A DNA stretch of 64,000 bases from Aristaeella lactis (GTDB lineage: Bacteria; Bacillota; Clostridia; Christensenellales; Aristaeellaceae). Location of the stretch: positions 1,550,001 through 1,614,000 of the forward strand of contig NZ_CP069421.1 of the NCBI RefSeq assembly GCF_018118585.1, written 5' to 3'. Positions 1 to 64,000 of this stretch are shown here, in pieces (positions within the stretch are counted from its first letter, which is position 1; each line of letters begins with the position of its first letter). Position numbers and translations under genes: made by a program. Below the pieces are notes generated by a model. That model ran no database searches, was not told where the DNA came from, and saw only the letters and a list, made by a program, of their open reading frames with translations.

Positions 1-369
1 GTGGAACAGGCCCCGGTTCTTGCCGATATCCTGCTGGTTTCCGGTGTTATGCGAATGTATGATCCTGACGGGAACACCGGCGCGCTTTGCAAACCGCAGC
101 ATATCCAGGCTGATGATATCACAGGTGTTGTAGTATATGACATCAAAACGGTTTTCGCGGAAAAACCGGTCCCAGAAAAGCCGGTACCGGATATAATGGT
201 GGCGGTTTGGCGGCCTGCGCCATATCTTGCCATCGATATTCATTTCCGGAAAGCTGCAGATGATCTCATACTGCGGCAGTTCCCTGATCAGTTGATCAAT
301 ATAGGTCTCCACACCGCCTCTGTTGGCGCTGTATCCGACCATAAAAATACGTTTTTTTCTGTCCTGCAT
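1..369 (-). CDS. Glycosyltransferase family 4 protein, N-terminal part (runs off the left edge)
   Basis: The reverse strand is open from an ATG at 369 to the window edge, about 123 residues. It begins MQDRKKRIFMVGYSANRGGV, with the glycine-rich loop and following helix (GGVETYIDQLIREL) of GT-B retaining glycosyltransferases. It continues with YYNTCDIISLD and IIHSHNTGN, matching the acceptor-side Rossmann domain of EPS glycosyltransferases. The sugar-nucleotide domain lies outside the window. The start lies 10 bases after the EpsG stop with no strong ribosome binding site, so translation is probably coupled. Its place in the EPS operon suggests it adds a sugar to the lipid-linked repeat unit at the inner membrane face. 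Donor and acceptor cannot be read from the sequence. Confidence 0.8.
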   Translation of the reverse strand, partial: MQDRKKRIFMVGYSANRGGVETYIDQLIRELPQYEIICSFPEMNIDGKIWRRPPNRHHYIRYRLFWDRFFRENRFDVIYYNTCDIISLDMLRFAKRAGVPVRIIHSHNTGNQQDIGKNRGLFH

Positions 370-379
370 GTTTTTATAC

Positions 380-1462
380 TCAGCGTTCAAAGATCCATCT
401 GAAGTCCCGAAGGCTTCCTGATTGCAGCGAATAGACCCAATAGGCCAGGAATACCAGAAGCGTGACCAGGATCAGTACATTCCGGTGTTTGTTCCTGGGG
501 ATCATCTGGAACAGATATCCGTATCCGATACACACCATTGCGCCGGTATAGATTCCAACCCGTCCGAAATACGCGCTGCCCATGCCGGCCAGCATGGCAA
601 AAGCATTGAAGAGCAGGCCGTTTATGTAGAACGCCTGCGTACGGGTCATCTTCTTCCTGTCACAGGATGAGAAATAAAGGAGGACCGGAACAAACCCGAC
701 CGCAATTCTCAGGGGGTTGACGTCGCGTGTCATATACGCGTCTGACCAGTCGATGATGGTGCCCTTAAACATCTCGATCAGGTTGATCACGATCTCATAG
801 GAGAAGCGGATGATCAGGGCACCGGCCGCCAGAATGGCAAACTGTGTAAAGTCCGGCTTCCTGGCAAACAGAAAATAAGGCAGGATCATAATGATCGCTG
901 ATTTATGAAACAGGACCGCCAGCAGGACCGTCAGGAGATAAGGGACAAACCTGCGTTTCAGGATATACCGGTTTCCGGCAAACACGATTGCGGCGGCAAG
1001 ATACTGGCGGATCCCGTTGAAACTGCCTGTCCAGTCGCCCAAAAAAAGAAAGATCAGCACACTGACCAGGTACATGGGACTGTACCGGTAGATCATCAGG
1101 CTGTATATTCCAATGATGATGATTGAGCAGATAAAGATCAGCGTTGCCCCGTCATCCAGGATCATCGTGGATATTTTGCTCAGCAGCCGGATACCCGGTT
1201 CCCGGAAATGGATCAGGTAATCCCAGACCGTTTGCCAGTCTGTGACCCGGGTCCGGTAATAAGCCATATAATCCGTGCCAACCCGGTACCGCAGTCCGGC
1301 CACAGCGATCAGGACTGCCGCCACAGTGAAAGCGAAGACCGGGTCGGGCCTTGTCAAATAGGCTCCTGTACGGGAGATCCTGGTTTTGGGATTCGTCTGT
1401 GCCATTATGCCAAACGTCACCGTCACAACCAGCACGATCAGGTATACGGCTGAAATAATCAC
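380..1462 (-). CDS. EpsG-family polysaccharide polymerase-like membrane protein
   Basis: A 360-residue polytopic membrane protein with roughly ten hydrophobic segments. Residues 55-70 hold AGLRYRVGTDYMAYY, the hallmark of the EpsG family (the G-x-D-Y-x-x-Y signature after the second helix). Further loops such as GDWTGSFNGIRQYLA and FHKSAII also fit EpsG/Wzy-like proteins. Known members are thought to polymerise exopolysaccharide repeat units on the outer membrane face. The start is a GTG at 1462; a GGAG lies about 14 bases upstream, so the exact start is less certain than the reading frame. It sits between two glycosyltransferase genes in one leftward operon. Confidence 0.85.
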   Translation of the reverse strand: MIISAVYLIVLVVTVTFGIMAQTNPKTRISRTGAYLTRPDPVFAFTVAAVLIAVAGLRYRVGTDYMAYYRTRVTDWQTVWDYLIHFREPGIRLLSKISTMILDDGATLIFICSIIIIGIYSLMIYRYSPMYLVSVLIFLFLGDWTGSFNGIRQYLAAAIVFAGNRYILKRRFVPYLLTVLLAVLFHKSAIIMILPYFLFARKPDFTQFAILAAGALIIRFSYEIVINLIEMFKGTIIDWSDAYMTRDVNPLRIAVGFVPVLLYFSSCDRKKMTRTQAFYINGLLFNAFAMLAGMGSAYFGRVGIYTGAMVCIGYGYLFQMIPRNKHRNVLILVTLLVFLAYWVYSLQSGSLRDFRWIFER

Positions 1463-1498
1463 CGGTTTTGCTCTGTCTCCTTTGTTGGTAATATCCGT

Positions 1499-2623
1499 TT
1501 AATCCAGAAGTTCCCGGATCAGCTGCAGGATCTCCTGCTTCGTCCTGTCGATGGTAAAGGCTTCAACGGTTTTCTGATTGCGTGCCCCCATCTGCTGCCT
1601 GTTCCCGGGGTTGATCTTCAGTATTTGAATACTCTCTGCGTAACGACGGACGTCATCCGGATCACAAATATATCCGGAGACGCCGTCCTCTGTTATGTCC
1701 GTCAATCCCCTTATTCCGGAGTTAACCAGCGGCAGGCCGCAGTACATGGCCTCCATGGCTGCAAACGGCAGGCCCTCCCGCCTGGAAGGCAGAGCAAACA
1801 CATCGCTCTGCCGGCAGATATCCGCGATATCTTTTCTGTATCCCAGAAAATGAATATGATCCGCAATGTCCAGTTCCCGAGCAAGCACCTCAAGGTTCTG
1901 CCGCTGGTCTCCCTTTCCGCAGAGCACATAATGGATGGCGGGATCCTTCATCCGGGCAATGGCCCGGATGATCACCTGCTGGTTTTTGTTTGCGTTCAGT
2001 TCACCGACAGAAAGAACCAGAAAAGCCTCCTTCGGGAGGTCGAGCTCGTTCCGCAGGTCTGTCGGGTTTTCTCCTGGCCGCAGCCGGTCTGTATCGATCC
2101 CGACGCCATGGATATAGGCAGCCCTGGGGGTACGCATTTTCCGGGCCCTGGCATAATCCTCCCGGTTGATCGTGCAGATGCAGTCGGCTTTGGATGCCAT
2201 CATCCTTTCAACCGGACAGAACAGCATCCAGTTGGGCAGCGGCGCTCCCTTATAGAAATGAAAGCCATGCACCATGTACATGACTCTGGTTCCCTGTTTC
2301 CTTGCTTTCCGTGCGGCCATGCGGGTTACGACCCCCATCACGGGTTCATTGGTCCAGATCAGGTCATAGCGGCCGCTGTCTATGAGCTTTTTGAGTTCCC
2401 TGTATCCCCTGGCGTTGGATACTGCCAGCGGACTTCGTTTCAGGTGCAGCTGATGAACCGGTACAAGCCGCTCCAGGTCCTGCCGGACCTCCGTCATCCG
2501 GTTCAGCACCTCGGAACAGGCTATTTCCACCTCATACCCGTTTTCCGCGAGATTCCTGACATGCGGCTCCAGGAACTGCTTCATCATGGAGTCCGTACAG
2601 GTGATCAGAATTCTTTTTGCCAT
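1499..2623 (-). CDS. Glycosyltransferase family 4
   Basis: A 374-residue GT-B fold glycosyltransferase. The N-terminal domain starts MAKRILITCTDSMMKQFLEP and includes MYMVHGFHFYKG and NREDYARARKM. The C-terminal nucleotide-sugar domain has VLSVGELNANKNQQVIIRAI near residue 210, FLGYRKDIADICRQSDVFAL, and the E-x7-E motif in SRREGLPFAAMEAMYCGLP near residue 295. These are typical of capsule and EPS transferases that use UDP-sugars. The first 19 bases overlap the end of the aldo/keto reductase gene. It is predicted to be cytoplasmic or membrane-associated and to extend the EPS repeat unit; the sugar is unknown. Confidence 0.9.
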   Translation of the reverse strand: MAKRILITCTDSMMKQFLEPHVRNLAENGYEVEIACSEVLNRMTEVRQDLERLVPVHQLHLKRSPLAVSNARGYRELKKLIDSGRYDLIWTNEPVMGVVTRMAARKARKQGTRVMYMVHGFHFYKGAPLPNWMLFCPVERMMASKADCICTINREDYARARKMRTPRAAYIHGVGIDTDRLRPGENPTDLRNELDLPKEAFLVLSVGELNANKNQQVIIRAIARMKDPAIHYVLCGKGDQRQNLEVLARELDIADHIHFLGYRKDIADICRQSDVFALPSRREGLPFAAMEAMYCGLPLVNSGIRGLTDITEDGVSGYICDPDDVRRYAESIQILKINPGNRQQMGARNQKTVEAFTIDRTKQEILQLIRELLD

Positions 2624-3588
2624 ATGCCTTTTTCCTCTGATTCATGTTCTCCCTCAAGGGAAACACGGTTCAGAAGGCTGACCTCTTCCGGTGACAGATG
2701 CCAGTCCAGGGACCGAAGATTATCCTGCATCTGCAATGCATTTTTCACACCCATGATGGGAATGGCTGTCGGCAGATAATCCATGATAAACCGGATGGCT
2801 GTTGCCGCACAGCTCACATTGTGAACCGCCGCGATCATCTTCAGCGTCTCAACGATCTTCAGGTTGCGCTTCAGTTTGTCGCCGTGGAAGTTGACGTATA
2901 CTTCCCTTCTGCGGCGGTCGTTGACCGGGAAGGTGACTCCTTCTTTATACTTTCCGGTCAGCATGCCCTGTCCCAGGCTGCCCCAGGTCATGGGCGTCGT
3001 ATCCATTTCCGCTTCCAGCAGCCGGAGTTCTCCTTCCTTATCCCGGCAGCAGAGGGAAAACTCATGCTGTGCTGTCACAAACTGTCCTTTGTGCGGTACG
3101 CACTGCGGCAGTTCATTCGGCTTTACATTGGACAGGCCGAAATAGCGGATCTTACCGGCAGCCTTCTGGCGTTCCAGTTCATCAATAATCTCTTCCGCAG
3201 GCGTTTTCCGGTCCCAGTAATGAACCACATACAGGTCGATATAATCTGTGTTCAGGCGTTTCAGGGAGTGATCCAGCGCTTCCCGGATCCATGCGGGGGA
3301 ATTATCGATCACTGTTTTTCCGTTGCCTGCCCGGACGCCGAATTTGGTCTGGATCACAACATCCTTACGATGGTTGCCCAGTCCTTTAGCCAGCGTCTTT
3401 TCCGATTGTCCAAGGCCATAGGTATCCGCGGTATCAAAAAATGTGACACCGGCCTCCAGCCCCGTCTGGATAGCTCTGACAAAATCCTGCTGGTTGGTCT
3501 CTCCCCACTGGTATCCGCCCATGGGGCATCCGCCCATGCAGAAACGTGATACTGTCAGGTCCGAGTGGTTCAGTTGAACGTATTCCAT
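2605..3588 (-). CDS. Aldo/keto reductase
   Basis: A 327-residue NADPH-dependent (beta/alpha)8 reductase. Visible catalytic elements are TFFDTADTYGLGQSE (Asp and Tyr, about residues 45-60), the lysine in VIQTKFGV near residue 80 and the histidine in YVVHYWD near residue 122. The ATG at 3588 is chosen because GGAG lies 7 bases upstream and the protein then begins MEYVQLNHSDLTVSRFCMGG, as in the family. The longer frame to 3627 would overlap the next gene. Its substrate is unknown. An oxidoreductase inside an EPS operon could reduce a sugar intermediate, but it may simply be a passenger. Confidence 0.88.
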   Translation of the reverse strand: MEYVQLNHSDLTVSRFCMGGCPMGGYQWGETNQQDFVRAIQTGLEAGVTFFDTADTYGLGQSEKTLAKGLGNHRKDVVIQTKFGVRAGNGKTVIDNSPAWIREALDHSLKRLNTDYIDLYVVHYWDRKTPAEEIIDELERQKAAGKIRYFGLSNVKPNELPQCVPHKGQFVTAQHEFSLCCRDKEGELRLLEAEMDTTPMTWGSLGQGMLTGKYKEGVTFPVNDRRRREVYVNFHGDKLKRNLKIVETLKMIAAVHNVSCAATAIRFIMDYLPTAIPIMGVKNALQMQDNLRSLDWHLSPEEVSLLNRVSLEGEHESEEKGIWQKEF

Positions 3589-3607
3589 CTGTCGTCTCCG
3601 AATGCGT

Positions 3608-4537
3608 TTATCTTGGATAAACCTCACATTGTGGTTTCATTTGGTTGCGCCGGTCTTTTGCGTCCAGGCCGCTTTCATAGGATCTGTTCCCGATCGATTC
3701 GGGATAAGGTCCTTTGCCTTCCAGGTACAGGTACAGTTCACGGACAGCCTGTCCGGCCTGCTGTGCGGCATTCTCCGTCAGCTCCGCGAAGGACTTTGTT
3801 GATGTCCTGCCCTCTTCATAGGGATAATGCCATTCCCGGTGATCTTCGTTTTCAATATCCACATTGACATATGCTTTCTCAGCGTAGCTGAGGGAGCCGG
3901 GGGTCCCTCCCTTAAAGACACGGGCAAGTATTCCCCCGGGATCTTCAATGATCTGTGCAAACCGTTTCTCATCCTGCAGCGCCTGGTTGATCCGCTGCCA
4001 GGCATTCTTCCAGCCAAAGGTTTCCGCGTACACCGCGTCAATGGATTCCCTCATTGTTTCCGGAAGACCGTTTCCGGACAGGATTTTCCGGGTGATCGGC
4101 CGGTCTTTCAGTTTCATCCCGTTCCGGGCCAGCGCAAGCCGGTCCATCGCGTGTTCAAGGGACCGGTGATTGCCGGAATACTCTTTCCCAGAACCTGCAC
4201 GGTAAATGACATAAGGGTGACAGGTGCTGTCCAGGAAGTAGTGTGTCAGGAATCCGCACTCATAGGAAAACAACTGTTCCCGGAGGATACCCGTCTGGTT
4301 CATCGTTTCCTGTGACAGCCAGCGGAAGAATTTCCCGCAATGGCGGTTATGCATTTCGCTGCTCCATCCGTGGAATCTTTTCCATACGGGCGGGCACCAG
4401 AAGCGGATGACGCCCAGGGGATCCGGGCCGCGAAGGCCCGTCCGGTACAGAACCGGATGGATCCGTTCCCGGATCTCCTGCGGAAGTTCCTTCAGGACAC
4501 GTTCTCCGAAAAAATAGTGTACTGCGATCTCAGGCAT
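3608..4537 (-). CDS. Zinc-dependent phospholipase C-like protein
   Basis: A 309-residue protein starting MPEIAVHYFFGERVLKELP. The family pattern of Zn-binding His and Asp residues is visible: His7, GPDPLG near residue 38, HNRHCG near residue 62, FLTHYFLDSTCHPYV near residue 95 and NHRSLEHAMDRL near residue 125. This matches the bacterial zinc-dependent phospholipase C family (PF00882 type). There is no signal peptide, so it probably acts in the cytoplasm or is not a secreted lipase at all; many members are uncharacterised. AGGAAGG lies upstream of the ATG. The gene sits between the solute-binding protein and the aldo/keto reductase in the EPS operon, which gives no clear hint to its substrate. 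Confidence 0.8.
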   Translation of the reverse strand: MPEIAVHYFFGERVLKELPQEIRERIHPVLYRTGLRGPDPLGVIRFWCPPVWKRFHGWSSEMHNRHCGKFFRWLSQETMNQTGILREQLFSYECGFLTHYFLDSTCHPYVIYRAGSGKEYSGNHRSLEHAMDRLALARNGMKLKDRPITRKILSGNGLPETMRESIDAVYAETFGWKNAWQRINQALQDEKRFAQIIEDPGGILARVFKGGTPGSLSYAEKAYVNVDIENEDHREWHYPYEEGRTSTKSFAELTENAAQQAGQAVRELYLYLEGKGPYPESIGNRSYESGLDAKDRRNQMKPQCEVYPR

Positions 4538-4554
4538 GCTGAAGAGCCTTCCTG

Positions 4555-6975
4555 TTACTGTTTGCTGACAGCAACCAGCGCGAACGGTTTTCCGGCAAGC
4601 TTGTCCAGCTGATCCTTCTGCAGTTCAACGCTGACGCTGCCGTTTTCAAGGACTCCCGCCTTGCTAACGATCCATTCGGTTTCTTTTTCGCCTATAATAC
4701 CGAAAATGAGATAGACCGTTTCACCCGCTGTGTACTTTGTTTCAAACCCGAACTGGATCTCAGCGGATTTCACGTTCCGGTAATCATCGCTGATGGTGGC
4801 GGTAATAAATTCGTTGACCGTGCGGTATTCCGCCGGGATCTGGTCCTGAATGTCCTTCGGGAAGCCCGCGAGCGCACCGGCGGATGCATCCGGGGCTGTT
4901 TTTTCCTGATGGGCGGAACGTAAAAGGATCGCCTCGCCGATGGTATCGCTGTCCTTCATGCGGTTATAGTCTTCAAGCAGTTCCGCCATTTCCTCGCTTG
5001 TGATCTTTCCCCTGGACATCCGTGCGGCAATCATGGCGCTTGCCCAGGTGGTGTGGTCCGCGATCCAGTAGTTCTGCAGTTCAACGGTGGAGAAATCGAA
5101 ATAGACGTTGATATATACCGGCAGGATCGGCAGGGTTTCGCTCAGGCGTTCCTGGAAGGCAACCCACTTCTTCATGTAGCCAAACATGTCATTCGGCTCA
5201 GTCCGGTCCATCTCCAGTGCCAGGTCACGAAGCTCCTCATGAACGGCCGGGATGCTGTCCGGTGCGTCGTTGTCCTGTTTCCGGGACGCGCCGTTGCTGA
5301 AGATCATTGCCGGATTAAAGACAAAGGAGAAGTTATTGCCCAGGTAGAGCAGGTCATAGTCTTCATCAATACTTCCGCCGAAAACCTCTTCGATCCGGGA
5401 CAGTGACGTGGGAACCAGGTTGGCTTTAATGCCGGCCTTCTCCAGATTGTCCACGAAGTACTCCTTCAGCGGCTGTTCCACTTCCGCGGTTCCTGTATAG
5501 GCAATGGTCAGTTCAAGCGGTTTCAGTCCTTCTTCTGTCTGCCTGTACCTTATATTGTCGGTTCCCGGTACGAAAGCCTCTCCCTGCTCGTTCAGGTTCC
5601 ATCCATCCTCGCTGAGAAGTGCGGCAGCCTGCTCAATGTCGAAGGGATACCGGGTCAGGCCGTCCAGGTTGATATCTTCCCAGCCGGCGCCTTTATGGGC
5701 GGTAGTCTGCGTTCCATTCCTGTGCTTTGTTTCTTCTTCCGGATAAGGCATCTGTCCGGAAGCCAGCTGGTACATCCACTGTCCAAGGCCGTAGAGTCCG
5801 TCCGCTTCCAGGCCGAAATAGCCGACATACCGGCGGACAAATTCGGTTTTGTTCAGGCAGCTTGCCAGGGCCCGGCGGAGCTTGCCGCTTTGGGCAGCAT
5901 CACTTCCCGGCAGGAAATAGAAATAGGTCAGTCCTGTGCGGGGATACACCGCGCGGGTAAACTCTCCGGTGGTCGCGCAAAGCTCCAGGCCCTGCCGGAT
6001 CGCGTCCGCAAGCGTCACCTTATTCAGCAGCGCGTAGGTCCCTTTGCTCAGTTCCTCAACCATGTCCTCATTGTGGGCCAGGGTATAGGTCAGGTTTTTG
6101 ATCCTCGGCTTTGATCCGTCCTCATCGCCCTTGTACCAGGGATTGACTTCAAACCGCGCGGTTTTTCCGTCAAAGGACAGGATCGTGTAAGGTCCGGATC
6201 CGGGAGCCGGATGAACCAGGTATCCTGTTTCCGGGGTCAGGATTGTCTCCCGGAGCAGTTCCTCCGTGAAGGGATTCTCTTCCGGGTTTTCTCCGGCAAT
6301 ATAGGCCCCTTCCTCGCTGTCATACACTTTGCATCCAGGAGCAATCGCGCTGATCGGGTAAGGATTGAAACTGAACCGGGACAGTTCGTAGAAATATGGA
6401 AGTGCTTCCTTTTTGACAACAAAGACAATCTGGTTGTCATTAATCACGCGCAGGCCTTTCAGCGTGTTTGTCCGGCCCGCGGCATAGTCTTCATAGCCCT
6501 CAAGATAGCTCAGGTCCGAATGGATACCGCCCAGCTTTTCGATCAGCGGGCTCGCCTGAAGCAATACGGAGAAAGCGTAGTCCCACGCACTGATCCGGGT
6601 GCCGTCGGAATAATACAGGTCCTTATACAGGGAGATCAGATATCTCCGGTTGCCTTCCCGGTCATCACCGATGGTGGCGCCGCTGACAACCGTGTGGTCG
6701 AAACGGAAAACGCTCTTATCTCCGTCCCAACGGATCAGGTTGTACCCGGCAGTCAGCTGCCGGACGTCAATATCACTGGTATTGCTTCCCCACAGTGCGG
6801 TAAAGAACTGTCCGTTCATCTGTGTGGGATTGCCGATGGTCAGGTCATTGTAGTCATAGGATACCCGGTAATCCTGTCCCTCTGTGTTCTCCGGGGAATC
6901 CGTTCCTTCAGCCAGGGCGGAAAACAGGTTCAGGACCAGGATACAGGCCAGAAGGATGCCGAGCCATTTTTTCAT
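4555..6975 (-). CDS. Extracellular family 5 (peptide/nickel-type) solute-binding protein
   Basis: An 806-residue exported protein with a Sec signal peptide (MKKWLGILLACILVLNLFSA, probable cleavage after ALA). The body matches family 5 binding proteins: LYKDLYYSDGTRISAWDYAF near residue 125, the YP-x-S region near residue 215, GSGPYTI near residue 265 and LRRALASCLNKTEF near residue 375. The last ~100 residues form an extra beta-rich tail (RTVNEFITATISDDYRN onward) not normal for this family. No permease or ATPase genes are adjacent, so it is an orphan binding protein and may capture a peptide or sense an envelope ligand. AAGGAGG lies upstream of the ATG. Confidence 0.82.
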   Translation of the reverse strand: MKKWLGILLACILVLNLFSALAEGTDSPENTEGQDYRVSYDYNDLTIGNPTQMNGQFFTALWGSNTSDIDVRQLTAGYNLIRWDGDKSVFRFDHTVVSGATIGDDREGNRRYLISLYKDLYYSDGTRISAWDYAFSVLLQASPLIEKLGGIHSDLSYLEGYEDYAAGRTNTLKGLRVINDNQIVFVVKKEALPYFYELSRFSFNPYPISAIAPGCKVYDSEEGAYIAGENPEENPFTEELLRETILTPETGYLVHPAPGSGPYTILSFDGKTARFEVNPWYKGDEDGSKPRIKNLTYTLAHNEDMVEELSKGTYALLNKVTLADAIRQGLELCATTGEFTRAVYPRTGLTYFYFLPGSDAAQSGKLRRALASCLNKTEFVRRYVGYFGLEADGLYGLGQWMYQLASGQMPYPEEETKHRNGTQTTAHKGAGWEDINLDGLTRYPFDIEQAAALLSEDGWNLNEQGEAFVPGTDNIRYRQTEEGLKPLELTIAYTGTAEVEQPLKEYFVDNLEKAGIKANLVPTSLSRIEEVFGGSIDEDYDLLYLGNNFSFVFNPAMIFSNGASRKQDNDAPDSIPAVHEELRDLALEMDRTEPNDMFGYMKKWVAFQERLSETLPILPVYINVYFDFSTVELQNYWIADHTTWASAMIAARMSRGKITSEEMAELLEDYNRMKDSDTIGEAILLRSAHQEKTAPDASAGALAGFPKDIQDQIPAEYRTVNEFITATISDDYRNVKSAEIQFGFETKYTAGETVYLIFGIIGEKETEWIVSKAGVLENGSVSVELQKDQLDKLAGKPFALVAVSKQ

Positions 6976-7016
6976 TGGGGTGGTGCCTCCTTGTTGATTC
7001 TTGCTGCCTTTTCAGC

Positions 7017-7544
7017 TTATTCGAAGCAGATACCTACGTTGCTGACGGAGAAGCCAAGTCCGGTGGGAGCTTCATAATCCTCAATGGTGAACAGCTCCTC
7101 CATCTCAGCGTACGGGAACGCGGAAACATCCGCCTCAGGCGAAACATACACAACGGTATATTCCATATCCCGCATCGGCATAACGTCCGCAACAGTTTCA
7201 ACAGAAGGCGTAAATCCCTTGATTTCCGGGGATGCCACGCTGTATTCCGTTCCTGCCTGGAGCATAGCGTCATATGTCTGCGATGCTGTGCTGCCGTCCG
7301 CGTAAACGTAATAGATCGTGAGGCGGTATATGGTCCTCAGGATCTCCTGGAGTTCCTGCACTTCCGGTGTGTCCGGAATGATCTCAACAACAGGAGGGAC
7401 CACTTCTTCCGTCTCATCCTCAGCCACTACATTTGTCACAACGGTTTTGGGAATATCTGTGTTGGACCGGGAATTGGTGGCAGCCGCGATAACCGGCACC
7501 ACAGCGAGCAGCAGGGCGATGAGGGTGATCAGTGTTCTTTTCAT
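7017..7544 (-). CDS. Small secreted protein with a MucBP-like domain
   Basis: A 175-residue protein starting MKRTLITLIALLLAVVPVIA, a clear signal peptide. Residues about 75-140 (LTIYYVYADGSTASQTYDAM ... YTVVYV) have the beta pattern of MucBP-type repeats: a Y-x-Y-x-D-G strand, a middle G-x-x-Y-S-V-x-x-P strand and a final Y-T-V-V-Y strand. The ATG at 7544 is preceded by GAAAGGAAAG; the longer open frame overlaps the LCP gene and lacks a ribosome binding site. There is no sortase motif or transmembrane anchor. Its place directly after the LCP gene suggests an envelope role, perhaps binding polysaccharide or wall. The specific function is unknown. Confidence 0.7.
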   Translation of the reverse strand: MKRTLITLIALLLAVVPVIAAATNSRSNTDIPKTVVTNVVAEDETEEVVPPVVEIIPDTPEVQELQEILRTIYRLTIYYVYADGSTASQTYDAMLQAGTEYSVASPEIKGFTPSVETVADVMPMRDMEYTVVYVSPEADVSAFPYAEMEELFTIEDYEAPTGLGFSVSNVGICFE

Positions 7545-7615
7545 GGTGGTCTTTCCTTTCTTGTCGTTGCTTATTGGCCCGCAGGATCTCCTGCGTTTGA
7601 TTCTCTTTGGGTGTT

Positions 7616-8629
7616 TTACCGGACGCTGTACAGATGGTTCATGATCCATTCTGTCACGCTGTCTCCCTCCGGATAAAACTCAATGAAACCGCTTTCATCC
7701 TGGGTGTAGCTGCCCGGAAGCCGGTCAACCGGCAGAACCTCGTATGTTCTTGCCTTGCTGATCTCCTCCATCAGCCGCTGGTCTGTCATATCCGTGACCG
7801 CGGCGGAATGAAACGCGGAAACCAGTTCCGAAGCAAAATCCTGATCCTCCGAAAGCTTCTGGTGAATCCTGTCGATCACACTTCGCATATAAACCGCCTG
7901 GCGTTCCATACGTTCCGCGTTGGTTCCGCTTCCGACGGTTTTCCGGGTCCGGACAAAGGTCTCAGCTTCCTTCCCCGTCAGGGTGATCGTATGTCCCTTA
8001 TACCATTCAGGATTCACTGCGGTCATATCATCCGGGATTTTTACGGAAATGCCGTCCAGTACATCCGTCAGTGCGGGAACCGCACTGTAATCGACCATGT
8101 AGTAACCGTCGATCTCCAGGCCGTCCAGCAGCGTTCTGACTGCCCGGACAGTATACCTGGCATTGTCCTCCGGGTTTGCGCCGAAGCTGTGGGCCAGGCA
8201 GATCTGCAGTTCCCGGGTTCCGGTCTCATTGCCGTATACACCCAGCACCGTGACCTGCGCCATGGTGTCCCGATCGATCTGGAGCTGGTGGATTTTCTTT
8301 TCCCCGTGATCGATCGCCAGCAGCATCAGGAAGTCCGCCTGTCCGCCGTTCCGGTAATTGACCCGGGGCGAAGCCGCCTCCGTTCCGTCCTTGTCGATGC
8401 CGCCCAGGAGTATCAGCGTCAGCGCCGGCTTTTTCCGGTATCTCTCCCCGTTCCATTCAACAATGCCTTCATCCATGAAAGCCTGGTTGCCTGTCTCACG
8501 GTTTTCCCGAAGCTGGTACCTGTCTGACCAGGACCGGTCTGTCAGCCCGATCAGGGCCGCCAGTGCCGCTCCTGCGATCAGCAGGATGATCACTGCCCTC
8601 AGCAGTACTGTCTTCCGATGGTTATCCAC
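7616..8629 (-). CDS. LytR-CpsA-Psr (LCP) family phosphotransferase
   Basis: A 337-residue protein with a short cytoplasmic N-terminus and one membrane segment (LLRAVIILLIAGAALAALIG). The LCP core follows: LTLILLGGIDKDG near residue 70, GGQADFLMLLAIDHGEKKIH, QIDRDTM near residue 118 with the conserved Arg-Asp pair, and ETFVRTRKTVGSGTNAERME near residue 225 carrying the conserved arginines. Known LCP enzymes transfer polysaccharides from lipid carriers to peptidoglycan, so it probably anchors the EPS or another polymer to the wall. The start is a GTG at 8629 behind AAAAAGGAAA, five bases after the autokinase stop. Confidence 0.88.
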   Translation of the reverse strand: MDNHRKTVLLRAVIILLIAGAALAALIGLTDRSWSDRYQLRENRETGNQAFMDEGIVEWNGERYRKKPALTLILLGGIDKDGTEAASPRVNYRNGGQADFLMLLAIDHGEKKIHQLQIDRDTMAQVTVLGVYGNETGTRELQICLAHSFGANPEDNARYTVRAVRTLLDGLEIDGYYMVDYSAVPALTDVLDGISVKIPDDMTAVNPEWYKGHTITLTGKEAETFVRTRKTVGSGTNAERMERQAVYMRSVIDRIHQKLSEDQDFASELVSAFHSAAVTDMTDQRLMEEISKARTYEVLPVDRLPGSYTQDESGFIEFYPEGDSVTEWIMNHLYSVR

Positions 8630-8634
8630 GGCAG

Positions 8635-10194
8635 TCAGTTTCCTTTTTTGATCCGGACAGGATGCCTGCCCGCTTTTGTTTCCTGTTTCCCGTATCCGTT
8701 CTTCCCGCCGTAGTAGTAGGAATAGCCGCTTTTGCCAATCCGGCTCACAGCAGTCTTATTCAGGATGCATCCCAGCACCGGTGTTCCCGTCCGGCGGAGC
8801 AGCCGGACCGCTTCCTTCAGGGCCTTCCCGTGGGTCCTGTTGTATTCGAGCACCAGGAGGCTTCCGTCGCACCGGCGGGATATTTCAGCCGCGTCAACCA
8901 CCACGCCCAGGGGCGGAGTATCCACGATCACAAAATCATAATCCCTGCCGACCGTTGCCATCAGACTGTCAAACTCCGCCGATGTCAGAAGCGCCAGGGG
9001 CGTTTTGATACTGGCGCCGTCAGGCAGCAGGTCCAGCCCCGGGATGTTTGTATGATAGATGGCGTCCTCCAGCGCGCACTGGCCCGACAGCAGGTGTGCC
9101 AGTCCGGTAGGCTGACCGCCGAAATGAATATCATATTTCTCCTTCATCACCGACAGGCGCAGGTCAGCGTCGATCAGCAGGACACGCGCGCCGCGGCGGG
9201 TCATGCCGATGGCGATCTGGATGGTGGCAAAGGTTTTCCCTTCATTGGCACCGCAGCTGCTGACCAGTACCCGCTTCAGGTTTTTGCCTGTAAACGACAT
9301 GCTCGAGCAGACGGCGTTGATGGCTTCTTCGCCGGCGTAATCCAGCTTCAGGTTTCCGCGGAATACCGCCTGGTGTTTCCCGTCAGCAAACGCCGGATTC
9401 CGCGGCATGTCCGCGCCCAGTTCTGCCGCGTTCCGCTCCATGTTCTGGCGGGTTACAGCGCCGAACACGGGCAGGTCCACCGCCTTTGTGATGTCTTCCC
9501 CGGACCGGATCCGGTCATCCAGGAGAATGATAAACAGGAAGATCAGCATGATCCCCAACCCGCCGAGCACCGCGCCTTTCGCAATCGTGGCATTCACGTT
9601 GGGATAGATGGGTTTGATCGGCGTCCGGGCTTTTTCAAGGATCTGCGGCTTGCGCAGTTCCATCTTGTTGGCTATATAATCCTGAACCACTTCAGCGTAA
9701 GTGTCCGCCAGCAGTTTTGCCTCTTCGGGAACAGATGATTTGACGTAGATGTAAAGCAGGTGGGATCCGCTGGGGTTGCTGACTGAAACCATTTTTTCCA
9801 GCTGTGAATAGCTGTAGTCCAGGTCCAGCCTTTCATCCACCATCTCATGGACATGCCAGATTTTGAACACTTCCTGGTAGTCTGTAGCCAGTGTGGAACC
9901 CAGCTGCAGGTCTGAAAGGGAAATCGTCGTATCTGATCCTGCGATATAGATCTTGGAGGTTGCCTGGTAAACAGGAGTCACAAGGCGTGTCACGTAAAAC
10001 CAGGCGATAAGCGCTCCGATCAGCGCCGCCAGGACGATCCAGTGAATCTTCTCCAGCAGGCGGAACAGCACAGAGACCCAATCTATTCCGGAATAGTACT
10101 CCTGGGCGGGCCCTTCGGCTGCCGGGGCTGTATTCCGTACAGAAATGCCGGTCATTTCTTCCGTCAGTCCTGTGATCTTCTCTTTATTCTTCAT
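8635..10194 (-). CDS. Wzz-type chain-length domain fused to a CpsD/CapB-type tyrosine autokinase
   Basis: A 519-residue fusion. Residues about 40-215 form the Wzz part: two membrane helices (IVLAALIGALIAWFYV and AVLGGLGIMLIFLFIILL) around an extracellular loop. The BY-kinase follows with a P-loop SSCGANEGKT, a Walker A' motif VLLIDADLR and Walker B FVIVDTPPLG. The C-terminus has the tyrosine cluster GYSYYYGGKNGYGK used for autophosphorylation. The ATG at 10194 is chosen because AGGAGAG lies 8 bases upstream; the frame continues to 10230 without a ribosome binding site. It controls EPS chain length and export through cycles of tyrosine phosphorylation. No separate CpsB phosphatase is in view. 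Confidence 0.9.
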   Translation of the reverse strand: MKNKEKITGLTEEMTGISVRNTAPAAEGPAQEYYSGIDWVSVLFRLLEKIHWIVLAALIGALIAWFYVTRLVTPVYQATSKIYIAGSDTTISLSDLQLGSTLATDYQEVFKIWHVHEMVDERLDLDYSYSQLEKMVSVSNPSGSHLLYIYVKSSVPEEAKLLADTYAEVVQDYIANKMELRKPQILEKARTPIKPIYPNVNATIAKGAVLGGLGIMLIFLFIILLDDRIRSGEDITKAVDLPVFGAVTRQNMERNAAELGADMPRNPAFADGKHQAVFRGNLKLDYAGEEAINAVCSSMSFTGKNLKRVLVSSCGANEGKTFATIQIAIGMTRRGARVLLIDADLRLSVMKEKYDIHFGGQPTGLAHLLSGQCALEDAIYHTNIPGLDLLPDGASIKTPLALLTSAEFDSLMATVGRDYDFVIVDTPPLGVVVDAAEISRRCDGSLLVLEYNRTHGKALKEAVRLLRRTGTPVLGCILNKTAVSRIGKSGYSYYYGGKNGYGKQETKAGRHPVRIKKGN

Positions 10195-10241
10195 CAGTTT
10201 TCTCTCCTGGTTTATCAAGCTATCTGACACTCTGTTTCTTT

Positions 10242-10745
10242 TTATTTACTTTCCGGTTCCACTATTTCATATTCAACCCAGGTCTTCACCAGCTGCCGGG
10301 CGAAGGGAATCTCAATCTGCATCCGCGAAAGCCGCCGTTCCACCTTCAGGATCCTGGCGGTTACACCGCTGAACGCACCTCCGGTCATCCGGATCATCTG
10401 TCCTTCCCGGTAAACCGGCGTTTTTCCGATCACGCCGTCCTTTTCCAGCAGCATCATCGCAAACTGTTCGTCCGGTCCGGTCAGCTCATATTCTCCCGCT
10501 GTACTCGACAGGCACCGGATTACTCCCTGCACGGAATGCAGCAGTGAAATGTCCGCTTTATCCTCATAATAGAGGAAAACATATCCCGGCATCAGGTCAT
10601 TGACCCGGTCTCTTGTCCCGCCGCCTTTAGCCCAGGTATGCTGAATCTGTTTCGGACATAATGCCCTGCAGCCGGTCATTTCGCTGACTGCCCGGGAAAT
10701 GTAACCGGTCTTGTTCGTTTCACAAAATAGGCAGTAAGTAAACAT
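10242..10745 (-). CDS. loaP: NusG-paralogue transcription antiterminator (LoaP/RfaH type)
   Basis: A 167-residue protein with an N-terminal NGN domain (MFTYCLFCETNKTGYISRAV, then the diagnostic DLMPGYVFLYY near residue 60) and a C-terminal KOW domain (MIRMTGGAFSGVTARILKVE). Specialised NusG paralogues bind RNA polymerase and a leader RNA to let it read through terminators in long biosynthetic operons. This one is the first gene of an EPS operon at least 10.7 kb long, as expected for LoaP. The ATG at 10745 has AAAGGAAAT directly upstream; in-frame ATGs further up lack this. The orthology to LoaP rather than another NusG paralogue is inferred from context. Confidence 0.85.
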   Translation of the reverse strand: MFTYCLFCETNKTGYISRAVSEMTGCRALCPKQIQHTWAKGGGTRDRVNDLMPGYVFLYYEDKADISLLHSVQGVIRCLSSTAGEYELTGPDEQFAMMLLEKDGVIGKTPVYREGQMIRMTGGAFSGVTARILKVERRLSRMQIEIPFARQLVKTWVEYEIVEPESK

Positions 10746-10773
10746 ATTTCCTTTCATGGCATAGCTCCGCCGC

Positions 10774-10798
10774 GCGGCCTGAAATTTCAGGCTGCCGC
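10774..10798 (-). promoter_or_regulatory. Leader hairpin upstream of loaP
   Basis: The palindrome CCTGAAATTTCAGG (10778-10791) lies inside an outer GCGG/CCGC stem, with a three-base bulge on one side. It is in the transcribed leader, about 30 bases before the loaP start, and has no following T-run, so it is not a terminator. LoaP is known to recognise a hairpin in its operon leader; this is the only strong candidate here. Function is inferred. Confidence 0.5.
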
Positions 10799-10931
10799 AC
10801 AAAAAACTGTGACAGAATGCTTCCGCGGTCCAGCAAGCGTCATTGGTCCCGTTTCAGCACTCTTTTGCGGGTTTCTGATTTCTCATTACAAATTTTCGAT
10901 TATCACATTATGCTATGATAATTGACAACCC

Positions 10932-10960
10932 ATTATACCCAAAAAACGATGATATTACAA
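10932..10960 (-). promoter_or_regulatory. Sigma-A-type promoter of the EPS operon (proximal)
   Basis: On the minus strand TTGTAA and a perfect TATAAT are separated by exactly 17 bases. Transcription would begin near 10925, leaving a leader of about 180 nt before loaP. Confidence 0.7.
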
Positions 10961-11109
10961 TAAAATTAGTGTATTCTTTCGAATACACTGCTTGAAAAAT
11001 ATAGGTTTTTACAGTTTTTGTCCGTTCTTTTTATTCATTAATTTCAGTCATCAGATTAATAGTTACATATTTTCATTTCATTCAGCATGTCTTGGTTACA
11101 TGATTTCAC

Positions 11110-11138
11110 ATTATATACATCCTCATGTAAAAAATCAA
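11110..11138 (-). promoter_or_regulatory. Second sigma-A-type promoter of the EPS operon (distal)
   Basis: On the minus strand TTGATT and TATAAT are 17 bases apart. It would give a leader of about 355 nt that includes the proximal promoter. The whole interval 10803-11159 is AT-rich and I see no gene in it, and no convincing terminator for the beta-galactosidase transcript. Confidence 0.6.
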
Positions 11139-11159
11139 ACATAAATTTCGTTTTTCTTC

Positions 11160-14141
11160 CTAAACAGTTTCTCCGAAAACATCGTCCGCGTGCACGCTTT
11201 CTTTTCTGATCAGAAAGGAAAAATGATAGTCTCTCGTCATGGGATACTGGTATGGAGCCCCGGCAATCGGTCCGCAGCTTCCGCTTCCGATCCCGGCCTG
11301 GAACATGGAAACAGCCGCATAGGTACCGCTGCGAACGGCATCCTCCCTGTGACGCATCGGGATCAGTTCCCTGTCGGAATAGGGTTTGATCCCCAGTTCG
11401 AACGCGTTTTCAACCGCCTCAAATATGTATGCCTTCCGCCCATCCGAGAGCGCGGCAAGTCTCGTGTCTGCCCGGTTTCCGGATTCCTGCGGGCGGATAT
11501 AAGGCTCAACCATATCAGACACGCGGCATTCCACATGTGCAACAGGTGCATGCTCCTTCATATCAGCATAGCTCTCACTGCTGCGGCCGTAGTAGGATAC
11601 CAGGTCATATGCTTCTTCCAGGCGGAACGCCTTGGCATATCGGGGGAGCAGTGCCCTGCCCCTCACCGGATGGAGCGTACACCGGACAAGGACGCCCTCT
11701 TCTGTGCCGATATAGGCTGTTGTTTCCTCAAAGCGCAGCTTTCCGCAGGCAAGCTCCTTCCTGACCTCGATCCGTCCGTCTTCCCTGTCGATGCCGGTAA
11801 TCTTCTCCTCTGTGTGATAGAATTGCTGAACATTCAGGGCCTGTGGAATCATTCCCAGAAGCGGCGCGTCATTGTCCGTAGCCGCCCGGTAAAGCAGTGT
11901 ATCCTCCTGCGCTGAGTTCAGCACGCCGAATGAAACACGGCCCTGTTCATCCACGGCAAAATCCTTTGGAAGCGCTGCTCTTTTCAGCTCACCGGCTTTT
12001 CGGAAGCACTCGTTCAGAATAAGCTGCTCAACGGACGCAGTCCTTCCTGTGAGCGTATCCACCGTCTCTGTATCGATGAAAAAGTCGGTTTCGCTGTCAT
12101 GCTCCGGCAGCGGAATGGAAATAACTGTTTTGCTGAGAGGGGGCACGGAATAAGCTTCTTCGTGGAAGATCGCTCCGTCCGCAGAGAAACGCAGCAGATA
12201 CCTGCTTCCGTCAGAAAAAGCGGTTGTATTGAAGACCTCAAAGCGGTTCTGCCCGCAATAGCTGACCCGGATCGGCCGGTAAACGAACCGGATATGCTTC
12301 GCGCCGGAAGACGGTGTCCTGTCCGGGAAAAAGAGCCCGTCGACGCAGAAATTCCCGTCGTGCATATACTCGCCGTGATCGCCGCCGTATGTATAGCTCC
12401 CGTCCCCGTGCCGAACCGCGTGGTCATTCATCTCCCACACGCAGCCTCCCAGCAGGTTGTCATAGGCATAGATCTCTTTCCAGTAGTTCTCCGCGCTGCC
12501 CGGACCAAGTCCCATGGCATGGGCATACTCGCAAAGGAAATACGGCCTGTCCAGAAACGCGCGCTGTTTATGCGTGCCCTCCCCGATCCTGTGCAGGTCT
12601 TCAGACGGAGGATACATCTGGCTTGCCACATCGTAAGCGATCTTTTTGGAGTGTACCGCTCCTTCATAATGAATCGGGAGTCCGGAACGGGATTTGAGGA
12701 AAGCCGCCATCTCATCCTGGCAGGCATATCCGCCGGATTCGTTTCCCAGGCTCCACATGATAATGGAAGGATGGTTTTTGTCCCGTTCGAACATCTGTTC
12801 AGCCCGTTTTACATAGTGTGATGCCCATTTACGGTCTTTGCTGATCCGGCTGAAGTCGGGCGGAAATGTCATTGTCTGGGCGCCGTGCGTCTCAATGTCC
12901 GCCTCGTCGATGATGTAAAGTCCCAGTTCGTCCGCCAGTTCCAGAAGCAGCGGATCCGGCGGATAGTGGGACGTTCGGATAGTGTTAATGTTATATTCCT
13001 TGCACAGCTCAGCGTCCCTCACGATCTCTGCTGCGGTCATCGTATAGCCGGCATCTGGCGTGGTATCGTGATGGTTGACTCCCTTGAGCTTCAGCAGATG
13101 ACCGTTCAGCTTAAAGAGATTTCCCTCAATGCTGACGCGCCTGAATCCCACCTTTGTGCTGACCGCGCAGCTTTCAGTTTCCAGCAGCAGCTCGTAAAGA
13201 ACGGGATATTCGGCGTTCCACTCCACGGGCTCAAGGCCTTCAAAGCTGACTGCGCCGGACTCTTCCCCGCTGATCGCAAGCGTCGCTTCTTTTTCAATAC
13301 CCGGACCTTTCAGCGAGATCCGGCAGGATGCGCTGCCAATGCCCTGCACCCTGATCTCTGCGCGATACCTTCCCTGGGTATAATAAGGAGTGAAAGAGAA
13401 ATCGAAAATATCGGTTTCATCGCAGAGGAACAAAAGAACGTCCCGGAAAATACCGTTATTCCGGAACATATCCTGGCACTCCAGGTATGTTCCGGTGCAC
13501 CAGCGGTGGACAACACAGACAAGCTCATTCGCGCCCTCCGTAAGGAAGGGGATCAGGTCGAACTCACAGGTGTTGTGGCTCCCTTCGGAATAGCCGACAT
13601 AAGAGCCATTCAGGTACAGGTCAATGCAGCTGGCCACGCCCAGGAAAGAAATAATAGCTTTCCCGGGCTTGTCCGTTATATGGATAAAACGGCGGTACAC
13701 ACCGACAGAATTGTACTCATCTTCCGGCGTGATCCAATGCAGTCCCGGTTTGACGTCTGCACCCGTCGTGAAGAAAATCCTGCCTGCTTTTTCAGTCGTG
13801 GGGATCACAGGCGGCCTGAACGGAAACTGGTATCTGGTATTTAGATAGAACGGCTTTGCATAACCGGTAAACTGCCAGCAGGACGGCACCTGTACCCGGT
13901 CAAACGCCAGATCGTCCGTATCCAGCACTGCGGGCAGTTCCTTCGGATCCCGGATAAAGCAGAAATCCCATTCGCCGTTCAGCACTTCAACCTTGTCAGA
14001 GCGGTATCTCTTTTCCCTGGTCTCAATTCCCTCCATCCGTTCCTTACGGCTGAAGGGGATAAAATAGCTTCTGGATGGCAGGGTATTGTCCTGAATCATA
14101 TCAAAGTTATGATAATTCTCAGTGTTCAATACATATTTCAT
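11160..14141 (-). CDS. lacZ: Beta-galactosidase, glycoside hydrolase family 2
   Basis: A 993-residue LacZ-type enzyme. The sugar-binding and jelly-roll domain holds VPSCWQFTGYAKPFYLN near residue 105. The TIM-barrel domain has RTSHYPPDPLLLELADELG near residue 390, the acid/base glutamate in IIMWSLGNESGG near residue 465 and the nucleophile glutamate in YFLCEYAHAMG near residue 540. The C-terminal small-chain domain follows. There is no signal peptide, so it hydrolyses imported galactosides in the cytoplasm. The ATG at 14141 has GGAGG 8 bases upstream; the open frame further up is not needed. It is the last gene after the exporter pair and the esterase-like gene, probably co-transcribed with them. 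Confidence 0.92.
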   Translation of the reverse strand: MKYVLNTENYHNFDMIQDNTLPSRSYFIPFSRKERMEGIETREKRYRSDKVEVLNGEWDFCFIRDPKELPAVLDTDDLAFDRVQVPSCWQFTGYAKPFYLNTRYQFPFRPPVIPTTEKAGRIFFTTGADVKPGLHWITPEDEYNSVGVYRRFIHITDKPGKAIISFLGVASCIDLYLNGSYVGYSEGSHNTCEFDLIPFLTEGANELVCVVHRWCTGTYLECQDMFRNNGIFRDVLLFLCDETDIFDFSFTPYYTQGRYRAEIRVQGIGSASCRISLKGPGIEKEATLAISGEESGAVSFEGLEPVEWNAEYPVLYELLLETESCAVSTKVGFRRVSIEGNLFKLNGHLLKLKGVNHHDTTPDAGYTMTAAEIVRDAELCKEYNINTIRTSHYPPDPLLLELADELGLYIIDEADIETHGAQTMTFPPDFSRISKDRKWASHYVKRAEQMFERDKNHPSIIMWSLGNESGGYACQDEMAAFLKSRSGLPIHYEGAVHSKKIAYDVASQMYPPSEDLHRIGEGTHKQRAFLDRPYFLCEYAHAMGLGPGSAENYWKEIYAYDNLLGGCVWEMNDHAVRHGDGSYTYGGDHGEYMHDGNFCVDGLFFPDRTPSSGAKHIRFVYRPIRVSYCGQNRFEVFNTTAFSDGSRYLLRFSADGAIFHEEAYSVPPLSKTVISIPLPEHDSETDFFIDTETVDTLTGRTASVEQLILNECFRKAGELKRAALPKDFAVDEQGRVSFGVLNSAQEDTLLYRAATDNDAPLLGMIPQALNVQQFYHTEEKITGIDREDGRIEVRKELACGKLRFEETTAYIGTEEGVLVRCTLHPVRGRALLPRYAKAFRLEEAYDLVSYYGRSSESYADMKEHAPVAHVECRVSDMVEPYIRPQESGNRADTRLAALSDGRKAYIFEAVENAFELGIKPYSDRELIPMRHREDAVRSGTYAAVSMFQAGIGSGSCGPIAGAPYQYPMTRDYHFSFLIRKESVHADDVFGETV

Positions 14142-14167
14142 GTTCCGGTCCTCCGCCTTGATGGTGC

Positions 14168-15301
14168 TCAGGTCAGCAGATCCCTGCCGATCTGCGTGGT
14201 TTTCCCGTCGATCACGTTCCGGACCCACTGCAGACCGGTGCATCCTTCGCGCTCAAAGCGCATGAACTCGGGAATCCAGAGGCAGCAGTGGGAAGTCGCC
14301 CCGTTGGACTCAACCGGCCGCCCTTTGATATCGTTGAAGTTGTAATTGTACAGGAAATAGCTGATGTCGGGAATGGAAGCGGACAGGCGGTTCACCGTAC
14401 CACAGATGATGCGCTCCATGCGTTCCCCGGCCTCCGGAGGCCAGCCCATCTCTTTTTTCGTGTCGATAAAATTCTGGTACCGCATCAGGACGCCGTCACG
14501 CAGGGAGATCACATAGCCGATCTTTACCCTTCCCTTTTGATGCGCGTAAAGATACTCCAGCCCGTCAGCCACCGGATCGTCGCTATGAAGCGCCGCGCTG
14601 ATGGATTCAGGCACCTGCCAGAGTGTTTTAGCACATTCCTTCAGATCCAGATCGATCGCAGCTCCGTCCACAATGCAGGTACAGTCCCTGCAGTCGGGAA
14701 AGCGTTCCAGAACATCATTTCCCACAAGAGCCGTACCGAAGCCGCCCGCGCTGCTGCCCAGCACAACCAGCTTCTCCGGATGCGGGCAAAACTGCCTGGC
14801 GAAATCAATGCACAGATGCAGATTGATATTCCCGTGAGCGTAGAAGGTTCGTTCCTTCCCTTCCGTATCAGTATAGGTAAACGTTCCTGTCCCTCCGTGG
14901 AAATCGCCGGTGGCATAGGGTACACACAGGAGGCTCCAGCCGTAAAAGGGACTCTTTTTGCACTTCTCGTGGAACATGCTCAGCCGGGTATAGGCATCCT
15001 TGCTGGGTTTGCACCAGCTGTCATAAAAGGTTGGATTGTTCTCATCGAATGTATCACCGGATGGGCGTGCTGCCGTGTATTTGTCAAAGGCAAAGCCGCC
15101 GCCGTCAAGCATAATGAGCAGCTTGTTTTCCCGGCCCATACGAAACAACCCGTGATAGCGGCTGCCGTCGCTGCAGACAGCGCCCTCCGGATAGAACCTG
15201 AAGAGATGATCCGGCCTGGCCGTTCCGTCATAGTCATCCACCTTCTGATACCGCTTCATATCGTGCAGCAGGCAAATCCATTCCAGATATTTGAATATCA
15301 T
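14168..15301 (-). CDS. Pectin-acetylesterase-like alpha/beta hydrolase
   Basis: A 377-residue protein with the features of the pectinacetylesterase family. These are an oxyanion-hole stretch LLIMLDGGGFAFD near residue 78, the nucleophile serine in VVLGSSAGGFGTAL near residue 182, IVDGAAIDLD near residue 208 and a late histidine in GATSHCCLW near residue 342. No signal peptide is seen. The family deacetylates plant polysaccharides, so a role in removing acetyl groups from imported oligosaccharides before beta-galactosidase acts is plausible. GAGGGGAG precedes the ATG. It lies 12 bases after the ABC exporter and 26 bases before lacZ. Confidence 0.75.
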   Translation of the reverse strand: MIFKYLEWICLLHDMKRYQKVDDYDGTARPDHLFRFYPEGAVCSDGSRYHGLFRMGRENKLLIMLDGGGFAFDKYTAARPSGDTFDENNPTFYDSWCKPSKDAYTRLSMFHEKCKKSPFYGWSLLCVPYATGDFHGGTGTFTYTDTEGKERTFYAHGNINLHLCIDFARQFCPHPEKLVVLGSSAGGFGTALVGNDVLERFPDCRDCTCIVDGAAIDLDLKECAKTLWQVPESISAALHSDDPVADGLEYLYAHQKGRVKIGYVISLRDGVLMRYQNFIDTKKEMGWPPEAGERMERIICGTVNRLSASIPDISYFLYNYNFNDIKGRPVESNGATSHCCLWIPEFMRFEREGCTGLQWVRNVIDGKTTQIGRDLLT

Positions 15302-15313
15302 ATGCTTCTCCCC

Positions 15314-17035
15314 TCACTGTCCGGCAAATGCCCTGAAAAAGTCATTTCTGGTCTTTAATTCGTCAACGGTTCCCTCATCCTCAACGGTTCCGTTACGCAT
15401 CACGATCACATGATGTGCTTCAGCTACCGTACGATAGTTGTGCGCCACGATGATGGCTGTTCTGCCCTGTATAAGGGCCCGGATGCCTGTCCTGATCTTT
15501 TCCTCTGTCACAGGGTCCAGATTGGCAGTGGCTTCGTCCAGGATCAGATAGTCCGGATTCTTCAGCATAGCCCTGGCAATGGCAATACGCTGCTGTTCGC
15601 CTCCGGAGAGTTTTTCTCCGTTGAAGCCGACGTTGAAGTCGAGTCCTCCCTCATGGGAGGCGATCAGATCCTCCAGGCAGGCCAGGGAAATAACAGCCCC
15701 CAGTTCCTCCTCCTTAACATCCCTGACGCCATAGCAGATATTGTCACGGATGCTCCCTTCAAAAAGGCCGGCGTTCTGGCTGACGACGCCGAAGCGGTCA
15801 CGCCAGGCACGCAGGGACACCTCGTTTCCGGCCTCACCGATCCGGATGTTTCCGCCGTAATCCGGATACAGGCGGTTCAGCAGACGCAGTACTGTCGTTT
15901 TGCCGCTGCCGTTCGGGCCGACAATGGCTGTAATCTTTCCTTTGGGGATATGCGTACTGATGCTGTGGATGACTTCCCTGTCGTTGTAGCCAAAGGAGAC
16001 CTTATCCATGCACAGGTCCCCGGCTGCCGTAAACTCACTTTGCCCCCGGTCAGGATCTTCCTCCTGCTCCTCCAGGATGGAGACGATCTTTTTGCTGCCG
16101 CCCTTTGTAGCCGAGAACACGGATGGGAACTGTGCGAAGAACTGAAACACCAGCACCAGGTTGTTGCCGTAAGCGTAGAACGCTGCCAGCGTCGCACCGG
16201 ATTGAACGCGGCTGCTCCGGATAAGCATGCTGCCAATCAGAAAAGCAACGGTAAACAGAACGAAGATCAGAAAGGTCTGGCCGAACTGCACAAGGGTATT
16301 GGCCATGGCGTTATATTTGTCCGCCTCGTAGCGTTCCTCAATACAGCGAAGGCTGGCTGCATTCTCCTTTTCCTCGCTGTTCATGGCCTTGATGAAACGG
16401 ATTCTGCCGAAACGTTCTGCGAGAAAAGCGGTAAAAGCGGACAGTTTTCCGGCTACATATACAGCCCCCCGCTCACTGAAGCGGGCGGAGAAAAGCATAA
16501 TACCAATGGTGACGATAAAGCCGATGAGCAGATACGGCGTCAGTTCTGCAACAGCCGCCTCACCCGCCAGAACAATCGGAAGGAAAGCCAGCAGCGTAAA
16601 AATGAGCTGAAGCAGCTTAAAGGGCAGATAGGAATATTCAGGGTCTGAGGTGACACGGCTTAAGACCCGGTTGGGACTCTCCCGGTCATAGTAGCTGTAC
16701 GGAAGCCGCATGGTTTTCTTCCAGATCTTTTTCCGGACTCCTGCCGCCAGCTCCACAAAGCCGAGATCAGCCACCACGCTGGCGTAGGAAAACACATAGC
16801 CGAGGATACACATCAGCGCATAGGTGACAATGGGTGAAAAATCCTTGAATTTACCGACAGAGATCGCAGCCACAGTGTCAGCCTGCGATGCGACAATCAG
16901 TGTACCGACCAGGTACAGCAATGATCCGAGCAATGTACGGAGAACGGGCAGCTTAACGTCTTTATAGAGGGTCTTTAATGGTTTTTTCGTCCTGATTGTG
17001 ACGTTTTCCATCGCAAGACTGGACTTGTTCTTCAT
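15314..17035 (-). CDS. ABC exporter half-transporter, subunit 2
   Basis: A 573-residue type IV ABC exporter half. Six membrane segments fill residues about 25-290 (for instance LPVLRTLLGSLLYLVGTLIV). The nucleotide-binding domain has Walker A IVGPNGSGKTTVLRLL near residue 375, signature LSGGEQQRIAIARAML and Walker B YLILDEATANLD near residue 500. The start overlaps the stop of the upstream exporter gene in an ATGA arrangement, so the two are translated together and probably form a heterodimer. The substrate cannot be told; drug, peptide or lipid export are all possible. Confidence 0.88.
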   Translation of the reverse strand: MKNKSSLAMENVTIRTKKPLKTLYKDVKLPVLRTLLGSLLYLVGTLIVASQADTVAAISVGKFKDFSPIVTYALMCILGYVFSYASVVADLGFVELAAGVRKKIWKKTMRLPYSYYDRESPNRVLSRVTSDPEYSYLPFKLLQLIFTLLAFLPIVLAGEAAVAELTPYLLIGFIVTIGIMLFSARFSERGAVYVAGKLSAFTAFLAERFGRIRFIKAMNSEEKENAASLRCIEERYEADKYNAMANTLVQFGQTFLIFVLFTVAFLIGSMLIRSSRVQSGATLAAFYAYGNNLVLVFQFFAQFPSVFSATKGGSKKIVSILEEQEEDPDRGQSEFTAAGDLCMDKVSFGYNDREVIHSISTHIPKGKITAIVGPNGSGKTTVLRLLNRLYPDYGGNIRIGEAGNEVSLRAWRDRFGVVSQNAGLFEGSIRDNICYGVRDVKEEELGAVISLACLEDLIASHEGGLDFNVGFNGEKLSGGEQQRIAIARAMLKNPDYLILDEATANLDPVTEEKIRTGIRALIQGRTAIIVAHNYRTVAEAHHVIVMRNGTVEDEGTVDELKTRNDFFRAFAGQ

Positions 17036-18783
17036 TGTTTCGCCCCCTCTCCGGCCGACAGCAGACGCTGGTATTCCGGACAGCTGTTCTTTAATTCTTC
17101 ATGGGTTCCACAGCCCGTAACCCGGCCCTTGTTGAGAACCAGGATCGTGTCCGCGTCCTGCACGGTGGAAAGATCGTGCGCAACAATGATCCTTGTCTTT
17201 CCTGCCGCGTACCGGTCGATCAGCGCGGCAATACGTCTGGAGCCTTCATAATCCAGCGCGCTCGTGGCCTCGTCCGCAAGAACCATTTTAGCCCCGGACA
17301 GAAGCATTCTGGCCACGGCCAGCCTCTGTCTCTGTCCGCCGGAGAGCTTCGATGCTCCCGGCCCGACCTCGTAGTCCAGGCCGCCGTTCACCTCGACTGC
17401 CTCCAGCATATCAACTTCCTTCAGGAACCTGTTCAGCTCCTCATCGGAATGAGGAGTCCCGGATCCGTAGCAAAGAAAATCGCGCACGGTTCCGTCAAAT
17501 CCCGGTGCGTTCTGCGGAAGATAGGAAAACAGGTTCCGGTAGCTGCTGATCTCAAATTCGCGTATGTCCACGCCGTCCAGTGTGATACAGCCCTGTTCCG
17601 GGCGGTAAAACTGTTCGATCAGGTTCAGCAGCGTCGATTTTCCGGCACCGCTCCCGCCCACGATGGCGAACTTGCTGCCGTTTTTCACCGTGAAGGAGAC
17701 ATCCGAAAGCGTTTTGTTCCCGCCGCGGGAAAAGCTGACATGTTCAAATTTCAGTTCTGCCTGCCGGACTGCCTTCTGCTCACCGCCGCAGTCCTCATCG
17801 AGCGTCAGGATTTCAGAAATGCGCAGTGTAGCGCCTTGTGCCTTCTTGCCCAGCACCCATAGGGTGAGATGGTCGGCAATATACTTCTGGTAGGTCGCGC
17901 CGAGGCCGAAGTATGCGATAAACTGGGCTGTGGAGATATCGCCGCCCAGGAGCAGAATCGCACCGGCTGTCATAATGATCAGCGTCGGCACTGCGTATAA
18001 GACATTGGCGATCAGCTGGTTGAAGGCAGCGGCCATCGTGGTCTTCTTCTGCGCGGCCTTCATCTCGTCTATAAAGCCGTCTCCGTCTGCGATCTCATCT
18101 TCGGTCTTGTTGTAAGCCTTGATGATCTCCACATGCTCCACCTTTTCAGCAAGCTTTGCTGTCAGGCGCGCAATGGCGTTCTGCAGCCTGGTCTGGCTTT
18201 TGTACGTTACGCGGCCGGACCAGAGTGCGCCGAGAACGATAACAGGAATGATCAGGATAAAGCTGAGCAGAAGCGAGCCGTTGCCCATGCGGGAAACCTT
18301 CACAAGCGTTCTTGTGAGGAAATACAGTCTTGGAATCTCAATGACCAGCAGGTCGATCAGAAAATCACTTACAAACCCGGTGTCCGTCGTGATACGGGAG
18401 ATGAATTCCTTGGGATCCCGCGCCTCCGTCTCCGCAGCGGTCAGGGAAAACACCTTGCGGGAAGCCACCGCCTGAAAGTTCCGATGGATGCGGGCTTTGG
18501 CGATATAGGTAATATAGGTTGAGGCAAGTCCGCCGACAAACTCCGCCAGGGCCAGGGCAAAGAGCGTAAGGCAGATACTGACCGCCGTTTTGACCACAGG
18601 ACTGTTTGCGACGGTAAATTCCAGGTCAGCCAGGCCTGCTATTTTTTCAGGGATTGTCAGCTCAATTGCAGCCCTGCCCAGATTGAACAGAAACGCAAGT
18701 ACAAGGAGTGGAACAGGCAAACGGATCTGTCGGATTAAATGAATAAAGTTTTTCCAGACGGGTTGATTCTTTGTCTCTGTCAT
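17032..18783 (-). CDS. ABC exporter half-transporter, subunit 1
   Basis: A 583-residue ABC exporter half with an N-terminal six-helix domain and a C-terminal ATPase. Walker A is AIVGGSGAGKSTLLNLI near residue 370, signature LSGGQRQRLAVARMLL, Walker B MVLADEATSALD. The ATG at 18783 (protein MTETKNQPVWKN) follows GAGGGG by 7 bases, a better start than the codon six residues upstream. It is the first gene of a run with the second exporter, the esterase-like hydrolase and lacZ. A TetR regulator gene lies just upstream on the same strand and probably controls it. Confidence 0.88.
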   Translation of the reverse strand: MTETKNQPVWKNFIHLIRQIRLPVPLLVLAFLFNLGRAAIELTIPEKIAGLADLEFTVANSPVVKTAVSICLTLFALALAEFVGGLASTYITYIAKARIHRNFQAVASRKVFSLTAAETEARDPKEFISRITTDTGFVSDFLIDLLVIEIPRLYFLTRTLVKVSRMGNGSLLLSFILIIPVIVLGALWSGRVTYKSQTRLQNAIARLTAKLAEKVEHVEIIKAYNKTEDEIADGDGFIDEMKAAQKKTTMAAAFNQLIANVLYAVPTLIIMTAGAILLLGGDISTAQFIAYFGLGATYQKYIADHLTLWVLGKKAQGATLRISEILTLDEDCGGEQKAVRQAELKFEHVSFSRGGNKTLSDVSFTVKNGSKFAIVGGSGAGKSTLLNLIEQFYRPEQGCITLDGVDIREFEISSYRNLFSYLPQNAPGFDGTVRDFLCYGSGTPHSDEELNRFLKEVDMLEAVEVNGGLDYEVGPGASKLSGGQRQRLAVARMLLSGAKMVLADEATSALDYEGSRRIAALIDRYAAGKTRIIVAHDLSTVQDADTILVLNKGRVTGCGTHEELKNSCPEYQRLLSAGEGAKQ

Positions 18784-18806
18784 TTGAATCCCCTCAAGCA
18801 TTCAGC

Positions 18807-18854
18807 AAAAAAATCCGCAATAAACGCCGAACAGCTTCGGCGCTTCCTGCGGAT
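18807..18854 (-). terminator. Terminator-like hairpin just before the exporter operon
   Basis: On the minus strand ATCCGCA and TGCGGAT pair around an inner CGCCGAA/TTCGGCG-type stem and are followed by seven T. It ends only about 24 bases before the exporter start codon. It can serve as the terminator of the TetR gene, or as an attenuator if the promoter at 18898-18926 is used. Confidence 0.7.
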
Positions 18855-18897
18855 ATCCTATCATATTCATTATTGAAGCAAAACCCATCCCGGTTTT

Positions 18898-18926
18898 ATC
18901 GTACCGAAACACAGAAAAGTGTTCAA
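18898..18926 (-). promoter_or_regulatory. Promoter with overlapping candidate TetR operator
   Basis: On the minus strand TTGAAC and TACGAT are 17 bases apart. The spacer is covered by an inverted repeat (18906-18924, arms GAAACAC and GTGTTC). A TetR-family dimer bound there would block polymerase. Both boxes are four-of-six matches. Confidence 0.45.
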
Positions 18927-18982
18927 TAAATGCGGATATAGTACTCCGATCGTTCTGCGGGTCACATGGTTGGAAACTGCAT

Positions 18983-19519
18983 TTACGGCAGCAGGGAGGG
19001 TGGATCTGTTAAGTTTTCTATGATCTCCATCAGTGTGTCGATCCCCCTCCGGTAGACTTCCTCTTTGATCCGCGGCTCGCCCTGCACAGCCAGAAGGTTC
19101 TGCAGCACGCCAAAGATACCGAAAGCATGGTAAAGTGTAACAACATTGACGGAGATATCCCCGGGATCCCGCTGATGCCTGTCCGCGATCTCTTCCTGAA
19201 CGATCTCACGCAGATACAGGCTGAATTCCCGCCCGAACATGCCACTGTCCAGCAGAAGCTTCAGCTCATCGCCTTCGTTCTTCAGTGAATCAAAGAATTC
19301 CCTGGTCAGCCGCCTGCCCCGAAGCTTTTCCATATATGCTTCGCTCATTTCCACAACAACATCATTAAAAAAATGATAATTGTTGTAAAACGTTGAGCGG
19401 GACACATTTGCTTCCCGGCATAACTCCCTGACAGAAATCTCAGTATAGGGTTTTGTCCGGGACAGCCGGATCAGCGCTTCACGAATTGCCTTCTTCGAGT
19501 ATTCATTTCTTTGGTCCAC
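18983..19519 (-). CDS. TetR/AcrR family transcriptional regulator
   Basis: A 178-residue regulator. The N-terminal helix-turn-helix is clear (AIREALIRLSRTKPYTEISV, then RELCREANVSRSTFYNNYHF about residues 30-50), followed by a helical ligand-binding domain. The start is a GTG at 19519 behind AAGGGGG. The gene precedes an ABC exporter operon on the same strand, a common arrangement for a repressor that responds to an exported toxic compound. The inducer is unknown. Confidence 0.88.
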   Translation of the reverse strand: MDQRNEYSKKAIREALIRLSRTKPYTEISVRELCREANVSRSTFYNNYHFFNDVVVEMSEAYMEKLRGRRLTREFFDSLKNEGDELKLLLDSGMFGREFSLYLREIVQEEIADRHQRDPGDISVNVVTLYHAFGIFGVLQNLLAVQGEPRIKEEVYRRGIDTLMEIIENLTDPPSLLP

Positions 19520-19726
19520 AGGACAGCCCCCTTTTATGCCAGGTTAATCCCTTCTTGTGCTTCAGGTCCCGGAGCTCGCAGGGAGATTATGGAGCACTGT
19601 AAAATTGTACACGATTCATGCACATCCGGCAAGAAAAGGAGGCATATACCCATTTCCGGGTCTGATCTGCCTGAAAGCATATTGGGGCCACATGGCAGCT
19701 GTACGTTTGGTTTCCGATCGGCAAAC

Positions 19727-19758
19727 AAAAAAGCAGCGCATTTTTGCAAATGCGCTGC
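19727..19758 (-). terminator. Rho-independent terminator of the hydrogenase operon
   Basis: Eight-base arms GCAGCGCA and TGCGCTGC around a ten-base AT-rich loop, followed on the minus strand by six T, about 20 bases after the hndD stop. The remaining 19520-19726 holds no gene I can support. Confidence 0.85.
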
Positions 19759-19775
19759 CTGGAATAAATCCCGGA

Positions 19776-21524
19776 TTACTTCTTGTACTTCGGGCGTGCT
19801 GTATAGTGGGTATGCAGCAGCTCGTGGGCCAGATGGCTGTTGGGCTCGCCCAGGTAGTCCTTGTACACCGCCATGATGGAGGCATTCTCGTGGGACTTCC
19901 GCTGCGGCTTGTTCGCGTCCTCGTTGTACAGGGCCGCGGCACGCAGGGTCTTGGGGTCGCATTCCATCCGCTTCTGGGCGGAAACAATGGGCTGTCCGCC
20001 GCCGGTTACGCAGCCGCCGGGGCATCCCATGACTTCGATGAAGTGGTAGGTCTTCTCGCCGCTGCGGATGCTGTCCAGCAGCTTCGCGGCATTCGCGGTG
20101 CCGTGGGCAACCGCCACGTTCACATCCAGGTCGCCAACCTTGATGGTGGCTTCCTTCACGCCTTCGATACCGCGGACGGCCGTGAAGTCGACCTTGTCCA
20201 GGGTCTCCTTGGTGACGATTTCATACACGGTACGCAGGGCAGCTTCCATAACACCGCCGGTCGCGCCGAAGATGACGCCGGCGCCGGTGCTTTCGCCCAG
20301 GACGGGATCGAAGTCTTCGTCCGGCAGGTTGGCAAAGTCAATGCCGGCTTCCTTGATCATCTTGGCCAGCTCACGGGTGGTAATGACTTCATCGACGTCC
20401 GCCAGGCCGTTATGACCCAGTTCAGGACGCTTTGCCTCGAACTTCTTGGCGGTACAGGGCATCACGGAAACAACCTTGATATCCTTGGGGTCGATGCCGA
20501 CCTTCTCCGCCCAGTAGGACTTGATCATGGCGCCTTCCATCTCGTGGGGAGACTTGCAAGAAGACAGGTTCGGAATGAAGTCCGGATAGTAGGTTTCGCA
20601 GAACTTGATCCAGCCGGGAGAGCAGCTGGTGATCAGGGGCAGCACACCGCCGTTGTTCAGGCGGCCGATGAACTCGGTGCCTTCTTCCATGATCGTCAGG
20701 TCAGCAGCCCAGTCGGTATCGAACACCTTGTTGAAGCCAAGGCGGCGCAGGGCGGCAGCCATCTTGCCGGTCACGGAGGTGCCCATCGGGATGCCGAATT
20801 CTTCGCCCAGGGCGGCGCGGACCGCGGGAGCGGGCTGCACAACAACCGTCTTGGTTTCGTCGTTCAGCAGATCCCACACAGCCTTGGTGGAGTCCTTCTC
20901 ATACAGGGCGCCGGTCGGGCAGGCCGCGATACACTGACCGCAGTTGATGCAGGCCACGTCGTTCAGGGGCTGTTCCCAGGCGCTGCCGATCTTGGTCTTG
21001 AAGCCGCGTCCCATGGGGCCGATCACGCCGACAGCCTGGGTGTTGTTACAGGCAGCCACGCAGCGGCGGCACAGGATGCACTTGTTGTTGTTGCGGACAA
21101 TGGAGGGGCTCAGGTCATCGATGTCATACTCGTTCATCTTGCCCTTGTACTTGTCCACATCATCCACGCCCAGGTCCTGGCACATCTGCTGCAGTTCGCA
21201 CTTCTGGTTGCGGGCGCAGTCCAGGCACTTCTTGTCGTGGTTGCTCAGCAGCAGCTCCAGGTTCACCCGGCGGGCTTCCCGGATCTTGGGAGTATTGGTC
21301 TTAACGTTCATGCCGTTGGCAACGGGCAGCACGCAGGCCGCGCCGAAAGCACGGGCACCGGTGTCCACGATACACATACGGCAGGCGCCGATCTGGTTGA
21401 TATCCTTCAGGTAGCACAGCGTGGGGATGTTGATCCCGGCCTTTTTCGCCGCTTCCAGAACCGTCGTGCCGGCCGGAACTTCAACACTGACGCCGTCAAT
21501 CGTAAGCTTAACGAGATTTTCCAT
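19776..21524 (-). CDS. hndD: NADH-linked [FeFe]-hydrogenase catalytic subunit
   Basis: A 582-residue group A [FeFe]-hydrogenase. In order: a 2Fe-2S ferredoxin domain (CYLKDINQIGACRMCIV near residue 37), the His-Cys3 cluster (NHDKKCLDCARNQKCELQ), two 4Fe-4S clusters (CILCRRCVAACNN and CINCGQCIAACPTGALY), then the H-cluster motifs TSCSPGWIKF, MPCTAKKFE and EVMGCPGGCVTGGGQP. The C-terminal small-subunit-like tail (ENASIMAVYKDYLG) is present. The enzyme makes H2 from NADH and, in electron-bifurcating relatives, reduced ferredoxin. It is the last gene of a five-gene operon with a GGAGG ribosome binding site. Confidence 0.95.
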   Translation of the reverse strand: MENLVKLTIDGVSVEVPAGTTVLEAAKKAGINIPTLCYLKDINQIGACRMCIVDTGARAFGAACVLPVANGMNVKTNTPKIREARRVNLELLLSNHDKKCLDCARNQKCELQQMCQDLGVDDVDKYKGKMNEYDIDDLSPSIVRNNNKCILCRRCVAACNNTQAVGVIGPMGRGFKTKIGSAWEQPLNDVACINCGQCIAACPTGALYEKDSTKAVWDLLNDETKTVVVQPAPAVRAALGEEFGIPMGTSVTGKMAAALRRLGFNKVFDTDWAADLTIMEEGTEFIGRLNNGGVLPLITSCSPGWIKFCETYYPDFIPNLSSCKSPHEMEGAMIKSYWAEKVGIDPKDIKVVSVMPCTAKKFEAKRPELGHNGLADVDEVITTRELAKMIKEAGIDFANLPDEDFDPVLGESTGAGVIFGATGGVMEAALRTVYEIVTKETLDKVDFTAVRGIEGVKEATIKVGDLDVNVAVAHGTANAAKLLDSIRSGEKTYHFIEVMGCPGGCVTGGGQPIVSAQKRMECDPKTLRAAALYNEDANKPQRKSHENASIMAVYKDYLGEPNSHLAHELLHTHYTARPKYKK

Positions 21525-21547
21525 TTGTGTTGTTCCTCCTCGCGCGA

Positions 21548-23344
21548 TTATTCCTTGATGATAGCGCCGAACTTACATGTCGCCATGCAGCTTCCGCACT
21601 TGATGCACTTGTTCTGGTCGATCACGTGCTGTTCCTTGACATTGCCGGTGATCGCGTTCACCGGGCACTTGCGGGCGCAGGCGGTGCAGCCGCGGCAGGC
21701 GTCGGTGATCTTGTAGTTCAGCAGGGCCTGGCAGTGATGTGCCGGGCAGCGCTTTTCCTTGATGTGTGCTTCATACTCATCGCGGAAGTACTTGATCGTG
21801 GAAAGCACGGGGTTCGGAGCCGTCTGGCCCAGACCACACAGAGCGCTGGACTTGATGTTCTCAGCCAGGGTCTGCAGCTTTTCGATGTCGCCTTCCTCGC
21901 CCTTGCCCTGGGTGATCCGCTCCAGGATCTCCAGCATGCGGCGGGTACCGACGCGGCAGGGTGTGCACTTACCGCAGCTTTCATCAACCGTGAAGTCGAG
22001 GAAGAAGCGAGCGATGTCCACCATACAGTTGTCTTCGTCCATGACGATCATACCGCCGGAACCCATCATGGCGCCGATCTTGGTCAGGGAGTCATAGTCC
22101 ACGGAGATGTCCAGCAGGCTCGCAGGGATACATCCGCCGGAAGGACCGCCGGTCTGAACAGCCTTGAACTTCTTGCCGTTCGGGCAGCCGCCGCCGATGT
22201 CTTCGATGATGGTGCGCAGCGGGATACCCATGGGGACTTCCACCAGGCCGGTGTTGTTGATCTTACCGCCCAGGGCGAAGACCTTGGTACCGGTGGAGGT
22301 GGGAATACCGATGGACTTGAACCAGTCAGCACCCTTCAGGATGATCTGCGGGATGTTGCCCAGGGTTTCAACGTTGTTGATGTTGGTGGGGCTTTCAAAC
22401 AGACCCTTGATCGCCGGGAACGGGGGCTTCGGACGGGGCTCGCCGCGCTTGCCTTCAATGGAGGCCATCAGGGCGGTTTCCTCGCCGCACACGAACGCGC
22501 CGGCGCCCAGGCGGATGTGGATGTCAAAGTTGAAGTCAGTGCCGAAGATGTTGTTGCCTAGCAGGCCGTATTCATGAGCCTGTTCGATGGCCTTCTCCAG
22601 ACGCTTTACAGCGATGGGGTACTCAGCACGGACGTAGATCCAGCCTTCGTCAGCACCGATGGCATAGCCGCCGATAGCCATGGCTTCCAGGATCGCGTGG
22701 GGATCGCCTTCCAGCAGGGAACGGTCCATGAACGCGCCGGGGTCGCCCTCGTCAGCGTTACAGACGAAGTACTTATGCTCCGCCTGGCTGGCACGGGCAA
22801 ACTGCCACTTCTTACCGGTCGGGAAACCAGCGCCGCCGCGGCCGCGCAGACCGGAATCCAGCACTTCCTGGCAGACCTGTTCGGGGGTCATTTCAGTCAG
22901 CGCCTTGGCCAGGGCCTTGTAGCCGTCGAAGGCGATATATTCATCGATATTTTCAGGATCGATCACACCGCAGTTCCGCAGCGCGACGCGCTCCTGCTGC
23001 TTGTAGAAGCCGATCTCGCTCAGGCTCTTCTGAACGCTGCTCTCGTGGGTCTTGTGATCCACGTAGACCAGGTGCTGAACCTTGCGGCCCTTCAGCAGAT
23101 GCTCGGAAACGATCTCATCCACGTCTTCAACCTTGACGCGGCTGTAGAAGGTTCCTTCGGGATAAACAATAACAACGGGACCCGCTTCGCACAGTCCGAA
23201 GCAGCCCGTGCGGACCACCTTGACTTCCTTGTCAAGGCCCTTTTCCTTCAGCTGCTCCTCGAAGCGTTCAATCAGCTTCGCGGAACCGGAAGAAGAACAG
23301 CCGGTACCGCCGCAGACCAGCACATGAGAACGATAAAGCTCCAT
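21548..23344 (-). CDS. hndC: Hydrogenase NuoF-like flavin/NADH-binding subunit
   Basis: A 598-residue subunit. It has an N-terminal thioredoxin-like 2Fe-2S domain (VLVCGGTGCSSSGSAKLIER, TGCFGLCEAG), then the NuoF core with the FMN/NADH sites GLRGRGGAGFPTGKKW near residue 168 and FVCNADEGDPGAFMDR near residue 195. The 4Fe-4S site SCGKCTPCRVGTRRM follows near residue 460, and two ferredoxin clusters close the protein (CRGCTACARKCPVNAI, CIKCGSCMATCKFGAI). It takes electrons from NADH and passes them to HndD. The gap to the next gene is 23 bases and contains a ribosome binding site. Confidence 0.94.
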   Translation of the reverse strand: MELYRSHVLVCGGTGCSSSGSAKLIERFEEQLKEKGLDKEVKVVRTGCFGLCEAGPVVIVYPEGTFYSRVKVEDVDEIVSEHLLKGRKVQHLVYVDHKTHESSVQKSLSEIGFYKQQERVALRNCGVIDPENIDEYIAFDGYKALAKALTEMTPEQVCQEVLDSGLRGRGGAGFPTGKKWQFARASQAEHKYFVCNADEGDPGAFMDRSLLEGDPHAILEAMAIGGYAIGADEGWIYVRAEYPIAVKRLEKAIEQAHEYGLLGNNIFGTDFNFDIHIRLGAGAFVCGEETALMASIEGKRGEPRPKPPFPAIKGLFESPTNINNVETLGNIPQIILKGADWFKSIGIPTSTGTKVFALGGKINNTGLVEVPMGIPLRTIIEDIGGGCPNGKKFKAVQTGGPSGGCIPASLLDISVDYDSLTKIGAMMGSGGMIVMDEDNCMVDIARFFLDFTVDESCGKCTPCRVGTRRMLEILERITQGKGEEGDIEKLQTLAENIKSSALCGLGQTAPNPVLSTIKYFRDEYEAHIKEKRCPAHHCQALLNYKITDACRGCTACARKCPVNAITGNVKEQHVIDQNKCIKCGSCMATCKFGAIIKE

Positions 23345-23371
23345 CTGGGTTTTCCTCCTCTTTGTCGTGAA

Positions 23372-23740
23372 TTAGTCTTTTGCGGCGCCGATGGTGTATT
23401 CTTCCACAGGCTGACCGTTAACAATGTGCTCAGCTACGATCCGCGGTACCATTTCGGGCTTCACGTGGATGTAGGTAACTTTTTCCTGGCCGGGCAGGAT
23501 CACGTCCAGCATGGGCTCATAGCGGCACATACCGATGCAGCCGGTCTGGCTCACGGTCACGTGCTGCAGATTCCTCTTCTGGATTTCTTCCATAAAGGCC
23601 AGCATAACAGGGCGGGCACCGGCGGCGATACCGCAGGTGGCCATGCCGATCACGACGCGGCAGGCGTCCTTATCCTTGCGCATGTTGATGCTCTCAAGTG
23701 TCTTTGCGCGGATGGCTTCCAGATCTGCCAAAGATTTCAT
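23372..23740 (-). CDS. hndB: Hydrogenase-associated 2Fe-2S ferredoxin-like subunit
   Basis: A 122-residue thioredoxin-fold 2Fe-2S protein. Four cysteines are placed as in the family: MATCGIAAGA near residue 33 plus QTGCIGMCRYEPM near residue 66, with Cys27 nearby. It is expected to shuttle electrons inside the hydrogenase complex. The ATG overlaps the preceding stop by four bases, and GGAGGTG is upstream. Gene order and size match HndB of NAD(P)-dependent hydrogenases. Confidence 0.85.
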   Translation of the reverse strand: MKSLADLEAIRAKTLESINMRKDKDACRVVIGMATCGIAAGARPVMLAFMEEIQKRNLQHVTVSQTGCIGMCRYEPMLDVILPGQEKVTYIHVKPEMVPRIVAEHIVNGQPVEEYTIGAAKD

Positions 23741-24294
23741 ATCATTACACCTCCAAAGATTGAGTTGATTTCCTCGTCCAGCGCTTCCTTCAGCCAGGCG
23801 GCCACGGAAGGCTCGTTGAATGGGATATCGCTGCCCAGCGCCTGTCTGACTTCCCGCGTATCAAAGGTCCCCTCTCCTTTCGGGCTTTTGCCCTCAAAGA
23901 GGAAATCCGGAAACAGCGGATTGGTCAGCATCAGACTCAGCAATGTGCCGGAAAGGTCTCCCAGCGGAAGGCAGTCGATATTGCCGGTATCCATGGTGCA
24001 GGTCAGGGTTGTCCCTTTCCCTTCCTCACTTTCCAGCTGGAAAGTGCCCCCGGCTTTTTCGGCATTTTCCTTCATCATAGGGATTCCCAATCCCACCTTC
24101 CGGGTTGTCCGGGTGGTGGCAAAGGGGCTGGTAACCCTGGAAAGCAGCTCCGGGCTCATACCTTTGCCGTTATCGGCAAGCACCATGGTCAGCATTCCGT
24201 TCTCTTCAAGAGTCAGACGAATGGTAACCAGGCTTGCGCCGGCAGTGATGCTGTTCTGTACCAGGTCCAGCAGATGAAGACTCAGGTCACGCAC
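23737..24294 (-). CDS. Histidine-kinase-type ATPase domain protein of the hydrogenase operon
   Basis: About 185 residues. The N-terminal ~110 form a GHKL ATPase fold: VRDLSLHLLDLVQNSITAGA (N box), VLADNGKGMSPELL (G1 box) and VGLGIPMMKENAEKAGG (G2 box). There is no phosphorylated histidine or receiver domain. Small ATPases of this type are regularly found in hydrogenase operons of Clostridia; their role is not settled. I start it at GTG 24294, where homologous proteins begin; a TTG at 24306 is possible. It overlaps the NuoE-like gene by eight bases. Confidence 0.75.
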   Translation of the reverse strand: MRDLSLHLLDLVQNSITAGASLVTIRLTLEENGMLTMVLADNGKGMSPELLSRVTSPFATTRTTRKVGLGIPMMKENAEKAGGTFQLESEEGKGTTLTCTMDTGNIDCLPLGDLSGTLLSLMLTNPLFPDFLFEGKSPKGEGTFDTREVRQALGSDIPFNEPSVAAWLKEALDEEINSIFGGVMI

Positions 24295-24757
24295 GATAGG
24301 AATCAAGAATACCGGGAACCTGATCCGGTGTCAGACGGCCATATACCTCTTCTCCGATCATCATAACAGGAGCAAGGCCGCAGGCGCCCAGGCAACGGGT
24401 AGCGTTCAGTGTGAACAGTCCGTCGTCCGTGGTATCTCCGGGCTGGATCTTCAGCTCCTCAGACAGTTTTTCGATGATCTTCTGGCTTCCCTTAACGTAG
24501 CAGGCTGTGCCCAGGCACACGCCGATCACGTGTTTTCCCTTGGGTTTCAGGGAGAACTGGGAGTAGAAAGTGGAAACGCCGTAGACTTCAGACAGGGTGG
24601 TTCCCAGTCCATCCGCGATCATTTCCTGAACATCCTGCGGCACATAGCCGAAAATGTTCATGGCTTCCTGCAGGCAGGGCATCACGGCGCCGCGTTCACC
24701 CTTGTGCTTCTCGATCACTTCCTGCAGCTTTGCGTACTTTTCCTTGTTGTCAGGCAT
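24287..24757 (-). CDS. hndA: Hydrogenase NuoE-like 2Fe-2S subunit
   Basis: A 156-residue subunit. The helical N-terminus (MPDNKEKYAKLQEVIEKHKG) is followed by GAVMPCLQEAMNIFGYVPQD and the thioredoxin-like 2Fe-2S domain with four cysteines (VCLGTACYVKGS near residue 85, TRCLGACGLAPVM near residue 122). It matches the 24-kDa subunit of NADH dehydrogenase and HndA. It is the first gene of the operon, with AAGGAGGT upstream of the ATG. Confidence 0.92.
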   Translation of the reverse strand: MPDNKEKYAKLQEVIEKHKGERGAVMPCLQEAMNIFGYVPQDVQEMIADGLGTTLSEVYGVSTFYSQFSLKPKGKHVIGVCLGTACYVKGSQKIIEKLSEELKIQPGDTTDDGLFTLNATRCLGACGLAPVMMIGEEVYGRLTPDQVPGILDSYRA

Positions 24758-25092
24758 ACAGTCCTTGACCTCCTTGGGATGTTTTTGAGACTTATGTAAA
24801 GGCAGACTCTGCCCATTACAGCTATCCGATTGATTTTATCATATTCGCCCTTGAAAGAAAAGGGTTTTCACCGTTGAATATCAAAACTTTTTGGTTAGTC
24901 GAAACTAATATTTCCCTTATTTTTCATAGGTTTCAGCCGCCGTCCCTCTCCAGACGCCCCGTCACATAAAGAGGGCATGCCGGATTCTTCCCCCGCACGC
25001 CCTCAAAAAATGTCCTAATATCAGACAAGTCTCCTCGTCTGTTTTCCTTTTGCCTCAGGACGGCTTTTCTGCCGCTGAACACCATTCAATCA
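24758..25092 (-). promoter_or_regulatory. Upstream region of the hydrogenase operon
   Basis: A 335-base stretch without a gene. The half near hndA is AT-rich and should hold the promoter, but I cannot find a pair of boxes with good spacing. A small inverted repeat TTAGT-CGAA-ACTAA (24895-24908) is a possible operator. The half near the PHP gene contains two weak hairpins (about 24970-25005 and 25023-25043) that may end that transcript. Confidence 0.35.
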
Positions 25093-25797
25093 TTATGCAT
25101 TTGCCTGATTTCGTCCTTCGATGAATTCAAACAACCCGCCAAGTGAAAACCGGTCAGTATCAAGCTCGCTTACTGCTTCGAGGATATCCCCCAGATGATG
25201 GGCGTCCGATGACCACAGTCTTCTCTTCCCCACGATCAGTTTTTCGTTCACAGGCAGTTCCGGCCGTACCTCAACCACCGGAAAAACCGGTTCTTCCGGA
25301 AAAAGACCCAGGTTCACCAGCAGTCCGTGACCCCGGTTGATATGGGCCGGCACCGCCGCGCCGCCGTGGTCCCGGATGATTTTCGTACACTCTGCCAGGT
25401 CCAGGTCCGTCGCACCGATCAGGAGCCGTTCCTCCACATCAACCACTTCATCGTCCGTATTCATAACCAGCTGGTTTCCGAAATAATCCGGCTTGTTTTT
25501 CATCGCCGGCAGGTGGCTGGAGAAAATCTCCCCGACCTCCACTGCCGTATCAACGTCCCGGAAATAACCCAGCAGGTGAACTTCCTCTTTGGTGGTAATC
25601 TCCATTCCCGGCAGCAGGATCAGGCCGTAATAATCCGCTGCCTCTTTCACAAATGGCAGGTTCCTGGCGGTATTATGGTCTGTCACCGCAATCGCGTCCA
25701 GTCCCTTGATGTGCGCCATGCCGCAAATATTGGCCGGCGTCATATCGTCATCCGCACATGGACTGAGACAGGAGTGAATATGAAGATCCACCCACAT
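25093..25797 (-). CDS. PHP-domain metal-dependent phosphoesterase
   Basis: A 234-residue PHP protein. Metal-binding motifs are visible: DLHIHSCLSPCADDD (residues 4-18), AVTDHNTARN near residue 37, LLPGMEITTKEEVHLLGYF near residue 60, PAHINRGHG near residue 150 and SSDAHHLGD near residue 198. Related proteins hydrolyse phosphoesters such as nucleoside bisphosphates. It overlaps no gene but follows the DRTGG-like gene by two bases, and GGGAGG precedes its ATG. Its regular company with hydrogenase accessory genes is known from other Clostridia, without an assigned role. Confidence 0.85.
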   Translation of the reverse strand: MWVDLHIHSCLSPCADDDMTPANICGMAHIKGLDAIAVTDHNTARNLPFVKEAADYYGLILLPGMEITTKEEVHLLGYFRDVDTAVEVGEIFSSHLPAMKNKPDYFGNQLVMNTDDEVVDVEERLLIGATDLDLAECTKIIRDHGGAAVPAHINRGHGLLVNLGLFPEEPVFPVVEVRPELPVNEKLIVGKRRLWSSDAHHLGDILEAVSELDTDRFSLGGLFEFIEGRNQANA

Positions 25798-25799
25798 GC

Positions 25800-26153
25800 T
25801 CAGGCCTCCCGGCTCTTTCCGGGCAGTCCGGCTTCCGCCAGCCGCGCGCAGATCTCATAAGCCGTCAGCTGCGTCTGCAGCACGTTGATTCCTTCATCCT
25901 GTGCTTTTTCCAGGGAAGGTGCTTCCATCTCGATTCCTTCGGGAATGATGACTGCCGCCATTTCCATCAGGCTGGCCACAGCTATCACGTTCATATGGGT
26001 CTGCACCGTCACCCAGGCCATCCCTGCTGTCCCGTGAGCCATCACCCAGCTCAGCAGGTCACAGGTATATCCGCAGGAAACCTCCGCGCTCTTATCCGCT
26101 TCCGGCGTCATATCCTTCGCTTCGATCAGCTCACACAGTTCCTTCACTGTCAT
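25800..26153 (-). CDS. DRTGG-like domain protein, hydrogenase-associated
   Basis: A 117-residue protein (MTVKELCELIEAKDMTPEAD ... QTQLTAYEICARLAEAG). The pattern, including GYTCDLLSWVMAHGTAGMAW and a final LTAYEICARL, resembles the short DRTGG-domain proteins next to [FeFe]-hydrogenase genes. A paralogue is encoded at 28451-28825. The biochemical role is not known; binding of a nucleotide or a regulatory ligand is likely from the fold. Confidence 0.65.
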   Translation of the reverse strand: MTVKELCELIEAKDMTPEADKSAEVSCGYTCDLLSWVMAHGTAGMAWVTVQTHMNVIAVASLMEMAAVIIPEGIEMEAPSLEKAQDEGINVLQTQLTAYEICARLAEAGLPGKSREA

Positions 26154-26175
26154 CTCTGTTTTCCTCCAAATTCAC

Positions 26176-26210
26176 ATTTATAATTCATAATTCACAATTC
26201 ATAATTCATA
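26176..26210. repeat. Heptanucleotide array, unit ATTCATA
   Basis: Five consecutive seven-base units: ATTTATA, ATTCATA, ATTCACA, ATTCATA, ATTCATA. It ends seven bases after the stop of the four-helix-bundle gene. Confidence 0.85.
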
Positions 26211-26217
26211 ATGATGA

Positions 26218-26568
26218 TTACTCTTTAGCTGTTCTGATGATAGCTGACATCATCTTTAGCAGTTCCCTGCAGTCAGCAAGCATACTTTCTCCCACTTTTT
26301 CCGTAATATATCCCGTTTCCTGAAGCAGTTCGATCCAGTATTCTGTTTCGCCCGCTTCCTTCAGGGCAATCTGCATCTTCGCGATAAAATCCGCTTTACT
26401 GTGAGCGCGCGTCGCCTCTCTGACATTTGCTCCGATGCTTGTTCCGCTTCTGAGCACCTGCCTGGACAGAACGATTTCCCTTTTTTCTGTCTCAATATGC
26501 TGGCACATACGGATAATGCGAATTGCAAAAGCCTTGCTCTTATCAACAATAGGATTGTTTTCCTTCAT
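26218..26568 (-). CDS. Four-helix-bundle protein (23S rRNA intervening-sequence protein family)
   Basis: A 116-residue all-helical protein. The family signature is clear: VDKSKAFAIRIIRMCQHIET, then VLRSGTSIGANVREA near residue 42, KADFIAKMQIALKEAGETEY near residue 60 and ADCRELLKMMSAI near the end. Members occur inside rRNA intervening sequences or stand alone; function is unknown. The ATG at 26568 is preferred, with GAGGG nine bases upstream, over the GTG nine bases further up. It interrupts the hydrogenase accessory cluster and is flanked on both sides by heptanucleotide arrays, which suggests a late insertion. Confidence 0.85.
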   Translation of the reverse strand: MKENNPIVDKSKAFAIRIIRMCQHIETEKREIVLSRQVLRSGTSIGANVREATRAHSKADFIAKMQIALKEAGETEYWIELLQETGYITEKVGESMLADCRELLKMMSAIIRTAKE

Positions 26569-26600
26569 CTCCCGCACCCTCAGCAGTAAAACACTATATC

Positions 26601-26635
26601 ATTCTGCATTCTGAATTCTGAATTCTGCATTGCAG
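26601..26635. repeat. Heptanucleotide array, unit ATTCTGA/ATTCTGC
   Basis: Five units: ATTCTGC, ATTCTGA, ATTCTGA, ATTCTGC, ATTGCAG. It follows the stop-codon hairpin of the sensory hydrogenase gene. Confidence 0.85.
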
Positions 26636-26640
26636 ATGTT

Positions 26641-26689
26641 GATCTGGCAAAACCCCGCGCGATTATTCGCGCGTAGTTTTCGCCAGATC
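26641..26689 (-). repeat. Hairpin spanning the stop codon of the sensory hydrogenase gene
   Basis: GATCTGGC, AAAAC and CGCGCGA on one side pair with TCGCGCG, GTTTT and GCCAGATC on the other, with one bulged base and a two-base mismatch. The TAA stop (26663-26665) is in the four-base loop. There is no T-run, so it is not a normal terminator. Confidence 0.85.
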
Positions 26690-27958
26690 GACCATCTGCT
26701 GCGCCATGACCCTCAGTTGTTCCTTCATCATATGAATGCAGTCCATCTTCGTTGCGAATCCCTGCACCACGTCTTCCGCGAAAGTCCTGCACGTCGGGCT
26801 CCCGCAGCTGCCGCAGTCAAAGCCAGGCAGTTCCTTGTAGATCTTGTCGATCTTCTCCATCTTCCGCATGGCTTCCATCAGATCATCGTCCAGCTTCATG
26901 GCGGAATTGGGCAGGATGCGCATGTCGTCATACAGGGAATACTTCGTCATCATGCCGTTATCCACATTCAGTTCCGGATTCTGATCCCTGCTGGCAAGTC
27001 GCCGTACATTGGACCGGGCCACATAGTTGTTTTCAAAGTTCAGCGGTCCGCCGACACAGCCTCCGGTGCAGGCCGCGCCTTCAAAGAACTCCAGGTTCTT
27101 CAGCCTGTTGTCCTCAATTTCCTCCAGCACATGGATACAGTTTTCGATTCCGTCCACAGACATGGAGTTTTCCGGACTCACAGCATTACACTCGCCGCCG
27201 CTCCTGGCCCAGCCAACTCCCAGGTCGGAGGCAGTTTCCAGGCTGATATCAACCGGTGCGTTCCGGATCTGGCTGGATAGCAGGCCGTAGATTTCAAGCA
27301 CAGAGATTGCGCCGTCCACAGAGCTCTTTGCGTGGCCGATAGGCCGGCGGATCGCCGTTACCTTGGCGGGACAGGGAGTGATAAAGAAGCAGCCGATCTC
27401 ATTCTCATTCACGCCATGGGAACGGGCATACTCACGCTTTGCGATCATGGCTGCCACTTCCATCGGCTGACGCACATCCACAATATGGTCCAGCAGGTCC
27501 GGAAAGCGGACCTGAATCAGGCGTACAATGGCAGGGCATGCCGAAGAGATCACCGGCCTGGGCAGGTCGGGATTCTTCAGCCTTTCCCTGATCGCGCGCG
27601 ATACCACATCCGCCCCGCGTGCCACTTCAAACGCGTCATCAAACCCCATCTGCTTCAGCCCGTTCAGCACCTGGCTGATGCTCTTCAGGTTCTGGAACTG
27701 GCCGTACAGGCTCGGTGCCGGCAGAGCAATCTTATACTTAAAGCCGCTGATGGAAGACAGCGGATCCGTTACCGCCACCTTTGCATGATAGCCGCAAACC
27801 CTGATACACTCTCCGCAGTCAATGCAGCGCTCGTCAATGATATGTGCCCGGCCGCCCCGGACACGGATCGCTTCCGTCGGGCAGCGCTTCAGGCAGTTGG
27901 TGCATCCCCTGCACTTGTCGCCTTCCAGTCTCACCGAATGAAACCGCTTCTGTTCCAT
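26663..27958 (-). CDS. Putative sensory [FeFe]-hydrogenase-like protein
   Basis: A 431-residue protein with two N-terminal 4Fe-4S clusters (CRGCTNCLKRCPTEAI near residue 17, CIDCGECIRVCGY near residue 45). A divergent H-cluster domain follows: SSACPAIVRLI replaces TSCCPG, then TPCPAKVTAI and GAACTGGCVGGPLNFEN. A C-terminal FeS domain (GFDCGSCGSPTCRTFAEDVV) takes the place of the usual small-subunit tail. Such enzymes (group B/C types) are thought to be redox or H2 sensors rather than bulk H2 producers. The ATG at 27958 has GGAG 8 bases upstream. It is surrounded by an ATPase-fold protein and DRTGG proteins. Confidence 0.85.
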   Translation of the reverse strand: MEQKRFHSVRLEGDKCRGCTNCLKRCPTEAIRVRGGRAHIIDERCIDCGECIRVCGYHAKVAVTDPLSSISGFKYKIALPAPSLYGQFQNLKSISQVLNGLKQMGFDDAFEVARGADVVSRAIRERLKNPDLPRPVISSACPAIVRLIQVRFPDLLDHIVDVRQPMEVAAMIAKREYARSHGVNENEIGCFFITPCPAKVTAIRRPIGHAKSSVDGAISVLEIYGLLSSQIRNAPVDISLETASDLGVGWARSGGECNAVSPENSMSVDGIENCIHVLEEIEDNRLKNLEFFEGAACTGGCVGGPLNFENNYVARSNVRRLASRDQNPELNVDNGMMTKYSLYDDMRILPNSAMKLDDDLMEAMRKMEKIDKIYKELPGFDCGSCGSPTCRTFAEDVVQGFATKMDCIHMMKEQLRVMAQQMVDLAKTTRE

Positions 27959-27976
27959 AGCCAATCTCCATCATTC

Positions 27977-28004
27977 ATTGTGCATTATGCATTGTGCATT
28001 AAGT
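27977..28004. repeat. Heptanucleotide array, unit ATTGTGC
   Basis: ATTGTGC, ATTATGC, ATTGTGC, then ATTAAGT, directly next to the stop-codon hairpin of the gene at 28019-28447. Confidence 0.8.
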
Positions 28005-28040
28005 CATTTTCACTGGCATCATAATGCCAATGAAAATGAC
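28003..28040 (-). repeat. Hairpin spanning the stop codon of the ATPase-fold gene
   Basis: Seventeen-base arms (28003-28019 and 28024-28040) with one mismatch and a four-base loop. The TGA stop (28019-28021) lies at the loop. No T-run follows. Confidence 0.9.
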
Positions 28041-28447
28041 ATCGTGATCGTCGTTCCCACACCCATTTCGCTCTGTATGTCAAACTCCGTTGCGTTCCGT
28101 TTCATGTTCGGAAGGCCCATGCCGGCGCCGAAGCCCAGTGTACGTGCCTCCGCACTGGCCGTGGAAAACCCTTCCTTCATGGCCATTTCAATATCAGGGA
28201 TTCCCGGTCCCACATCCTTGGAGATCAGCGTAACCTTCTCCGGGTCCACCAGCAGGGTCAGTGTGCCGCCCAGTGAATGGATCACCAGGTTCAGCTCCAC
28301 CTCGTAGCAGGCGACAGAAACATGCCGCAGCACTTCCGCGCTGACACCCAGCTGCTTCAGCGTTCTTTTAATGGTTGTGGAAGCTTCTCCGGCCGTTGTA
28401 TATGCCCCGGCTTCCACGGGAAAGCTTTTCTCAAGGATGTATGCCAC
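28019..28447 (-). CDS. RsbW-like ATPase domain protein
   Basis: A 142-residue GHKL ATPase-fold protein resembling anti-sigma factor kinases. The N box region is HVSVACYEVELNLVIHS near residue 45, and the G boxes are SKDVGPGIPDIEMAM near residue 75 and LGFGAGMGLPNMKRNA near residue 105. It starts with GTG behind AAAGGAGAG, four bases after the preceding gene. It may phosphorylate or sequester a partner in response to the neighbouring sensory hydrogenase; this is inferred only from gene order. Its last codons form half of a long hairpin. Confidence 0.82.
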   Translation of the reverse strand: MAYILEKSFPVEAGAYTTAGEASTTIKRTLKQLGVSAEVLRHVSVACYEVELNLVIHSLGGTLTLLVDPEKVTLISKDVGPGIPDIEMAMKEGFSTASAEARTLGFGAGMGLPNMKRNATEFDIQSEMGVGTTITMSFSLAL

Positions 28448-28450
28448 CGC

Positions 28451-28825
28451 TTACTCTCCTTTCGTTACGCCCGACTTCCTCTTCGTGCCCGGCAGTCCAT
28501 GGATATACAGTTCCCCGCATGCCGTGTAAGTGGTCAGCGGGCTGGAGATCAGTGTGATACCGATTTCCTCTGCCATTTCCATCATTTCCTCACTGGGCAG
28601 TTTCCCCCGCGAGAAAACAATGCAGGTAATATCCAGCATCTCCGATGTGCGGAGCACATGCGGATTGATCAGTCCTGTGATCAGCACTGTCTTTTCTTTC
28701 ACAAAAGCCAGCACGTCACTCATCAGGTCCGATCCGCAGGCCGTATCCACCCGTTCATCCAGCCTGTCTCCACCAACCAGCACCTTGCCGTCCACAATCT
28801 CCATGACTTCCCGTATAGTCATCAT
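28451..28825 (-). CDS. DRTGG domain protein
   Basis: A 124-residue protein: MMTIREVMEIVDGKVLVGGD, then TACGSDLMSDVLAFVKEKTV and a final TLISSPLTTYTACGELYIHG. The core fits the DRTGG domain found next to CBS domains and in hydrogenase operons. GGGGAG precedes the ATG. A paralogue is at 25800-26153, so the accessory cluster carries two. The specific role is unknown. Confidence 0.75.
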   Translation of the reverse strand: MMTIREVMEIVDGKVLVGGDRLDERVDTACGSDLMSDVLAFVKEKTVLITGLINPHVLRTSEMLDITCIVFSRGKLPSEEMMEMAEEIGITLISSPLTTYTACGELYIHGLPGTKRKSGVTKGE

Positions 28826-28879
28826 TTTCTGTCTCCCCTTTATCTTGTCTCAGGGTTCCTGGGGTTCAAAGTATATAAC

Positions 28880-28907
28880 ATTCTGAATTCTTAATTCTGA
28901 ATTCTGA
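28880..28907. repeat. Heptanucleotide array, unit ATTCTGA
   Basis: ATTCTGA, ATTCTTA, ATTCTGA, ATTCTGA, ending six bases from the stop of the DUF6062 gene. No stop-spanning hairpin is present here. Confidence 0.85.
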
Positions 28908-28912
28908 ATTAT

Positions 28913-29692
28913 TTAAGCGTCTGGTGTTGGCTCTTTTCCCACGCACCATCCGCGCACCTTGTTTACGGTACGTTCCACAGCGTCCTTGCTGTTCTTCCAG
29001 CTTTCATTCTCATAGCGGTAGTCAAACTTCTTGATAAACCAGGAAATATCTTCCTGGATCCTGTCCATGTTTTCCTTTTCCATCCGGGTCAGCGTTGTCA
29101 CAAAGCTGCCCAGATCCCTGGCATTCAGTTTCTGGGTGGCAACCTCCAGCAGCTGGCCCAGGTGCGGCAGGCACAGCCCCTTGCTCTTTTCAAACCGGCT
29201 GCGAAAATCCCCGTCGTTCTGATAAAGATGGAAGAAGGTATGCAGGTACCGGTTCATGTTTTCCCTGATCGTGTCGCACATCAGGCAGCTGTCCGCCATT
29301 TCGTTCACGGCCTGCGCCTGTTTCAGGATCTCATCCGTCGCCGCCTTTGTTTTTCCGCTCAGCTTGTCGCCGATCCCGGCGTTCTTCAGCAGTTCGGCGT
29401 TTTTATTCAGCTTGTCCGAGATCTTTGCCAGCTTTTCCCGGATCTCAATCGTATGGCTTTCCAGCATCAGGGCATGCCCCAGGCGGTTGCTCATGGAAAA
29501 CAGCATTGCGTGATGCTTCCGGCAGAATCCCCGGTCATTCACCTTCACGCGTACATCCGGTTCCATTACGGAAGCGCCGAGATACCGTTCTGCCTCTCCC
29601 AGTTCCGTTTTTCTTTCCAGAGCGCACAGCAGGCACTCTCCGTCCAGTTTCATCGCATCCCATACGGGAATCGTGTCAATATGATACCTCAA
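28913..29692 (-). CDS. DUF6062 family protein
   Basis: A 259-residue soluble protein with paired cysteine sites that look metal-binding: GECLLCALERKTE near residue 18, GFCRKHHAM near residue 56, DSCLMCDTI near residue 133 and GLCLPHLGQLL near residue 172. The rest is helical. This matches the uncharacterised DUF6062 family. The start is a TTG at 29692, behind GGAG with 7-base spacing. It is the first gene of the accessory cluster read toward the hydrogenase operon; function is unknown. Confidence 0.75.
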   Translation of the reverse strand: MRYHIDTIPVWDAMKLDGECLLCALERKTELGEAERYLGASVMEPDVRVKVNDRGFCRKHHAMLFSMSNRLGHALMLESHTIEIREKLAKISDKLNKNAELLKNAGIGDKLSGKTKAATDEILKQAQAVNEMADSCLMCDTIRENMNRYLHTFFHLYQNDGDFRSRFEKSKGLCLPHLGQLLEVATQKLNARDLGSFVTTLTRMEKENMDRIQEDISWFIKKFDYRYENESWKNSKDAVERTVNKVRGWCVGKEPTPDA

Positions 29693-29742
29693 TCAATAAC
29701 TCCAATCTTTCCTGACCCCATAATATCAGGCGGAAACATTTA

Positions 29743-29770
29743 ATTCTTCATTCTTCATTCTTAATTCTTA
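29743..29770. repeat. Heptanucleotide array, units ATTCTTC/ATTCTTA
   Basis: Four exact units, ATTCTTC twice and ATTCTTA twice, followed by ATTGCCT and then the stop codon of the deaminase gene. Confidence 0.85.
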
Positions 29771-29776
29771 ATTGCC

Positions 29777-30232
29777 TTACAGTTCTTCTTCGAACCTTTC
29801 CAGCTGAACGCCTGCTTCCGCAAACAGTTCCAGCGTGAAGGGATCCGGATAGCCTTCCTTGTAGATCACCCTCCGGATACCGGAGTTGATGATCATCTTG
29901 CAGCACATGGAGCAGGGCTGGTGGGTGCAGTAGAGCGTTGCCCCGTCAATGGAGACGCCCAGTTTCGCGGCCTGTACAATGGCGTTCTGCTCCGCGTGCA
30001 CCGCGTAGCAGGTTTCCATCCGCGTACCGCTGGGAATACCAAGCTTATCCCGCATGCATTCGCCCTTGTCCCGGCAGGTTTTAATGCCGGCCGGTGCGCC
30101 GTTATAGCCCGTGGTCATGATCCGCTTGTCCTTCACGATCACGCAGCCGATGCTGCGCCCCGCACGGTAACAGCTGGACCAGTCTGCGATTGTAAAGGCC
30201 ATCTGCATAAACCGCTTGTCCCATTTATCCAT
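29777..30232 (-). CDS. dCMP/cytidine deaminase family protein (ComEB type)
   Basis: A 151-residue zinc deaminase. The zinc and catalytic residues are CYAVHAEQNAIVQAA near residue 76 (His and the proton-shuttle Glu) and THQPCSMCCKMIINSG near residue 105. MQMAFTIADWSSCYRAGRSI and TGYNGAPAGIKTCRD fit dCMP deaminases. It would supply dUMP for thymidylate synthesis. A strong promoter and its own ribosome binding site suggest it starts a transcript. Confidence 0.88.
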   Translation of the reverse strand: MDKWDKRFMQMAFTIADWSSCYRAGRSIGCVIVKDKRIMTTGYNGAPAGIKTCRDKGECMRDKLGIPSGTRMETCYAVHAEQNAIVQAAKLGVSIDGATLYCTHQPCSMCCKMIINSGIRRVIYKEGYPDPFTLELFAEAGVQLERFEEEL

Positions 30233-30282
30233 ATATTTCCCCGCCTTTGTAATTGTTATGATTGGCTCGTTTTATCCTTTTT

Positions 30283-30311
30283 ATTATAGAAGATTGAAAA
30301 CATTTGGTCAA
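30283..30311 (-). promoter_or_regulatory. Promoter of the deaminase gene
   Basis: On the minus strand TTGACC and a perfect TATAAT are 17 bases apart, about 50 bases before the ATG. Confidence 0.8.
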
Positions 30312-30312
30312 C

Positions 30313-30338
30313 AAAAAACAGGCCCGTCAATGGGCCTG
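30313..30338 (-). terminator. Terminator of the EFR1-TetR operon
   Basis: CAGGCCC and GGGCCTG around a short loop, followed on the minus strand by six T, about 35 bases after the TetR stop. Confidence 0.85.
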
Positions 30339-30371
30339 CTTCTCAATTGCTCAGGTCGGGAGGTAAACAGT

Positions 30372-30953
30372 TTACACTTCAATAATCCTGTTCCAGAACC
30401 GGATCAAGTTGTCATTCAGCTTTTCTGACCGGAACCATTCGGCCCCGGTATTGTCTTCATGGTGAATAACTGCCTCAGATCCTTTGATCAGGATTCGGGC
30501 TAGCGTCTTATCATCAACATCAAGACAACTCTTTATCTTTTCATTTTCTTTCAGTCGACTCAATGCCCGGGTCAGAGGCTCTTCCATTGCCTGCAATGTC
30601 ATTTCATGCAAGGCAAGCTGGATAGTCCAATGAAGCTTATCACCCTGTAACTCCGTGTAGTATTTCTCACCGGAAGTTTTGAGTTCTTCCAGTACCTTTT
30701 CTGCGATCTGCTTCGCATCCAGGGCTTCATCATCCAGAATGCTCCTGACTCTCTGCGCATACTGCTGTAGAAAAGCTTCAACCACAGCTTCAAACAGATC
30801 TTCTTTTGATGGAAAGAAATGATAAAAGCTTCCCGTAACAATATGAGCTTCTTCCAGGATCATCTTCACAGAAGTCTTTTCAAAGCCGTTCTCAAAAAAC
30901 GCCTTTGTCGCAGCCTGGAGAATGGTTTCCCTTGTTTCGCCTCTTTTTGCCAT
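30372..30953 (-). CDS. TetR/AcrR family transcriptional regulator (autoregulated pair with EFR1 protein)
   Basis: A 193-residue regulator. The helix-turn-helix is complete: RETILQAATKAFFENGFEKT, then SVKMILEEAHIVTGSFYHFF about residues 26-45. A helical ligand domain follows. The ATG at 30953 shares one base with the stop of the upstream gene (TAATG), so it is translationally coupled. Two matching palindromes at the operon promoter are probable binding sites, giving autorepression. Ligand unknown. Confidence 0.9.
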   Translation of the reverse strand: MAKRGETRETILQAATKAFFENGFEKTSVKMILEEAHIVTGSFYHFFPSKEDLFEAVVEAFLQQYAQRVRSILDDEALDAKQIAEKVLEELKTSGEKYYTELQGDKLHWTIQLALHEMTLQAMEEPLTRALSRLKENEKIKSCLDVDDKTLARILIKGSEAVIHHEDNTGAEWFRSEKLNDNLIRFWNRIIEV

Positions 30954-31798
30954 TATTCTCTTTCCTTTGTCAGGTCCTTCGCTGTTATATACGGATTCAT
31001 ATACAGTTTGCGTTTTTCCGGAAGCCCCATCCACTTCACCAGGAACGTTTTAGTATTTGATGCGTCCAGGAGTTTCCTGTCTCCTTGAGATATATTATAC
31101 CCAATTGCACGCCTGGGGCAACTCACCACGCATGCCATGCAGTTGGAACAATGATGCTGAAAAACAGGTTTTCCTTCTTCAAGGATAATGTTTTTGCAAG
31201 GGCACACTTTCCTGCACAGGCCACACGAAATGCATCCATCACTGATCGTAAAAGGATAGTCCGCATACTTCTGAAGTTCCACATACGGCGTCATAACCCT
31301 TTCTCTTTTTCTCTTTATGAACCTGCTTGCCCGGGGATACGCTCTGTCTTTCCTCAGGACTATATCCCCGGCAATCTTCTTCAGCTTTCTTTCCGTTGCC
31401 GGAACCCTGATCTTTGCTGATGGAAACGGCGGATAGACAATCGCGTAATTAGCCACACTGTGCACAAGATTGCCGTAATTGATCTGAACATCCTTCTTTT
31501 CGAGAATCTCCGCAAGTTTCTCACAGGCTATACCGCATACAAAACTCGGCATTGCTATCACAAACACATAAGCATTTGGATTGATCTTCAATTTCTCAAT
31601 AAACGCTGCTGCAGGTGCGGGCATTGTCCAGTGATATACAGGGTATATAAATCCGACAATATCACAGTCCGTAGCCGGATATTCCTCTGGATTCACTTTC
31701 ATTGAGATGATCTCTGTATCCTGCAGCTGTTGTGCGATCACGCGTGCTGCCCGCATGCTGTTTCCTGTTCCGGTGAAGTAATAGATTCTTCCTTTCAT
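30953..31798 (-). CDS. EFR1-family flavodoxin/ferredoxin fusion protein
   Basis: A 281-residue protein. The N-terminus is a flavodoxin domain with the FMN phosphate loop IYYFTGTGNSMRAARVIA, then DIVGFIYPVYHWTMP and FVIAMPSFVCG. The C-terminus carries two 4Fe-4S clusters (CISCGLCRKVCPCKNI near residue 193, CSNCMACVVSCPRRAI near residue 220). This is the EFR1 arrangement; it should move electrons between ferredoxin and flavin partners. The ATG has GGAGGAG upstream. It is first in an operon with its TetR regulator. Confidence 0.88.
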   Translation of the reverse strand: MKGRIYYFTGTGNSMRAARVIAQQLQDTEIISMKVNPEEYPATDCDIVGFIYPVYHWTMPAPAAAFIEKLKINPNAYVFVIAMPSFVCGIACEKLAEILEKKDVQINYGNLVHSVANYAIVYPPFPSAKIRVPATERKLKKIAGDIVLRKDRAYPRASRFIKRKRERVMTPYVELQKYADYPFTISDGCISCGLCRKVCPCKNIILEEGKPVFQHHCSNCMACVVSCPRRAIGYNISQGDRKLLDASNTKTFLVKWMGLPEKRKLYMNPYITAKDLTKERE

Positions 31799-31813
31799 CG
31801 TGAGCTCCTCCAT

Positions 31814-31886
31814 AAATAGAATATCGTTCTATTTTAGGATAAGCGGAGTTGAGAGGGTTGTCAAGAGTTTCTAGAATTTCGTTCTA
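31814..31886 (-). promoter_or_regulatory. Promoter flanked by twin TetR operators
   Basis: The promoter is TTGACA (31859-31864) and TATCCT (31836-31841) with a 17-base spacer on the minus strand. A perfect palindrome with arms AAATAGAA and TTCTATTT (31814-31834) lies just downstream of the -10 box. A second with arms TAGAA and TTCTA and the same spacing (31872-31886) lies just upstream of the -35 box. Such paired sites are typical of a self-repressing TetR protein. Confidence 0.8.
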
Positions 31887-31905
31887 TTTTTTAGAACAGC
31901 TATAG

Positions 31906-31930
31906 AAAAAACGGATCCGTAAAGGATCCG
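31906..31930 (-). terminator. Second terminator after the tRNA-Met region
   Basis: CGGATCC and GGATCCG with a five-base loop, followed on the minus strand by six T. Confidence 0.8.
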
Positions 31931-31940
31931 CCTTCCTATT

Positions 31941-32133
31941 TGGCTCAAATAGGACTCGAACCTATCCACGCGGCCTCAATCGTCGCATTGCTCCCTTGGA
32001 GCGGTCGCACTGCTCGTTTCGGCTGACTCGTTCGGGGCGCTTCCTGCTTCGCAGGATAGCCCACTGGGCTACCGCTTCCCTCGCTCCCTCCGGGACCCGG
32101 AGTGTCATAAATCGAGTCCTTGAGCCACAAACA
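31941..32133. repeat. Structured element flanked by copies of the tRNA-Met 3' end
   Basis: The first 25 bases (31941-31965) are identical, in the same orientation, to the 3' end of tRNA-Met at 32171-32195. At 32095-32127 there is a decayed inverted copy of the same region. Between them lie hairpins, including a 42-base block (32038-32079) shared at 40 of 42 positions with 41865-41906. A second block on the minus strand (about 31968-32035) is related to one near 43743-43796. No complete tRNA can be folded from it. I see no protein gene in it. Confidence 0.75.
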
Positions 32134-32135
32134 GC

Positions 32136-32162
32136 AAAAAACGAGGTCACAAGACCTCGTTT
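32136..32162 (-). terminator. Terminator of the tRNA-fMet/tRNA-Met operon
   Basis: Ten-base arms AAACGAGGTC and GACCTCGTTT with a four-base loop, continuing into a T-run on the minus strand, just after tRNA-Met. Confidence 0.85.
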
Positions 32163-32170
32163 CTGTTGTG

Positions 32171-32244
32171 TGGCTCAAATAGGACTCGAACCTATGACAC
32201 TCCGGGTATGAACCGAATGCTCTAGCCAACTGAGCTATTGAGCC
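32171..32244 (-). tRNA. tRNA-Met (anticodon CAT, elongator)
   Basis: A 74-nt cloverleaf: acceptor GGCTCAA/TTGAGCC, D-arm AGCTCAGTTGG, anticodon loop TTCATAC, T-arm GGTTCGAGTCC. CCA is not encoded. Confidence 0.93.
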
Positions 32245-32247
32245 ATA

Positions 32248-32323
32248 TGGTTGCGGGGGAGGGATTTGAACCCCCGACCTCCGGGTTATGAGCCCGACGA
32301 GCTGCCAACTGCTCCACCCCGCG
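32248..32323 (-). tRNA. tRNA-fMet (anticodon CAT, initiator)
   Basis: A 76-nt cloverleaf with initiator features: an unpaired C1-A72 at the acceptor end and three G-C pairs (GGG/CCC) closing the anticodon stem around CTCATAA. CCA is encoded. It is the first gene of the tRNA pair. Confidence 0.93.
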
Positions 32324-32351
32324 TCACATCGCTCTTGCGAGCGCAAGGGAT

Positions 32352-32380
32352 ATAATACATGAGCCGGATTAAATTGTCAA
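32352..32380 (-). promoter_or_regulatory. Promoter of the tRNA pair
   Basis: On the minus strand a perfect TTGACA and TATTAT are 17 bases apart, about 25 bases before tRNA-fMet. Confidence 0.85.
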
Positions 32381-32393
32381 GAAGAAAATATAA

Positions 32394-32421
32394 CGCTTCC
32401 GGACATTTCTGTCCGGAAGCG
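32394..32421 (-). terminator. Hairpin ending the GDPD transcript
   Basis: CGCTTCCGGACA and TGTCCGGAAGCG form a 12-base stem with a four-base loop, followed by a broken T-rich tail. It separates the GDPD gene from the tRNA promoter. Confidence 0.75.
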
Positions 32422-32448
32422 GATATCGTGTGTCTGTTGTATCCCCTT

Positions 32449-33204
32449 TTATCCTTCCTGATACCGCAGCGGCGGCGCGCAGTATTCAAAGATCACAGCA
32501 TCGTTTTCCTTTGCGTCCTTCTCCGCGTCATGGGACGTCCAGGCAACCAGCAGGATGCCTTTTTTGCGTTTTTCCAGGACCCGTTCCGGCCTTGTACCGA
32601 TCTTGTAAGCGATGAAATCCGGTTTGTTCAGGAAAGAGAACCGGCATCCGGCCAGCATCCATGCCAGCACGCCCGGAAGCTGTCCCTGGTAATCTGCCTC
32701 CGGCTGGGCCAGCTGCCCGCGGAAGATCTCCGGAGCGTTTTTCCGGAACCAGCGGACGATCATCGGATCAAAGGATTCAATACAGAATACGCCGGGATAG
32801 GAACGCAGGATCTCCCGGGTCTTTTCGCACAGTTCCGGGTTGCGCTTCCCTACCGTCTTCAGTTCCACGATCAGCGGGCCCGCCCCCTGCCGCAGTACCG
32901 CAAGGACGTCTGTGAACAGCGGGATCGTTTCGGCCGTCTCCAGGAGTTTCATTTCCTGAAGCTGCTCCAGCGGATAGTCGATCACTTTCCCGTGTACACC
33001 GCAGATCCGGTCCAGGGTATCGTCATGAAAGACCACGACCTGTCCGTCGGAAGACAGCTGTACGTCCAGTTCCACGCCGTATCCCTTTTCCGCTGCCGCC
33101 CGGAAAGCGGCAAGCGAATTCTCCGGGATCCCGTGGTGATTGTCATACAGTCCCCGGTGGGCATAGTAGAATCCGCAGAAATCCGCCGCGGTATACTGTC
33201 TCAT
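32449..33204 (-). CDS. Glycerophosphodiester phosphodiesterase
   Basis: A 251-residue GDPD enzyme. The signature pairs are present: YYAHRGLYDNHHGIPENSLA (His-Arg and Glu-Asn, residues 13-33), ELDVQLSSDGQVVVFHDDTL near residue 46 with the catalytic second histidine, and LIVELKTVGK near residue 118. There is no signal peptide, so it hydrolyses glycerophosphodiesters in the cytoplasm to glycerol-3-phosphate and an alcohol. The ATG at 33204 is one base after the transporter stop, with GGAGGAAG upstream, so the two genes form one unit. Confidence 0.9.
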   Translation of the reverse strand: MRQYTAADFCGFYYAHRGLYDNHHGIPENSLAAFRAAAEKGYGVELDVQLSSDGQVVVFHDDTLDRICGVHGKVIDYPLEQLQEMKLLETAETIPLFTDVLAVLRQGAGPLIVELKTVGKRNPELCEKTREILRSYPGVFCIESFDPMIVRWFRKNAPEIFRGQLAQPEADYQGQLPGVLAWMLAGCRFSFLNKPDFIAYKIGTRPERVLEKRKKGILLVAWTSHDAEKDAKENDAVIFEYCAPPLRYQEG

Positions 33205-33205
33205 C

Positions 33206-34621
33206 TCAGTCTTCCTCCGCAAAGGCTTCCAGTCCGGAGGCATTGGCCACCTTCCTGGTTTTGATGTTCTTCACCAGCAGGATAAAGACCAGGGCACTGC
33301 AGACTGTCAGGATGGTTGAATATACCGGCAGGGCACCCCAGGCACCGGTCCTCATGAAGATCAGACCCAGCAGAACGGGGGTGACCGTCTGGGCGGACAT
33401 GCTCGCTGCGTAGTAGTAGCCGGTGAATTTTCCGATCTTCTTCGAGGTGCACAGTTCCACCACCATCGGGAAGGAACAGTTGTGGACCAGGGCCATGCCG
33501 AAGCCCTTCAGGGCCCACACTCCGAACAGGATGGCCGGGAAAGAGAATTCACCATGCTCACCAACCACCTTGCCGGTAGGCCGGACAAAGATCATGATCA
33601 TCGTGGCCAGGAAGGATATGATCAGGCCGGAGGAAACCGTCCATTTCCGGCCGACTTTCTCCGCAATGCCGCCGGCGATCAGAAAACCGATGGCGGCAGC
33701 CAGTCCGCCGCCCAACGTCAGGATCATTGTGGCGCTGGAGGCCGCGTTCAGGTAATAGATCACATAGTTGCCGATATAGGTACCGATGGCGTTGTCAGAC
33801 ATGAACCAGAGGAACTCCGCGCCGAGGATTGCCAGCAGCATCCGCCGGTTGGCCGGGGACATGGGGCCCTCGTCCGTAGCGGGATTTTCTATGGCCGCCA
33901 GGCGTTCGCCCTCCGCCAGTTCATCCTTCATTTCCTCTTCGATCTTGTTTTCCTTAACCGTAAAGAACAGCACCAGCGCTGAGATCACCATCAGCACGGA
34001 AGCCACGATAAACGGGATCTCAATGATCCACATCTTGGAGCTTCTGTCCGTTACGTTGATATAGTCGCTCAGTTTCAGGAATACGCCCAGAATGGTGGCG
34101 AAACCGCCGCCGAGATATCCCATGATATTGATGATCCCGTTGGCTTTCGCCCGCAGGGGCTTCGGCGTGATATCAGGCATCAGGGCCACAGCGGGATTAC
34201 GGTACATCATCATGAAGATCAGCACAATGCCCATCATGATGATCATGCCCGCCATATTATTCTGATGGAAGAACAGCGGAATAAAGGGGAACGCCACTGC
34301 CGCCACAAAGGTACCAACCAGGATATATGGCATCCGCTTTCCGATGGGTGTCTTTGTCCTGTCGGACAGGTTTCCGAAGATCGGAAGCAGGATCAGGGCA
34401 GCCAGGTTGTCACAGGCCATGATGATACCGACCAGCCACTGCACGTTCAGGATCTTGTCCGGCGCGCTGGCTTTCAGTTCCGCCGAAGTCAGCCCATACA
34501 TCCGGTGGGCAAACAGGTCTGTCAGGAAGGTCGGGCACCAGGAGTCATACACCTGCCACAGCAAAAGAATCCCGAAAAAGGCGAATCCAATCTGACAGGT
34601 TCGTTTGACGTTCAGTTTCAT
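33206..34621 (-). CDS. MFS transporter, GPH/SLC45-like
   Basis: A 471-residue major facilitator protein with about twelve membrane segments. The start (CQIGFAFFGILLLWQVYDSW) and the loop GNLSDRTKTPIGKRMPYILV with its D-R-T-x-T-x-x-G-K-R motif fit sugar:cation symporters of the GPH/SLC45 group. The central loop is acidic (KENKIEEEMKDELAEGERLA). Coupling to the GDPD gene suggests a glycerophosphodiester or polyol substrate, but a sugar is equally possible. Confidence 0.85.
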   Translation of the reverse strand: MKLNVKRTCQIGFAFFGILLLWQVYDSWCPTFLTDLFAHRMYGLTSAELKASAPDKILNVQWLVGIIMACDNLAALILLPIFGNLSDRTKTPIGKRMPYILVGTFVAAVAFPFIPLFFHQNNMAGMIIMMGIVLIFMMMYRNPAVALMPDITPKPLRAKANGIINIMGYLGGGFATILGVFLKLSDYINVTDRSSKMWIIEIPFIVASVLMVISALVLFFTVKENKIEEEMKDELAEGERLAAIENPATDEGPMSPANRRMLLAILGAEFLWFMSDNAIGTYIGNYVIYYLNAASSATMILTLGGGLAAAIGFLIAGGIAEKVGRKWTVSSGLIISFLATMIMIFVRPTGKVVGEHGEFSFPAILFGVWALKGFGMALVHNCSFPMVVELCTSKKIGKFTGYYYAASMSAQTVTPVLLGLIFMRTGAWGALPVYSTILTVCSALVFILLVKNIKTRKVANASGLEAFAEED

Positions 34622-34750
34622 AGGGTTCTGTTTCCTTTCCCGGCCGATATACCGGCATACGCCGCGATTGTATCGCGGGTTTGTCCGTTATCAGCCTTTT
34701 TCTTCCATGTCACGAAGAATTATAACACACCCGGACGGAATAAGGGTAGT

Positions 34751-34776
34751 AAAAAAGCGGAACCTTTCGGTTCCGC
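34751..34776 (-). terminator. Terminator after the secreted protein gene
   Basis: GCGGAACC and GGTTCCGC with a TTTC loop, followed on the minus strand by six T, about 20 bases after the stop. Confidence 0.88.
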
Positions 34777-34796
34777 CTGTTGATAACGGGATTGGA

Positions 34797-35531
34797 TTAT
34801 TCGGCAGCCTTCACGCTGGTGATGTGCGGATTCGCGCCGTTGTACCAGTACAGGAAGCCTTCCAGGTCGATCACGTCGCCAACCTGCAGCGCTTCAACAG
34901 CCTTGTACACTTCGGTGTCCTGTCCGCAGAGATAGAACTCAACGCAGAAGTCATAGGTCTTGCCGTCCTTGGAAACCTTGAAGTACAGGTCATCGGTCTT
35001 GTTCTCAGCGTTCTTGTACGCGAAAGCAGCGCCGGTCTCGTCATAGGCTTCAACGGTCATGCCCTTGAAGGCAACCAGCTTGTTCTGGTCATCGATCAGC
35101 TCATCGGTGCCCAGCTTCGCGGTCACGTCTTCGGGTTCCGCGATGAAGGGATCCGCTTCCAGGATTTCAAAGGTAGCGTCGGTGATCTCCACTTCGCCGC
35201 TCCACTCGCTCTTGTAGCCCTTCACGGCGATCTTCGTGCCGGGGACCAGCTTGGCAGCGTCTTCCTCGGAGCAGGCCAGTTCATAGATGAAATAGGCGCC
35301 GTCTTCGCTCTGGGCATAAACGGTGATCTTGTCATTCCACCAGGACTGATGTGCCTGGACATAGGTCTCCACGTACACGGGAGCGTCGATCTCGGCAAGC
35401 GCGTAATCAGCGTAGGTCATCAGCGGAACTTCCGTGACTTCCTCTTCTTCCACGGCAGCTTCCTCGGCCAGCGCGCAGACAGCGAACACCGCAAGCACAA
35501 GAGCCAGAATCAGGCTAAGAATCTTCTTCAT
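34797..35531 (-). CDS. Secreted protein with two OB-fold-like domains
   Basis: A 244-residue exported protein with signal peptide MKKILSLILALVLAVFAVCA. An acidic linker (EEAAVEEEEVTEV) is followed by two related beta-rich halves: about residues 38-125 (APVYVETYVQAHQSWWNDKI ... VKGYKSEWSGEVEI) and 140-240 (LVAFKGMTVEAYD ... GDVIDLEGFLYWY). Each ends in the G-x-x-x-x-V-x-G-Y/F pattern of OB-fold proteins. No catalytic motif is visible. It sits after the sugar ABC importer genes; function unknown. Confidence 0.65.
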   Translation of the reverse strand: MKKILSLILALVLAVFAVCALAEEAAVEEEEVTEVPLMTYADYALAEIDAPVYVETYVQAHQSWWNDKITVYAQSEDGAYFIYELACSEEDAAKLVPGTKIAVKGYKSEWSGEVEITDATFEILEADPFIAEPEDVTAKLGTDELIDDQNKLVAFKGMTVEAYDETGAAFAYKNAENKTDDLYFKVSKDGKTYDFCVEFYLCGQDTEVYKAVEALQVGDVIDLEGFLYWYNGANPHITSVKAAE

Positions 35532-35623
35532 GATACCTATTCTCCTTTCAATGTTTGCAGGAAGGATACCCTTCCGTCAGGATGGTTACATCATACATCA
35601 AACAACCCAAAAACACAACGGAT

Positions 35624-37252
35624 TCATTGGGTTTTTGCTTTTTTCTTTCGGTCTTTCCGCTTCGCCCACAGGGAATATCCGCCGATCACGACCCACACGC
35701 AGGGAATCGTGATCAGAAGCGTTTTTGCTTCGCCGGGAAGTTCCCCAAAGGTCACCCGTTTTCCCGCTTTCACCTCAATCTGGTCCAGCTGGAACAGGCT
35801 GGTCACATCCGCGTACAGCTTGTCGATATAAGCGTCATTCATCTTTTCCTTTCGGCGGGCGCTTTTGCTGACGTTTTCGATCATCTGTCCCGCCGCGGAA
35901 CGAAGACTGGTGCTGCCGTTGAAAACAGGCGTGACGAAGGTATCGCTCGTATGTTTCAGGAGCAGCTCACTGGCTTCGATCTTGGCGAAATAGTGATCGT
36001 CATCCTCCCCTTTCCGGCTCAGGTAGTCTTGGTATTCCGCGCTTTCCTGGGCCTTCAGGGTCACCGGGATATAGCCCTCCGTCTCAGCGTAGCCCAGCTG
36101 GGCCTCGTTGCTGATCAGATACTGGGTAAACAGCCAGCTGGCCAGCACTTCCTGGGGATCTTCCTTGTTGAAGATACAGATGTCCGGGCCCTGGCTGATC
36201 ATCTTCGGTTCTTCCGGATTAAACTGGGGAATTGGCATCACCTTCATGCGGAACGGGACAATCTGTTCCTCATGAATATCCAGCATCGGGGCTTCGCTTC
36301 CCATCCAGGTAGCTCCGGCAGTGGAGTCAATGGCGAAAATGCACTGCCCGGCATTCAGGAAATTGCCCGGGTAGCTGCTGATGGCGAAGGTGGAGAAAGC
36401 CCGGCTCTTCGCGTGGGTATAAATCTCCTGCAGCAGGCTCTTTGTGGTATCGTTGAAGATCAGCACATCCCCGTTTTCCGTGGAATACGGCGCGTTAAGC
36501 TGTTTGAGCATGGTGATCATCATATTGTCCGTGCTCTTGTAGATAAAGGGGATCATGACCTTCTGGCCGTTGATTTTGAACGTGCCGTCCTCGTTCTTCT
36601 CCATGGCCTTTTCGCTGACTTCCCAGACGAAATCCCATGTGACCATATCCGGCAGTTCATATCCCAGCTGTTCCACCATGTCCTGGTTCACATACAGTGC
36701 TTCCGTGGAACGCATATAAGGCAGGGCATAATAGTGCTCATCCAGCACACATTCCTTCAGGAATTCCGGAACGATCTCCTCCTGTTTCGGGGAATCGAAA
36801 CGAACCTCGCTTCCGCCGAGCCCGTACCGACTGTCGCTCATCCAGTCATCCAGCGGCAGCACCACGTCCTGGCCCGTCTTGTAGGTCGCGATATGGTCCG
36901 GATAGGTAATGCATATGTTGGGTGTGGTTTTGGTGGCGATATTTGTGATCACGTCCGCGAAGATCCGGCTGTAATCCGCGTACAGGCGCAGATTGATCTT
37001 CACGTTCGGATACATCTTTTCGAAGTCTTCGATCGCTTTGGTATAGACGGCTGTCTGCACCTTGTTGGTGTCATTCTTGGCCCAGAAAACCAGTTCTATC
37101 GGCTTCGTGTCATCAAAAACCTCCGGGATCTTAGCGCTTCCCGCGCCCGCCGCTTCCCGGCTCTCCAGCCGCCCATGACATCCGCTCAAAAGCAACAGGG
37201 CAGCAATCAGCATCAGCCCGATCATTACCCTCTTAATCTGCTTTCCTGTCAT
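35624..37252 (-). CDS. Sugar ABC transporter solute-binding lipoprotein with C-terminal membrane anchor
   Basis: A 542-residue family 1 binding protein. Lipobox LLLLSGC is at residues 18-24. The body shows IELVFWAKNDTNKVQTAVYT, TPNICITYPDHIATYKTG and INGQKVMIPFIYKSTDNMM, typical for carbohydrate binding proteins. Unusually, the C-terminus adds a membrane helix (TLLITIPCVWVVIGGYSLWA) and a basic tail, so it is anchored at both ends. The ATG at 37252 is chosen because it begins the signal peptide; the frame further up is read from heptanucleotide repeats. It ends the importer operon. Confidence 0.85.
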   Translation of the reverse strand: MTGKQIKRVMIGLMLIAALLLLSGCHGRLESREAAGAGSAKIPEVFDDTKPIELVFWAKNDTNKVQTAVYTKAIEDFEKMYPNVKINLRLYADYSRIFADVITNIATKTTPNICITYPDHIATYKTGQDVVLPLDDWMSDSRYGLGGSEVRFDSPKQEEIVPEFLKECVLDEHYYALPYMRSTEALYVNQDMVEQLGYELPDMVTWDFVWEVSEKAMEKNEDGTFKINGQKVMIPFIYKSTDNMMITMLKQLNAPYSTENGDVLIFNDTTKSLLQEIYTHAKSRAFSTFAISSYPGNFLNAGQCIFAIDSTAGATWMGSEAPMLDIHEEQIVPFRMKVMPIPQFNPEEPKMISQGPDICIFNKEDPQEVLASWLFTQYLISNEAQLGYAETEGYIPVTLKAQESAEYQDYLSRKGEDDDHYFAKIEASELLLKHTSDTFVTPVFNGSTSLRSAAGQMIENVSKSARRKEKMNDAYIDKLYADVTSLFQLDQIEVKAGKRVTFGELPGEAKTLLITIPCVWVVIGGYSLWAKRKDRKKKAKTQ

Positions 37253-37282
37253 TTTTCCGTCCCCCGTCCGGTAAACACTCTC

Positions 37283-37310
37283 ATTCTGCATTCTGCATTC
37301 TGCATTGGGA
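37283..37310. repeat. Heptanucleotide array, unit ATTCTGC
   Basis: Three exact ATTCTGC units and ATTGGGA, touching the stop-codon hairpin of the permease gene. Confidence 0.85.
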
Positions 37311-37341
37311 TAAAGATCTTTCTTCAAAAGATCTTTATCCC
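37307..37341 (-). repeat. Hairpin spanning the stop codon of the second sugar permease
   Basis: Perfect 15-base arms (37307-37321 and 37327-37341) with a five-base loop. The TAA stop (37335-37337) is in the arm nearer the gene. No T-run follows. Confidence 0.92.
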
Positions 37342-38186
37342 TTTGTTCCGCCTCTTGACACGCCCGCCATAATCTTGTCCCTGAACACCAGGAACAGCAC
37401 GATCAGCGGCACGCTGACCACCACAACCGCGGCCATCATTGCCGGAATATCCTGGCGGCCGAATCCGCTTTCCCGGATCGCCTGGATGCCGTTGGACACA
37501 AGGAAATACTTTGCTTCCTTGGTGATCAGTCTCGGCCATACATAGCTGTTCCAGCATTCGATAACCTTCAGGATAACGATTGTCACAATGGTAGGCTGGC
37601 TGATCGGCACCATCACCTTCAGCAGGTATTTCAGGTCGCTGGTGCCATCCACCTTCGCGGCGTTGTACAGTTCATCCGGAATGGCTTCAAAGTTTTCCTT
37701 CAGCAGATAAATATAGAACACGCTGGTCACAGAAGGCAGGATCAGGCCCAGGTAGGTCAGGTCTCCCTTTTGGAATCCCCAGTTGACGATCGTTACATAG
37801 TTGGTGATGATGACCAGCTCATTCGGGATCATCATCAGGCTCAGGAACAGGGCAAACAGCAGGCCCTTTCCCTTGAATTCAAGCCGGGCAAAAGCGAATG
37901 CTGCCGGTACGATCACCAGCATCATCAGCCCCGTGGTCACCACCGTAAAGATCAGCGTGTTGATGAAATACCGTCCAAGGCTGACCTCGGTGAACGCCTT
38001 GACATAGTTCTCTCCTGTCGGCGCGGTGGTGATGAATTCCGGGATCTTTTCATTGTTGTAGGCCGCGGTATCCTTGACGCTGGTCAGCACCATCCAATAG
38101 AACGGGAACAGGACGATAAATGCCCAGATGATCAGGAAAAGATAGACCAGCACCCGTGACACCCGCGCGTTCTTCTTCTCAATCAT
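37335..38186 (-). CDS. Carbohydrate ABC transporter permease (MalG type)
   Basis: A 283-residue inner-membrane permease with six predicted helices starting LVYLFLIIWAFIVLFPFYWM. The EAA loop is IPDELYNAAKVDGTSDLKYL near residue 180, followed by VMVPISQPTIVTI. It forms the channel with the partner permease. GGAGG precedes the ATG. Its last codons are half of a 15-base hairpin. Confidence 0.92.
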   Translation of the reverse strand: MIEKKNARVSRVLVYLFLIIWAFIVLFPFYWMVLTSVKDTAAYNNEKIPEFITTAPTGENYVKAFTEVSLGRYFINTLIFTVVTTGLMMLVIVPAAFAFARLEFKGKGLLFALFLSLMMIPNELVIITNYVTIVNWGFQKGDLTYLGLILPSVTSVFYIYLLKENFEAIPDELYNAAKVDGTSDLKYLLKVMVPISQPTIVTIVILKVIECWNSYVWPRLITKEAKYFLVSNGIQAIRESGFGRQDIPAMMAAVVVVSVPLIVLFLVFRDKIMAGVSRGGTKG

Positions 38187-38243
38187 ATCTTCACATCCTC
38201 CGGCTCGTACAATACTGTATGTACAGCAGGATAAAAACCATTA

Positions 38244-38278
38244 ATTGTTCATTGTTCATTATTCATTGTTCATTGCAT
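38244..38278. repeat. Heptanucleotide array, unit ATTGTTC
   Basis: ATTGTTC, ATTGTTC, ATTATTC, ATTGTTC, ATTGCAT, running directly into the stop-codon hairpin. Confidence 0.85.
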
Positions 38279-38302
38279 GTGATTCAGTCCCTGAATCACA
38301 TG
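38276..38302 (-). repeat. Hairpin spanning the stop codon of the first sugar permease
   Basis: Perfect 12-base arms CATGTGATTCAG and CTGAATCACATG with a three-base loop. The TGA stop is at 38296-38298 in one arm. Confidence 0.9.
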
Positions 38303-39192
38303 TACTGAACCTTGTTCTTACTAAACCTCAGGTTGATATACGTGATCGTGAACACAATGGCAAACAGGAGCAGTGCCGCCGCTGCCGCGTAGCCGGGATA
38401 CCCGCCTTTGTCGCTGTACAGCATGTCATACACATAGCCGACGATGGTATTCATTCCGGCTTCGTTCAGGTTCACGCCGAACAGTGCCACTTCATCGCTG
38501 TAGGCCTTGAAGGCCCCGATAAAGCCGGTGATGATCAGGTAGAACACTGTGGGGCTGATCATCGGAAGGGTGATCTTCCGGAAGATGCGTCCGCTGCTTG
38601 CGCCGTCCACCTTAGCCGCCTTGTAGTAATCCTGGTTCACGCTGGCCAGGGCGCTGGTCAGGATCAGGATCTTGAAGGGCATCACGATCCAGACCGTATA
38701 CAGGCAGGTGACCATCATCTTTGCCCAGTAGGGGCCGTTGATGAAATCCACCATCTCATAGCCCATCGCCTGGATCAGCGCATTGATCAGTCCGTCCGTA
38801 TATTCCGTCCTGGCAAACAGGATCATGAAAACAAGACCCACCGCCAGCGTGTTGGTCACATACGGCAGGAAATAGATTGTCTGGAAGGCTTTCTTCAGCG
38901 CCTTGATGGAGCTCAGCCCCAGGGCGATCAGCAGGGAGATGCCCGTGCTGACCGGCACCGTGATCACCACCAGGATCAGTGTGTTTTTCAATGCCTGAAT
39001 AAAGAAAGGATCGCTCAGCACATGGCCGAAATTACCCAGTCCGACTCCTGTATAGGTCTGGGATATGGAATGGTAGTTCTCCTCCAGGGAGTAAAAACAT
39101 ACGTCCACCAGCGGATAGACCATAAACACACCCAGGAACAGGATCGCCGGAAGCAGGTACAGCCAGGCTTTCAGGTTGTTTTTCTGTTTCAT
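38296..39192 (-). CDS. Carbohydrate ABC transporter permease (MalF/UgpA type)
   Basis: A 298-residue permease with six membrane segments (AWLYLLPAILFLGVFMVYPL at the start). The EAA loop DYYKAAKVDGASSGRIFRKI is near residue 192, followed by TLPMISPTVFYLI. It pairs with the MalG-type permease. The ATG overlaps the ATPase stop (ATGA), so the importer genes are translationally coupled. Confidence 0.92.
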   Translation of the reverse strand: MKQKNNLKAWLYLLPAILFLGVFMVYPLVDVCFYSLEENYHSISQTYTGVGLGNFGHVLSDPFFIQALKNTLILVVITVPVSTGISLLIALGLSSIKALKKAFQTIYFLPYVTNTLAVGLVFMILFARTEYTDGLINALIQAMGYEMVDFINGPYWAKMMVTCLYTVWIVMPFKILILTSALASVNQDYYKAAKVDGASSGRIFRKITLPMISPTVFYLIITGFIGAFKAYSDEVALFGVNLNEAGMNTIVGYVYDMLYSDKGGYPGYAAAAALLLFAIVFTITYINLRFSKNKVQYM

Positions 39193-40274
39193 ACCCGTTC
39201 CTCGCTCTCCCGGTCGAACAGAAATACTTTATAGGGTTTCAGGCTGAACTTTACCTCTGTCTGGTCCGGCCTGAACTTGTTCTCCGCGCTGACAATGGAG
39301 CGGATGCTCTTGCCCGTCATCTTCTCGTGGGTGGATACCACGCTGACATCCCGGCCCATCACTTCAACCCGGTCCATTTTGCAGGTAAAGGGGCCGTTCT
39401 CATCCGGAATAAACCCTTCCGGCCGGATACCGACCCAGACTTTCCTGTCTTCCCGACCCTGGGCGTCCAGCACAGCCTCTTCTCCGATCCAGACCTGCCC
39501 GTCACGGATTTCTCCCTCAAACACATTGATCTGGGGAGTTCCGAGGAACTGGGCCACAAACAGGTTGACAGGCTCATCATAAACTTCCTGCGGCTTTCCG
39601 ATCTGGTGAACCACGCCGTCTTTCATCACGATGATCAGGTCGCTGATGCTCATGGCTTCTTCCTGGTCATGGGTAACAAAGATCGTGGTAACGCCGGTTT
39701 CCCGCTGGATCCTGCGCAGCTCCTCACGGGTCTGCAGCCGCAGCCGGGCATCCAGGTTGCTCAGCGGTTCGTCAAGCAGCAGGACCTTCGGGATCTTCAC
39801 CAGTGCCCGGGCGATCGCGACGCGTTGCTGCTGGCCGCCGGAAAGCTCCTTCGGCTTGCGCTCCATCAGGCCGTCAATCTGCACCAGCTTCGCCGTTTCC
39901 ACCGCTTTCTGGTGCATCGCCTCTTTGGTCATCTTCTGGGCGCCCTTCAGGTTCTGCAGCGGGAAGATGATGTTTTCCTCCACCGTCAGATGGGGATACA
40001 GCGCGTAATTCTGGAATACAAGGCCGACGCCGCGCTCTTCCGGAGGCAGATTTGTCACGTCCTCATCCCCGAAATAGATCTTCCCTGTTGTCGGCGTTTC
40101 CAGACCGCTGATCAGGTTCAGCGTGGTGCTTTTGCCGCAGCCGCTGGGTCCCAGCAGGCCGATCAGCTGCCCGTCCGGTATTTCAAAGTTGAAATTGTTC
40201 ACAGCGGTAACAACTTCTCCTTTTTTCTGCCGGGACGCAAACTGCTTTGTAAGGTTTTCCAGCACAACTTTCAT
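39189..40274 (-). CDS. Sugar ABC transporter ATP-binding protein (MsmK/UgpC type)
   Basis: A 361-residue ATPase. Walker A is LLGPSGCGKSTTLNLI near residue 42, Q-loop LVFQNYALYPHLTV, signature LSGGQQQRVAIARAL near residue 143 and Walker B VLLLDEPLSNLD. The C-terminal ~120 residues form the TOBE/regulatory domain (WVGIRPEGFIPDE). It is the first gene of a four-gene importer operon: ATPase, two permeases, binding protein. The carried sugar is not known. Confidence 0.93.
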   Translation of the reverse strand: MKVVLENLTKQFASRQKKGEVVTAVNNFNFEIPDGQLIGLLGPSGCGKSTTLNLISGLETPTTGKIYFGDEDVTNLPPEERGVGLVFQNYALYPHLTVEENIIFPLQNLKGAQKMTKEAMHQKAVETAKLVQIDGLMERKPKELSGGQQQRVAIARALVKIPKVLLLDEPLSNLDARLRLQTREELRRIQRETGVTTIFVTHDQEEAMSISDLIIVMKDGVVHQIGKPQEVYDEPVNLFVAQFLGTPQINVFEGEIRDGQVWIGEEAVLDAQGREDRKVWVGIRPEGFIPDENGPFTCKMDRVEVMGRDVSVVSTHEKMTGKSIRSIVSAENKFRPDQTEVKFSLKPYKVFLFDRESEERV

Positions 40275-40309
40275 GGCATCCGCTTCCTTTCAACTCTCTC
40301 TCCGCGCTC

Positions 40310-40339
40310 TTGTGCGGAAAGGATCGGATGATGTATACT
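40310..40339 (+). promoter_or_regulatory. Promoter of the Wzy-like gene
   Basis: TTGTGC and TATACT with an 18-base spacer, about 60 bases before the ATG. The 124-base divergent region should also hold the importer promoter on the other strand, which I cannot place well. Confidence 0.5.
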
Positions 40340-40398
40340 TCATTTGGTTTATATTACCATATCGGAACCAAAAAAATCAACGGAAAGGAGGCGTTCCC

Positions 40399-41763
40399 AT
40401 GCAGCAGGCACACCCGCGCCGCGGATATGGAATGACCCTTTCCGCCTGTCTCTGGCTGGGCCTTTTCCCGCTGCTTCAGGGCGGAACCTATTACAGTATC
40501 ACCCATGACAAGCTGCGCATTATGCAGGACCTGTCAGCGGTTACACTCCTCTGTCTTCTCTTTGACCTGGTTTTCTTCCTGATCCATCGGAAAAAGAACC
40601 CGTCTCCCTCGTCCGGGAAGCGGCAAATCCTGGTTCCTTTGCTGATCGCGTCAGCTCTCATGGGCCTGACTGCCGTATCCTGTTTCACCAGTATAGGATT
40701 CACTTCCATTACCTGGTGGATCGGAGAAGACGCGCGGTATGAAGGGCTGGCCACGCAACTCTGCTATTTCGGTCTCTTCGTTTGTTTTCTCTTTTCCCGG
40801 GTGTACCGGAGACCCGTAGTGCTTTCCGCCTCCGCCGGCGTCATCGCTTATCTTGTTGTTGTGTTGCTCCAGCGGGCAGGCGGGAATCCTTTCGGACTCT
40901 ATCCTCCTGATAAGAGCTATGCACTGGTCCCGGAGTTCCAGGGAACCATCGGAAATATCGATATGGTGACAGGTTATCTCCTGCTCATGGCTGGTTTCCT
41001 CCTTTATTCTTTCCTGGATGATCTCTTCACGCTCCGGTCTTCCAAAGCGTCCTCCGGCAGGTCAGCCCGGCTGAAGCCAAAGGATGAAAGGCATCCCTGC
41101 CTTTCCCTGATCAGCCTCGCCGCGTTCCTGGCTGCCGTTTACCTGATCCTGACCATGGGGGTCCAGTTCGGCGTTATTTCCCTGTCTGTGCTGCTGCTTT
41201 TCACCCTGCTGCGGTTCCTGCCCCGAAAAGCGCGTCGTCCCCTGCTGATCATCCTGATCGTCGTTGCGCTGCTGGTTGTCTGGTTCTGGCCGGGGCACAG
41301 CGGCGGCCTGTGGGAACTGCACGAAATCTTCCACGGCCGTGCCCGCCTGTCCTTTGGCAGCAACCGTGTTGCCGTCTGGTATTACAGCATACTCATGTCG
41401 AAGGAGCATCTTCTCCTGGGCAACGGTTCCGGGACATTCAAGGAGTGTTTCAATACCTTCCTTCCGGAACATGATTATGTCATTCCAACAGAGCAGGATG
41501 GCCTCGCCTTACCGGCATATTTTGACAACCCGCACAGCGAATACATTGCCCAGCTGGCAGACCACGGCCTCCTGGCCATGCTGCTGTTCATTCTCCTGAT
41601 GCTTGTTGCCGTATTCCGCCGTCGGGAAGGCTGGTTCCCCTGCCTTTCCCCTTATTCCGCCGCGGTGCTCTGCTATGCGGTCCAGGCCATCTTCTCTTTC
41701 TCCGTCTGCCTCGTCGCGCCTATGTTCTGGGCTCTTATTGCTCTGTCTTTTACAGAGCAATAA
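40399..41763 (+). CDS. O-antigen ligase/polymerase (Wzy_C) family membrane protein
   Basis: A 454-residue protein with about ten membrane helices and the ligase-domain signature: SKEHLLLGNGSGTFKECF near residue 334 and DNPHSEYIAQLADHGLLAML near residue 375, in which the conserved histidine sits. Such proteins join or polymerise lipid-linked glycans on the outer membrane face. AAGGAGG precedes the ATG. It stands alone on the plus strand, away from the EPS operon. Its last codons lie in a 14-base perfect hairpin. Confidence 0.85.
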   Translation: MQQAHPRRGYGMTLSACLWLGLFPLLQGGTYYSITHDKLRIMQDLSAVTLLCLLFDLVFFLIHRKKNPSPSSGKRQILVPLLIASALMGLTAVSCFTSIGFTSITWWIGEDARYEGLATQLCYFGLFVCFLFSRVYRRPVVLSASAGVIAYLVVVLLQRAGGNPFGLYPPDKSYALVPEFQGTIGNIDMVTGYLLLMAGFLLYSFLDDLFTLRSSKASSGRSARLKPKDERHPCLSLISLAAFLAAVYLILTMGVQFGVISLSVLLLFTLLRFLPRKARRPLLIILIVVALLVVWFWPGHSGGLWELHEIFHGRARLSFGSNRVAVWYYSILMSKEHLLLGNGSGTFKECFNTFLPEHDYVIPTEQDGLALPAYFDNPHSEYIAQLADHGLLAMLLFILLMLVAVFRRREGWFPCLSPYSAAVLCYAVQAIFSFSVCLVAPMFWALIALSFTEQ

Positions 41764-41765
41764 GA
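41733..41765 (+). repeat. Hairpin spanning the stop codon of the Wzy-like gene
   Basis: Perfect 14-base arms TCTTATTGCTCTGT and ACAGAGCAATAAGA with a five-base loop. The TAA stop is at 41761-41763. It is the plus-strand example of the pattern. Confidence 0.92.
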
Positions 41766-41766
41766 C

Positions 41767-41815
41767 ACTCTTCACTCTTAACTGATCACTGATCACTCTT
41801 CACTCTTAACTGACA
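41767..41815. repeat. Heptanucleotide array, units ACTCTTC/ACTCTTA/ACTGATC
   Basis: Seven exact seven-base units, all starting ACT: ACTCTTC, ACTCTTA, ACTGATC, ACTGATC, ACTCTTC, ACTCTTA, ACTGACA. It begins one base after the hairpin. Confidence 0.9.
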
Positions 41816-42066
41816 TCCCACGGATGTCATCCCGACCAAGCAAAGCGCGTGGAGGGGGAACGAAGGAAGCGATAGCCCAGTGGGCTATCCTGCAAAGCAG
41901 GAAGCGACCTGGAGTCCTGACGCGCGCGGTGCGCGGGACGGGGATTCCGTCCGCGGTGCGTGTGCGTTTCCTTATCGAAGCAAGCGGCGGATTGATGCGC
42001 CAGCAATATCCATTGCGTCGACTGAGATTGCGGAGAGGCTTCCCGGCCGCAGCCGATAAGACTATT
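41816..42066. repeat. Structured multi-hairpin element after the Wzy-like gene
   Basis: No gene is credible here. It opens with TGACATCC/GGATGTCA and a REP-like start (TGTCATCCCGACCAAGC). The 42-base block 41865-41906 is shared with 32038-32079. GC-rich hairpins follow, then CTTATCG/CGATAAG arms. The end (about 42053-42070) resembles the 3' end of the Wzy-like gene and the first array units (ATAAGAC, TTCACT). Confidence 0.65.
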
Positions 42067-42070
42067 CACT

Positions 42071-42107
42071 AAAAAAACTGTCCTGACACAATGTTCAGGA
42101 CAGTTTT
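42071..42107 (-). terminator. Terminator of the DegV/peptidoglycan-binding operon
   Basis: Thirteen-base arms AAAACTGTCCTGA and TCAGGACAGTTTT, followed by seven T on the minus strand. It may also act on the plus strand. Confidence 0.88.
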
Positions 42108-42114
42108 ACTTATA

Positions 42115-42141
42115 ATTCTGAATTCTTAATTCTGAATTCTC
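42115..42141. repeat. Heptanucleotide array, unit ATTCTGA
   Basis: ATTCTGA, ATTCTTA, ATTCTGA and a partial unit, ending at the stop of the peptidoglycan-binding protein gene. Confidence 0.8.
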
Positions 42142-42558
42142 TTAATTTCCCTTCGGCACTGCCAGATCGCTGTACAGTACCTTCTGGGTTTCTTCGCCGG
42201 CATAGCCGTCCGGATCCAGTCCGTTCCGTTCCTGGAAAGCGACAACCGCCTCCCGCGTGCCCGGGCCGAACTGGCCGTCCACTTCGCCTTCATAATACCC
42301 AAGAGCCTGAAGCCGTTCCTGCAGCTTCGTCACTTTTTCACCCTGCGAACCGTTGTGCAGGGCGGGTTCCGGGGTGACAACCGCGTATACATTTTCGCGG
42401 ATGGTATCCGGAGCCGGGGGCAGCGGCGTAGGCGTAAGGCTGGCTTCCCTCCGCACTTCACTGATGGTGGGAATCATATAGGTCGCCAGGACAATCGCCA
42501 GCACAGCCAGGATCATCAGGCCGATGATCCCCGCGATCACTTTCGGATTCTTTTTCAT
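42142..42558 (-). CDS. Membrane-anchored peptidoglycan-binding domain protein
   Basis: A 138-residue protein. One membrane helix (VIAGIIGLMILAVLAIVLAT) is followed by a Pro/Thr linker (TPTPLPPAPDT) and a PG_binding_1 domain (GEKVTKLQERLQALGYYEGE, VDGQFGPGTREAVVAFQERN). It should bind the wall outside the membrane. No enzymatic domain is attached. The gene starts three bases after the DegV gene and shares its transcript. Confidence 0.88.
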   Translation of the reverse strand: MKKNPKVIAGIIGLMILAVLAIVLATYMIPTISEVRREASLTPTPLPPAPDTIRENVYAVVTPEPALHNGSQGEKVTKLQERLQALGYYEGEVDGQFGPGTREAVVAFQERNGLDPDGYAGEETQKVLYSDLAVPKGN

Positions 42559-42561
42559 TCC

Positions 42562-43419
42562 TCAGGCTTCCTTCTTTTTCTTCCGCATAAACATCAGACC
42601 CAGCGTATCCGGACCGCAGTGGGTGCAGATCGTGCAGCCGGCCATGGCCTCCAGCACTTCCTTGAACAGTCCGTAGCTTTTCACCGTATCAATGGCAAAC
42701 CGCACCAGGCCTTCCTCGCTGGGAGAATGAACAACTACCACCCGGCTGAAGTCAATATTGTCATCGTTCTCCAGCAGATCCCGGATATAGTGCTTCAGGT
42801 AATGCTCATACCGTCCCCGGTATTTCTGGCCGGGATGCATCTTTCCGTCCGCCACGACAATAGAGGGACGGATATGCAGCATTTTCGCGCCCAGCGCTTC
42901 CAGGCCGCTGCAGCGGCCGCCCCGGCGCAGATAATCGATCGTCCTGACCACAAAGCTGGAGTCCACCAGATCCGCCTTGGCACGAAGCGCCTCGGCGATT
43001 GCCGCGCCGTCCTCCGCGCCGTCATTGATCATCCTGATTCCTTCCAGCACCAGCAGTCCGCTGCCCGTGGATAGATTCCGGCTGTCCACAACAAACACGT
43101 TGCCAACTTCCCGGCTGGCCTCCACCGCGTCATTATAGCTGGTGGAAAACTCACTGCTCAGGCACACATGAACCAGCTGGTCACATTTCTCCAGCTGTTT
43201 CCTGAAGAACTCCTTGTACTCATAGGTGTTCACCGCAGCCGTCCGCACGGATTTTCCGGCTTCCGCCGCGCGGAAGATATCACGGGGCGTCACATCAACG
43301 CCATCATGGAATACTTCCCCGTCGATAATAACGCTCAGCGGAGCGATTCCGATCTGATACTTCCGGATCCATTCCGGCGTCAGGTCACAGGTGCTGTCCG
43401 CAGTCATTCTGATCTTCAT
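42562..43419 (-). CDS. DegV family fatty-acid-binding protein
   Basis: A 285-residue DegV protein. Family motifs: MTADSTCDLTPEWIRKYQI at the start, DGVDVTPRDIF near residue 39, the SSEFSTSYNDAVEA stretch near residue 88 and VVDSRNLSTGSGLLVLEGI near residue 110. DegV (FakB-type) proteins bind a fatty acid for phosphorylation by FakA; no FakA gene is in the window. GGGGGAAA precedes the ATG. Confidence 0.9.
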   Translation of the reverse strand: MKIRMTADSTCDLTPEWIRKYQIGIAPLSVIIDGEVFHDGVDVTPRDIFRAAEAGKSVRTAAVNTYEYKEFFRKQLEKCDQLVHVCLSSEFSTSYNDAVEASREVGNVFVVDSRNLSTGSGLLVLEGIRMINDGAEDGAAIAEALRAKADLVDSSFVVRTIDYLRRGGRCSGLEALGAKMLHIRPSIVVADGKMHPGQKYRGRYEHYLKHYIRDLLENDDNIDFSRVVVVHSPSEEGLVRFAIDTVKSYGLFKEVLEAMAGCTICTHCGPDTLGLMFMRKKKKEA

Positions 43420-43455
43420 AAATTTCCCCCGTATCCTACTGCAGCAGGATGAAGT

Positions 43456-43633
43456 ATTAATTGTTGAGGAGTCATCCGTGCTTCAGACTGATCTGTCAGT
43501 GCTTTAGCACTGGTAACAGATCGTCCATGCAGGTGTCAACGCTTTAGCGTTGGTAACACCGAGCCATTCACGGCTAATGACTCCCATGCTACAGCTGTCA
43601 AAATGCCAATGGCATTTTGGTAACAGCGATCGC
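43456..43633. repeat. Multi-branched element with three bulged hairpins
   Basis: Outermost arms GGAGTCAT (43468-43475) and ATGACTCC (43577-43584), and CCGTG with CACGG, enclose two bulged hairpins. Hairpin 1 (43490-43522) has outer GATCTGT/ACAGATC and inner CAGTGC/GCACTG. Hairpin 2 (43532-43560) has outer GGTGT/ACACC and inner CAACGC/GCGTTG. Hairpin 3 (43594-43627), outside the enclosure, has GCTGT/ACAGC and a nine-base inner stem. Each has GTA bulged on the 3' side between inner and outer stem. No gene is visible from 43420 to 43640. Confidence 0.8.
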
Positions 43634-43640
43634 AGAATTA

Positions 43641-43823
43641 TGAATTGCTTTTATCTTTCTTCCCTGAAATAGCTCAAGCCCAGAGACGCCGGCGGGCGAA
43701 CCTCTTTCGACTGCCAGTGGCAGAAATCTCGAAAGAGGTGAGGTCAACCGAAAGGAGCAGGCTCCATAGTATGGAGCTGCGACCATTGAGGTTGCGGAAG
43801 AATCAGCTGCCGGCTTTCATATT
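43641..43823. repeat. Structured element with a second copy of the permease 3' end
   Basis: At 43651-43695 (minus strand) the codons PPASLGLSYFREER and a stop repeat the end of the adjacent permease, with only synonymous differences. Between the copies are a nested hairpin (arms CCTCTTTCGA/TCGAAAGAGG around CTGCCA/TGGCAG), a second hairpin (GCTCCAT/ATGGAGC) and an arm AATCAGCTGCCGGC (43801-43814). That arm is inverted relative to GCCGGCGGCTGATT (43861-43874) inside the gene. Confidence 0.8.
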
Positions 43824-44777
43824 TTACCGTTCTTCACGGAAATAACTTAATCCTAACGAAGCCGGCGGCTGATTCTCCCGCTTGTTCCGGATGCTGGAAA
43901 TCACCAGGACGATGATGGTCACCACATAGGGCAGCATCTTCAGCAGCGGTTTGGCCGCCATGGTCACCTGGATTCCGGGAATAGTCGTGATAAAGCTGGA
44001 GCAGGAGAATAAAACACCGAACACAAACGATCCGACAATGGTCAGATGCGGCCGCCACAGGGCAAAGATAACCAGTGCGATGCTCAGCCAGCCAAAGGCT
44101 TCCAGGCTCAAATAGGCTTCCTGGGATACCATGTAGTCAATGATGTAGTAAAACCCGCCCAGTCCGGCGATGCCGCTGCCGATGCAGGTGGCCGCATACT
44201 TATACCGGGTCACGTTAATGCCTACCGCGTCAGCTGTTGCCGGGTTTTCACCCACAGCCCGCAGCTGAAGGCCGACACGGGTACGGAACAGCACCCAGCT
44301 GCTCAGCAGAGCAATAATGATTGCCAGGAAAAACAGGATACCCAGGGACTGCAGGCTGTCCTGCCTGCCGGCGAAAGGCCAGCGGTACATTGCTTTCGGG
44401 CCGATCAGGTAGACCGTCGCGTCCAGCTTGCTCATGATCACCTTCATCAGGCCGACGCCGAAGGTGGTCAGGGCCAGGCCTGTCACGTTCTGGTTCGCCC
44501 GGAGGCTCACCGTCAGGAAAGAATAGATCAGTCCGCAGAACATGGCCAGCAGCAGGGAGCCGAGAATTCCCAGGATCACGATCAGGAACGGCGGCAGGCC
44601 GCTCTTGCCGATCATGTTCAGAACCAGGCAGCCGCCCGCGCCGCCCATGCACATGATACCCGGAATACCCAGGTTCAGGTGGCCGGCCTTTTCAGTCAGG
44701 ATTTCACCCGTGGAGCCGTACATGAACGTTGCGCCGAAAGCCAGGGAGTCGATCAGGAAGTTCAGCCAGATATTCAT
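43824..44777 (-). CDS. Nucleoside-type ABC transporter permease 2 (NupQ/YufQ type)
   Basis: A 317-residue permease of the BPD type 2 family: LAFGATFMYGSTGEILTEKA near residue 13, AGHLNLGIPGIMCMGGAGG, and FRTRVGLQLRAVGENPATAD near residue 168 with the G-E-N-P motif of this group. About nine membrane helices. It overlaps the partner permease by ATGA. It forms the channel of a purine-nucleoside-type importer. Its C-terminus exists in a second, synonymous copy downstream. Confidence 0.9.
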   Translation of the reverse strand: MNIWLNFLIDSLAFGATFMYGSTGEILTEKAGHLNLGIPGIMCMGGAGGCLVLNMIGKSGLPPFLIVILGILGSLLLAMFCGLIYSFLTVSLRANQNVTGLALTTFGVGLMKVIMSKLDATVYLIGPKAMYRWPFAGRQDSLQSLGILFFLAIIIALLSSWVLFRTRVGLQLRAVGENPATADAVGINVTRYKYAATCIGSGIAGLGGFYYIIDYMVSQEAYLSLEAFGWLSIALVIFALWRPHLTIVGSFVFGVLFSCSSFITTIPGIQVTMAAKPLLKMLPYVVTIIVLVISSIRNKRENQPPASLGLSYFREER

Positions 44778-45907
44778 TTGACGGCCTCCTTTCCGGCTTC
44801 CGCATGGCTGTGATGGCCGCGGAAATGGATCTCGTAATTAATGAAAAACTCACTGCCGATAATGAAGAACAGGATAATACCGATGATTACGTTCGGGAAA
44901 GCGCCAGAAACGTCGAAGTCCTGGCTGATCTGGGCAGCGCCCTGGTTCAGCAGCTGGATCAGTCCGGCAGTCAGGATCATGGCCAGCGGATTGAATTTAC
45001 CGAGCCATGCCACCATGATGCCCGTGAATCCCTGTCCTCCGGCGGACTCTGTTGTGATCGTCTGGTCCAGACCGGCACCGATCAGATATCCGGCCAGCCC
45101 GCACAGCGCGCCGGAAAGGATCATGGTCCGGATGATAACCTTCTTCTCGTTGATTCCGACATACTGCGCGGTACGGACGCTCTCGCCCACCACGTTAATC
45201 TCATAACCGTGCTTGGTATAGTTCAGGTAAACATACAGAATGCCCGCCAGCGCCAGCACGATCAGGATGATCAGCAGGTAATCATTCCCAAGTGACGGCA
45301 GTTTGCCGTGCTTCAGTTTCCCCAGGGAGGAGGATCCGCTCGGAACCCAGACCACCAGGAAATAGCTCACCAGGAAAGTAGCTACATAGTTCATCATCAG
45401 GGTGAACAGGGTCTCATTTGTTCCCCACCGTGCTTTGAACAGTGCCGGGATCACGCCCCAGACCGCGCCGGCCAGAATTGCCGCAAAGAACATCAGGATC
45501 AGCAGCAGCCACTCCGGGACCTTGCCGCCCAGGTAAAAGTCAACCGCGATGGCTCCCAGTACGCCGGTCAGCGTCTGTCCCTCTCCGCCGATGTTCCAGA
45601 AGCGCATCCGGAACGCCGGCGTCAGCGCCAGGGAAACGCACAGCAGGATCGCGATATTCTTCAGGAATTTCCAGAATTTACGGCTGGTGGAAAAAGATCC
45701 CTTGATAAACGCGGTATAGAAATCACCGATCCGTTCCGGATGGTCGTTCAGCTTTTCGATCAGCAGGAAAGCCACTAGTCCGCAGACGATCAGTCCCAGC
45801 ACAATGGCCGCGATACGGATAGCCCAGGCCCTGACCGGATCTACAGTCGTCCGTTTGCTCAGGTGGATCAGCGGTTCACGGACTTCGTTTTTCTTGGCAG
45901 TACTCAC
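44774..45907 (-). CDS. Nucleoside-type ABC transporter permease 1 (NupP/YufP type)
   Basis: A 377-residue permease with an amphipathic N-terminus and about nine helices. Diagnostic segments are FWNIGGEGQTLTGVLGAIAV near residue 128, RWGTNETLFTLMMNYVATFL and YEINVVGESVRTAQYVGINE near residue 235. It starts with GTG overlapping the ATPase stop (GTGA). It partners the next permease. Confidence 0.9.
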   Translation of the reverse strand: MSTAKKNEVREPLIHLSKRTTVDPVRAWAIRIAAIVLGLIVCGLVAFLLIEKLNDHPERIGDFYTAFIKGSFSTSRKFWKFLKNIAILLCVSLALTPAFRMRFWNIGGEGQTLTGVLGAIAVDFYLGGKVPEWLLLILMFFAAILAGAVWGVIPALFKARWGTNETLFTLMMNYVATFLVSYFLVVWVPSGSSSLGKLKHGKLPSLGNDYLLIILIVLALAGILYVYLNYTKHGYEINVVGESVRTAQYVGINEKKVIIRTMILSGALCGLAGYLIGAGLDQTITTESAGGQGFTGIMVAWLGKFNPLAMILTAGLIQLLNQGAAQISQDFDVSGAFPNVIIGIILFFIIGSEFFINYEIHFRGHHSHAEAGKEAVK

Positions 45908-47607
45908 GCGTCCTCCTCCTTCCGCTCATCCGTTTTGGTCATCAGCAGACCGATTTCTTCCTTGGTTGTTGTCCGGGCATCCACAATGCCGGTGACGGCG
46001 CCGCCGTTAATGACCATGATCCTGTCGCACAGCTCCAGCAGCACGTCCAGGTCCTCACCGACATAGATGACGGCGACTCCGTTCTCTTTCTGCCGGTTCA
46101 GCAGGTTGTAAATCGTATAACTGGAGTTGATATCCAGTCCGCGGACGGGATAGGCTGCCATCAGCACCTTCGGCGTATAGGCGATTTCACGGCCCACAAG
46201 CACCTTCTGCACATTACCGCCGGAAAGACGCCGTACCGGGGTGGAAACGCCGGGTGTGGAAACTTCCAGTTCCTTGATAATCTCCTCTGCCTGGGCTTTG
46301 GGTTTTTTCCGGTTCAGGAATCCCAGCTTGCCCTTCCGGTAGCTGCGCAGCATCATGTTGTCCGTAATATCCATGCTGCCCACCAGACCCATGCCCAGCC
46401 GGTCCTCCGGAACAAAACTCAGGTGCACGCCCAGCTGGCGAATCTCCAGCGGCGTCTTGTCCCGCAGGTTCATGACCTCATCTTCCCGGAACAGCACATC
46501 ACCGTTCTGTACCCATTTACGGACCGCCTTGTTGCTCATGCCGTGGAAGGTAACGTCGTTCATATTCCGGTCATGGAAGGCGCCTTTTTCAGCCAGTGCC
46601 CTGACCTGCTTCATGCTCTTGTGGTAGAAGCTGACCGGACGGTTCTTTTTGGGGTTATTGAAGGTAATGGTACCGCTTGCCACCGGCTGCAGGCCGGAAA
46701 TGGATTCCAGCAGTTCCCGCTGGCCGCTGCCGGCAATACCGGCAATGCCCAGGATTTCCCCGCCGTTGGCGGTAAAGGAGATATCCTTCAGCACATGAAC
46801 GCCTTCAGCGTTGTAAAGATTCAGTCCCTCTACGATCAGCCGCGGGATGGCATTCACGGGATTGGAGCGATGAATGTTCAGGTCAATCTTCTTGCCAACC
46901 ATCATCTCAGTCAGCTCTGCTTCGCTGGTCTCCGCCGTGTTCACGGTGGCGATATGTTCGCCCCGGCGCAGGATCGCGACCCGGTCGCTGACTTCCATTA
47001 CCTCATTCAGCTTATGGGTGATGATAATGATGCTCTTTCCGTCTTCCTTCATCCGGCGAAGCACGTCAAACAGCCGGGTGATCTCCTGGGGCGTCAGCAC
47101 GGCGGTCGGTTCATCCAGGATCAGGATATCCGCGCCGCGGTACAGCACCTTGATAATCTCCACCGTCTGTTTTTCAGAAACGGACATGTCATAGATCTTC
47201 TTGGCCGGATCCAGCCGGAAACCGTACCGTTCCGCAATCTGGGCCACCTGGGCATTGACTGCCTTAAGGTTGTATTTTTCTTTCGATTCATTGCCAAGCA
47301 CAACGTTTTCGGCAGCCGTAAACAGATCCACCAGTTTGAAATGCTGATGGATCATACCGATCTTGTGGTCAAACGCATCCTTGGGAGAACGGATCACAAC
47401 TTCTTTCCCGCCGATCAGGATCTGGCCTTCGTCCGGGAAATAGATACCCGCGATCATGTTCATCAGGGTGGTTTTGCCGCAGCCGTTCTCACCGAGAACC
47501 GCCAGGATTTCCCCCTGGTAGACATCCAGGTCCACATGGTTATTCGCCACGATCGAACCAAACCGTTTGGTTATTCCGCGCATCTGAAGCGCCAACTGCT
47601 TCTCCAC
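45904..47607 (-). CDS. Nucleoside-type ABC transporter ATP-binding protein (double ATPase, NupO/YufO type)
   Basis: A 567-residue protein with two ATPase domains, as in sugar/nucleoside importers. Domain 1 has Walker A VLGENGCGKTTLMNMI near residue 36, signature LSV-like MSVSEKQTVEIIKVL and Walker B ILILDEPTAVLT. Domain 2 has the degenerate A site GIAGSGQRELLESISG near residue 290 and RLSGGNVQKVLVGREI. The start is GTG at 47607 with GGAGG 7 bases upstream. A hairpin separates it from the binding-protein gene. Confidence 0.92.
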   Translation of the reverse strand: MEKQLALQMRGITKRFGSIVANNHVDLDVYQGEILAVLGENGCGKTTLMNMIAGIYFPDEGQILIGGKEVVIRSPKDAFDHKIGMIHQHFKLVDLFTAAENVVLGNESKEKYNLKAVNAQVAQIAERYGFRLDPAKKIYDMSVSEKQTVEIIKVLYRGADILILDEPTAVLTPQEITRLFDVLRRMKEDGKSIIIITHKLNEVMEVSDRVAILRRGEHIATVNTAETSEAELTEMMVGKKIDLNIHRSNPVNAIPRLIVEGLNLYNAEGVHVLKDISFTANGGEILGIAGIAGSGQRELLESISGLQPVASGTITFNNPKKNRPVSFYHKSMKQVRALAEKGAFHDRNMNDVTFHGMSNKAVRKWVQNGDVLFREDEVMNLRDKTPLEIRQLGVHLSFVPEDRLGMGLVGSMDITDNMMLRSYRKGKLGFLNRKKPKAQAEEIIKELEVSTPGVSTPVRRLSGGNVQKVLVGREIAYTPKVLMAAYPVRGLDINSSYTIYNLLNRQKENGVAVIYVGEDLDVLLELCDRIMVINGGAVTGIVDARTTTKEEIGLLMTKTDERKEEDA

Positions 47608-47668
47608 GATCTGTCCTCCCAAAAATGCGTTAACAGGTCATCTGTTTTATCTTAACATAAAAGGATAC

Positions 47669-47697
47669 GGACTGCCACCCTGAAAGAGTGGCAGTCC
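47669..47697 (-). terminator. Hairpin between binding-protein and ATPase genes
   Basis: GGACTGCCAC and GTGGCAGTCC with a nine-base loop, then a weak T-rich stretch on the minus strand. It probably stops part of the transcripts, giving more binding protein than membrane components. Confidence 0.7.
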
Positions 47698-47726
47698 GAT
47701 CATATGCCCTTTAGTCGTTCTGTGAA

Positions 47727-48938
47727 TCAATCACCGTAGTTCCTGTTCAGCAGTTCGATACCATCGATTTCAGCATCGAAGTAGGGAGCGCTGCGGAATT
47801 CGGATTCATGGAAGTAACCGTCGGACACAACCTGGGTATCCTTCTCGAAAGCAGCGTCGGTGTCAACGTCAGCCATGTACTCGGTCAGAGCATTGCCGCC
47901 AACAGTGATGAAGCCTTCGGTAGCGGTGTCGAACACCTTCAGGGCGCCAGCTTCGAACTGAGCCTTCACTTCAGCCAGCTTCTCGACAGTACCGGGGGCA
48001 GCAGCCTGCTCGTTCACGTCGGTCAGCTTCACGGAACCGGTAGCGATAGTGCCGGTCCAGTCGGTGGCGATCGCTTCACCGGCCATCTTCTGCTCGATGA
48101 TATACTGGAAGTAGGGAGCCCAGTCAATACGGCTGGCCACGATGAAGGTGTTGGGGCAGCTTTCCACGGTGGAACCATTGTAGGAAACGTCCGGGATACC
48201 GGCGTTCTCGCAGGCGGTGGGAGCACCCATGGAGTCAGCGTGCTGGGAGATCAGGTCGGCACCGGCAGCGATCAGAGCTTCGGCGGCAGCCTTTTCTTCC
48301 TTCTCATCGTACCAGGAACCGGTGAACTGCACCTTCATGGTAACGTCGGGGCAGACGCTCTTGGCGCCCAGGTAGAAGCTGGTGTAGCCGGACATAACTT
48401 CAGCATAGGTGAAAGCGCCGACGTAGCCCATCACAGGAGCATCGCCCTTCAGCTTGCCGGCTTCCTTGATCTCGTTCAGCTTCAGGCCGGCGGCAACGCC
48501 CGCCAGGTAGCGGCCTTCGTAAATCGCGGCGAAAGCATTGTGGAAGTTGTTCAGCTTCTCGGTGTGAGCCATGGTGCCGGTCGCGTGGCAGAAGTCCACT
48601 TCGGGCAGTTCCTTGGCAGCCTGCAGCATGAAAGTCTCATGACCGAAGCTGTCGGCGAAAACGATCTGGCAGCCTTCATCGGCCAGGTCCAAAGCAGCTT
48701 CATAGCAGTCATTGGATTCGGGAATGTTGCGCTTGATGATCACCTGTTCATCAGACAGTCCCAGAGCAGCGGCGGCATCCTTCACGCCGTTGATGAAGTT
48801 CAGGTCGTAGGTGGAATCTTCGTCGTGCAGCAGGATGACACCCAGCTTGATGTCTTCCTTGGCAACACCGTCAGCCAGCGCCGCGAAAGCGGTCAGGCAC
48901 AGGGCCAGAGCCAGAACCAGGGCAAGAACCTTTTTCAT
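47727..48938 (-). CDS. BMP family nucleoside-type substrate-binding protein
   Basis: A 403-residue exported protein (signal peptide MKKVLALVLALALCLTAFAA). The BMP fold is recognised by KLGVILLHDEDSTYDLNFIN near residue 31, VFADSFGHETFMLQAAKELP near residue 93 and IYEGRYLAGVAAGLKL near residue 136. ADLISQHADSMGAPTACENA follows near residue 218. PnrA/BmpA-type proteins bind purine nucleosides. No clear lipobox is present, unlike most relatives in Firmicutes, so how it stays at the membrane is unclear. It follows xpt. Confidence 0.9.
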   Translation of the reverse strand: MKKVLALVLALALCLTAFAALADGVAKEDIKLGVILLHDEDSTYDLNFINGVKDAAAALGLSDEQVIIKRNIPESNDCYEAALDLADEGCQIVFADSFGHETFMLQAAKELPEVDFCHATGTMAHTEKLNNFHNAFAAIYEGRYLAGVAAGLKLNEIKEAGKLKGDAPVMGYVGAFTYAEVMSGYTSFYLGAKSVCPDVTMKVQFTGSWYDEKEEKAAAEALIAAGADLISQHADSMGAPTACENAGIPDVSYNGSTVESCPNTFIVASRIDWAPYFQYIIEQKMAGEAIATDWTGTIATGSVKLTDVNEQAAAPGTVEKLAEVKAQFEAGALKVFDTATEGFITVGGNALTEYMADVDTDAAFEKDTQVVSDGYFHESEFRSAPYFDAEIDGIELLNRNYGD

Positions 48939-48992
48939 GTTTGTTTTCCTCCTCTTTCTCTTTGGATCACGGAGTTTTGTTTTTCTATTGGA

Positions 48993-49577
48993 TCAGTTGT
49001 CATCCGGCCGGAGAACGATGTTCCCGTTCTCAATGCCCTCCACAACTGCCAAAGACTTAAGATGAACGCCGGCTTCCCGCAGGGCTTTGCCGCCGGGCTG
49101 GAAGCCCTTTTCAACAGCAATGCCCACGCCGACAACCACAGCCTTCTGCTGTTCGCACAGGCTCATCAGCCCGTGCACCGCCTGGCCGTCCGCCAGGAAA
49201 TCATCAATGATCAGTACCCTTGTTCCTTCCGGCAGGTACCGTTTTTCGATGCGGATCATGTTTTGTGTCTTGTGCGTAAAGGAGTAAACCGGTGCCTGGA
49301 CGATATCGTCATTCTGGACCACCGTTGCGCTTTTCTTGGCAAACACCACCGGAATATCTCCCAGAGCATGGGCCGCAGCAACAGCCATGGCAATGCCGCT
49401 GGCTTCCACCGTCAGCACAGTTTCCGGTTTTTCATTTCTGAATTCGTCCGCCCATGCTTCGCCCATCTGAAACAAAAGAGCCGTATCGATCCTGTGGTTC
49501 AGGAACATATCCACCTTGACGATATCGTTCCCGATTCCTTTGCCTTTTTCCAGGATCATCCGGCGCAGTGCTTCCAT
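48993..49577 (-). CDS. xpt: Xanthine phosphoribosyltransferase
   Basis: A 194-residue purine salvage enzyme: MEALRRMILEKGKGIGNDIV, VDMFLNHRIDTALLFQMGEA near residue 22, and the PRPP-binding loop VLIIDDFLADGQAVHGLM near residue 122. It converts xanthine and PRPP to XMP. The ATG at 49577 has GGAGGAACC upstream; the frame upstream reads through the promoter. Directly followed by the BMP-type importer genes, so uptake and salvage of purines are co-expressed. Confidence 0.92.
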   Translation of the reverse strand: MEALRRMILEKGKGIGNDIVKVDMFLNHRIDTALLFQMGEAWADEFRNEKPETVLTVEASGIAMAVAAAHALGDIPVVFAKKSATVVQNDDIVQAPVYSFTHKTQNMIRIEKRYLPEGTRVLIIDDFLADGQAVHGLMSLCEQQKAVVVGVGIAVEKGFQPGGKALREAGVHLKSLAVVEGIENGNIVLRPDDN

Positions 49578-49620
49578 GGTTCCTCCAAAAACACGAACAT
49601 TCCCTCTTGGGATAGGCAAA

Positions 49621-49649
49621 ATTATACGCCTTAAATCCGAATATTTCAA
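49621..49649 (-). promoter_or_regulatory. Promoter of the xpt-importer operon
   Basis: On the minus strand TTGAAA and a perfect TATAAT are 17 bases apart. The leader is only about 37 nt, too short for a purine riboswitch. Confidence 0.85.
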
Positions 49650-49789
49650 TGACGATTATATGCCAAAAGTGTTAAAATCTATCCTAAATCCGAAGAACCC
49701 GTTGTACCGTCTCACTTTGCAAACATTATATACATTCATCACAAACCTCATTCTTTATTTCCTATACTCCCGCCCCTTTTCTTCAAATC

Positions 49790-49824
49790 AAAAACACAGC
49801 TTCCGGATTCCCGGAAGCTGTGTT
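49790..49824 (-). terminator. Terminator after the second exporter pair
   Basis: Perfect 14-base arms AACACAGCTTCCGG and CCGGAAGCTGTGTT with a four-base loop, followed by T on the minus strand. Its flanks match those of the terminator at 53733-53766. Confidence 0.88.
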
Positions 49825-49856
49825 CTCCGCCATTATTCATTTGACGGTTTTTCAGT

Positions 49857-49870
49857 ATTCATTATTCATT
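49857..49870. repeat. Short heptanucleotide array, unit ATTCATT
   Basis: Two ATTCATT units next to the stop-codon hairpin, with ATTATTC and ATTTGAC units at 49832-49845. Confidence 0.75.
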
Positions 49871-49871
49871 A

Positions 49872-49905
49872 CTTGATTGATTTCTCCTCCGGGAAATCAA
49901 TCAAG
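49872..49905 (-). repeat. Hairpin spanning the stop codon of the exporter gene
   Basis: Perfect 13-base arms CTTGATTGATTTC and GAAATCAATCAAG with an eight-base loop; the TGA stop is at 49897-49899. No T-run. Confidence 0.92.
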
Positions 49906-51852
49906 CTCCTTCTTCCCCGTATACAGCTCATAATACCTTCCCTTCATCTCCAGCAGGTCGTCATGCGTTCCGCGTTCAATGATCTCACCCTTTTCCAGCA
50001 CCATAATCGCGTTCGCGTTCCGTACGGTGCTCAGCCGGTGAGCGATGACGAAGGTGGTCCGGTTCTTCATCAGCCGGTCCATACCGTGTTCGATATGGCG
50101 TTCTGTACGGGTATCCACGCTGCTGGTCGCTTCATCCAGCACCAGGATCGGCGCTTTGCTCACCGCCGCCCGGGCGATGTTCAGCAGCTGCCGCTGGCCC
50201 TGGCTCAGGTTTGCGCCATCGCCCTCCAGCATCGTGTCATAGCCGTTTTCCAGCCGCATGATGAAGCTGTGGGCGCTGGCCAGTTTGGCCGCTGCCTCCA
50301 CTTCCTCATCCGTGGCATCCAGCCGCCCGTAGCGGATGTTCTCCCGCACGGTACCGGTGAACAGATGGGTGTCCTGCAGTACCATGGCAATGTTCTTCCG
50401 CAGCCACTCCCGGGGATAGTCCTTAATGTCTTTCCCGTCGATGGTAATGCTTCCCTCTTCAATGTCATAGAAACGGTTCAGCAGGTTTGTCACCGTGGTC
50501 TTGCCGGCGCCTGTGGAACCGACGAAAGCGATCTTCTGTCCCGGATGGGCGTACAGGGTGATATCCTTCAGCACGGTCTTCTCCGGCACATAGCCGAAGG
50601 TCACATGTTCCACCACCACATCGCCGCGGATCTCGGTCGCTTCCGCGCCTTCACGGTCCGGAGTTTCAGGTTCCGCGTCCATCACGGCAAACACCCGTTC
50701 CGCACCGGCCAGGGCAGCCAGGATCGTGGTCGCCTGCTGGGACATCTGGTTGATCGGCATGGAGAACTGCCGGCTGTAACCGGCAAACACCGTCAGTGCG
50801 CCGGGAGTAAAACCGCCCGTGCACATCAGGATACCGCCCACGCCGATCGTCACCGCAAAGGTCACCTGGCCCACATTGCCCATCACAGGCCACATGATGC
50901 CGCCCCAGAACTGCGCTCCGAACTGTTTCTCCTTCAGGTCGCTGTTCAGCAGGCTGAATTCCTCCACACACTCGCTTTCGTGGTTGAATACTTTGATCAC
51001 CTTCTGGCCTGTCACGGTCTCTTCAATATAACCGTTTACCGCGCCGAGAGCCGCCTGCTGCCAGGCATAATACTTTGCACTCCGCTTGGCGATCATCATC
51101 CCGCCGAACAGGAAAACCGGAATAAACACGATCGTGATCAGGGTCAGCACCCAGCTGGTGGTGATCATGAAAACAAACGTACCGATCAGCGTGATCAGGC
51201 CGGAAACCAGTCCCACCAGGGAATTGTTGATCATCACATCGATATTGTCGATATCGTTGGTATACCGGCTCATCAGCTCGCCCGTCGGGTGTCCGTCATA
51301 ATACCGAACCGGCAGGGTCTGCATTTTCTCGAACAGATCGTTCCGGATATTCTCGATCACCTTCAGGGAAACCGACATCATCAGCCGTGCCTGCAGGTAA
51401 GTGCTGGCCACGCCTACAAGGTAGATAATGCTCAGCACGATCAGTGCCACCGCTACGTAGGCGGACACCGCCTGAATCGTTCCGGAAGCGATCCAGTTCT
51501 GCACCGTTTCACCGGCAGTAATCTGATTCAGCACATTGTCCGCGATTCTTTCAAACGGACTCATCGTGATCACCGTATCCGGATTCACCGCCAGTGCCAG
51601 GTGATCCACGATCGGAGCCATCATATAGCCGCCGCACAGGCTTGTCACTGTAGACACAAGCATGCATATCAGCACCAGTACCAGCTTATACCAGTATTTG
51701 CTCACATAGCTCAGCAGGCGTCTGATCGTCTGGCGGGCATTCTTTGGTTTTCCGGTCATGCCGCGGCCGGGCGGGCCTTGGCGCGGGCCTTTCTGCATAC
51801 TTCCGGGCCGGGAGGCGTACTGTTTTCTGAGGCGTTCCAGTGATCTGGCCAT
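49897..51852 (-). CDS. ABC exporter half-transporter (multidrug type), second of pair
   Basis: A 651-residue exporter half with a long basic cytoplasmic N-terminus rich in Arg, Gly and Pro (residues 1-40), then six membrane helices. The ATPase has Walker A FVGSTGAGKTTVTNLL near residue 443, signature LSQGQRQLLNIARAA and Walker B ILVLDEATSSVD near residue 565. It starts three bases after the partner gene and probably forms a heterodimer. The signature sequence reads LSQGQ, as in LmrCD/BmrCD-type pairs. Confidence 0.9.
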   Translation of the reverse strand: MARSLERLRKQYASRPGSMQKGPRQGPPGRGMTGKPKNARQTIRRLLSYVSKYWYKLVLVLICMLVSTVTSLCGGYMMAPIVDHLALAVNPDTVITMSPFERIADNVLNQITAGETVQNWIASGTIQAVSAYVAVALIVLSIIYLVGVASTYLQARLMMSVSLKVIENIRNDLFEKMQTLPVRYYDGHPTGELMSRYTNDIDNIDVMINNSLVGLVSGLITLIGTFVFMITTSWVLTLITIVFIPVFLFGGMMIAKRSAKYYAWQQAALGAVNGYIEETVTGQKVIKVFNHESECVEEFSLLNSDLKEKQFGAQFWGGIMWPVMGNVGQVTFAVTIGVGGILMCTGGFTPGALTVFAGYSRQFSMPINQMSQQATTILAALAGAERVFAVMDAEPETPDREGAEATEIRGDVVVEHVTFGYVPEKTVLKDITLYAHPGQKIAFVGSTGAGKTTVTNLLNRFYDIEEGSITIDGKDIKDYPREWLRKNIAMVLQDTHLFTGTVRENIRYGRLDATDEEVEAAAKLASAHSFIMRLENGYDTMLEGDGANLSQGQRQLLNIARAAVSKAPILVLDEATSSVDTRTERHIEHGMDRLMKNRTTFVIAHRLSTVRNANAIMVLEKGEIIERGTHDDLLEMKGRYYELYTGKKELD

Positions 51853-51855
51853 TGC

Positions 51856-53589
51856 TTACGCCCCCTTCTTTCCGAGCTGGCTCTCAGCGATTTCCCTGTA
51901 CTCCGTATTGGAGGCCAGCAATTCGTCATGGGTGCCCACGCCCGTTATCTTTCCTTCATTCATCACGATGATCTGATCAGCGTCCATCACGGAAGCGATC
52001 CGCTGGGCGATGATGATCTTCGTGCTGCCCGCCAGTTCATGGCTGAAGGCATGGCGGATCTGTGCCTCCGTCGCCGTATCCACGGCAGATGTGGAGTCAT
52101 CCAGGATCAGGATCTTCGGTTTTTTCAGCAATGCCCGGGCAATACACAGGCGTTGCTTCTGTCCACCGGACAGGTTGTTTCCGCCCTTGTCCAGTTCCGT
52201 ATCATAGCCATCCGCAAAAGTGGAAACAAACTTGTCTGCCTGGGAAGAGGACGCAGCGGAGATCATCTCGTCATCCGTTGCGTTCTCATCACCCCAGCGC
52301 AGGTTCTCCGCGATCGTACCGGAGAACAGTACGTTCTTCTGGAGCACCATGCCCACGCCTTCACGCAGGTTGTACAGGCTGTAGTCTTTGACGTTCACCC
52401 CGTCCACCAGGATTTCTCCCTCGTCCGGGTCATACAGTCTCGGGATCATACTCACCAGCGTGCTCTTTCCGCAGCCGGTGGAACCGATAATGCCCACCAC
52501 GCTGCCGGGTTCAATCGTCAGGCTGATGTTATCCAGCACGCTGTCTTCGCTGTGCTTGTAATAGCGGAAGGAAACGTTGCGGAATTCCACCCGTCCTTCC
52601 TTCACGGTCAGTTCCTTCTGTGCAGCAGCTTCATCGTTCAGATCCGGTTCTTCTTCCAGCACTTCACGGATACGCTTTGCGCTCGCCATTGCGCGGGAGG
52701 ACATCATGAACAGGAAGGTAACCATAATCAGGGAAGACAGGATCTGGATCACGTAATTAACGAAAGCGGACAGGTCGCCTACAGCCATCTCGCCGCCCAG
52801 GACCAGTGAGTGGCCCTGCCAGGCTACCGCGATCACGGTAATATACATGATCAGGGTCGTAACCGGCTGCATCTGGATCACAATGCGCATTGCCCGCAGC
52901 TGGGCGTTCTTCAGATCTCCGTTGGCTTTGTGGAACTTCACGTTCTCATCCTGTTCCCGCACAAAGGATTTCACCACACGCACATTGGTGATGTTCTCCT
53001 GCACAGTGGAATTCAGGCCGTCCACCTTGGCCTGCACGTTTTTGAACCGGGGAAAAGCGGTCAGGATATTGCCGCCCACAAACACAAGCAGTACCGGAAT
53101 ACTGATCAGGAAGACCGTGGCAAGGCTCGGCCGCAGCCGGATCGCCATGATCAGGCCGCCGATCATCATACCCGGTGCCCGCAGGGCCATCCGCATCACC
53201 ATGGCCACAAAGTTCTGCATCTGGGTCACGTCATTGGTCACCCGCGTAACCAGCGATCCCGTGGAAAACCGGTCAATATTCCCGAAAGAAAAGCTTTGGA
53301 TCTTCCGGTACAGGTCATTACGGATATCCCCCGCAAAAGCAATGCTGGCTTTTGAACTGAAATAGCATCCGCCGATACCGCCGGCCATCATAAAAATAGC
53401 GATCAGGATCATCAGTCCTGCCGTACCGATGCTGGATCCCACCGTCAGCGTGCCCATGTTCCCGGCATTGATCACGCCCGCCAGCAGCATCGGCAGGATC
53501 ACCTCACCGATGACCTCCACGATCATGCACAGCGGACCGAGAATGAACCAAGCCTTGTAAGGCTTGATATATTTCATCCAGTGTTTCAA
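51856..53589 (-). CDS. ABC exporter half-transporter (multidrug type), first of pair
   Basis: A 577-residue exporter half. Walker A is IIGSTGCGKSTLVSMI near residue 370, signature LSGGQKQRLCIARAL and Walker B ILILDDSTSAVD near residue 490. The Asp in place of the catalytic Glu after Walker B marks this as the degenerate-site half of a heterodimeric exporter. The start is TTG at 53589, with GAGGAG 8 bases upstream; the ATG four codons later has no spacing fit. Confidence 0.9.
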   Translation of the reverse strand: MKHWMKYIKPYKAWFILGPLCMIVEVIGEVILPMLLAGVINAGNMGTLTVGSSIGTAGLMILIAIFMMAGGIGGCYFSSKASIAFAGDIRNDLYRKIQSFSFGNIDRFSTGSLVTRVTNDVTQMQNFVAMVMRMALRAPGMMIGGLIMAIRLRPSLATVFLISIPVLLVFVGGNILTAFPRFKNVQAKVDGLNSTVQENITNVRVVKSFVREQDENVKFHKANGDLKNAQLRAMRIVIQMQPVTTLIMYITVIAVAWQGHSLVLGGEMAVGDLSAFVNYVIQILSSLIMVTFLFMMSSRAMASAKRIREVLEEEPDLNDEAAAQKELTVKEGRVEFRNVSFRYYKHSEDSVLDNISLTIEPGSVVGIIGSTGCGKSTLVSMIPRLYDPDEGEILVDGVNVKDYSLYNLREGVGMVLQKNVLFSGTIAENLRWGDENATDDEMISAASSSQADKFVSTFADGYDTELDKGGNNLSGGQKQRLCIARALLKKPKILILDDSTSAVDTATEAQIRHAFSHELAGSTKIIIAQRIASVMDADQIIVMNEGKITGVGTHDELLASNTEYREIAESQLGKKGA

Positions 53590-53625
53590 AAGGACTTCTC
53601 CTCTCCTTATATGTACGTACGTTTC

Positions 53626-53654
53626 AATTTATCCCCATATGAACATATTGTCAA
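53626..53654 (-). promoter_or_regulatory. Promoter of the second exporter pair
   Basis: On the minus strand a perfect TTGACA and TAAATT are 17 bases apart, about 40 bases before the TTG start. Confidence 0.7.
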
Positions 53655-53732
53655 CCCAGAACCATACCTTTGGAAATCACTTGAGCAGGCGCACCGCCCA
53701 GCCCCTTTTCCATTCGTCCATCTCTTCCAATC

Positions 53733-53766
53733 AAAAAACTGCTTCCAGTCTCCCGGAAGCAGTTTT
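53733..53766. terminator. Terminator-like hairpin with no gene ending in it
   Basis: AAAACTGCTTCC and GGAAGCAGTTTT with an eight-base loop, T-rich on both sides. The surrounding bases match those at 49780-49835. No neighbouring gene ends here on either strand. Confidence 0.75.
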
Positions 53767-53773
53767 CTCCGCC

Positions 53774-53794
53774 ATTATGAATTATGAATTATGA
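53774..53794. repeat. Heptanucleotide array, unit ATTATGA
   Basis: Three exact ATTATGA units directly after the orphan hairpin, before the promoter of the lipid kinase gene. Confidence 0.85.
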
Positions 53795-53796
53795 AT

Positions 53797-53824
53797 TTGT
53801 TTTTCCCCTCCAGTCTGGTATAAT
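53797..53824 (+). promoter_or_regulatory. Promoter of the lipid kinase gene
   Basis: A TATAAT with an extended TGG before it, and TTGTTT 16 bases upstream. Transcription would start near 53831. Confidence 0.65.
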
Positions 53825-53860
53825 TTCCCTGTCACCGTTTATCATTATGAAACACGCTTT

Positions 53861-53881
53861 ATGAATTATGAATTCTGAATT
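53861..53881. repeat. Heptanucleotide array that supplies a start codon
   Basis: ATGAATT, ATGAATT, CTGAATT. The second unit provides the ATG of the lipid kinase, and the array codes for its residues MNSEL. Confidence 0.85.
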
Positions 53882-54764
53882 GAAATCTCTCCATCTCATC
53901 ATTAATCCCAACGCCGGTACCCGCCAGGGCCGCCGTTTCCTGCCTGAGATGATTTCCATCTTCAACCGGGCAGGGTATCTTTGTTCTGTCTATGTGACGG
54001 AAAAGCGCGGCGACGCGGTTGATTTTGCCCGAGCCCACGCGGGTGAAGCGGATCTGGTCGTTGCCTGCGGCGGCGATGGCACCCTCAACGAAGTGATCAC
54101 CGGGCTGCAGCTGGGCAGGCATAAACCTTCTCTGGGCTACATTCCCTGCGGCAGCACCAATGATTTTGCCAGCGGGCTGGAACTGCCCCTTGCGCCGCTG
54201 CTTGCCTGCGACTCCATTGTTCTCGGCAACCCGCGGCCTCTGGATGTGGGGCTTTTCGGTTCTGACCGGTATTTCAGCTATACCGCTTCCTTCGGAGCCT
54301 TTACCAGTGTCTCCTGGTCCACATCCCAGAATGTAAAGAACGTACTGGGGCATGCGGCGTACATTCTCGAGGGTATTCGTTCCCTTGCGGATATTCATCC
54401 GATTCATATGAAGGTCACCGCTGACGGGCACGAATATGAGGATGACTATATCTTCGGCGCTGTATGCAATTCCACATCCCTGGGCGGTGTCCTGAAGCTG
54501 GATGACAGCGAAGTCCACATGAGCGACGGCCTTTTTGAGGCACTTCTTATTCCCTTTCCGCCGGATCTTCTCGTCCTGAACCGGATCCTCACAGCCCTGC
54601 GGACGCATTGTTATGATGATCCTTCCCTCTATTTTCTCCGGGCTTCCTCCTTTGTCTTTGAAGGTGCCCCGGAGATTACATGGACCCTGGACGGTGAAGC
54701 CGCCGAAGGCACCTCACGCGTTGAGATCAAAAACATCCATAACGCGATCAGCCTGATTTACTGA
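53868..54764 (+). CDS. Diacylglycerol/lipid kinase family protein
   Basis: A 298-residue DAGK-type kinase. Family motifs are LHLIINPNAGTRQGRRFL (residues 8-25), VVACGGDGTLNEVITGL near residue 64 and GYIPCGSTNDFASGLEL near residue 88. It phosphorylates a membrane lipid such as diacylglycerol or makes a phosphatidyl intermediate. The ATG lies in a heptanucleotide array and has no visible Shine-Dalgarno sequence. The short leader also contains a five-codon open frame (ATG at 53847). One of two protein genes on the plus strand. Confidence 0.88.
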   Translation: MNSELKSLHLIINPNAGTRQGRRFLPEMISIFNRAGYLCSVYVTEKRGDAVDFARAHAGEADLVVACGGDGTLNEVITGLQLGRHKPSLGYIPCGSTNDFASGLELPLAPLLACDSIVLGNPRPLDVGLFGSDRYFSYTASFGAFTSVSWSTSQNVKNVLGHAAYILEGIRSLADIHPIHMKVTADGHEYEDDYIFGAVCNSTSLGGVLKLDDSEVHMSDGLFEALLIPFPPDLLVLNRILTALRTHCYDDPSLYFLRASSFVFEGAPEITWTLDGEAAEGTSRVEIKNIHNAISLIY

Positions 54765-54780
54765 ACTTATTACCATAGAG

Positions 54781-54809
54781 AAAAGCCAGCGGAGTATCCG
54801 CTGGCTTTT
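54781..54809 (+). terminator. Bidirectional terminator between lipid kinase and iorB
   Basis: Twelve-base arms AAAAGCCAGCGG and CCGCTGGCTTTT with a five-base loop; T-rich in both directions, between convergent genes. Confidence 0.88.
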
Positions 54810-54816
54810 AGTATTA

Positions 54817-54837
54817 ATTGTTCATTGTTCATTGTTG
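54817..54837. repeat. Heptanucleotide array, unit ATTGTTC
   Basis: ATTGTTC, ATTGTTC, ATTGTTG, followed directly by the bulged-hairpin element; two more degenerate units lie at 54927-54940. Confidence 0.82.
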
Positions 54838-54838
54838 A

Positions 54839-54930
54839 GCAGTTGTCCAAATCTTTGATTTGGGTAACAGCTGCCATATTACAGCCGTCAAAGTTCCCAT
54901 TGGAACTTTGGTCACGGCGATCATGTAATT
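54839..54930. repeat. Element with two bulged hairpins
   Basis: Hairpin 1 (54839-54874): outer GCAGTTGT/ACAGCTGC with one G-T pair, inner CCAAATC/GATTTGG, bulge GTA. Hairpin 2 (54884-54918): outer GCCGT/ACGGC, inner CAAAGTTCC/GGAACTTTG, bulge GTC. Outer ATTACA/TGTAAT arms surround hairpin 2. It matches the family at 43456-43633 in shape and in its conserved GT-C and G-GTAAC joints, but not in stem sequence. Confidence 0.82.
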
Positions 54931-54935
54931 GTTCA

Positions 54936-55508
54936 TTATCCGTTGAACCCGCGGTCAAACGCGGCTTTGTTCATTTCCAGGAACTGCGGCTTAACTACCT
55001 TCTCCAGGGCAGCCAGCCACTTCTCCTTCGGAATCTCCGTGCACTTGGCAAAGTGTCCCATCAATACAATATTGACCGCCTTGGAGCTTCCCGCTTCCAT
55101 GGCAGGCGTCAGCGCGTCAAAGTCATCAATGTCAAAGCCTTTGGCCTTCAGGTCTTCCAGCACACCCGTCGGATATTCCGCCGCGCCGGTAATCACCGGC
55201 ATCGGATCGATCTCCTGGGTATTGACGATGATCTTTCCGCCCTTGCGCAGGCAGCCGGCATACCGGGCTGCCTCCAGCTTTTCAAAGCTGATGATATAGT
55301 CGCATTCTCCCTCAGTCACAATCGGGCTGTACACCTTCTCGCCGAAACGCACATAGGTCACGACGCTGCCGCCGCGCTGGCTCATGCCGTGCACTTCGCT
55401 GACTTTCACATCATAGCCTTCATCCGTCAGCAGGGTCCCCAGCAGTCTGGAGGCCAGCAGGCTTCCCTGTCCGCCGACGCCGACGATCATTACACTCGTT
55501 GTTTTCAT
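54936..55508 (-). CDS. iorB: Indolepyruvate:ferredoxin oxidoreductase, beta subunit
   Basis: A 190-residue gamma/beta-type 2-oxoacid oxidoreductase subunit: MKTTSVMIVGVGGQGSLLAS, then VSEVHGMSQRGGSVVTYVRF near residue 38. It pairs with IorA to oxidise aryl pyruvates to aryl-acetyl-CoA with ferredoxin as acceptor. The ATG at 55508 overlaps the iorA stop (ATGA). Confidence 0.93.
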   Translation of the reverse strand: MKTTSVMIVGVGGQGSLLASRLLGTLLTDEGYDVKVSEVHGMSQRGGSVVTYVRFGEKVYSPIVTEGECDYIISFEKLEAARYAGCLRKGGKIIVNTQEIDPMPVITGAAEYPTGVLEDLKAKGFDIDDFDALTPAMEAGSSKAVNIVLMGHFAKCTEIPKEKWLAALEKVVKPQFLEMNKAAFDRGFNG

Positions 55509-57262
55509 TTGTCCATACCCCCGATCGCGCCGAAGGCACACAGCTGTTCGCACACGCCGCAGCCTACACAGAGTGTTTTGTCAATCCTGGCCTTGCCTTC
55601 CTTGAAGCTGATGGACGGGCAGCCCATCTTCATGCACTTCTTACAGCCCCGGCACTTATCCGTATCCACCTGAAGAGGTGTTTTGGGCTTCACGTACTTC
55701 AGCAGTACGCAGGGCCGGCGGGAAATGATCACAGACGGCTCTTCCACAGCCAGCTCTTCCAGTACCGCTTCCTCACAGGCCTTCAGGTCATAGGGATCCA
55801 CCACCCGCACCCGGTTGATGCCCAGCGCCTTGCACAGGGCTTCCAGGTTCACCTTCGCAGCGGGATCTCCCTTGATGTTGTAACCCGTGGTGGGGTTCTG
55901 CTGGTGTCCGGTCATGCCGGTAATGGAGTTGTCCAGGATAATGACAGTGGAGTTCGTCGCGTTATAGGCAATGTTCACCAGGCCCGTCATACCGCTGTGC
56001 ATAAAGGTGCTGTCACCGATCACGGCCACCGTCTTCTTCTCGGTTTCCTTGCCCCGGGCCGCGTTGAAGCCATGGATACCGGAAATGCTGGCGCCCATGC
56101 ACAGGGTGGAATCCAGTGCGTTCAGCGGCGCCACCGCGCCCAGCGTATAGCAGCCGATGTCGCCCAGAACGGTGATATGGTTCTTCACCAGCGTGTAATA
56201 CATACCCCTGTGCGGACAGCCCGAGCACATCATCGGCGGACGGCCGGGAACAGCAGGCGCTTCACCCTGCGCTTCCGGAACGTCTTTCACCGCATAGCCT
56301 TCCTTCAGGAAAGCTTCCCGGATCGTCTTCTGGCTGAACTCGCCGATGGCGGAGAACAGGCTCTTGCCGGTCACTTCGATTCCCAGGGCTTTCACATGGT
56401 TCTCGATCACCGGGTCCAGTTCTTCAATCACATACAGCTTCTTCACATTCGCGGCAAAGTCACGGATCAGTTTTTCAGGCAGCGGATTGGGCATGCCGAT
56501 CTTCAGCACGCTGACGCTGTCACCGAACACTTCCCGGACATACAGGTAGCTGCAGCCGCTGGTGATGATGCCGATCTCCCGGTCATCAGCCATTTCCACA
56601 CGGTTATACATGCATTCTTCTGCCAGGGCCCGCAGTTTTTCTGTCCGTTCTTCCACAACGGGATGGCGCTGTTTCGCGTATCCCGGCATCATAATGTACT
56701 TGGAAGGCTGCTTCACATATTCCTTCAGCGGAGCTTCCTCCCGCTCCCCGATATCCACAACACACTGGCTGTGTGCGATCCGCGTGCACATCCGCAGCAG
56801 CACCGGTGTGTCATACTTTTCGCTCAGTTCAAAAGCGGATTTGGCAAAGACATAAGCTTCAGCGGAATCGGAAGGCTCCAGCATCGGCACCTTCGCCGCA
56901 ATGGCATAGTGCCGGGAATCCTGTTCGTTCTGGCTGGAATGCATGGCCGGGTCATCCGCCACGCAGACCACCATACCGCCGGTAACGCCGGTATAGCTCA
57001 GCGTGAACAACGGGTCTGCCGCCACGTTCAGTCCCACGTGCTTCATCGCGCAGACGCTGCGCATACCTGCCAGGCTGGCTCCGAAAGCCGTTTCCATGGC
57101 CACTTTTTCATTCGGTGCCCACTCGCTGTGAATGTCATCATGCTTGGCCAGGAACTCCGTAATTTCTGTGGAAGGCGTTCCCGGATAGCTGCTCACCAGC
57201 CCGATTCCGCCGTTGTACAGGCCCCAGGCCACCGCTTCATTACCAATCAGTAACTTTTTCAT
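55505..57262 (-). CDS. iorA: Indolepyruvate:ferredoxin oxidoreductase, alpha subunit
   Basis: A 585-residue subunit. The N-terminal pyrimidine-binding domain has GIGLVSSYPGTPSTEITEFL near residue 19. The thiamine diphosphate domain has GDIGCYTLGAVAPLN near residue 366 and AVIGDSTFMHSGMTGLVNIA near residue 408. Two 4Fe-4S clusters close the protein (CRGCKKCMKMGCPSISF, CVGCGVCEQLCAFGAI). It ferments aromatic amino acids, yielding reduced ferredoxin for the hydrogenase. GAGGAG precedes the ATG. Confidence 0.94.
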   Translation of the reverse strand: MKKLLIGNEAVAWGLYNGGIGLVSSYPGTPSTEITEFLAKHDDIHSEWAPNEKVAMETAFGASLAGMRSVCAMKHVGLNVAADPLFTLSYTGVTGGMVVCVADDPAMHSSQNEQDSRHYAIAAKVPMLEPSDSAEAYVFAKSAFELSEKYDTPVLLRMCTRIAHSQCVVDIGEREEAPLKEYVKQPSKYIMMPGYAKQRHPVVEERTEKLRALAEECMYNRVEMADDREIGIITSGCSYLYVREVFGDSVSVLKIGMPNPLPEKLIRDFAANVKKLYVIEELDPVIENHVKALGIEVTGKSLFSAIGEFSQKTIREAFLKEGYAVKDVPEAQGEAPAVPGRPPMMCSGCPHRGMYYTLVKNHITVLGDIGCYTLGAVAPLNALDSTLCMGASISGIHGFNAARGKETEKKTVAVIGDSTFMHSGMTGLVNIAYNATNSTVIILDNSITGMTGHQQNPTTGYNIKGDPAAKVNLEALCKALGINRVRVVDPYDLKACEEAVLEELAVEEPSVIISRRPCVLLKYVKPKTPLQVDTDKCRGCKKCMKMGCPSISFKEGKARIDKTLCVGCGVCEQLCAFGAIGGMDK

Positions 57263-57304
57263 GACTCCTCAACCTTTATTCTTAAATATTCCGCTCGTTC
57301 CTTT

Positions 57305-57350
57305 TGTCATCCCAACCGAAGTGGAGGGATCTCCCCCGCCGCAGCGGATC
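57305..57350. repeat. REP-like dispersed motif
   Basis: TTGTCATCCCAACCGAAG followed by GTGGAGGGATCTCC and a small GC-rich stretch. It resembles the widespread TGTCATCC-type dispersed bacterial repeat; a similar start is at 41825-41860. Confidence 0.6.
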
Positions 57351-57385
57351 ATTGTTCATTGTTAATTGTTCATTGTTCATTGTTG
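57351..57385. repeat. Heptanucleotide array, unit ATTGTTC
   Basis: Five exact-period units: ATTGTTC, ATTGTTA, ATTGTTC, ATTGTTC, ATTGTTG, overlapping the edge of the stop-codon hairpin. Confidence 0.88.
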
Positions 57386-57423
57386 ATTCTCGGAATCGCT
57401 TAACTGCGATTCTGAGAATCAAC
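57382..57423 (-). repeat. Hairpin spanning the stop codon of the acyl-CoA synthetase gene
   Basis: Eighteen-base arms (57382-57399 and 57406-57423) with one mismatch and a six-base loop. The TAA stop (57400-57402) is in the loop. Confidence 0.92.
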
Positions 57424-59034
57424 CAGCCCTTCTCCGCCGTACATCCGGCGAAGTTTCGGCTTTTCGATCTTGCCGGTTGCGTTCCGCGGCACCGGCGCCA
57501 GGATGATCTTCCGCGGCCGCTTGTACCGCGGCATACCCGTGCAGAATTCCTGGATATCTTCCACCGTGGCTGTGCTGCCGGGAACCAGTTCCACGATAGC
57601 AGCCGCGATCTCACCAAGGCGGGCATCCGGCAGGCCGATGACCGCCACGTCCTTAATCGGCGGATAAGCCGCCATAAAGTTTTCGATTTCCACCGGATAG
57701 AGGTTCTCACCGCCGGTGATAACAACATCTTTCTTCCGGTCTACCAGGTAAATGAATCCCTCCGCGTCCTGCCGTGCCATGTCACCGGTCAGCAGCCAGC
57801 CGTCCTTCAGGGTTTCGGCTGTTGCCTGCGGATTGTTGTAATAGCAGACCATAACCCCGGGCCCTTTCAGGCACAGTTCGCCGACTTCTCCGGGAGCCAC
57901 TTCCTTTCCGTCCGGACGGATGATCTTTGTCTCCCATCCGTATCCGGGGATTCCGATGGCGCCGACCTTGCGGACGTTTTCAATGCCCAGGTGAACCGCG
58001 CCGGGGCCGATGGATTCGCTCAGGCCGTAGTTGGTGTCATACTGATGGTTCGGGAAATACTGGAGCCAGCGGTGGATCAGGCTCTGGGGCACGGGCTGCG
58101 CGCCGATGTGCATAAGCCTCCACTGGGAAAGTTCATAGTTCTCGAGCTTCAGTTCGCCGCTGTCCAGGGCAGTCAGGATATCCTGCGCCCACGGTACCAG
58201 CAGCCATACGATCGTGCACTTCTCGCTGCTGACCGCCTCCAGAATCGTCTGGGGACGTGTTCCTTTCAGGATTACAGCCTTGCCGCCGGAGATCAGGCTG
58301 CCGAACCAGTGCATCTTCGCACCGGTATGGTACAGCGGCGGAATGCACAGGAAACAGTCATCCTTTGTCTGGCCGTGATGTGCCTGCTCCACCCGGGCGG
58401 AATGGATCAGGCTGCGGTGCTTGTGAAGGATCGCTTTCGGGAATCCGGTGGTACCGGATGAGAAGTAGATTGCGGCATCATCCTCTTCTGTCAGGTTGCA
58501 CTTCGGGAAGCTGGAACTGCTCTCATTGATCAGTTCCATCAGGTCATCCGCGAAGCTGGGGCAGCCGGGGCCTTCGTAGACCAGGGCCACATGGGGGATC
58601 TTGTCCGCGATCTCTTCGATACGGCCGATAAACTCCGGCCCGAAGATCAGCATATTGCTTTCAGAAAGGTTCAGACAGTACTCGATCTCATTGGACGCGT
58701 AGCGGAAGTTCATGGGAACCACCACCGCACCGGTCTTCAGGATACCGAAATAGATCGGCAGCCAGTCAATGCAGTTCATCATCAGGATGGCAACCTTTTT
58801 GCCCTTGCCAATTCCGTGGCTCCGGAGCATATTGGCTACCCGGTTCGCTTTTTCATCAAAAACCGCCCAGGTGATCTCCCGGCGGTAATGCTTCTGCTTC
58901 GCGCTGGGCTCAACCAGTTCGAAATCATGCCAGGTAACCCGGCGCGTTTCCGGCTGATCAGGGTTGATCTCTACCAGGGCGGTATCATTCGGCCATTCTT
59001 TGGCGTTTCTTTCAAGCAGTTCAATAATGGTCAT
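57400..59034 (-). CDS. AMP-forming acyl/aryl-CoA synthetase
   Basis: A 544-residue adenylate-forming enzyme. Core motifs: AAIYFSSGTTGFPKAILHKH near residue 183 (P-loop), YDTNYGLSESIGPGAV near residue 320, GWLLTGDMARQDAEGFIYLV near residue 415 and a C-terminal NATGKIEKPKLRR with the catalytic lysine. It activates a carboxylic acid to its CoA ester. Next to iorAB it may interconvert aryl acetates and aryl-acetyl-CoA, conserving ATP or scavenging acids. The ATG at 59034 follows AAGGGGATA. Confidence 0.9.
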   Translation of the reverse strand: MTIIELLERNAKEWPNDTALVEINPDQPETRRVTWHDFELVEPSAKQKHYRREITWAVFDEKANRVANMLRSHGIGKGKKVAILMMNCIDWLPIYFGILKTGAVVVPMNFRYASNEIEYCLNLSESNMLIFGPEFIGRIEEIADKIPHVALVYEGPGCPSFADDLMELINESSSSFPKCNLTEEDDAAIYFSSGTTGFPKAILHKHRSLIHSARVEQAHHGQTKDDCFLCIPPLYHTGAKMHWFGSLISGGKAVILKGTRPQTILEAVSSEKCTIVWLLVPWAQDILTALDSGELKLENYELSQWRLMHIGAQPVPQSLIHRWLQYFPNHQYDTNYGLSESIGPGAVHLGIENVRKVGAIGIPGYGWETKIIRPDGKEVAPGEVGELCLKGPGVMVCYYNNPQATAETLKDGWLLTGDMARQDAEGFIYLVDRKKDVVITGGENLYPVEIENFMAAYPPIKDVAVIGLPDARLGEIAAAIVELVPGSTATVEDIQEFCTGMPRYKRPRKIILAPVPRNATGKIEKPKLRRMYGGEGLVDSQNRS

Positions 59035-59117
59035 TACTTTGTATCCCCTTGTCTTTTCTGCGCATATCAAAGATTCTTTCTTCAGATGCTGTTCTGTATA
59101 CATCAAAGAATCCGGTA

Positions 59118-59145
59118 ATTTTGAATTATGGATTATGAATTATGA
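59118..59145. repeat. Heptanucleotide array, unit ATTATGA
   Basis: ATTTTGA, ATTATGG, ATTATGA, ATTATGA, ending four bases from the stop of the pseudouridine synthase gene. Confidence 0.85.
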
Positions 59146-59149
59146 AATG

Positions 59150-60046
59150 TCAATTAAAGTCCACGAAAAGAACAGAAGGATCAATATCGTCTGCCCACTC
59201 GGGCAGGCTGGTCAGGCGGATCGTCTCCCCCGTTATCGGATGGCGCAGTTCAGCCATGGCGCTGTGCAGCGCGAATTTTCCCGGAAACTCCTCCGGGTTT
59301 TCCGTACCGTAAAGGAAATCACCCCGTACCGGACAGCCGATGTGGCTCAGGTGTACCCGGATCTGATGGGTTCGTCCCGTCTCCAGCTCCAGCAGCACCA
59401 GTGCGCCGTTTCCCTGCTCCCGCAGCACCCTGTACCGCGTCCTGGACGGTTTTCCCTCCGGGCTGACCATCCGCTTGATCGTCGCGCCAGGCACCTTGGC
59501 AATGGGAAAGTCAAGGATTCCCTCCTTTTCCGCAGGGATCCCGTCTGTCAGTGCCAGGTAGCGCCGCCGGAAGACCGGCGTATGCAGTTGTTTCTGAAGC
59601 AGGTGCTGTGCGTGCGGGGTGCGTGCGATGATCATCAGCCCGCCGGTCCCCTTGTCCAGCCGGTTCACAGGCCTGTAAACGAAATTCTCCGGGCATCCCG
59701 CCCAGGAATATACCGCGTTTTCCAGCGAATCGTCCGGATGATTCCGGCTGCTTTGGCTGGCAATGCCGCCGGGTTTGTCCACCGCCATCAGGTGTTCATC
59801 GGCATACGGAACACGAATCGGGAAATCAAAGGGTTTCAGGGTGTATACCGGAACATCCTCTGCCCAGTCAATTGTCACTGTATCGCCTTCCGTCACCCGT
59901 TCATCGGCCCGGGCTGGACCGCCGTTCAGGGTGATCCGTCCATTCCACTTGGCGCTTTTCATAGCTGTATAGCTCACGCCCATGGAGCGCCGCAGAACTT
60001 CCCTGATTTTCCACCCGGTCTCCTCCGGTCCCACCCGGTACTCCAT
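59150..60046 (-). CDS. RluA family pseudouridine synthase
   Basis: A 298-residue enzyme: an S4-like N-terminal domain (GVSYTAMKSAKWNGRITLNG), VDKPGGIASQSSRNHPDDSL near residue 95 and the catalytic Asp in VNRLDKGTGGLMIIART near residue 134. LETGRTHQIRVHLSHIGCPV near residue 218 completes the fold. It isomerises uridine in 23S rRNA or tRNA; the exact target is not readable. The ATG at 60046 has GAGGGG upstream. Confidence 0.92.
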   Translation of the reverse strand: MEYRVGPEETGWKIREVLRRSMGVSYTAMKSAKWNGRITLNGGPARADERVTEGDTVTIDWAEDVPVYTLKPFDFPIRVPYADEHLMAVDKPGGIASQSSRNHPDDSLENAVYSWAGCPENFVYRPVNRLDKGTGGLMIIARTPHAQHLLQKQLHTPVFRRRYLALTDGIPAEKEGILDFPIAKVPGATIKRMVSPEGKPSRTRYRVLREQGNGALVLLELETGRTHQIRVHLSHIGCPVRGDFLYGTENPEEFPGKFALHSAMAELRHPITGETIRLTSLPEWADDIDPSVLFVDFN

Positions 60047-60103
60047 TCCCTGCCCCTCACTTTGCACTCAATAGGTTTCGCCCTCAGGCAGATATAACGA
60101 TGA

Positions 60104-60124
60104 ATTCTGAATTATGAATTATGA
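60104..60124. repeat. Heptanucleotide array that supplies a stop codon
   Basis: ATTCTGA, ATTATGA, ATTATGA. On the minus strand it codes for the last residues IHNS and the TAA stop of the PAP2 gene. Confidence 0.85.
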
Positions 60125-61053
60125 ATTCCCTTTTTCCCGATTTTCTCAAAAAACGGAAACGCCCGCGGATACACACCTACGATCGTGAACAGGATAATCG
60201 CGTACCGGGCTGCGCGGATCAGGTTTGCCGCCAGTGTACCGCTGTTCAGCCATTCACTGCTGAACGGCAGCTTCAGCACGGTGTTCAGGACCGCGTATAT
60301 CGCGAAGGCTCCCGCAAGTCTCAGGATCATTGCCCATACATTTCTGGTATCTTTAAACCCTATGTGTTTCCTTTCATACGGATAAACCGTCACCATACCG
60401 ATCAGCAGGCCAAGGGACGTAAAATAATCACGGCTTGTGCACCAGAAGATCCCCGGCAGAGTTACCGCAAGCAGGATCGCGCTCCGTACCCATTCCCGTT
60501 TCACTTTCTTATGCAGAACAGCACTGAAAGCAATTGCCGCCAGGCCGACAGCCCATCCGGCAAGCACATCTGTCGGATAATGCACACCGACCGTAAACCG
60601 GCTCAGGCCGATCAGCAGCGGAAGAAGCACAGCCAGCCACCACATCCATTTTTTGCGGACTTCCCGGGCTATGCTCCCGTACATGGACACCGCCGTGGCG
60701 CTGTGTCCGCTGGGGAAAGAATATCCCTGCTGGAGAATATCCATAGGATCCGCGTCAGCTTCAACAACGGTCATCGCCTCTACCCGTTCCGGATGAGCCA
60801 TATAGGGTCTCACGCGCATCACGATATTTTTGATCATCGGATACCACATGCTGGCAGCAACAATCGTAAAGCCGCAGCGCTTCCCCGCCTCTTTGTTATA
60901 GCAGAAAAGCATGATCAGCAGGATCAGCAGGGTCACCGTTTCCCCGCCGACAAAAGTCACCGCTTTGGACACTGTCTGCCCAATGGATCCTGCCGCCTTC
61001 TGCAGCCATTCGATCAGGTCCACTTCCCAGTCAAAATAGAAAATATTACCCAT
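60112..61053 (-). CDS. PAP2 family membrane phosphatase
   Basis: A 313-residue protein with about eight helices and the three-part active site: KNIVMRVRPYM near residue 73 (K-x6-R-P), YSFPSGHSATAVSMYG near residue 111 and SRFTVGVHYPTDVLAG near residue 150. It removes phosphate from lipid phosphates such as undecaprenyl-PP or phosphatidate. The last four residues are encoded by heptanucleotide repeats. GAGG precedes the ATG. Confidence 0.92.
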   Translation of the reverse strand: MGNIFYFDWEVDLIEWLQKAAGSIGQTVSKAVTFVGGETVTLLILLIMLFCYNKEAGKRCGFTIVAASMWYPMIKNIVMRVRPYMAHPERVEAMTVVEADADPMDILQQGYSFPSGHSATAVSMYGSIAREVRKKWMWWLAVLLPLLIGLSRFTVGVHYPTDVLAGWAVGLAAIAFSAVLHKKVKREWVRSAILLAVTLPGIFWCTSRDYFTSLGLLIGMVTVYPYERKHIGFKDTRNVWAMILRLAGAFAIYAVLNTVLKLPFSSEWLNSGTLAANLIRAARYAIILFTIVGVYPRAFPFFEKIGKKGIHNS

Positions 61054-61118
61054 TCAATGCCTCATCTCCGATCCCGGTCATTATATATGATTTGCTTTCT
61101 GCCCGCAACAAAAAGCCC

Positions 61119-61147
61119 TTGACGAGGCACCTGTCTCATGATAATAT
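61119..61147 (+). promoter_or_regulatory. Promoter of the tRNA-Ser pair
   Basis: TTGACG and TAATAT with a 17-base spacer (a TATAAT overlaps three bases further on), 20 bases before the first tRNA-Ser. Confidence 0.75.
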
Positions 61148-61166
61148 AATCGGGCTGGTTAGCTCT

Positions 61167-61255
61167 GGAGCGATGGCCGAGCGGTTGAAGGCGCTGGTCT
61201 TGAAAACCAGTGATACCGAAAGGTACCGGGGGTTCGAATCCCTCTCGCTCCGCCA
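61167..61255 (+). tRNA. tRNA-Ser (anticodon TGA)
   Basis: An 89-nt class II tRNA: acceptor GGAGCGA/TCGCTCC, anticodon loop CTTGAAA, long variable arm, T-arm GGGTTCGAATCCC, encoded CCA. Confidence 0.96.
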
Positions 61256-61265
61256 GCCTTGACAT

Positions 61266-61356
61266 GGAGAAGTACCCAAGTGGCCGAAGGGGCTCCCCTG
61301 CTAAGGGAGTAGTGGTGTTAAAGCCAGCCCGGGTTCAAATCCCGGCTTCTCCGCCA
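61266..61356 (+). tRNA. tRNA-Ser (anticodon GCT)
   Basis: A 91-nt class II tRNA: acceptor GGAGAAG/CTTCTCC, anticodon loop CTGCTAA, long variable arm, encoded CCA. It lies 10 bases after the first tRNA-Ser. Confidence 0.96.
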
Positions 61357-61361
61357 ATAAG

Positions 61362-61395
61362 ACCTCAGGAAAATCAACGTTCCTGGGGTTTTTTT
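61362..61395 (+). terminator. Terminator of the tRNA-Ser pair
   Basis: ACCTCAGGAA and TTCCTGGGGT with one G-T pair, running into seven T. Confidence 0.88.
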
Positions 61396-61597
61396 GATGC
61401 CAAAAAACAGGCTTGTACCTTTTACTGTACCCTTTAGAGAGAATGACCAAATTGTACAAATTATTACGCTTGAATAACAAAATCGCGCGGCGTTAGTGTT
61501 GTCAAACCGCTCGCACCGCGCTATATCATCCTATTGTTCCAAGCGAAATTTATAACCGGGAATAGATTTGTTGACTCGCAGATCCAATTTCAATCTA
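61396..61597. other. Intergenic stretch after the tRNA-Ser genes
   Basis: About 200 AT-rich bases without a gene. A six-base inverted repeat GCGCGG/CCGCGC (61485-61521) may end the secreted-protein transcript. Short TGTACC and TGTAC motifs lie close to the tRNA end, but there is no integrase gene. Confidence 0.5.
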
Positions 61598-63433
61598 TTA
61601 TTTCAAATCTGTCCGAATAATATATACCGTCTCTTCATCCATACCCTCCGGTTTGAGGTCATATCCGGTATCTGTCAGATGATCCTTTGTCGTCTTCCAG
61701 GCGTTCAAAACACCAGTCAGATTCTTTTCCACGAGCGGAAGGAGATTCACGGCCGCACTCTTTTCGGCGGTAAGAATGCTGTCTTTCAGCGTTTTTGTTC
61801 CGGTTTCCTGCAGTGTGGACGCGCCGGTTGATACCAGCGTTGCGCCGGCGGAAAGCGTTACTGCAGCGTCAGAAGCCTGGGCCACACCGTCCGTATAATC
61901 TTTCAGACCGGTTACAAAAGTGTTCACCTGATCAAGCTTCTCTTTCAGAGCCAGGAGCTGCTCCCGGGCCGCTGCCGCCTGTGCCAGTTTCGCAGTAATC
62001 GTTTCGTCCTTCGCCAGATAAGCCTCTGTGTTCTCAGTCACCAGTTTTTCAATCTGTTCCTGTACGGCCGCTTCGGTCTGAGCCAGAATTGCTTCGCTTT
62101 TCATCTGAGCTTCCACAGCGGTGTCTACCTGTGCGGCCTGTTCCTTTGACACCAATCCGCCTTTCAGGGCGGCGGCATACTGTTCGGCAGTCATCTCAAA
62201 CCCGGCAGCCTTCAGAACGGCTTCCAGCACCTTGCCTTTTACGGCCTCCAGAACGCCTGCCCTGATCTGGTCTTCTTTGGCTGCGACCTGTTTCCGGACT
62301 TCCTCCGCGATTTTAGCGGAGGCAGCGGCTTTCAGCGTATCGGGATCAAGCTGCGCTATCACACCATCCAGGATTTCGGCATAATTCTCTGCGGTCAGCA
62401 CCGGTATCGTGATGCCGGCGTCAGCCAGGCCGGAAGCAGCGATCTGGTCATTGGCCGTGTTCAGGATTGCTGCAAAGAGTTGTTCCGCTCCGTTGTTCAG
62501 TGTATCATTATTCCCTTTCAGCGCAGCAAGGCCTGTGTCCAGAGCAGCTGAGCCTTCCGCCACCTGCTGCGCACCTTCTGCCAGTTGTAAAGCGCTGGCA
62601 TCCAGATCCTTCAATCCTTTATTCAGTTCATTAATCTTACCGACGATTTCTTTCGTCATTCCTTCGGTCTCGGGCAAATCAGCACCGTCCTTCAGCGCTG
62701 TCAGTAGCACTGTGACATCCTTCAGCAGCGCTTCAGGATCCATACCGTCGATCCGCGCGTCCAATTCCCTGCAGGCAGCTTCCAGCGGATCGGAGGAGCA
62801 GAATGTCATCATCCAGCCAAGATCCGCGTGATCCGCATGGAACACTGCGGAAAAGGATACCGGCAGCTGCAGGGACGGATCCATGTTCGGCACAGCCCAT
62901 CCTACCAGTACGGACCGTTCCGCTTCCGTAAGCACGGCCGCGTTTTCCGTTTTCAGGTCTGAAATGCCTTCTTCGGGAAGCAGCAGCGCGGAAAGCACCA
63001 GTGCGGGTGCCTGCCCTTCTGTCCGGTAAGTTACGGTCAGGACAGCTTCCCCGGTCTTTTCTTTCAGGTCTGCCACGGAGATCTCCTCCCCGTCCAGCGT
63101 CAGGGTCACAACCGGCACTACAGCCGGGGCTTTAGCCGATGCTCCCTGATAGATCACGTTCTTTCCGTTTGCTTTCCAGACGAGTGTTTCGCCTTCCAGG
63201 GTAAAGGTTTCATTCCCGCCAACGTTCAGAATGTCTGTCAGCATAGTACGGTCAGTCAGTTCATCCAGCCCGTCCGTGTTCTCCAGGCGGATACTGTCGG
63301 TAATGCTTTTCACAGAGCCGTCAGCGCCTGCGACCACATAAACCCGTTCATGCTTCGTATTCTCGGCCAGCGCGCCGGTACATCCGAGTATCATGACCAG
63401 CGCTGTCAGCATCGCAATAATCTTCTTACTCAT
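61598..63433 (-). CDS. Secreted helical protein partnered with an MMPL transporter
   Basis: A 611-residue exported protein (MSKKIIAMLTALVMILGCTG; ILGC could be a lipobox). The first ~200 residues are beta-rich. Residues about 260-600 are helical with repeated L-x-x-G-A-x-x-L-x-x-G patterns (ALQLAEGAQQVAEGSAALDT, TLNNGAEQLFAAI, VTLSAGATLVSTGASTLQET). These are typical of the extracellular hairpins in YhgE/Pip and MMPL proteins. Here that part is a separate protein next to the MMPL gene, so the two probably form one envelope complex. GGAAGG precedes the ATG. Confidence 0.75.
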   Translation of the reverse strand: MSKKIIAMLTALVMILGCTGALAENTKHERVYVVAGADGSVKSITDSIRLENTDGLDELTDRTMLTDILNVGGNETFTLEGETLVWKANGKNVIYQGASAKAPAVVPVVTLTLDGEEISVADLKEKTGEAVLTVTYRTEGQAPALVLSALLLPEEGISDLKTENAAVLTEAERSVLVGWAVPNMDPSLQLPVSFSAVFHADHADLGWMMTFCSSDPLEAACRELDARIDGMDPEALLKDVTVLLTALKDGADLPETEGMTKEIVGKINELNKGLKDLDASALQLAEGAQQVAEGSAALDTGLAALKGNNDTLNNGAEQLFAAILNTANDQIAASGLADAGITIPVLTAENYAEILDGVIAQLDPDTLKAAASAKIAEEVRKQVAAKEDQIRAGVLEAVKGKVLEAVLKAAGFEMTAEQYAAALKGGLVSKEQAAQVDTAVEAQMKSEAILAQTEAAVQEQIEKLVTENTEAYLAKDETITAKLAQAAAAREQLLALKEKLDQVNTFVTGLKDYTDGVAQASDAAVTLSAGATLVSTGASTLQETGTKTLKDSILTAEKSAAVNLLPLVEKNLTGVLNAWKTTKDHLTDTGYDLKPEGMDEETVYIIRTDLK

Positions 63434-63453
63434 AATGATCCTTCCTTTCCAAA

Positions 63454-64000
63454 TCAGCAGGCAGCTTTTTTCATTCCGGCTGTCGTGTGAACAATGACTT
63501 TATCCATGATCAGCAGCACCGCCGGCAGGAGCAGCAATACAACTGCCACGCTCAGCAGCGCGCCGCGGGCAATCAGCCTGCACATGGAGGAGATAATAGC
63601 CACGTTGGAATAGAGGCCCACGCCGTAGGTGGCCGCAAAGAAGCCCAGGCCGCTGACCAGCACGCTCTGCGCGGCGGAAGCGACAGCGTCCTGAACCGCT
63701 TCTTTTTTATCCTTGCCCGCAAGCCGGTTCTGCTTGTAGCGGGTCGTCATCAGGATGGCGTAGTCCACCGTGGCGCCCAGCTGGATGGTGGAGATCAGGA
63801 TTGGCCCCACGAAGGGCAGTTCCTGCTTCAGGTAATACGGGATGCACAGATTGGCCGCAATGGCCAGTTCGATCACTGCCACCAGCAGTACAGGCAGCGA
63901 GACGGACCGCTGCACCAGCATGATGATCACAAAGATCGCGATAATCGAGATCAGGCTGACAACCGTGAAGTCCCGATCCGTACAGGCAATCAGGTCCTTC
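63454..64000 (-). CDS. MMPL/RND family transporter, C-terminal part (runs off the right edge)
   Basis: The reverse strand is open from the right edge to a stop at 63454, about 181 residues. It holds the last membrane bundle of an MMPL transporter: FTVVSLISIIAIFVIIMLVQ, then STIQLGATVDYAILMTTRYK (the conserved G-x-x-x-D-Y of the proton-relay helix) and LVSGLGFFAATYGVGLY. The transported molecule, often a lipid or glycolipid, is unknown. The start and first bundle are outside the window. Confidence 0.88.
   Translation of the reverse strand, partial: KDLIACTDRDFTVVSLISIIAIFVIIMLVQRSVSLPVLLVAVIELAIAANLCIPYYLKQELPFVGPILISTIQLGATVDYAILMTTRYKQNRLAGKDKKEAVQDAVASAAQSVLVSGLGFFAATYGVGLYSNVAIISSMCRLIARGALLSVAVVLLLLPAVLLIMDKVIVHTTAGMKKAAC

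Follow-up and report, generated by a model that had tools for sequence, protein, structure and literature searches.

What makes unrelated genes end in a hairpin that takes in the stop codon and runs into a tandem array of seven-nucleotide units? The preliminary description of the window (the whole stretch of 64,000 nucleotides of Aristaeella lactis analysed here) reported this arrangement at seven genes. All seven hairpins exist and each is followed by a period-seven array, the stop codon lying within the hairpin or at its edge. The genes match Fe-hydrogenase, HATPase_c, the BPD_transp_1 permease (twice), Wzy_C, ABC exporter and AMP-binding, and their ends are organized as follows.

26633..26699, minus strand: bulged hairpin around stop 26663-26665, Fe-hydrogenase gene end
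26600..26631, minus strand: array AATGCAG/AATTCAG after the same gene, core of 31 nt (four units plus AAT)
28003..28040, minus strand: 17-bp hairpin around stop 28019-28021, HATPase gene end
27976..28001, minus strand: array AATGCAC/AATGCAT after the same gene
37307..37341, minus strand: perfect 15-bp hairpin including stop 37335-37337, permease gene end
37282..37306, minus strand: array AATGCAG after the same gene
38268..38310, minus strand: hairpin including stop 38296-38298, permease gene end
38244..38274, minus strand: array AATGAAC/AATGAAT, 31 nt, after the same gene; its first unit overlaps the outer stem end of the hairpin
41733..41765, plus strand: 14-bp hairpin, stop 41761-41763 in the 3' arm, Wzy_C gene end
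41766..41811, plus strand: array ACTCTTC/AACTGAT after the same gene; on the other strand it reads AGTGAAG/AGTTAAG, in the leading-strand direction
49872..49905, minus strand: 13-bp hairpin including stop 49897-49899, ABC exporter gene end
49851..49871, minus strand: short array AATGAAT after the same gene
57382..57423, minus strand: 18-bp hairpin with one mismatch around stop 57400-57402, AMP-binding gene end
57351..57381, minus strand: array AATGAACAATGAACAATTAACAATGAACAAT, 31 nt, after the same gene

Counting +1 for a match and -2 for a mismatch, the ungapped stem scores for stops 26663, 28019, 37335, 38296, 41761, 49897 and 57400 are 9, 14, 15, 14, 14, 13 and 15, respectively; the bulged first stem is longer when its outer and inner stems are both counted. 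RNA folding gave z-scores of -3.8 to -7.6, and at each of the seven sites none of 200 shuffles was as stable as the real hairpin. The claim that the stop lies inside the hairpin holds at 41761 insofar as it sits in the 3' arm, but the loop there falls within the gene. A known RNA family was rejected as the identity of these hairpins, Rfam returning four tRNAs for the window and nothing else.

In an 864-kb sample of this genome (G000), stop-spanning hairpins scoring at least 10 are present at 36 of 714 gene ends; the ends were set by the analysis's own codon-usage gene caller, so that some are probably wrong (e.g. 14288-15358). A genome scan against shuffled controls had been proposed as a check, and the excess withstood it: none of 2142 ends in which the downstream 50 nt were shuffled, and none of 714 in which downstream sequences were swapped between genes, formed such a hairpin. 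Redrawing synonymous codons left 27 in 2142, a control that does not reach zero because some stems sit mostly outside codons. Seventeen of the 40 stretches sampled had been picked near array matches; the other 23, with the window left out, gave 14 stop-spanning hairpins at 381 gene ends. In the first sample (464 kb), hairpins of any kind centred near the stop and scoring at least 10 were found at 40 of 378 gene ends, as against 1 of 582 in-gene positions. Among array-rich relatives, stop-spanning hairpins occur at 7/147 (G022), 4/37 (G007) and 3/37 (G001) gene ends, and eight array-poor congeners together have 2 in 325.

One possibility is that these are intrinsic terminators overlapping stop codons, or REP/RAYT palindromes. 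A T-run follows 2 of the 36 hairpins, which could thus be ordinary terminators; for the other 34 the reported absence of a T-run stands, and ordinary intrinsic terminators were rejected on that ground. Y1_Tnp proteins are encoded in the genus, and REP-like palindromes flank a Y1_Tnp match in L034. However, 17 of 26 congeneric genomes, this one included, encode such proteins, whether they are rich in arrays or free of them, which rejects Y1_Tnp/RAYT as a clade-specific cause, and the stems track the neighbouring gene, not a repeat family. The terminator or REP reading is therefore extremely improbable. Of the 36 hairpins, 31 precede either a heptamer array or a hairpin-array linker, and two stems (L033:12734 and L034:5729) consist of array sequence instead of a copied gene end.

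The preliminary description suggested that, with one arm constrained as protein code, the other looks like an inverted copy of the gene end. Orthologous gene ends bear this out. The C-terminal peptide of the coding arm is kept in the absence of a hairpin at 57400 (in G015 and G020), 37335 (G016, G011) and 38296 (G016, G020). Since hairpin-free relatives encode an identical gene end at these three sites, the coding arm there predates the downstream one, which is a new inverted copy. The downstream arm is also restricted in distribution, as the proposed alignment of orthologues reveals: hairpins scoring at least 8 are found at 23 of 37 orthologous ends of hairpin genes in array-rich genomes but at 1 of 27 in the others. 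The end at 26663 has variant hairpins in G007, G001 and G022 and none seen in G016, G011 and G009; that at 37335 has a different hairpin in G007/G001 and none seen in G022, G016, G011 and G009; that at 38296 has a perfect 20-bp version in G004; and the inner stem of the 49897 hairpin varies in G001, G022 and G007. Sister species carry differing hairpins at one and the same gene end in three cases (37335, L037:6039 and L074:19254), so the process recurs, with repeated independent origins. Something like the snap-back synthesis originally suggested is thereby supported, as a repeated event. A clean empty insertion site was sought by alignment and none was found; a single 21-nt copy-number change was the only such difference.

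The structure of the stems is consistent with direct copying. Of 49 stems, 29 are perfect, with 25 mismatches in 751 pairs overall, and the loop is 3-4 nt long in 33 of 50 hairpins (3 nt being the smallest allowed). The reverse-complement copy adjoins the gene end that is its source, as it does after a template switch. A switch back precisely at C|AAT is no general rule: 14 of the 36 stems end in C and are followed by AAT, and array units, too, often close with C. In relatives, the tendency of stems to end in C is less marked (7/19). Some genes end within the inverted copy or within the array, the stop codon being supplied by the copy in L060 and L031 and by the array in L061, L065 and L066, and translation of some hairpins supplies the end of the protein.

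The arrays repeat the unit A[ACG]T[GT][AC]AN, usually four times with AAT added; a length of exactly 31 nt is found in 68 of 110, and identical arrays recur. Period-seven runs lie mostly outside called genes (49 of 53 in 464 kb). At a distance of up to 60 nt, 77 of 129 arrays have a gene 3' end to their left and 21 have a gene start to their right. With the leading strand assigned from GC skew and switch points set by hand at 0.88 and 2.64 Mb, 113 of 129 arrays are in leading-strand orientation; each stretch's own GC skew gave 91 of 108. Array polarity was rejected as a by-product of gene orientation, as all 15 arrays between lagging-strand genes are still in leading-strand orientation. GGTAGGA arrays have no polarity (4 vs 4). 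The array pattern was matched in 10 of 41 genomes, this one included, and one exact 33-mer occurs in several phyla.

Do hairpin and array arise together? Strong hairpins are found at 27 of 91 array flanks facing gene 3' ends and at 4 of 167 other flanks; for the former, the hairpin-bearing flanks number 24/77 on the left of the array and 3/14 on the right. Arrays follow the direction of replication, whereas hairpins follow gene 3' ends. Within the window, gene-end arrays without a hairpin follow stops 26218, 28913, 29777, 42142 and 59150. In other lineages, hairpins were found at 0 of 20 array motif places and at 0 of 19 true left array edges, and the idea that hairpins generally accompany heptamer arrays was accordingly rejected. 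At one gene, G022 and G001 have the array alone, and G004 and G007 have a stem that holds an array-like first unit. These observations do not support the simplest reading offered at the outset, a single process that adds heptamers after snapping back on the gene end: hairpins are often missing beside arrays, the two elements differ in polarity, and at the gene just described two species have an array but no hairpin.

Arrays without hairpins and the differing polarities likewise weigh against a single dedicated writer, an enzyme or templating RNA that would snap back and add a fixed heptamer tail, the product then being fixed in the chromosome. Such a writer would account for hairpins that directly abut arrays, for the preferred 31-nt size and the recurring identical arrays, for their replication polarity and for the 33-mer shared by several phyla. 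Yet no reverse transcriptase match (RVT_1, PF00078, E <= 1e-6) was found in G000, G001, G007 or G022, each at least 95% complete, although array-rich G004 (70% complete) has four. On the result from the four more complete genomes, an encoded reverse transcriptase (retron, DGR or group II intron) was rejected as the array maker, and the dedicated writer is very doubtful. Its replication-coupled form, with no recognisable reverse transcriptase, which would install 31-nt modules at gene ends in leading-strand orientation and prime the snap-back copying in the same reaction, is judged just as improbable; were it true, the gene ends of this genome would be subject to ongoing re-editing.

A more serious alternative, though still an unlikely one, is that selection both builds and keeps an mRNA 3' hairpin where an array has disturbed the 3' region of a gene. 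The downstream arm would then evolve pairing with the constrained coding arm, and the hairpin would protect the transcript or mark a processing site. The concentration of hairpins on flanks facing gene 3' ends speaks for this, as does the next gene being co-directional at 24 of the 36 hairpins (within 150 nt at 13 of these). So does covariation in hairpins shared by descent, which would indeed also follow from selection on RNA: the coding differences are matched at an nth-like gene (this genome and G004, 2/2), at a queH-like gene (G004 and G007, 1/1) and at L073:14227 (this genome and G007, two matched, plus one arm-only difference). The likeness of the two arms also counts for template switching: at sites where the coding arms of orthologues differ, the downstream arm agrees with its own genome in 203 of 231 cases and with the other genome in 18, a figure in which each pair is counted in both directions, only ends still forming a hairpin are included and selection could give the same result. 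Uncompensated differences in some shared hairpins count against it: at 57400, neither of two coding differences is matched between G007 and G022, and the G001 copy is more decayed. Against selection, stems of 17-21 bp without a mismatch would be difficult to assemble step by step, some hairpins are translated, and only 3 of 36 lack an array, a linker and a T-run. Mismatches of the G-U type number 9 on the sense and 6 on the antisense strand, which is no clear sense-strand excess, and clear RNA-strand selection by wobble bias was rejected. Thus the original alternative of a selected 3' RNA structure gains from the covarying arms and loses from the want of a clear wobble excess.

The explanation I favour, with moderate confidence, has two layers, the array coming first and replication template switching then copying the gene end at the junction. 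In the first, the clade would spread short heptamer arrays through intergenic space in leading-strand orientation, mostly just past stop codons, where insertion may be tolerated. In the second, replication would switch template at the junction of gene 3' end and array: the new strand would fold back on the gene end just copied, extend for about 10-22 nt to give the inverted copy and return to the template at the array start, and a single step would yield the order [gene end][small loop][inverted copy][array]. The likeness of the arms may be kept by further switches between them or by selection on the mRNA hairpin. Replication alone would be indifferent to genes; as the hairpins track gene 3' ends, the model also needs selection or transcription. 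Copies striking gene starts or bodies would be lost and those at gene 3' ends would survive, sometimes providing a new stop codon or adding a few residues at the C terminus.

Heptamer arrays and template-switch hairpins are each already known. Among titles and abstract openings, which cover the subscription literature thinly, no earlier report of stop-codon hairpins beside heptamer arrays was found. New here are the polarity of the arrays, their 31-nt size, the hairpins facing gene 3' ends and the genes that end inside a copy or an array. As a rule, template switching is deduced from isolated events. In this genome, the source arm and the direction are known for dozens of hairpins, and its sister species have independent versions at one and the same gene end. 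How RNA stems and new protein C-termini arise and are kept could thus be traced directly.

Among known systems, REP/REPIN palindromes with RAYT transposases share the many intergenic hairpins and the Y1_Tnp genes; unlike them, the present stems track each neighbouring gene, and the same palindrome does not recur in many copies. Coding palindromes of Nematomorpha mitochondria, inverted repeats that likewise overlap coding sequence, reportedly have both arms within it, whereas the present hairpins pair a gene end with an arm that is mostly non-coding. A single template-switch event can produce a perfect stem, and switching can help to maintain such stems, as stated in the abstract of Monttinen and Loytynoja 2022 (PMC8794818). 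The present hairpins resemble such quasipalindrome mutations in the reverse-complement copy beside its source, the proposed single event and the arms kept alike; they differ in recurring at gene ends genome-wide, at junctions with heptamer arrays and in one clade. Intergenic heptamers such as TAACTGA (MacGregor 2015, PMC4679880, in part) have the same period of seven, mixed units and patchy occurrence across distant phyla, and patchy 7-nt direct repeats between genes are likewise seen here. In the Beggiatoa genome, according to the sections of PMC4679880 consulted, most heptamer repeats lie just upstream of start codons; the present arrays lie mostly after stop codons, with a preferred length of 31 nt, a measured leading-strand polarity and a hairpin on the gene side. 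For Microcystis, section 10 of PMC4679880 describes a common orientation for a few heptamer sets and asks how far it extends genome-wide, and the leading-strand polarity of the arrays bears on this question of orientation left open there for heptamer repeats.

The preliminary description had placed seven stop codons of the window in hairpins followed by period-seven arrays. Each of the seven lies within a strong hairpin or at its edge, with an array after it, and each of the seven hairpin regions folds more stably than 200 of 200 shuffled versions. The genes, said to be unrelated, are so for the most part; the two permeases, however, share one Pfam family. An Rfam scan of the window returned only four tRNAs at gathering scores and no match for the hairpins.

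The window represents 64 kb of a genome of 3.45 Mb (two contigs). Stop-spanning hairpins, scored as ungapped stems (match +1, mismatch -2), were counted in the window and 40 stretches of 20 kb, that is, at 714 gene ends in 864 kb, 17 of the 40 stretches having been selected near array matches. A stem scoring at least 10 spans the stop at 36 of these 714 ends, a frequency above those of all three controls: 0 of 2142 with the downstream 50 nt shuffled, 0 of 714 with downstream sequences exchanged among genes, and 27 of 2142 with synonymous codons redrawn. The 23 stretches not selected near arrays, window excluded, gave 14 of 381, and array letters make up two of the 36 stems. When hairpins of any kind centred near the stop were counted over the first 464 kb, 40 of 378 ends reached this score, in contrast to 1 of 582 intragenic places.

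Downstream of the 36 hairpins come an AATKMAN array (20 cases), a hairpin-array linker (7), ACTCTTC (3), GGTAGGA (1) or none of these elements (3); a T-run follows two. A co-directional next gene is faced by 24 of the 36. Hairpins follow genes: of the array flanks facing a gene 3' end, 24 of 77 on the left and 3 of 14 on the right are abutted by a hairpin scoring at least 12, as against 4 of 52 left and 0 of 115 right flanks without a gene 3' end. For lagging-strand genes the hairpin can therefore lie on the opposite side of the array.

Array orientation tracks replication. Judged by GC skew, the origin lies near 2.6 Mb and the terminus near 0.9 Mb, and the A[ACG]T[GT][AC]AN orientation is on the leading strand in 113 of 129 arrays, in 15 of 15 between tandem lagging-strand genes and in 67 of 77 between leading-strand genes. 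In three array-rich congeners pooled (G022, G007 and G001), 48 arrays are leading and 6 are not. In the related hairpin arrays, the linkers GTGAAATAT (36 versus 3) and ATGAATTATT (17 versus 2) also favour the leading strand, while GGTAGGAGGTA has no polarity (4 versus 4). Four 20 kb stretches near the inferred terminus (L068, L029, L030 and L069, 0.70-0.92 Mb) contain no AATKMAN array; 6 of the 37 others, window included, also lack one.

Array length is unlike that of a freely slipping repeat. Two, three, four and five units are found in 18, 19, 68 and 5 of 110 arrays of at least 17 nt, and in 8, 5, 13 and 1 of the 27 arrays of G022. Identical 31-mer pairs number 50; shuffling the unit order 500 times gave 30 on average and never more than 47. 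One exact 33-mer array occurs in 19 stretches (L097-L115) from Bacteroidales, Prevotellaceae, Oscillospiraceae, other Clostridia, Prochloron, Roseofilum, Chloroflexi and Planctomycetaceae, where a hairpin scoring at least 8 abuts 0 of 19 left edges. Several of these arrays directly follow a possible stop codon.

The array pattern gives 550 matches in the A. lactis genome versus 7 for the reversed control. Seven congeners have 18-657 matches and 17 others none, the zeros concerning this pattern only and not other heptamer families; G012, with no match, shows on visual inspection arrays built from a different unit. Beyond the family, 2 of 16 genomes from other families of the order have a few matches. 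Among array-rich congeners, stop-spanning hairpins occur at 7 of 147 ends in G022, 4 of 37 in G007 and 3 of 37 in G001; the counts are 2 of 17 in G012 and 2 of 325 in G009, G011, G017, G018, G020, G003, G015 and G016 pooled, a group that is array-poor rather than array-free because G015, G016 and G003 carry some arrays.

Orthologous gene ends show that what is new in the hairpin is its downstream arm. The AMP-binding gene ending at 57400 has an identical encoded end in A. lactis, G015 and G020, the latter two without the hairpin; in G009 and G003 it differs by one or two residues. Among array-rich species, the synonymous codons of each are largely mirrored by its own downstream arm. At the permease gene end 37335, A. 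lactis and G007/G001 have two distinct hairpins with distinct arrays, G022 has yet another heptamer array without an evident hairpin, and in G016, G011 and G009 the next gene follows directly. At 38296, the other permease gene end, the hairpin is confined to A. lactis and G004, with an array or array remnant but no hairpin in G007, G022 and G001. Among the orthologous ends available for all stop-spanning hairpins, a hairpin score of at least 8 is reached in 23 of 37 from array-rich genomes versus 1 of 27 from others. Where coding arms differ between hairpin-bearing orthologues, the downstream arm agrees with the genome that carries it in 203 of 231 cases and with the partner genome in 18, an upper view because pairs were counted both ways and only ends still forming a hairpin entered. 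In an nth-like gene, whose hairpin and array are common to A. lactis and G004, both coding-arm differences (2 of 2) are matched downstream.

The hairpins are not tied to stop codons as such, since in some genes the stop itself comes from repeat material:

L060, gene ending at 8350: stop supplied by the inverted copy
L031, gene ending at 8565: stop supplied by the inverted copy
L061, 14678: stop supplied by the array
L065, 16413: stop supplied by the array
L066, 1833: stop supplied by the array

In L061 (14046-14678) and L066 (1192-1833), the C-termini are lengthened by the inverted copy plus translated heptamers. A queH-like gene has repeat material at one same codon in five array-rich species: an array alone in G022 and G001, in G004 and G007 a hairpin whose inverted copy holds the stop and whose stem includes an AATGC piece resembling an array unit, and a longer hairpin in A. 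lactis. The gene was matched in 14 other genomes. Its tail is array-like in one of them, G015; in nine it lacks such a tail and ends no more than about ten residues from that codon, and in four the tail is longer and unrelated. This pattern across species suggests that the array came first and the snap-back second.

Loops are of 3-4 nt in 33 of 50 hairpins (3 nt being the smallest allowed), stems measure 10-22 nt and are perfect in 29 of 49, and the inverted copy usually adjoins the repeat block; AAT directly follows 16 of 36 stems, and 14 of these 16 end in C. I read the small loops, near-perfect stems and abutting repeat block as template switching, which would occur at the junction of gene end and array, copying returning near the array start. 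Template switching, as described in PMC8794818, can make perfect stems in one event and aid their upkeep. Two observations count against this reading: no clean empty site was found, and some shared hairpins differ with no compensating change, as at 57400 in G007, G022 and G001. Confinement to gene 3' ends needs selection besides template switching, which might act against hairpins at gene starts, for hairpins at mRNA ends, or both; stem wobbles, at 9 sense versus 6 antisense, show no clear excess on either strand. No reverse transcriptase was detected in A. lactis, G001, G007 or G022, and G004 (70% complete, 210 contigs) gave four matches. Y1_Tnp proteins, considered as a discriminating factor, were rejected: they are present without discriminating among genomes.

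In the partial literature searched, I recognised no earlier description of the gene-end hairpin combined with a heptamer array. Other repeats were noted, among them tandem arrays of hairpins with differing stems and short linkers (GTGAAAT or TGAAT form), the first hairpin sometimes being a gene-end snap-back:

L022, 317-540: tandem hairpin array
L027, 11935-12155: tandem hairpin array
L028, 17110-17331 and 18655-18867: tandem hairpin arrays
L034, 3004-3199: tandem hairpin array
L035, 12510-12767 and 13306-13525: tandem hairpin arrays

Intergenic repeats of about 120-200 bp (L077, 1790-1990; L073, 15690-15816) have several or many further copies among the matches listed in relatives. In G020, G015 and G012, a different short palindromic insert with core GCTTTCCGATCG occupies gene ends that bear heptamer arrays in other species. 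Finally, a Y1_Tnp match in L034 (about 10076-11270) is flanked by repeated GGGAACGATAGGGACGGTCC palindromes, which are present near some arrays too; in L034, protein and palindromes together are likely a REP/RAYT set.
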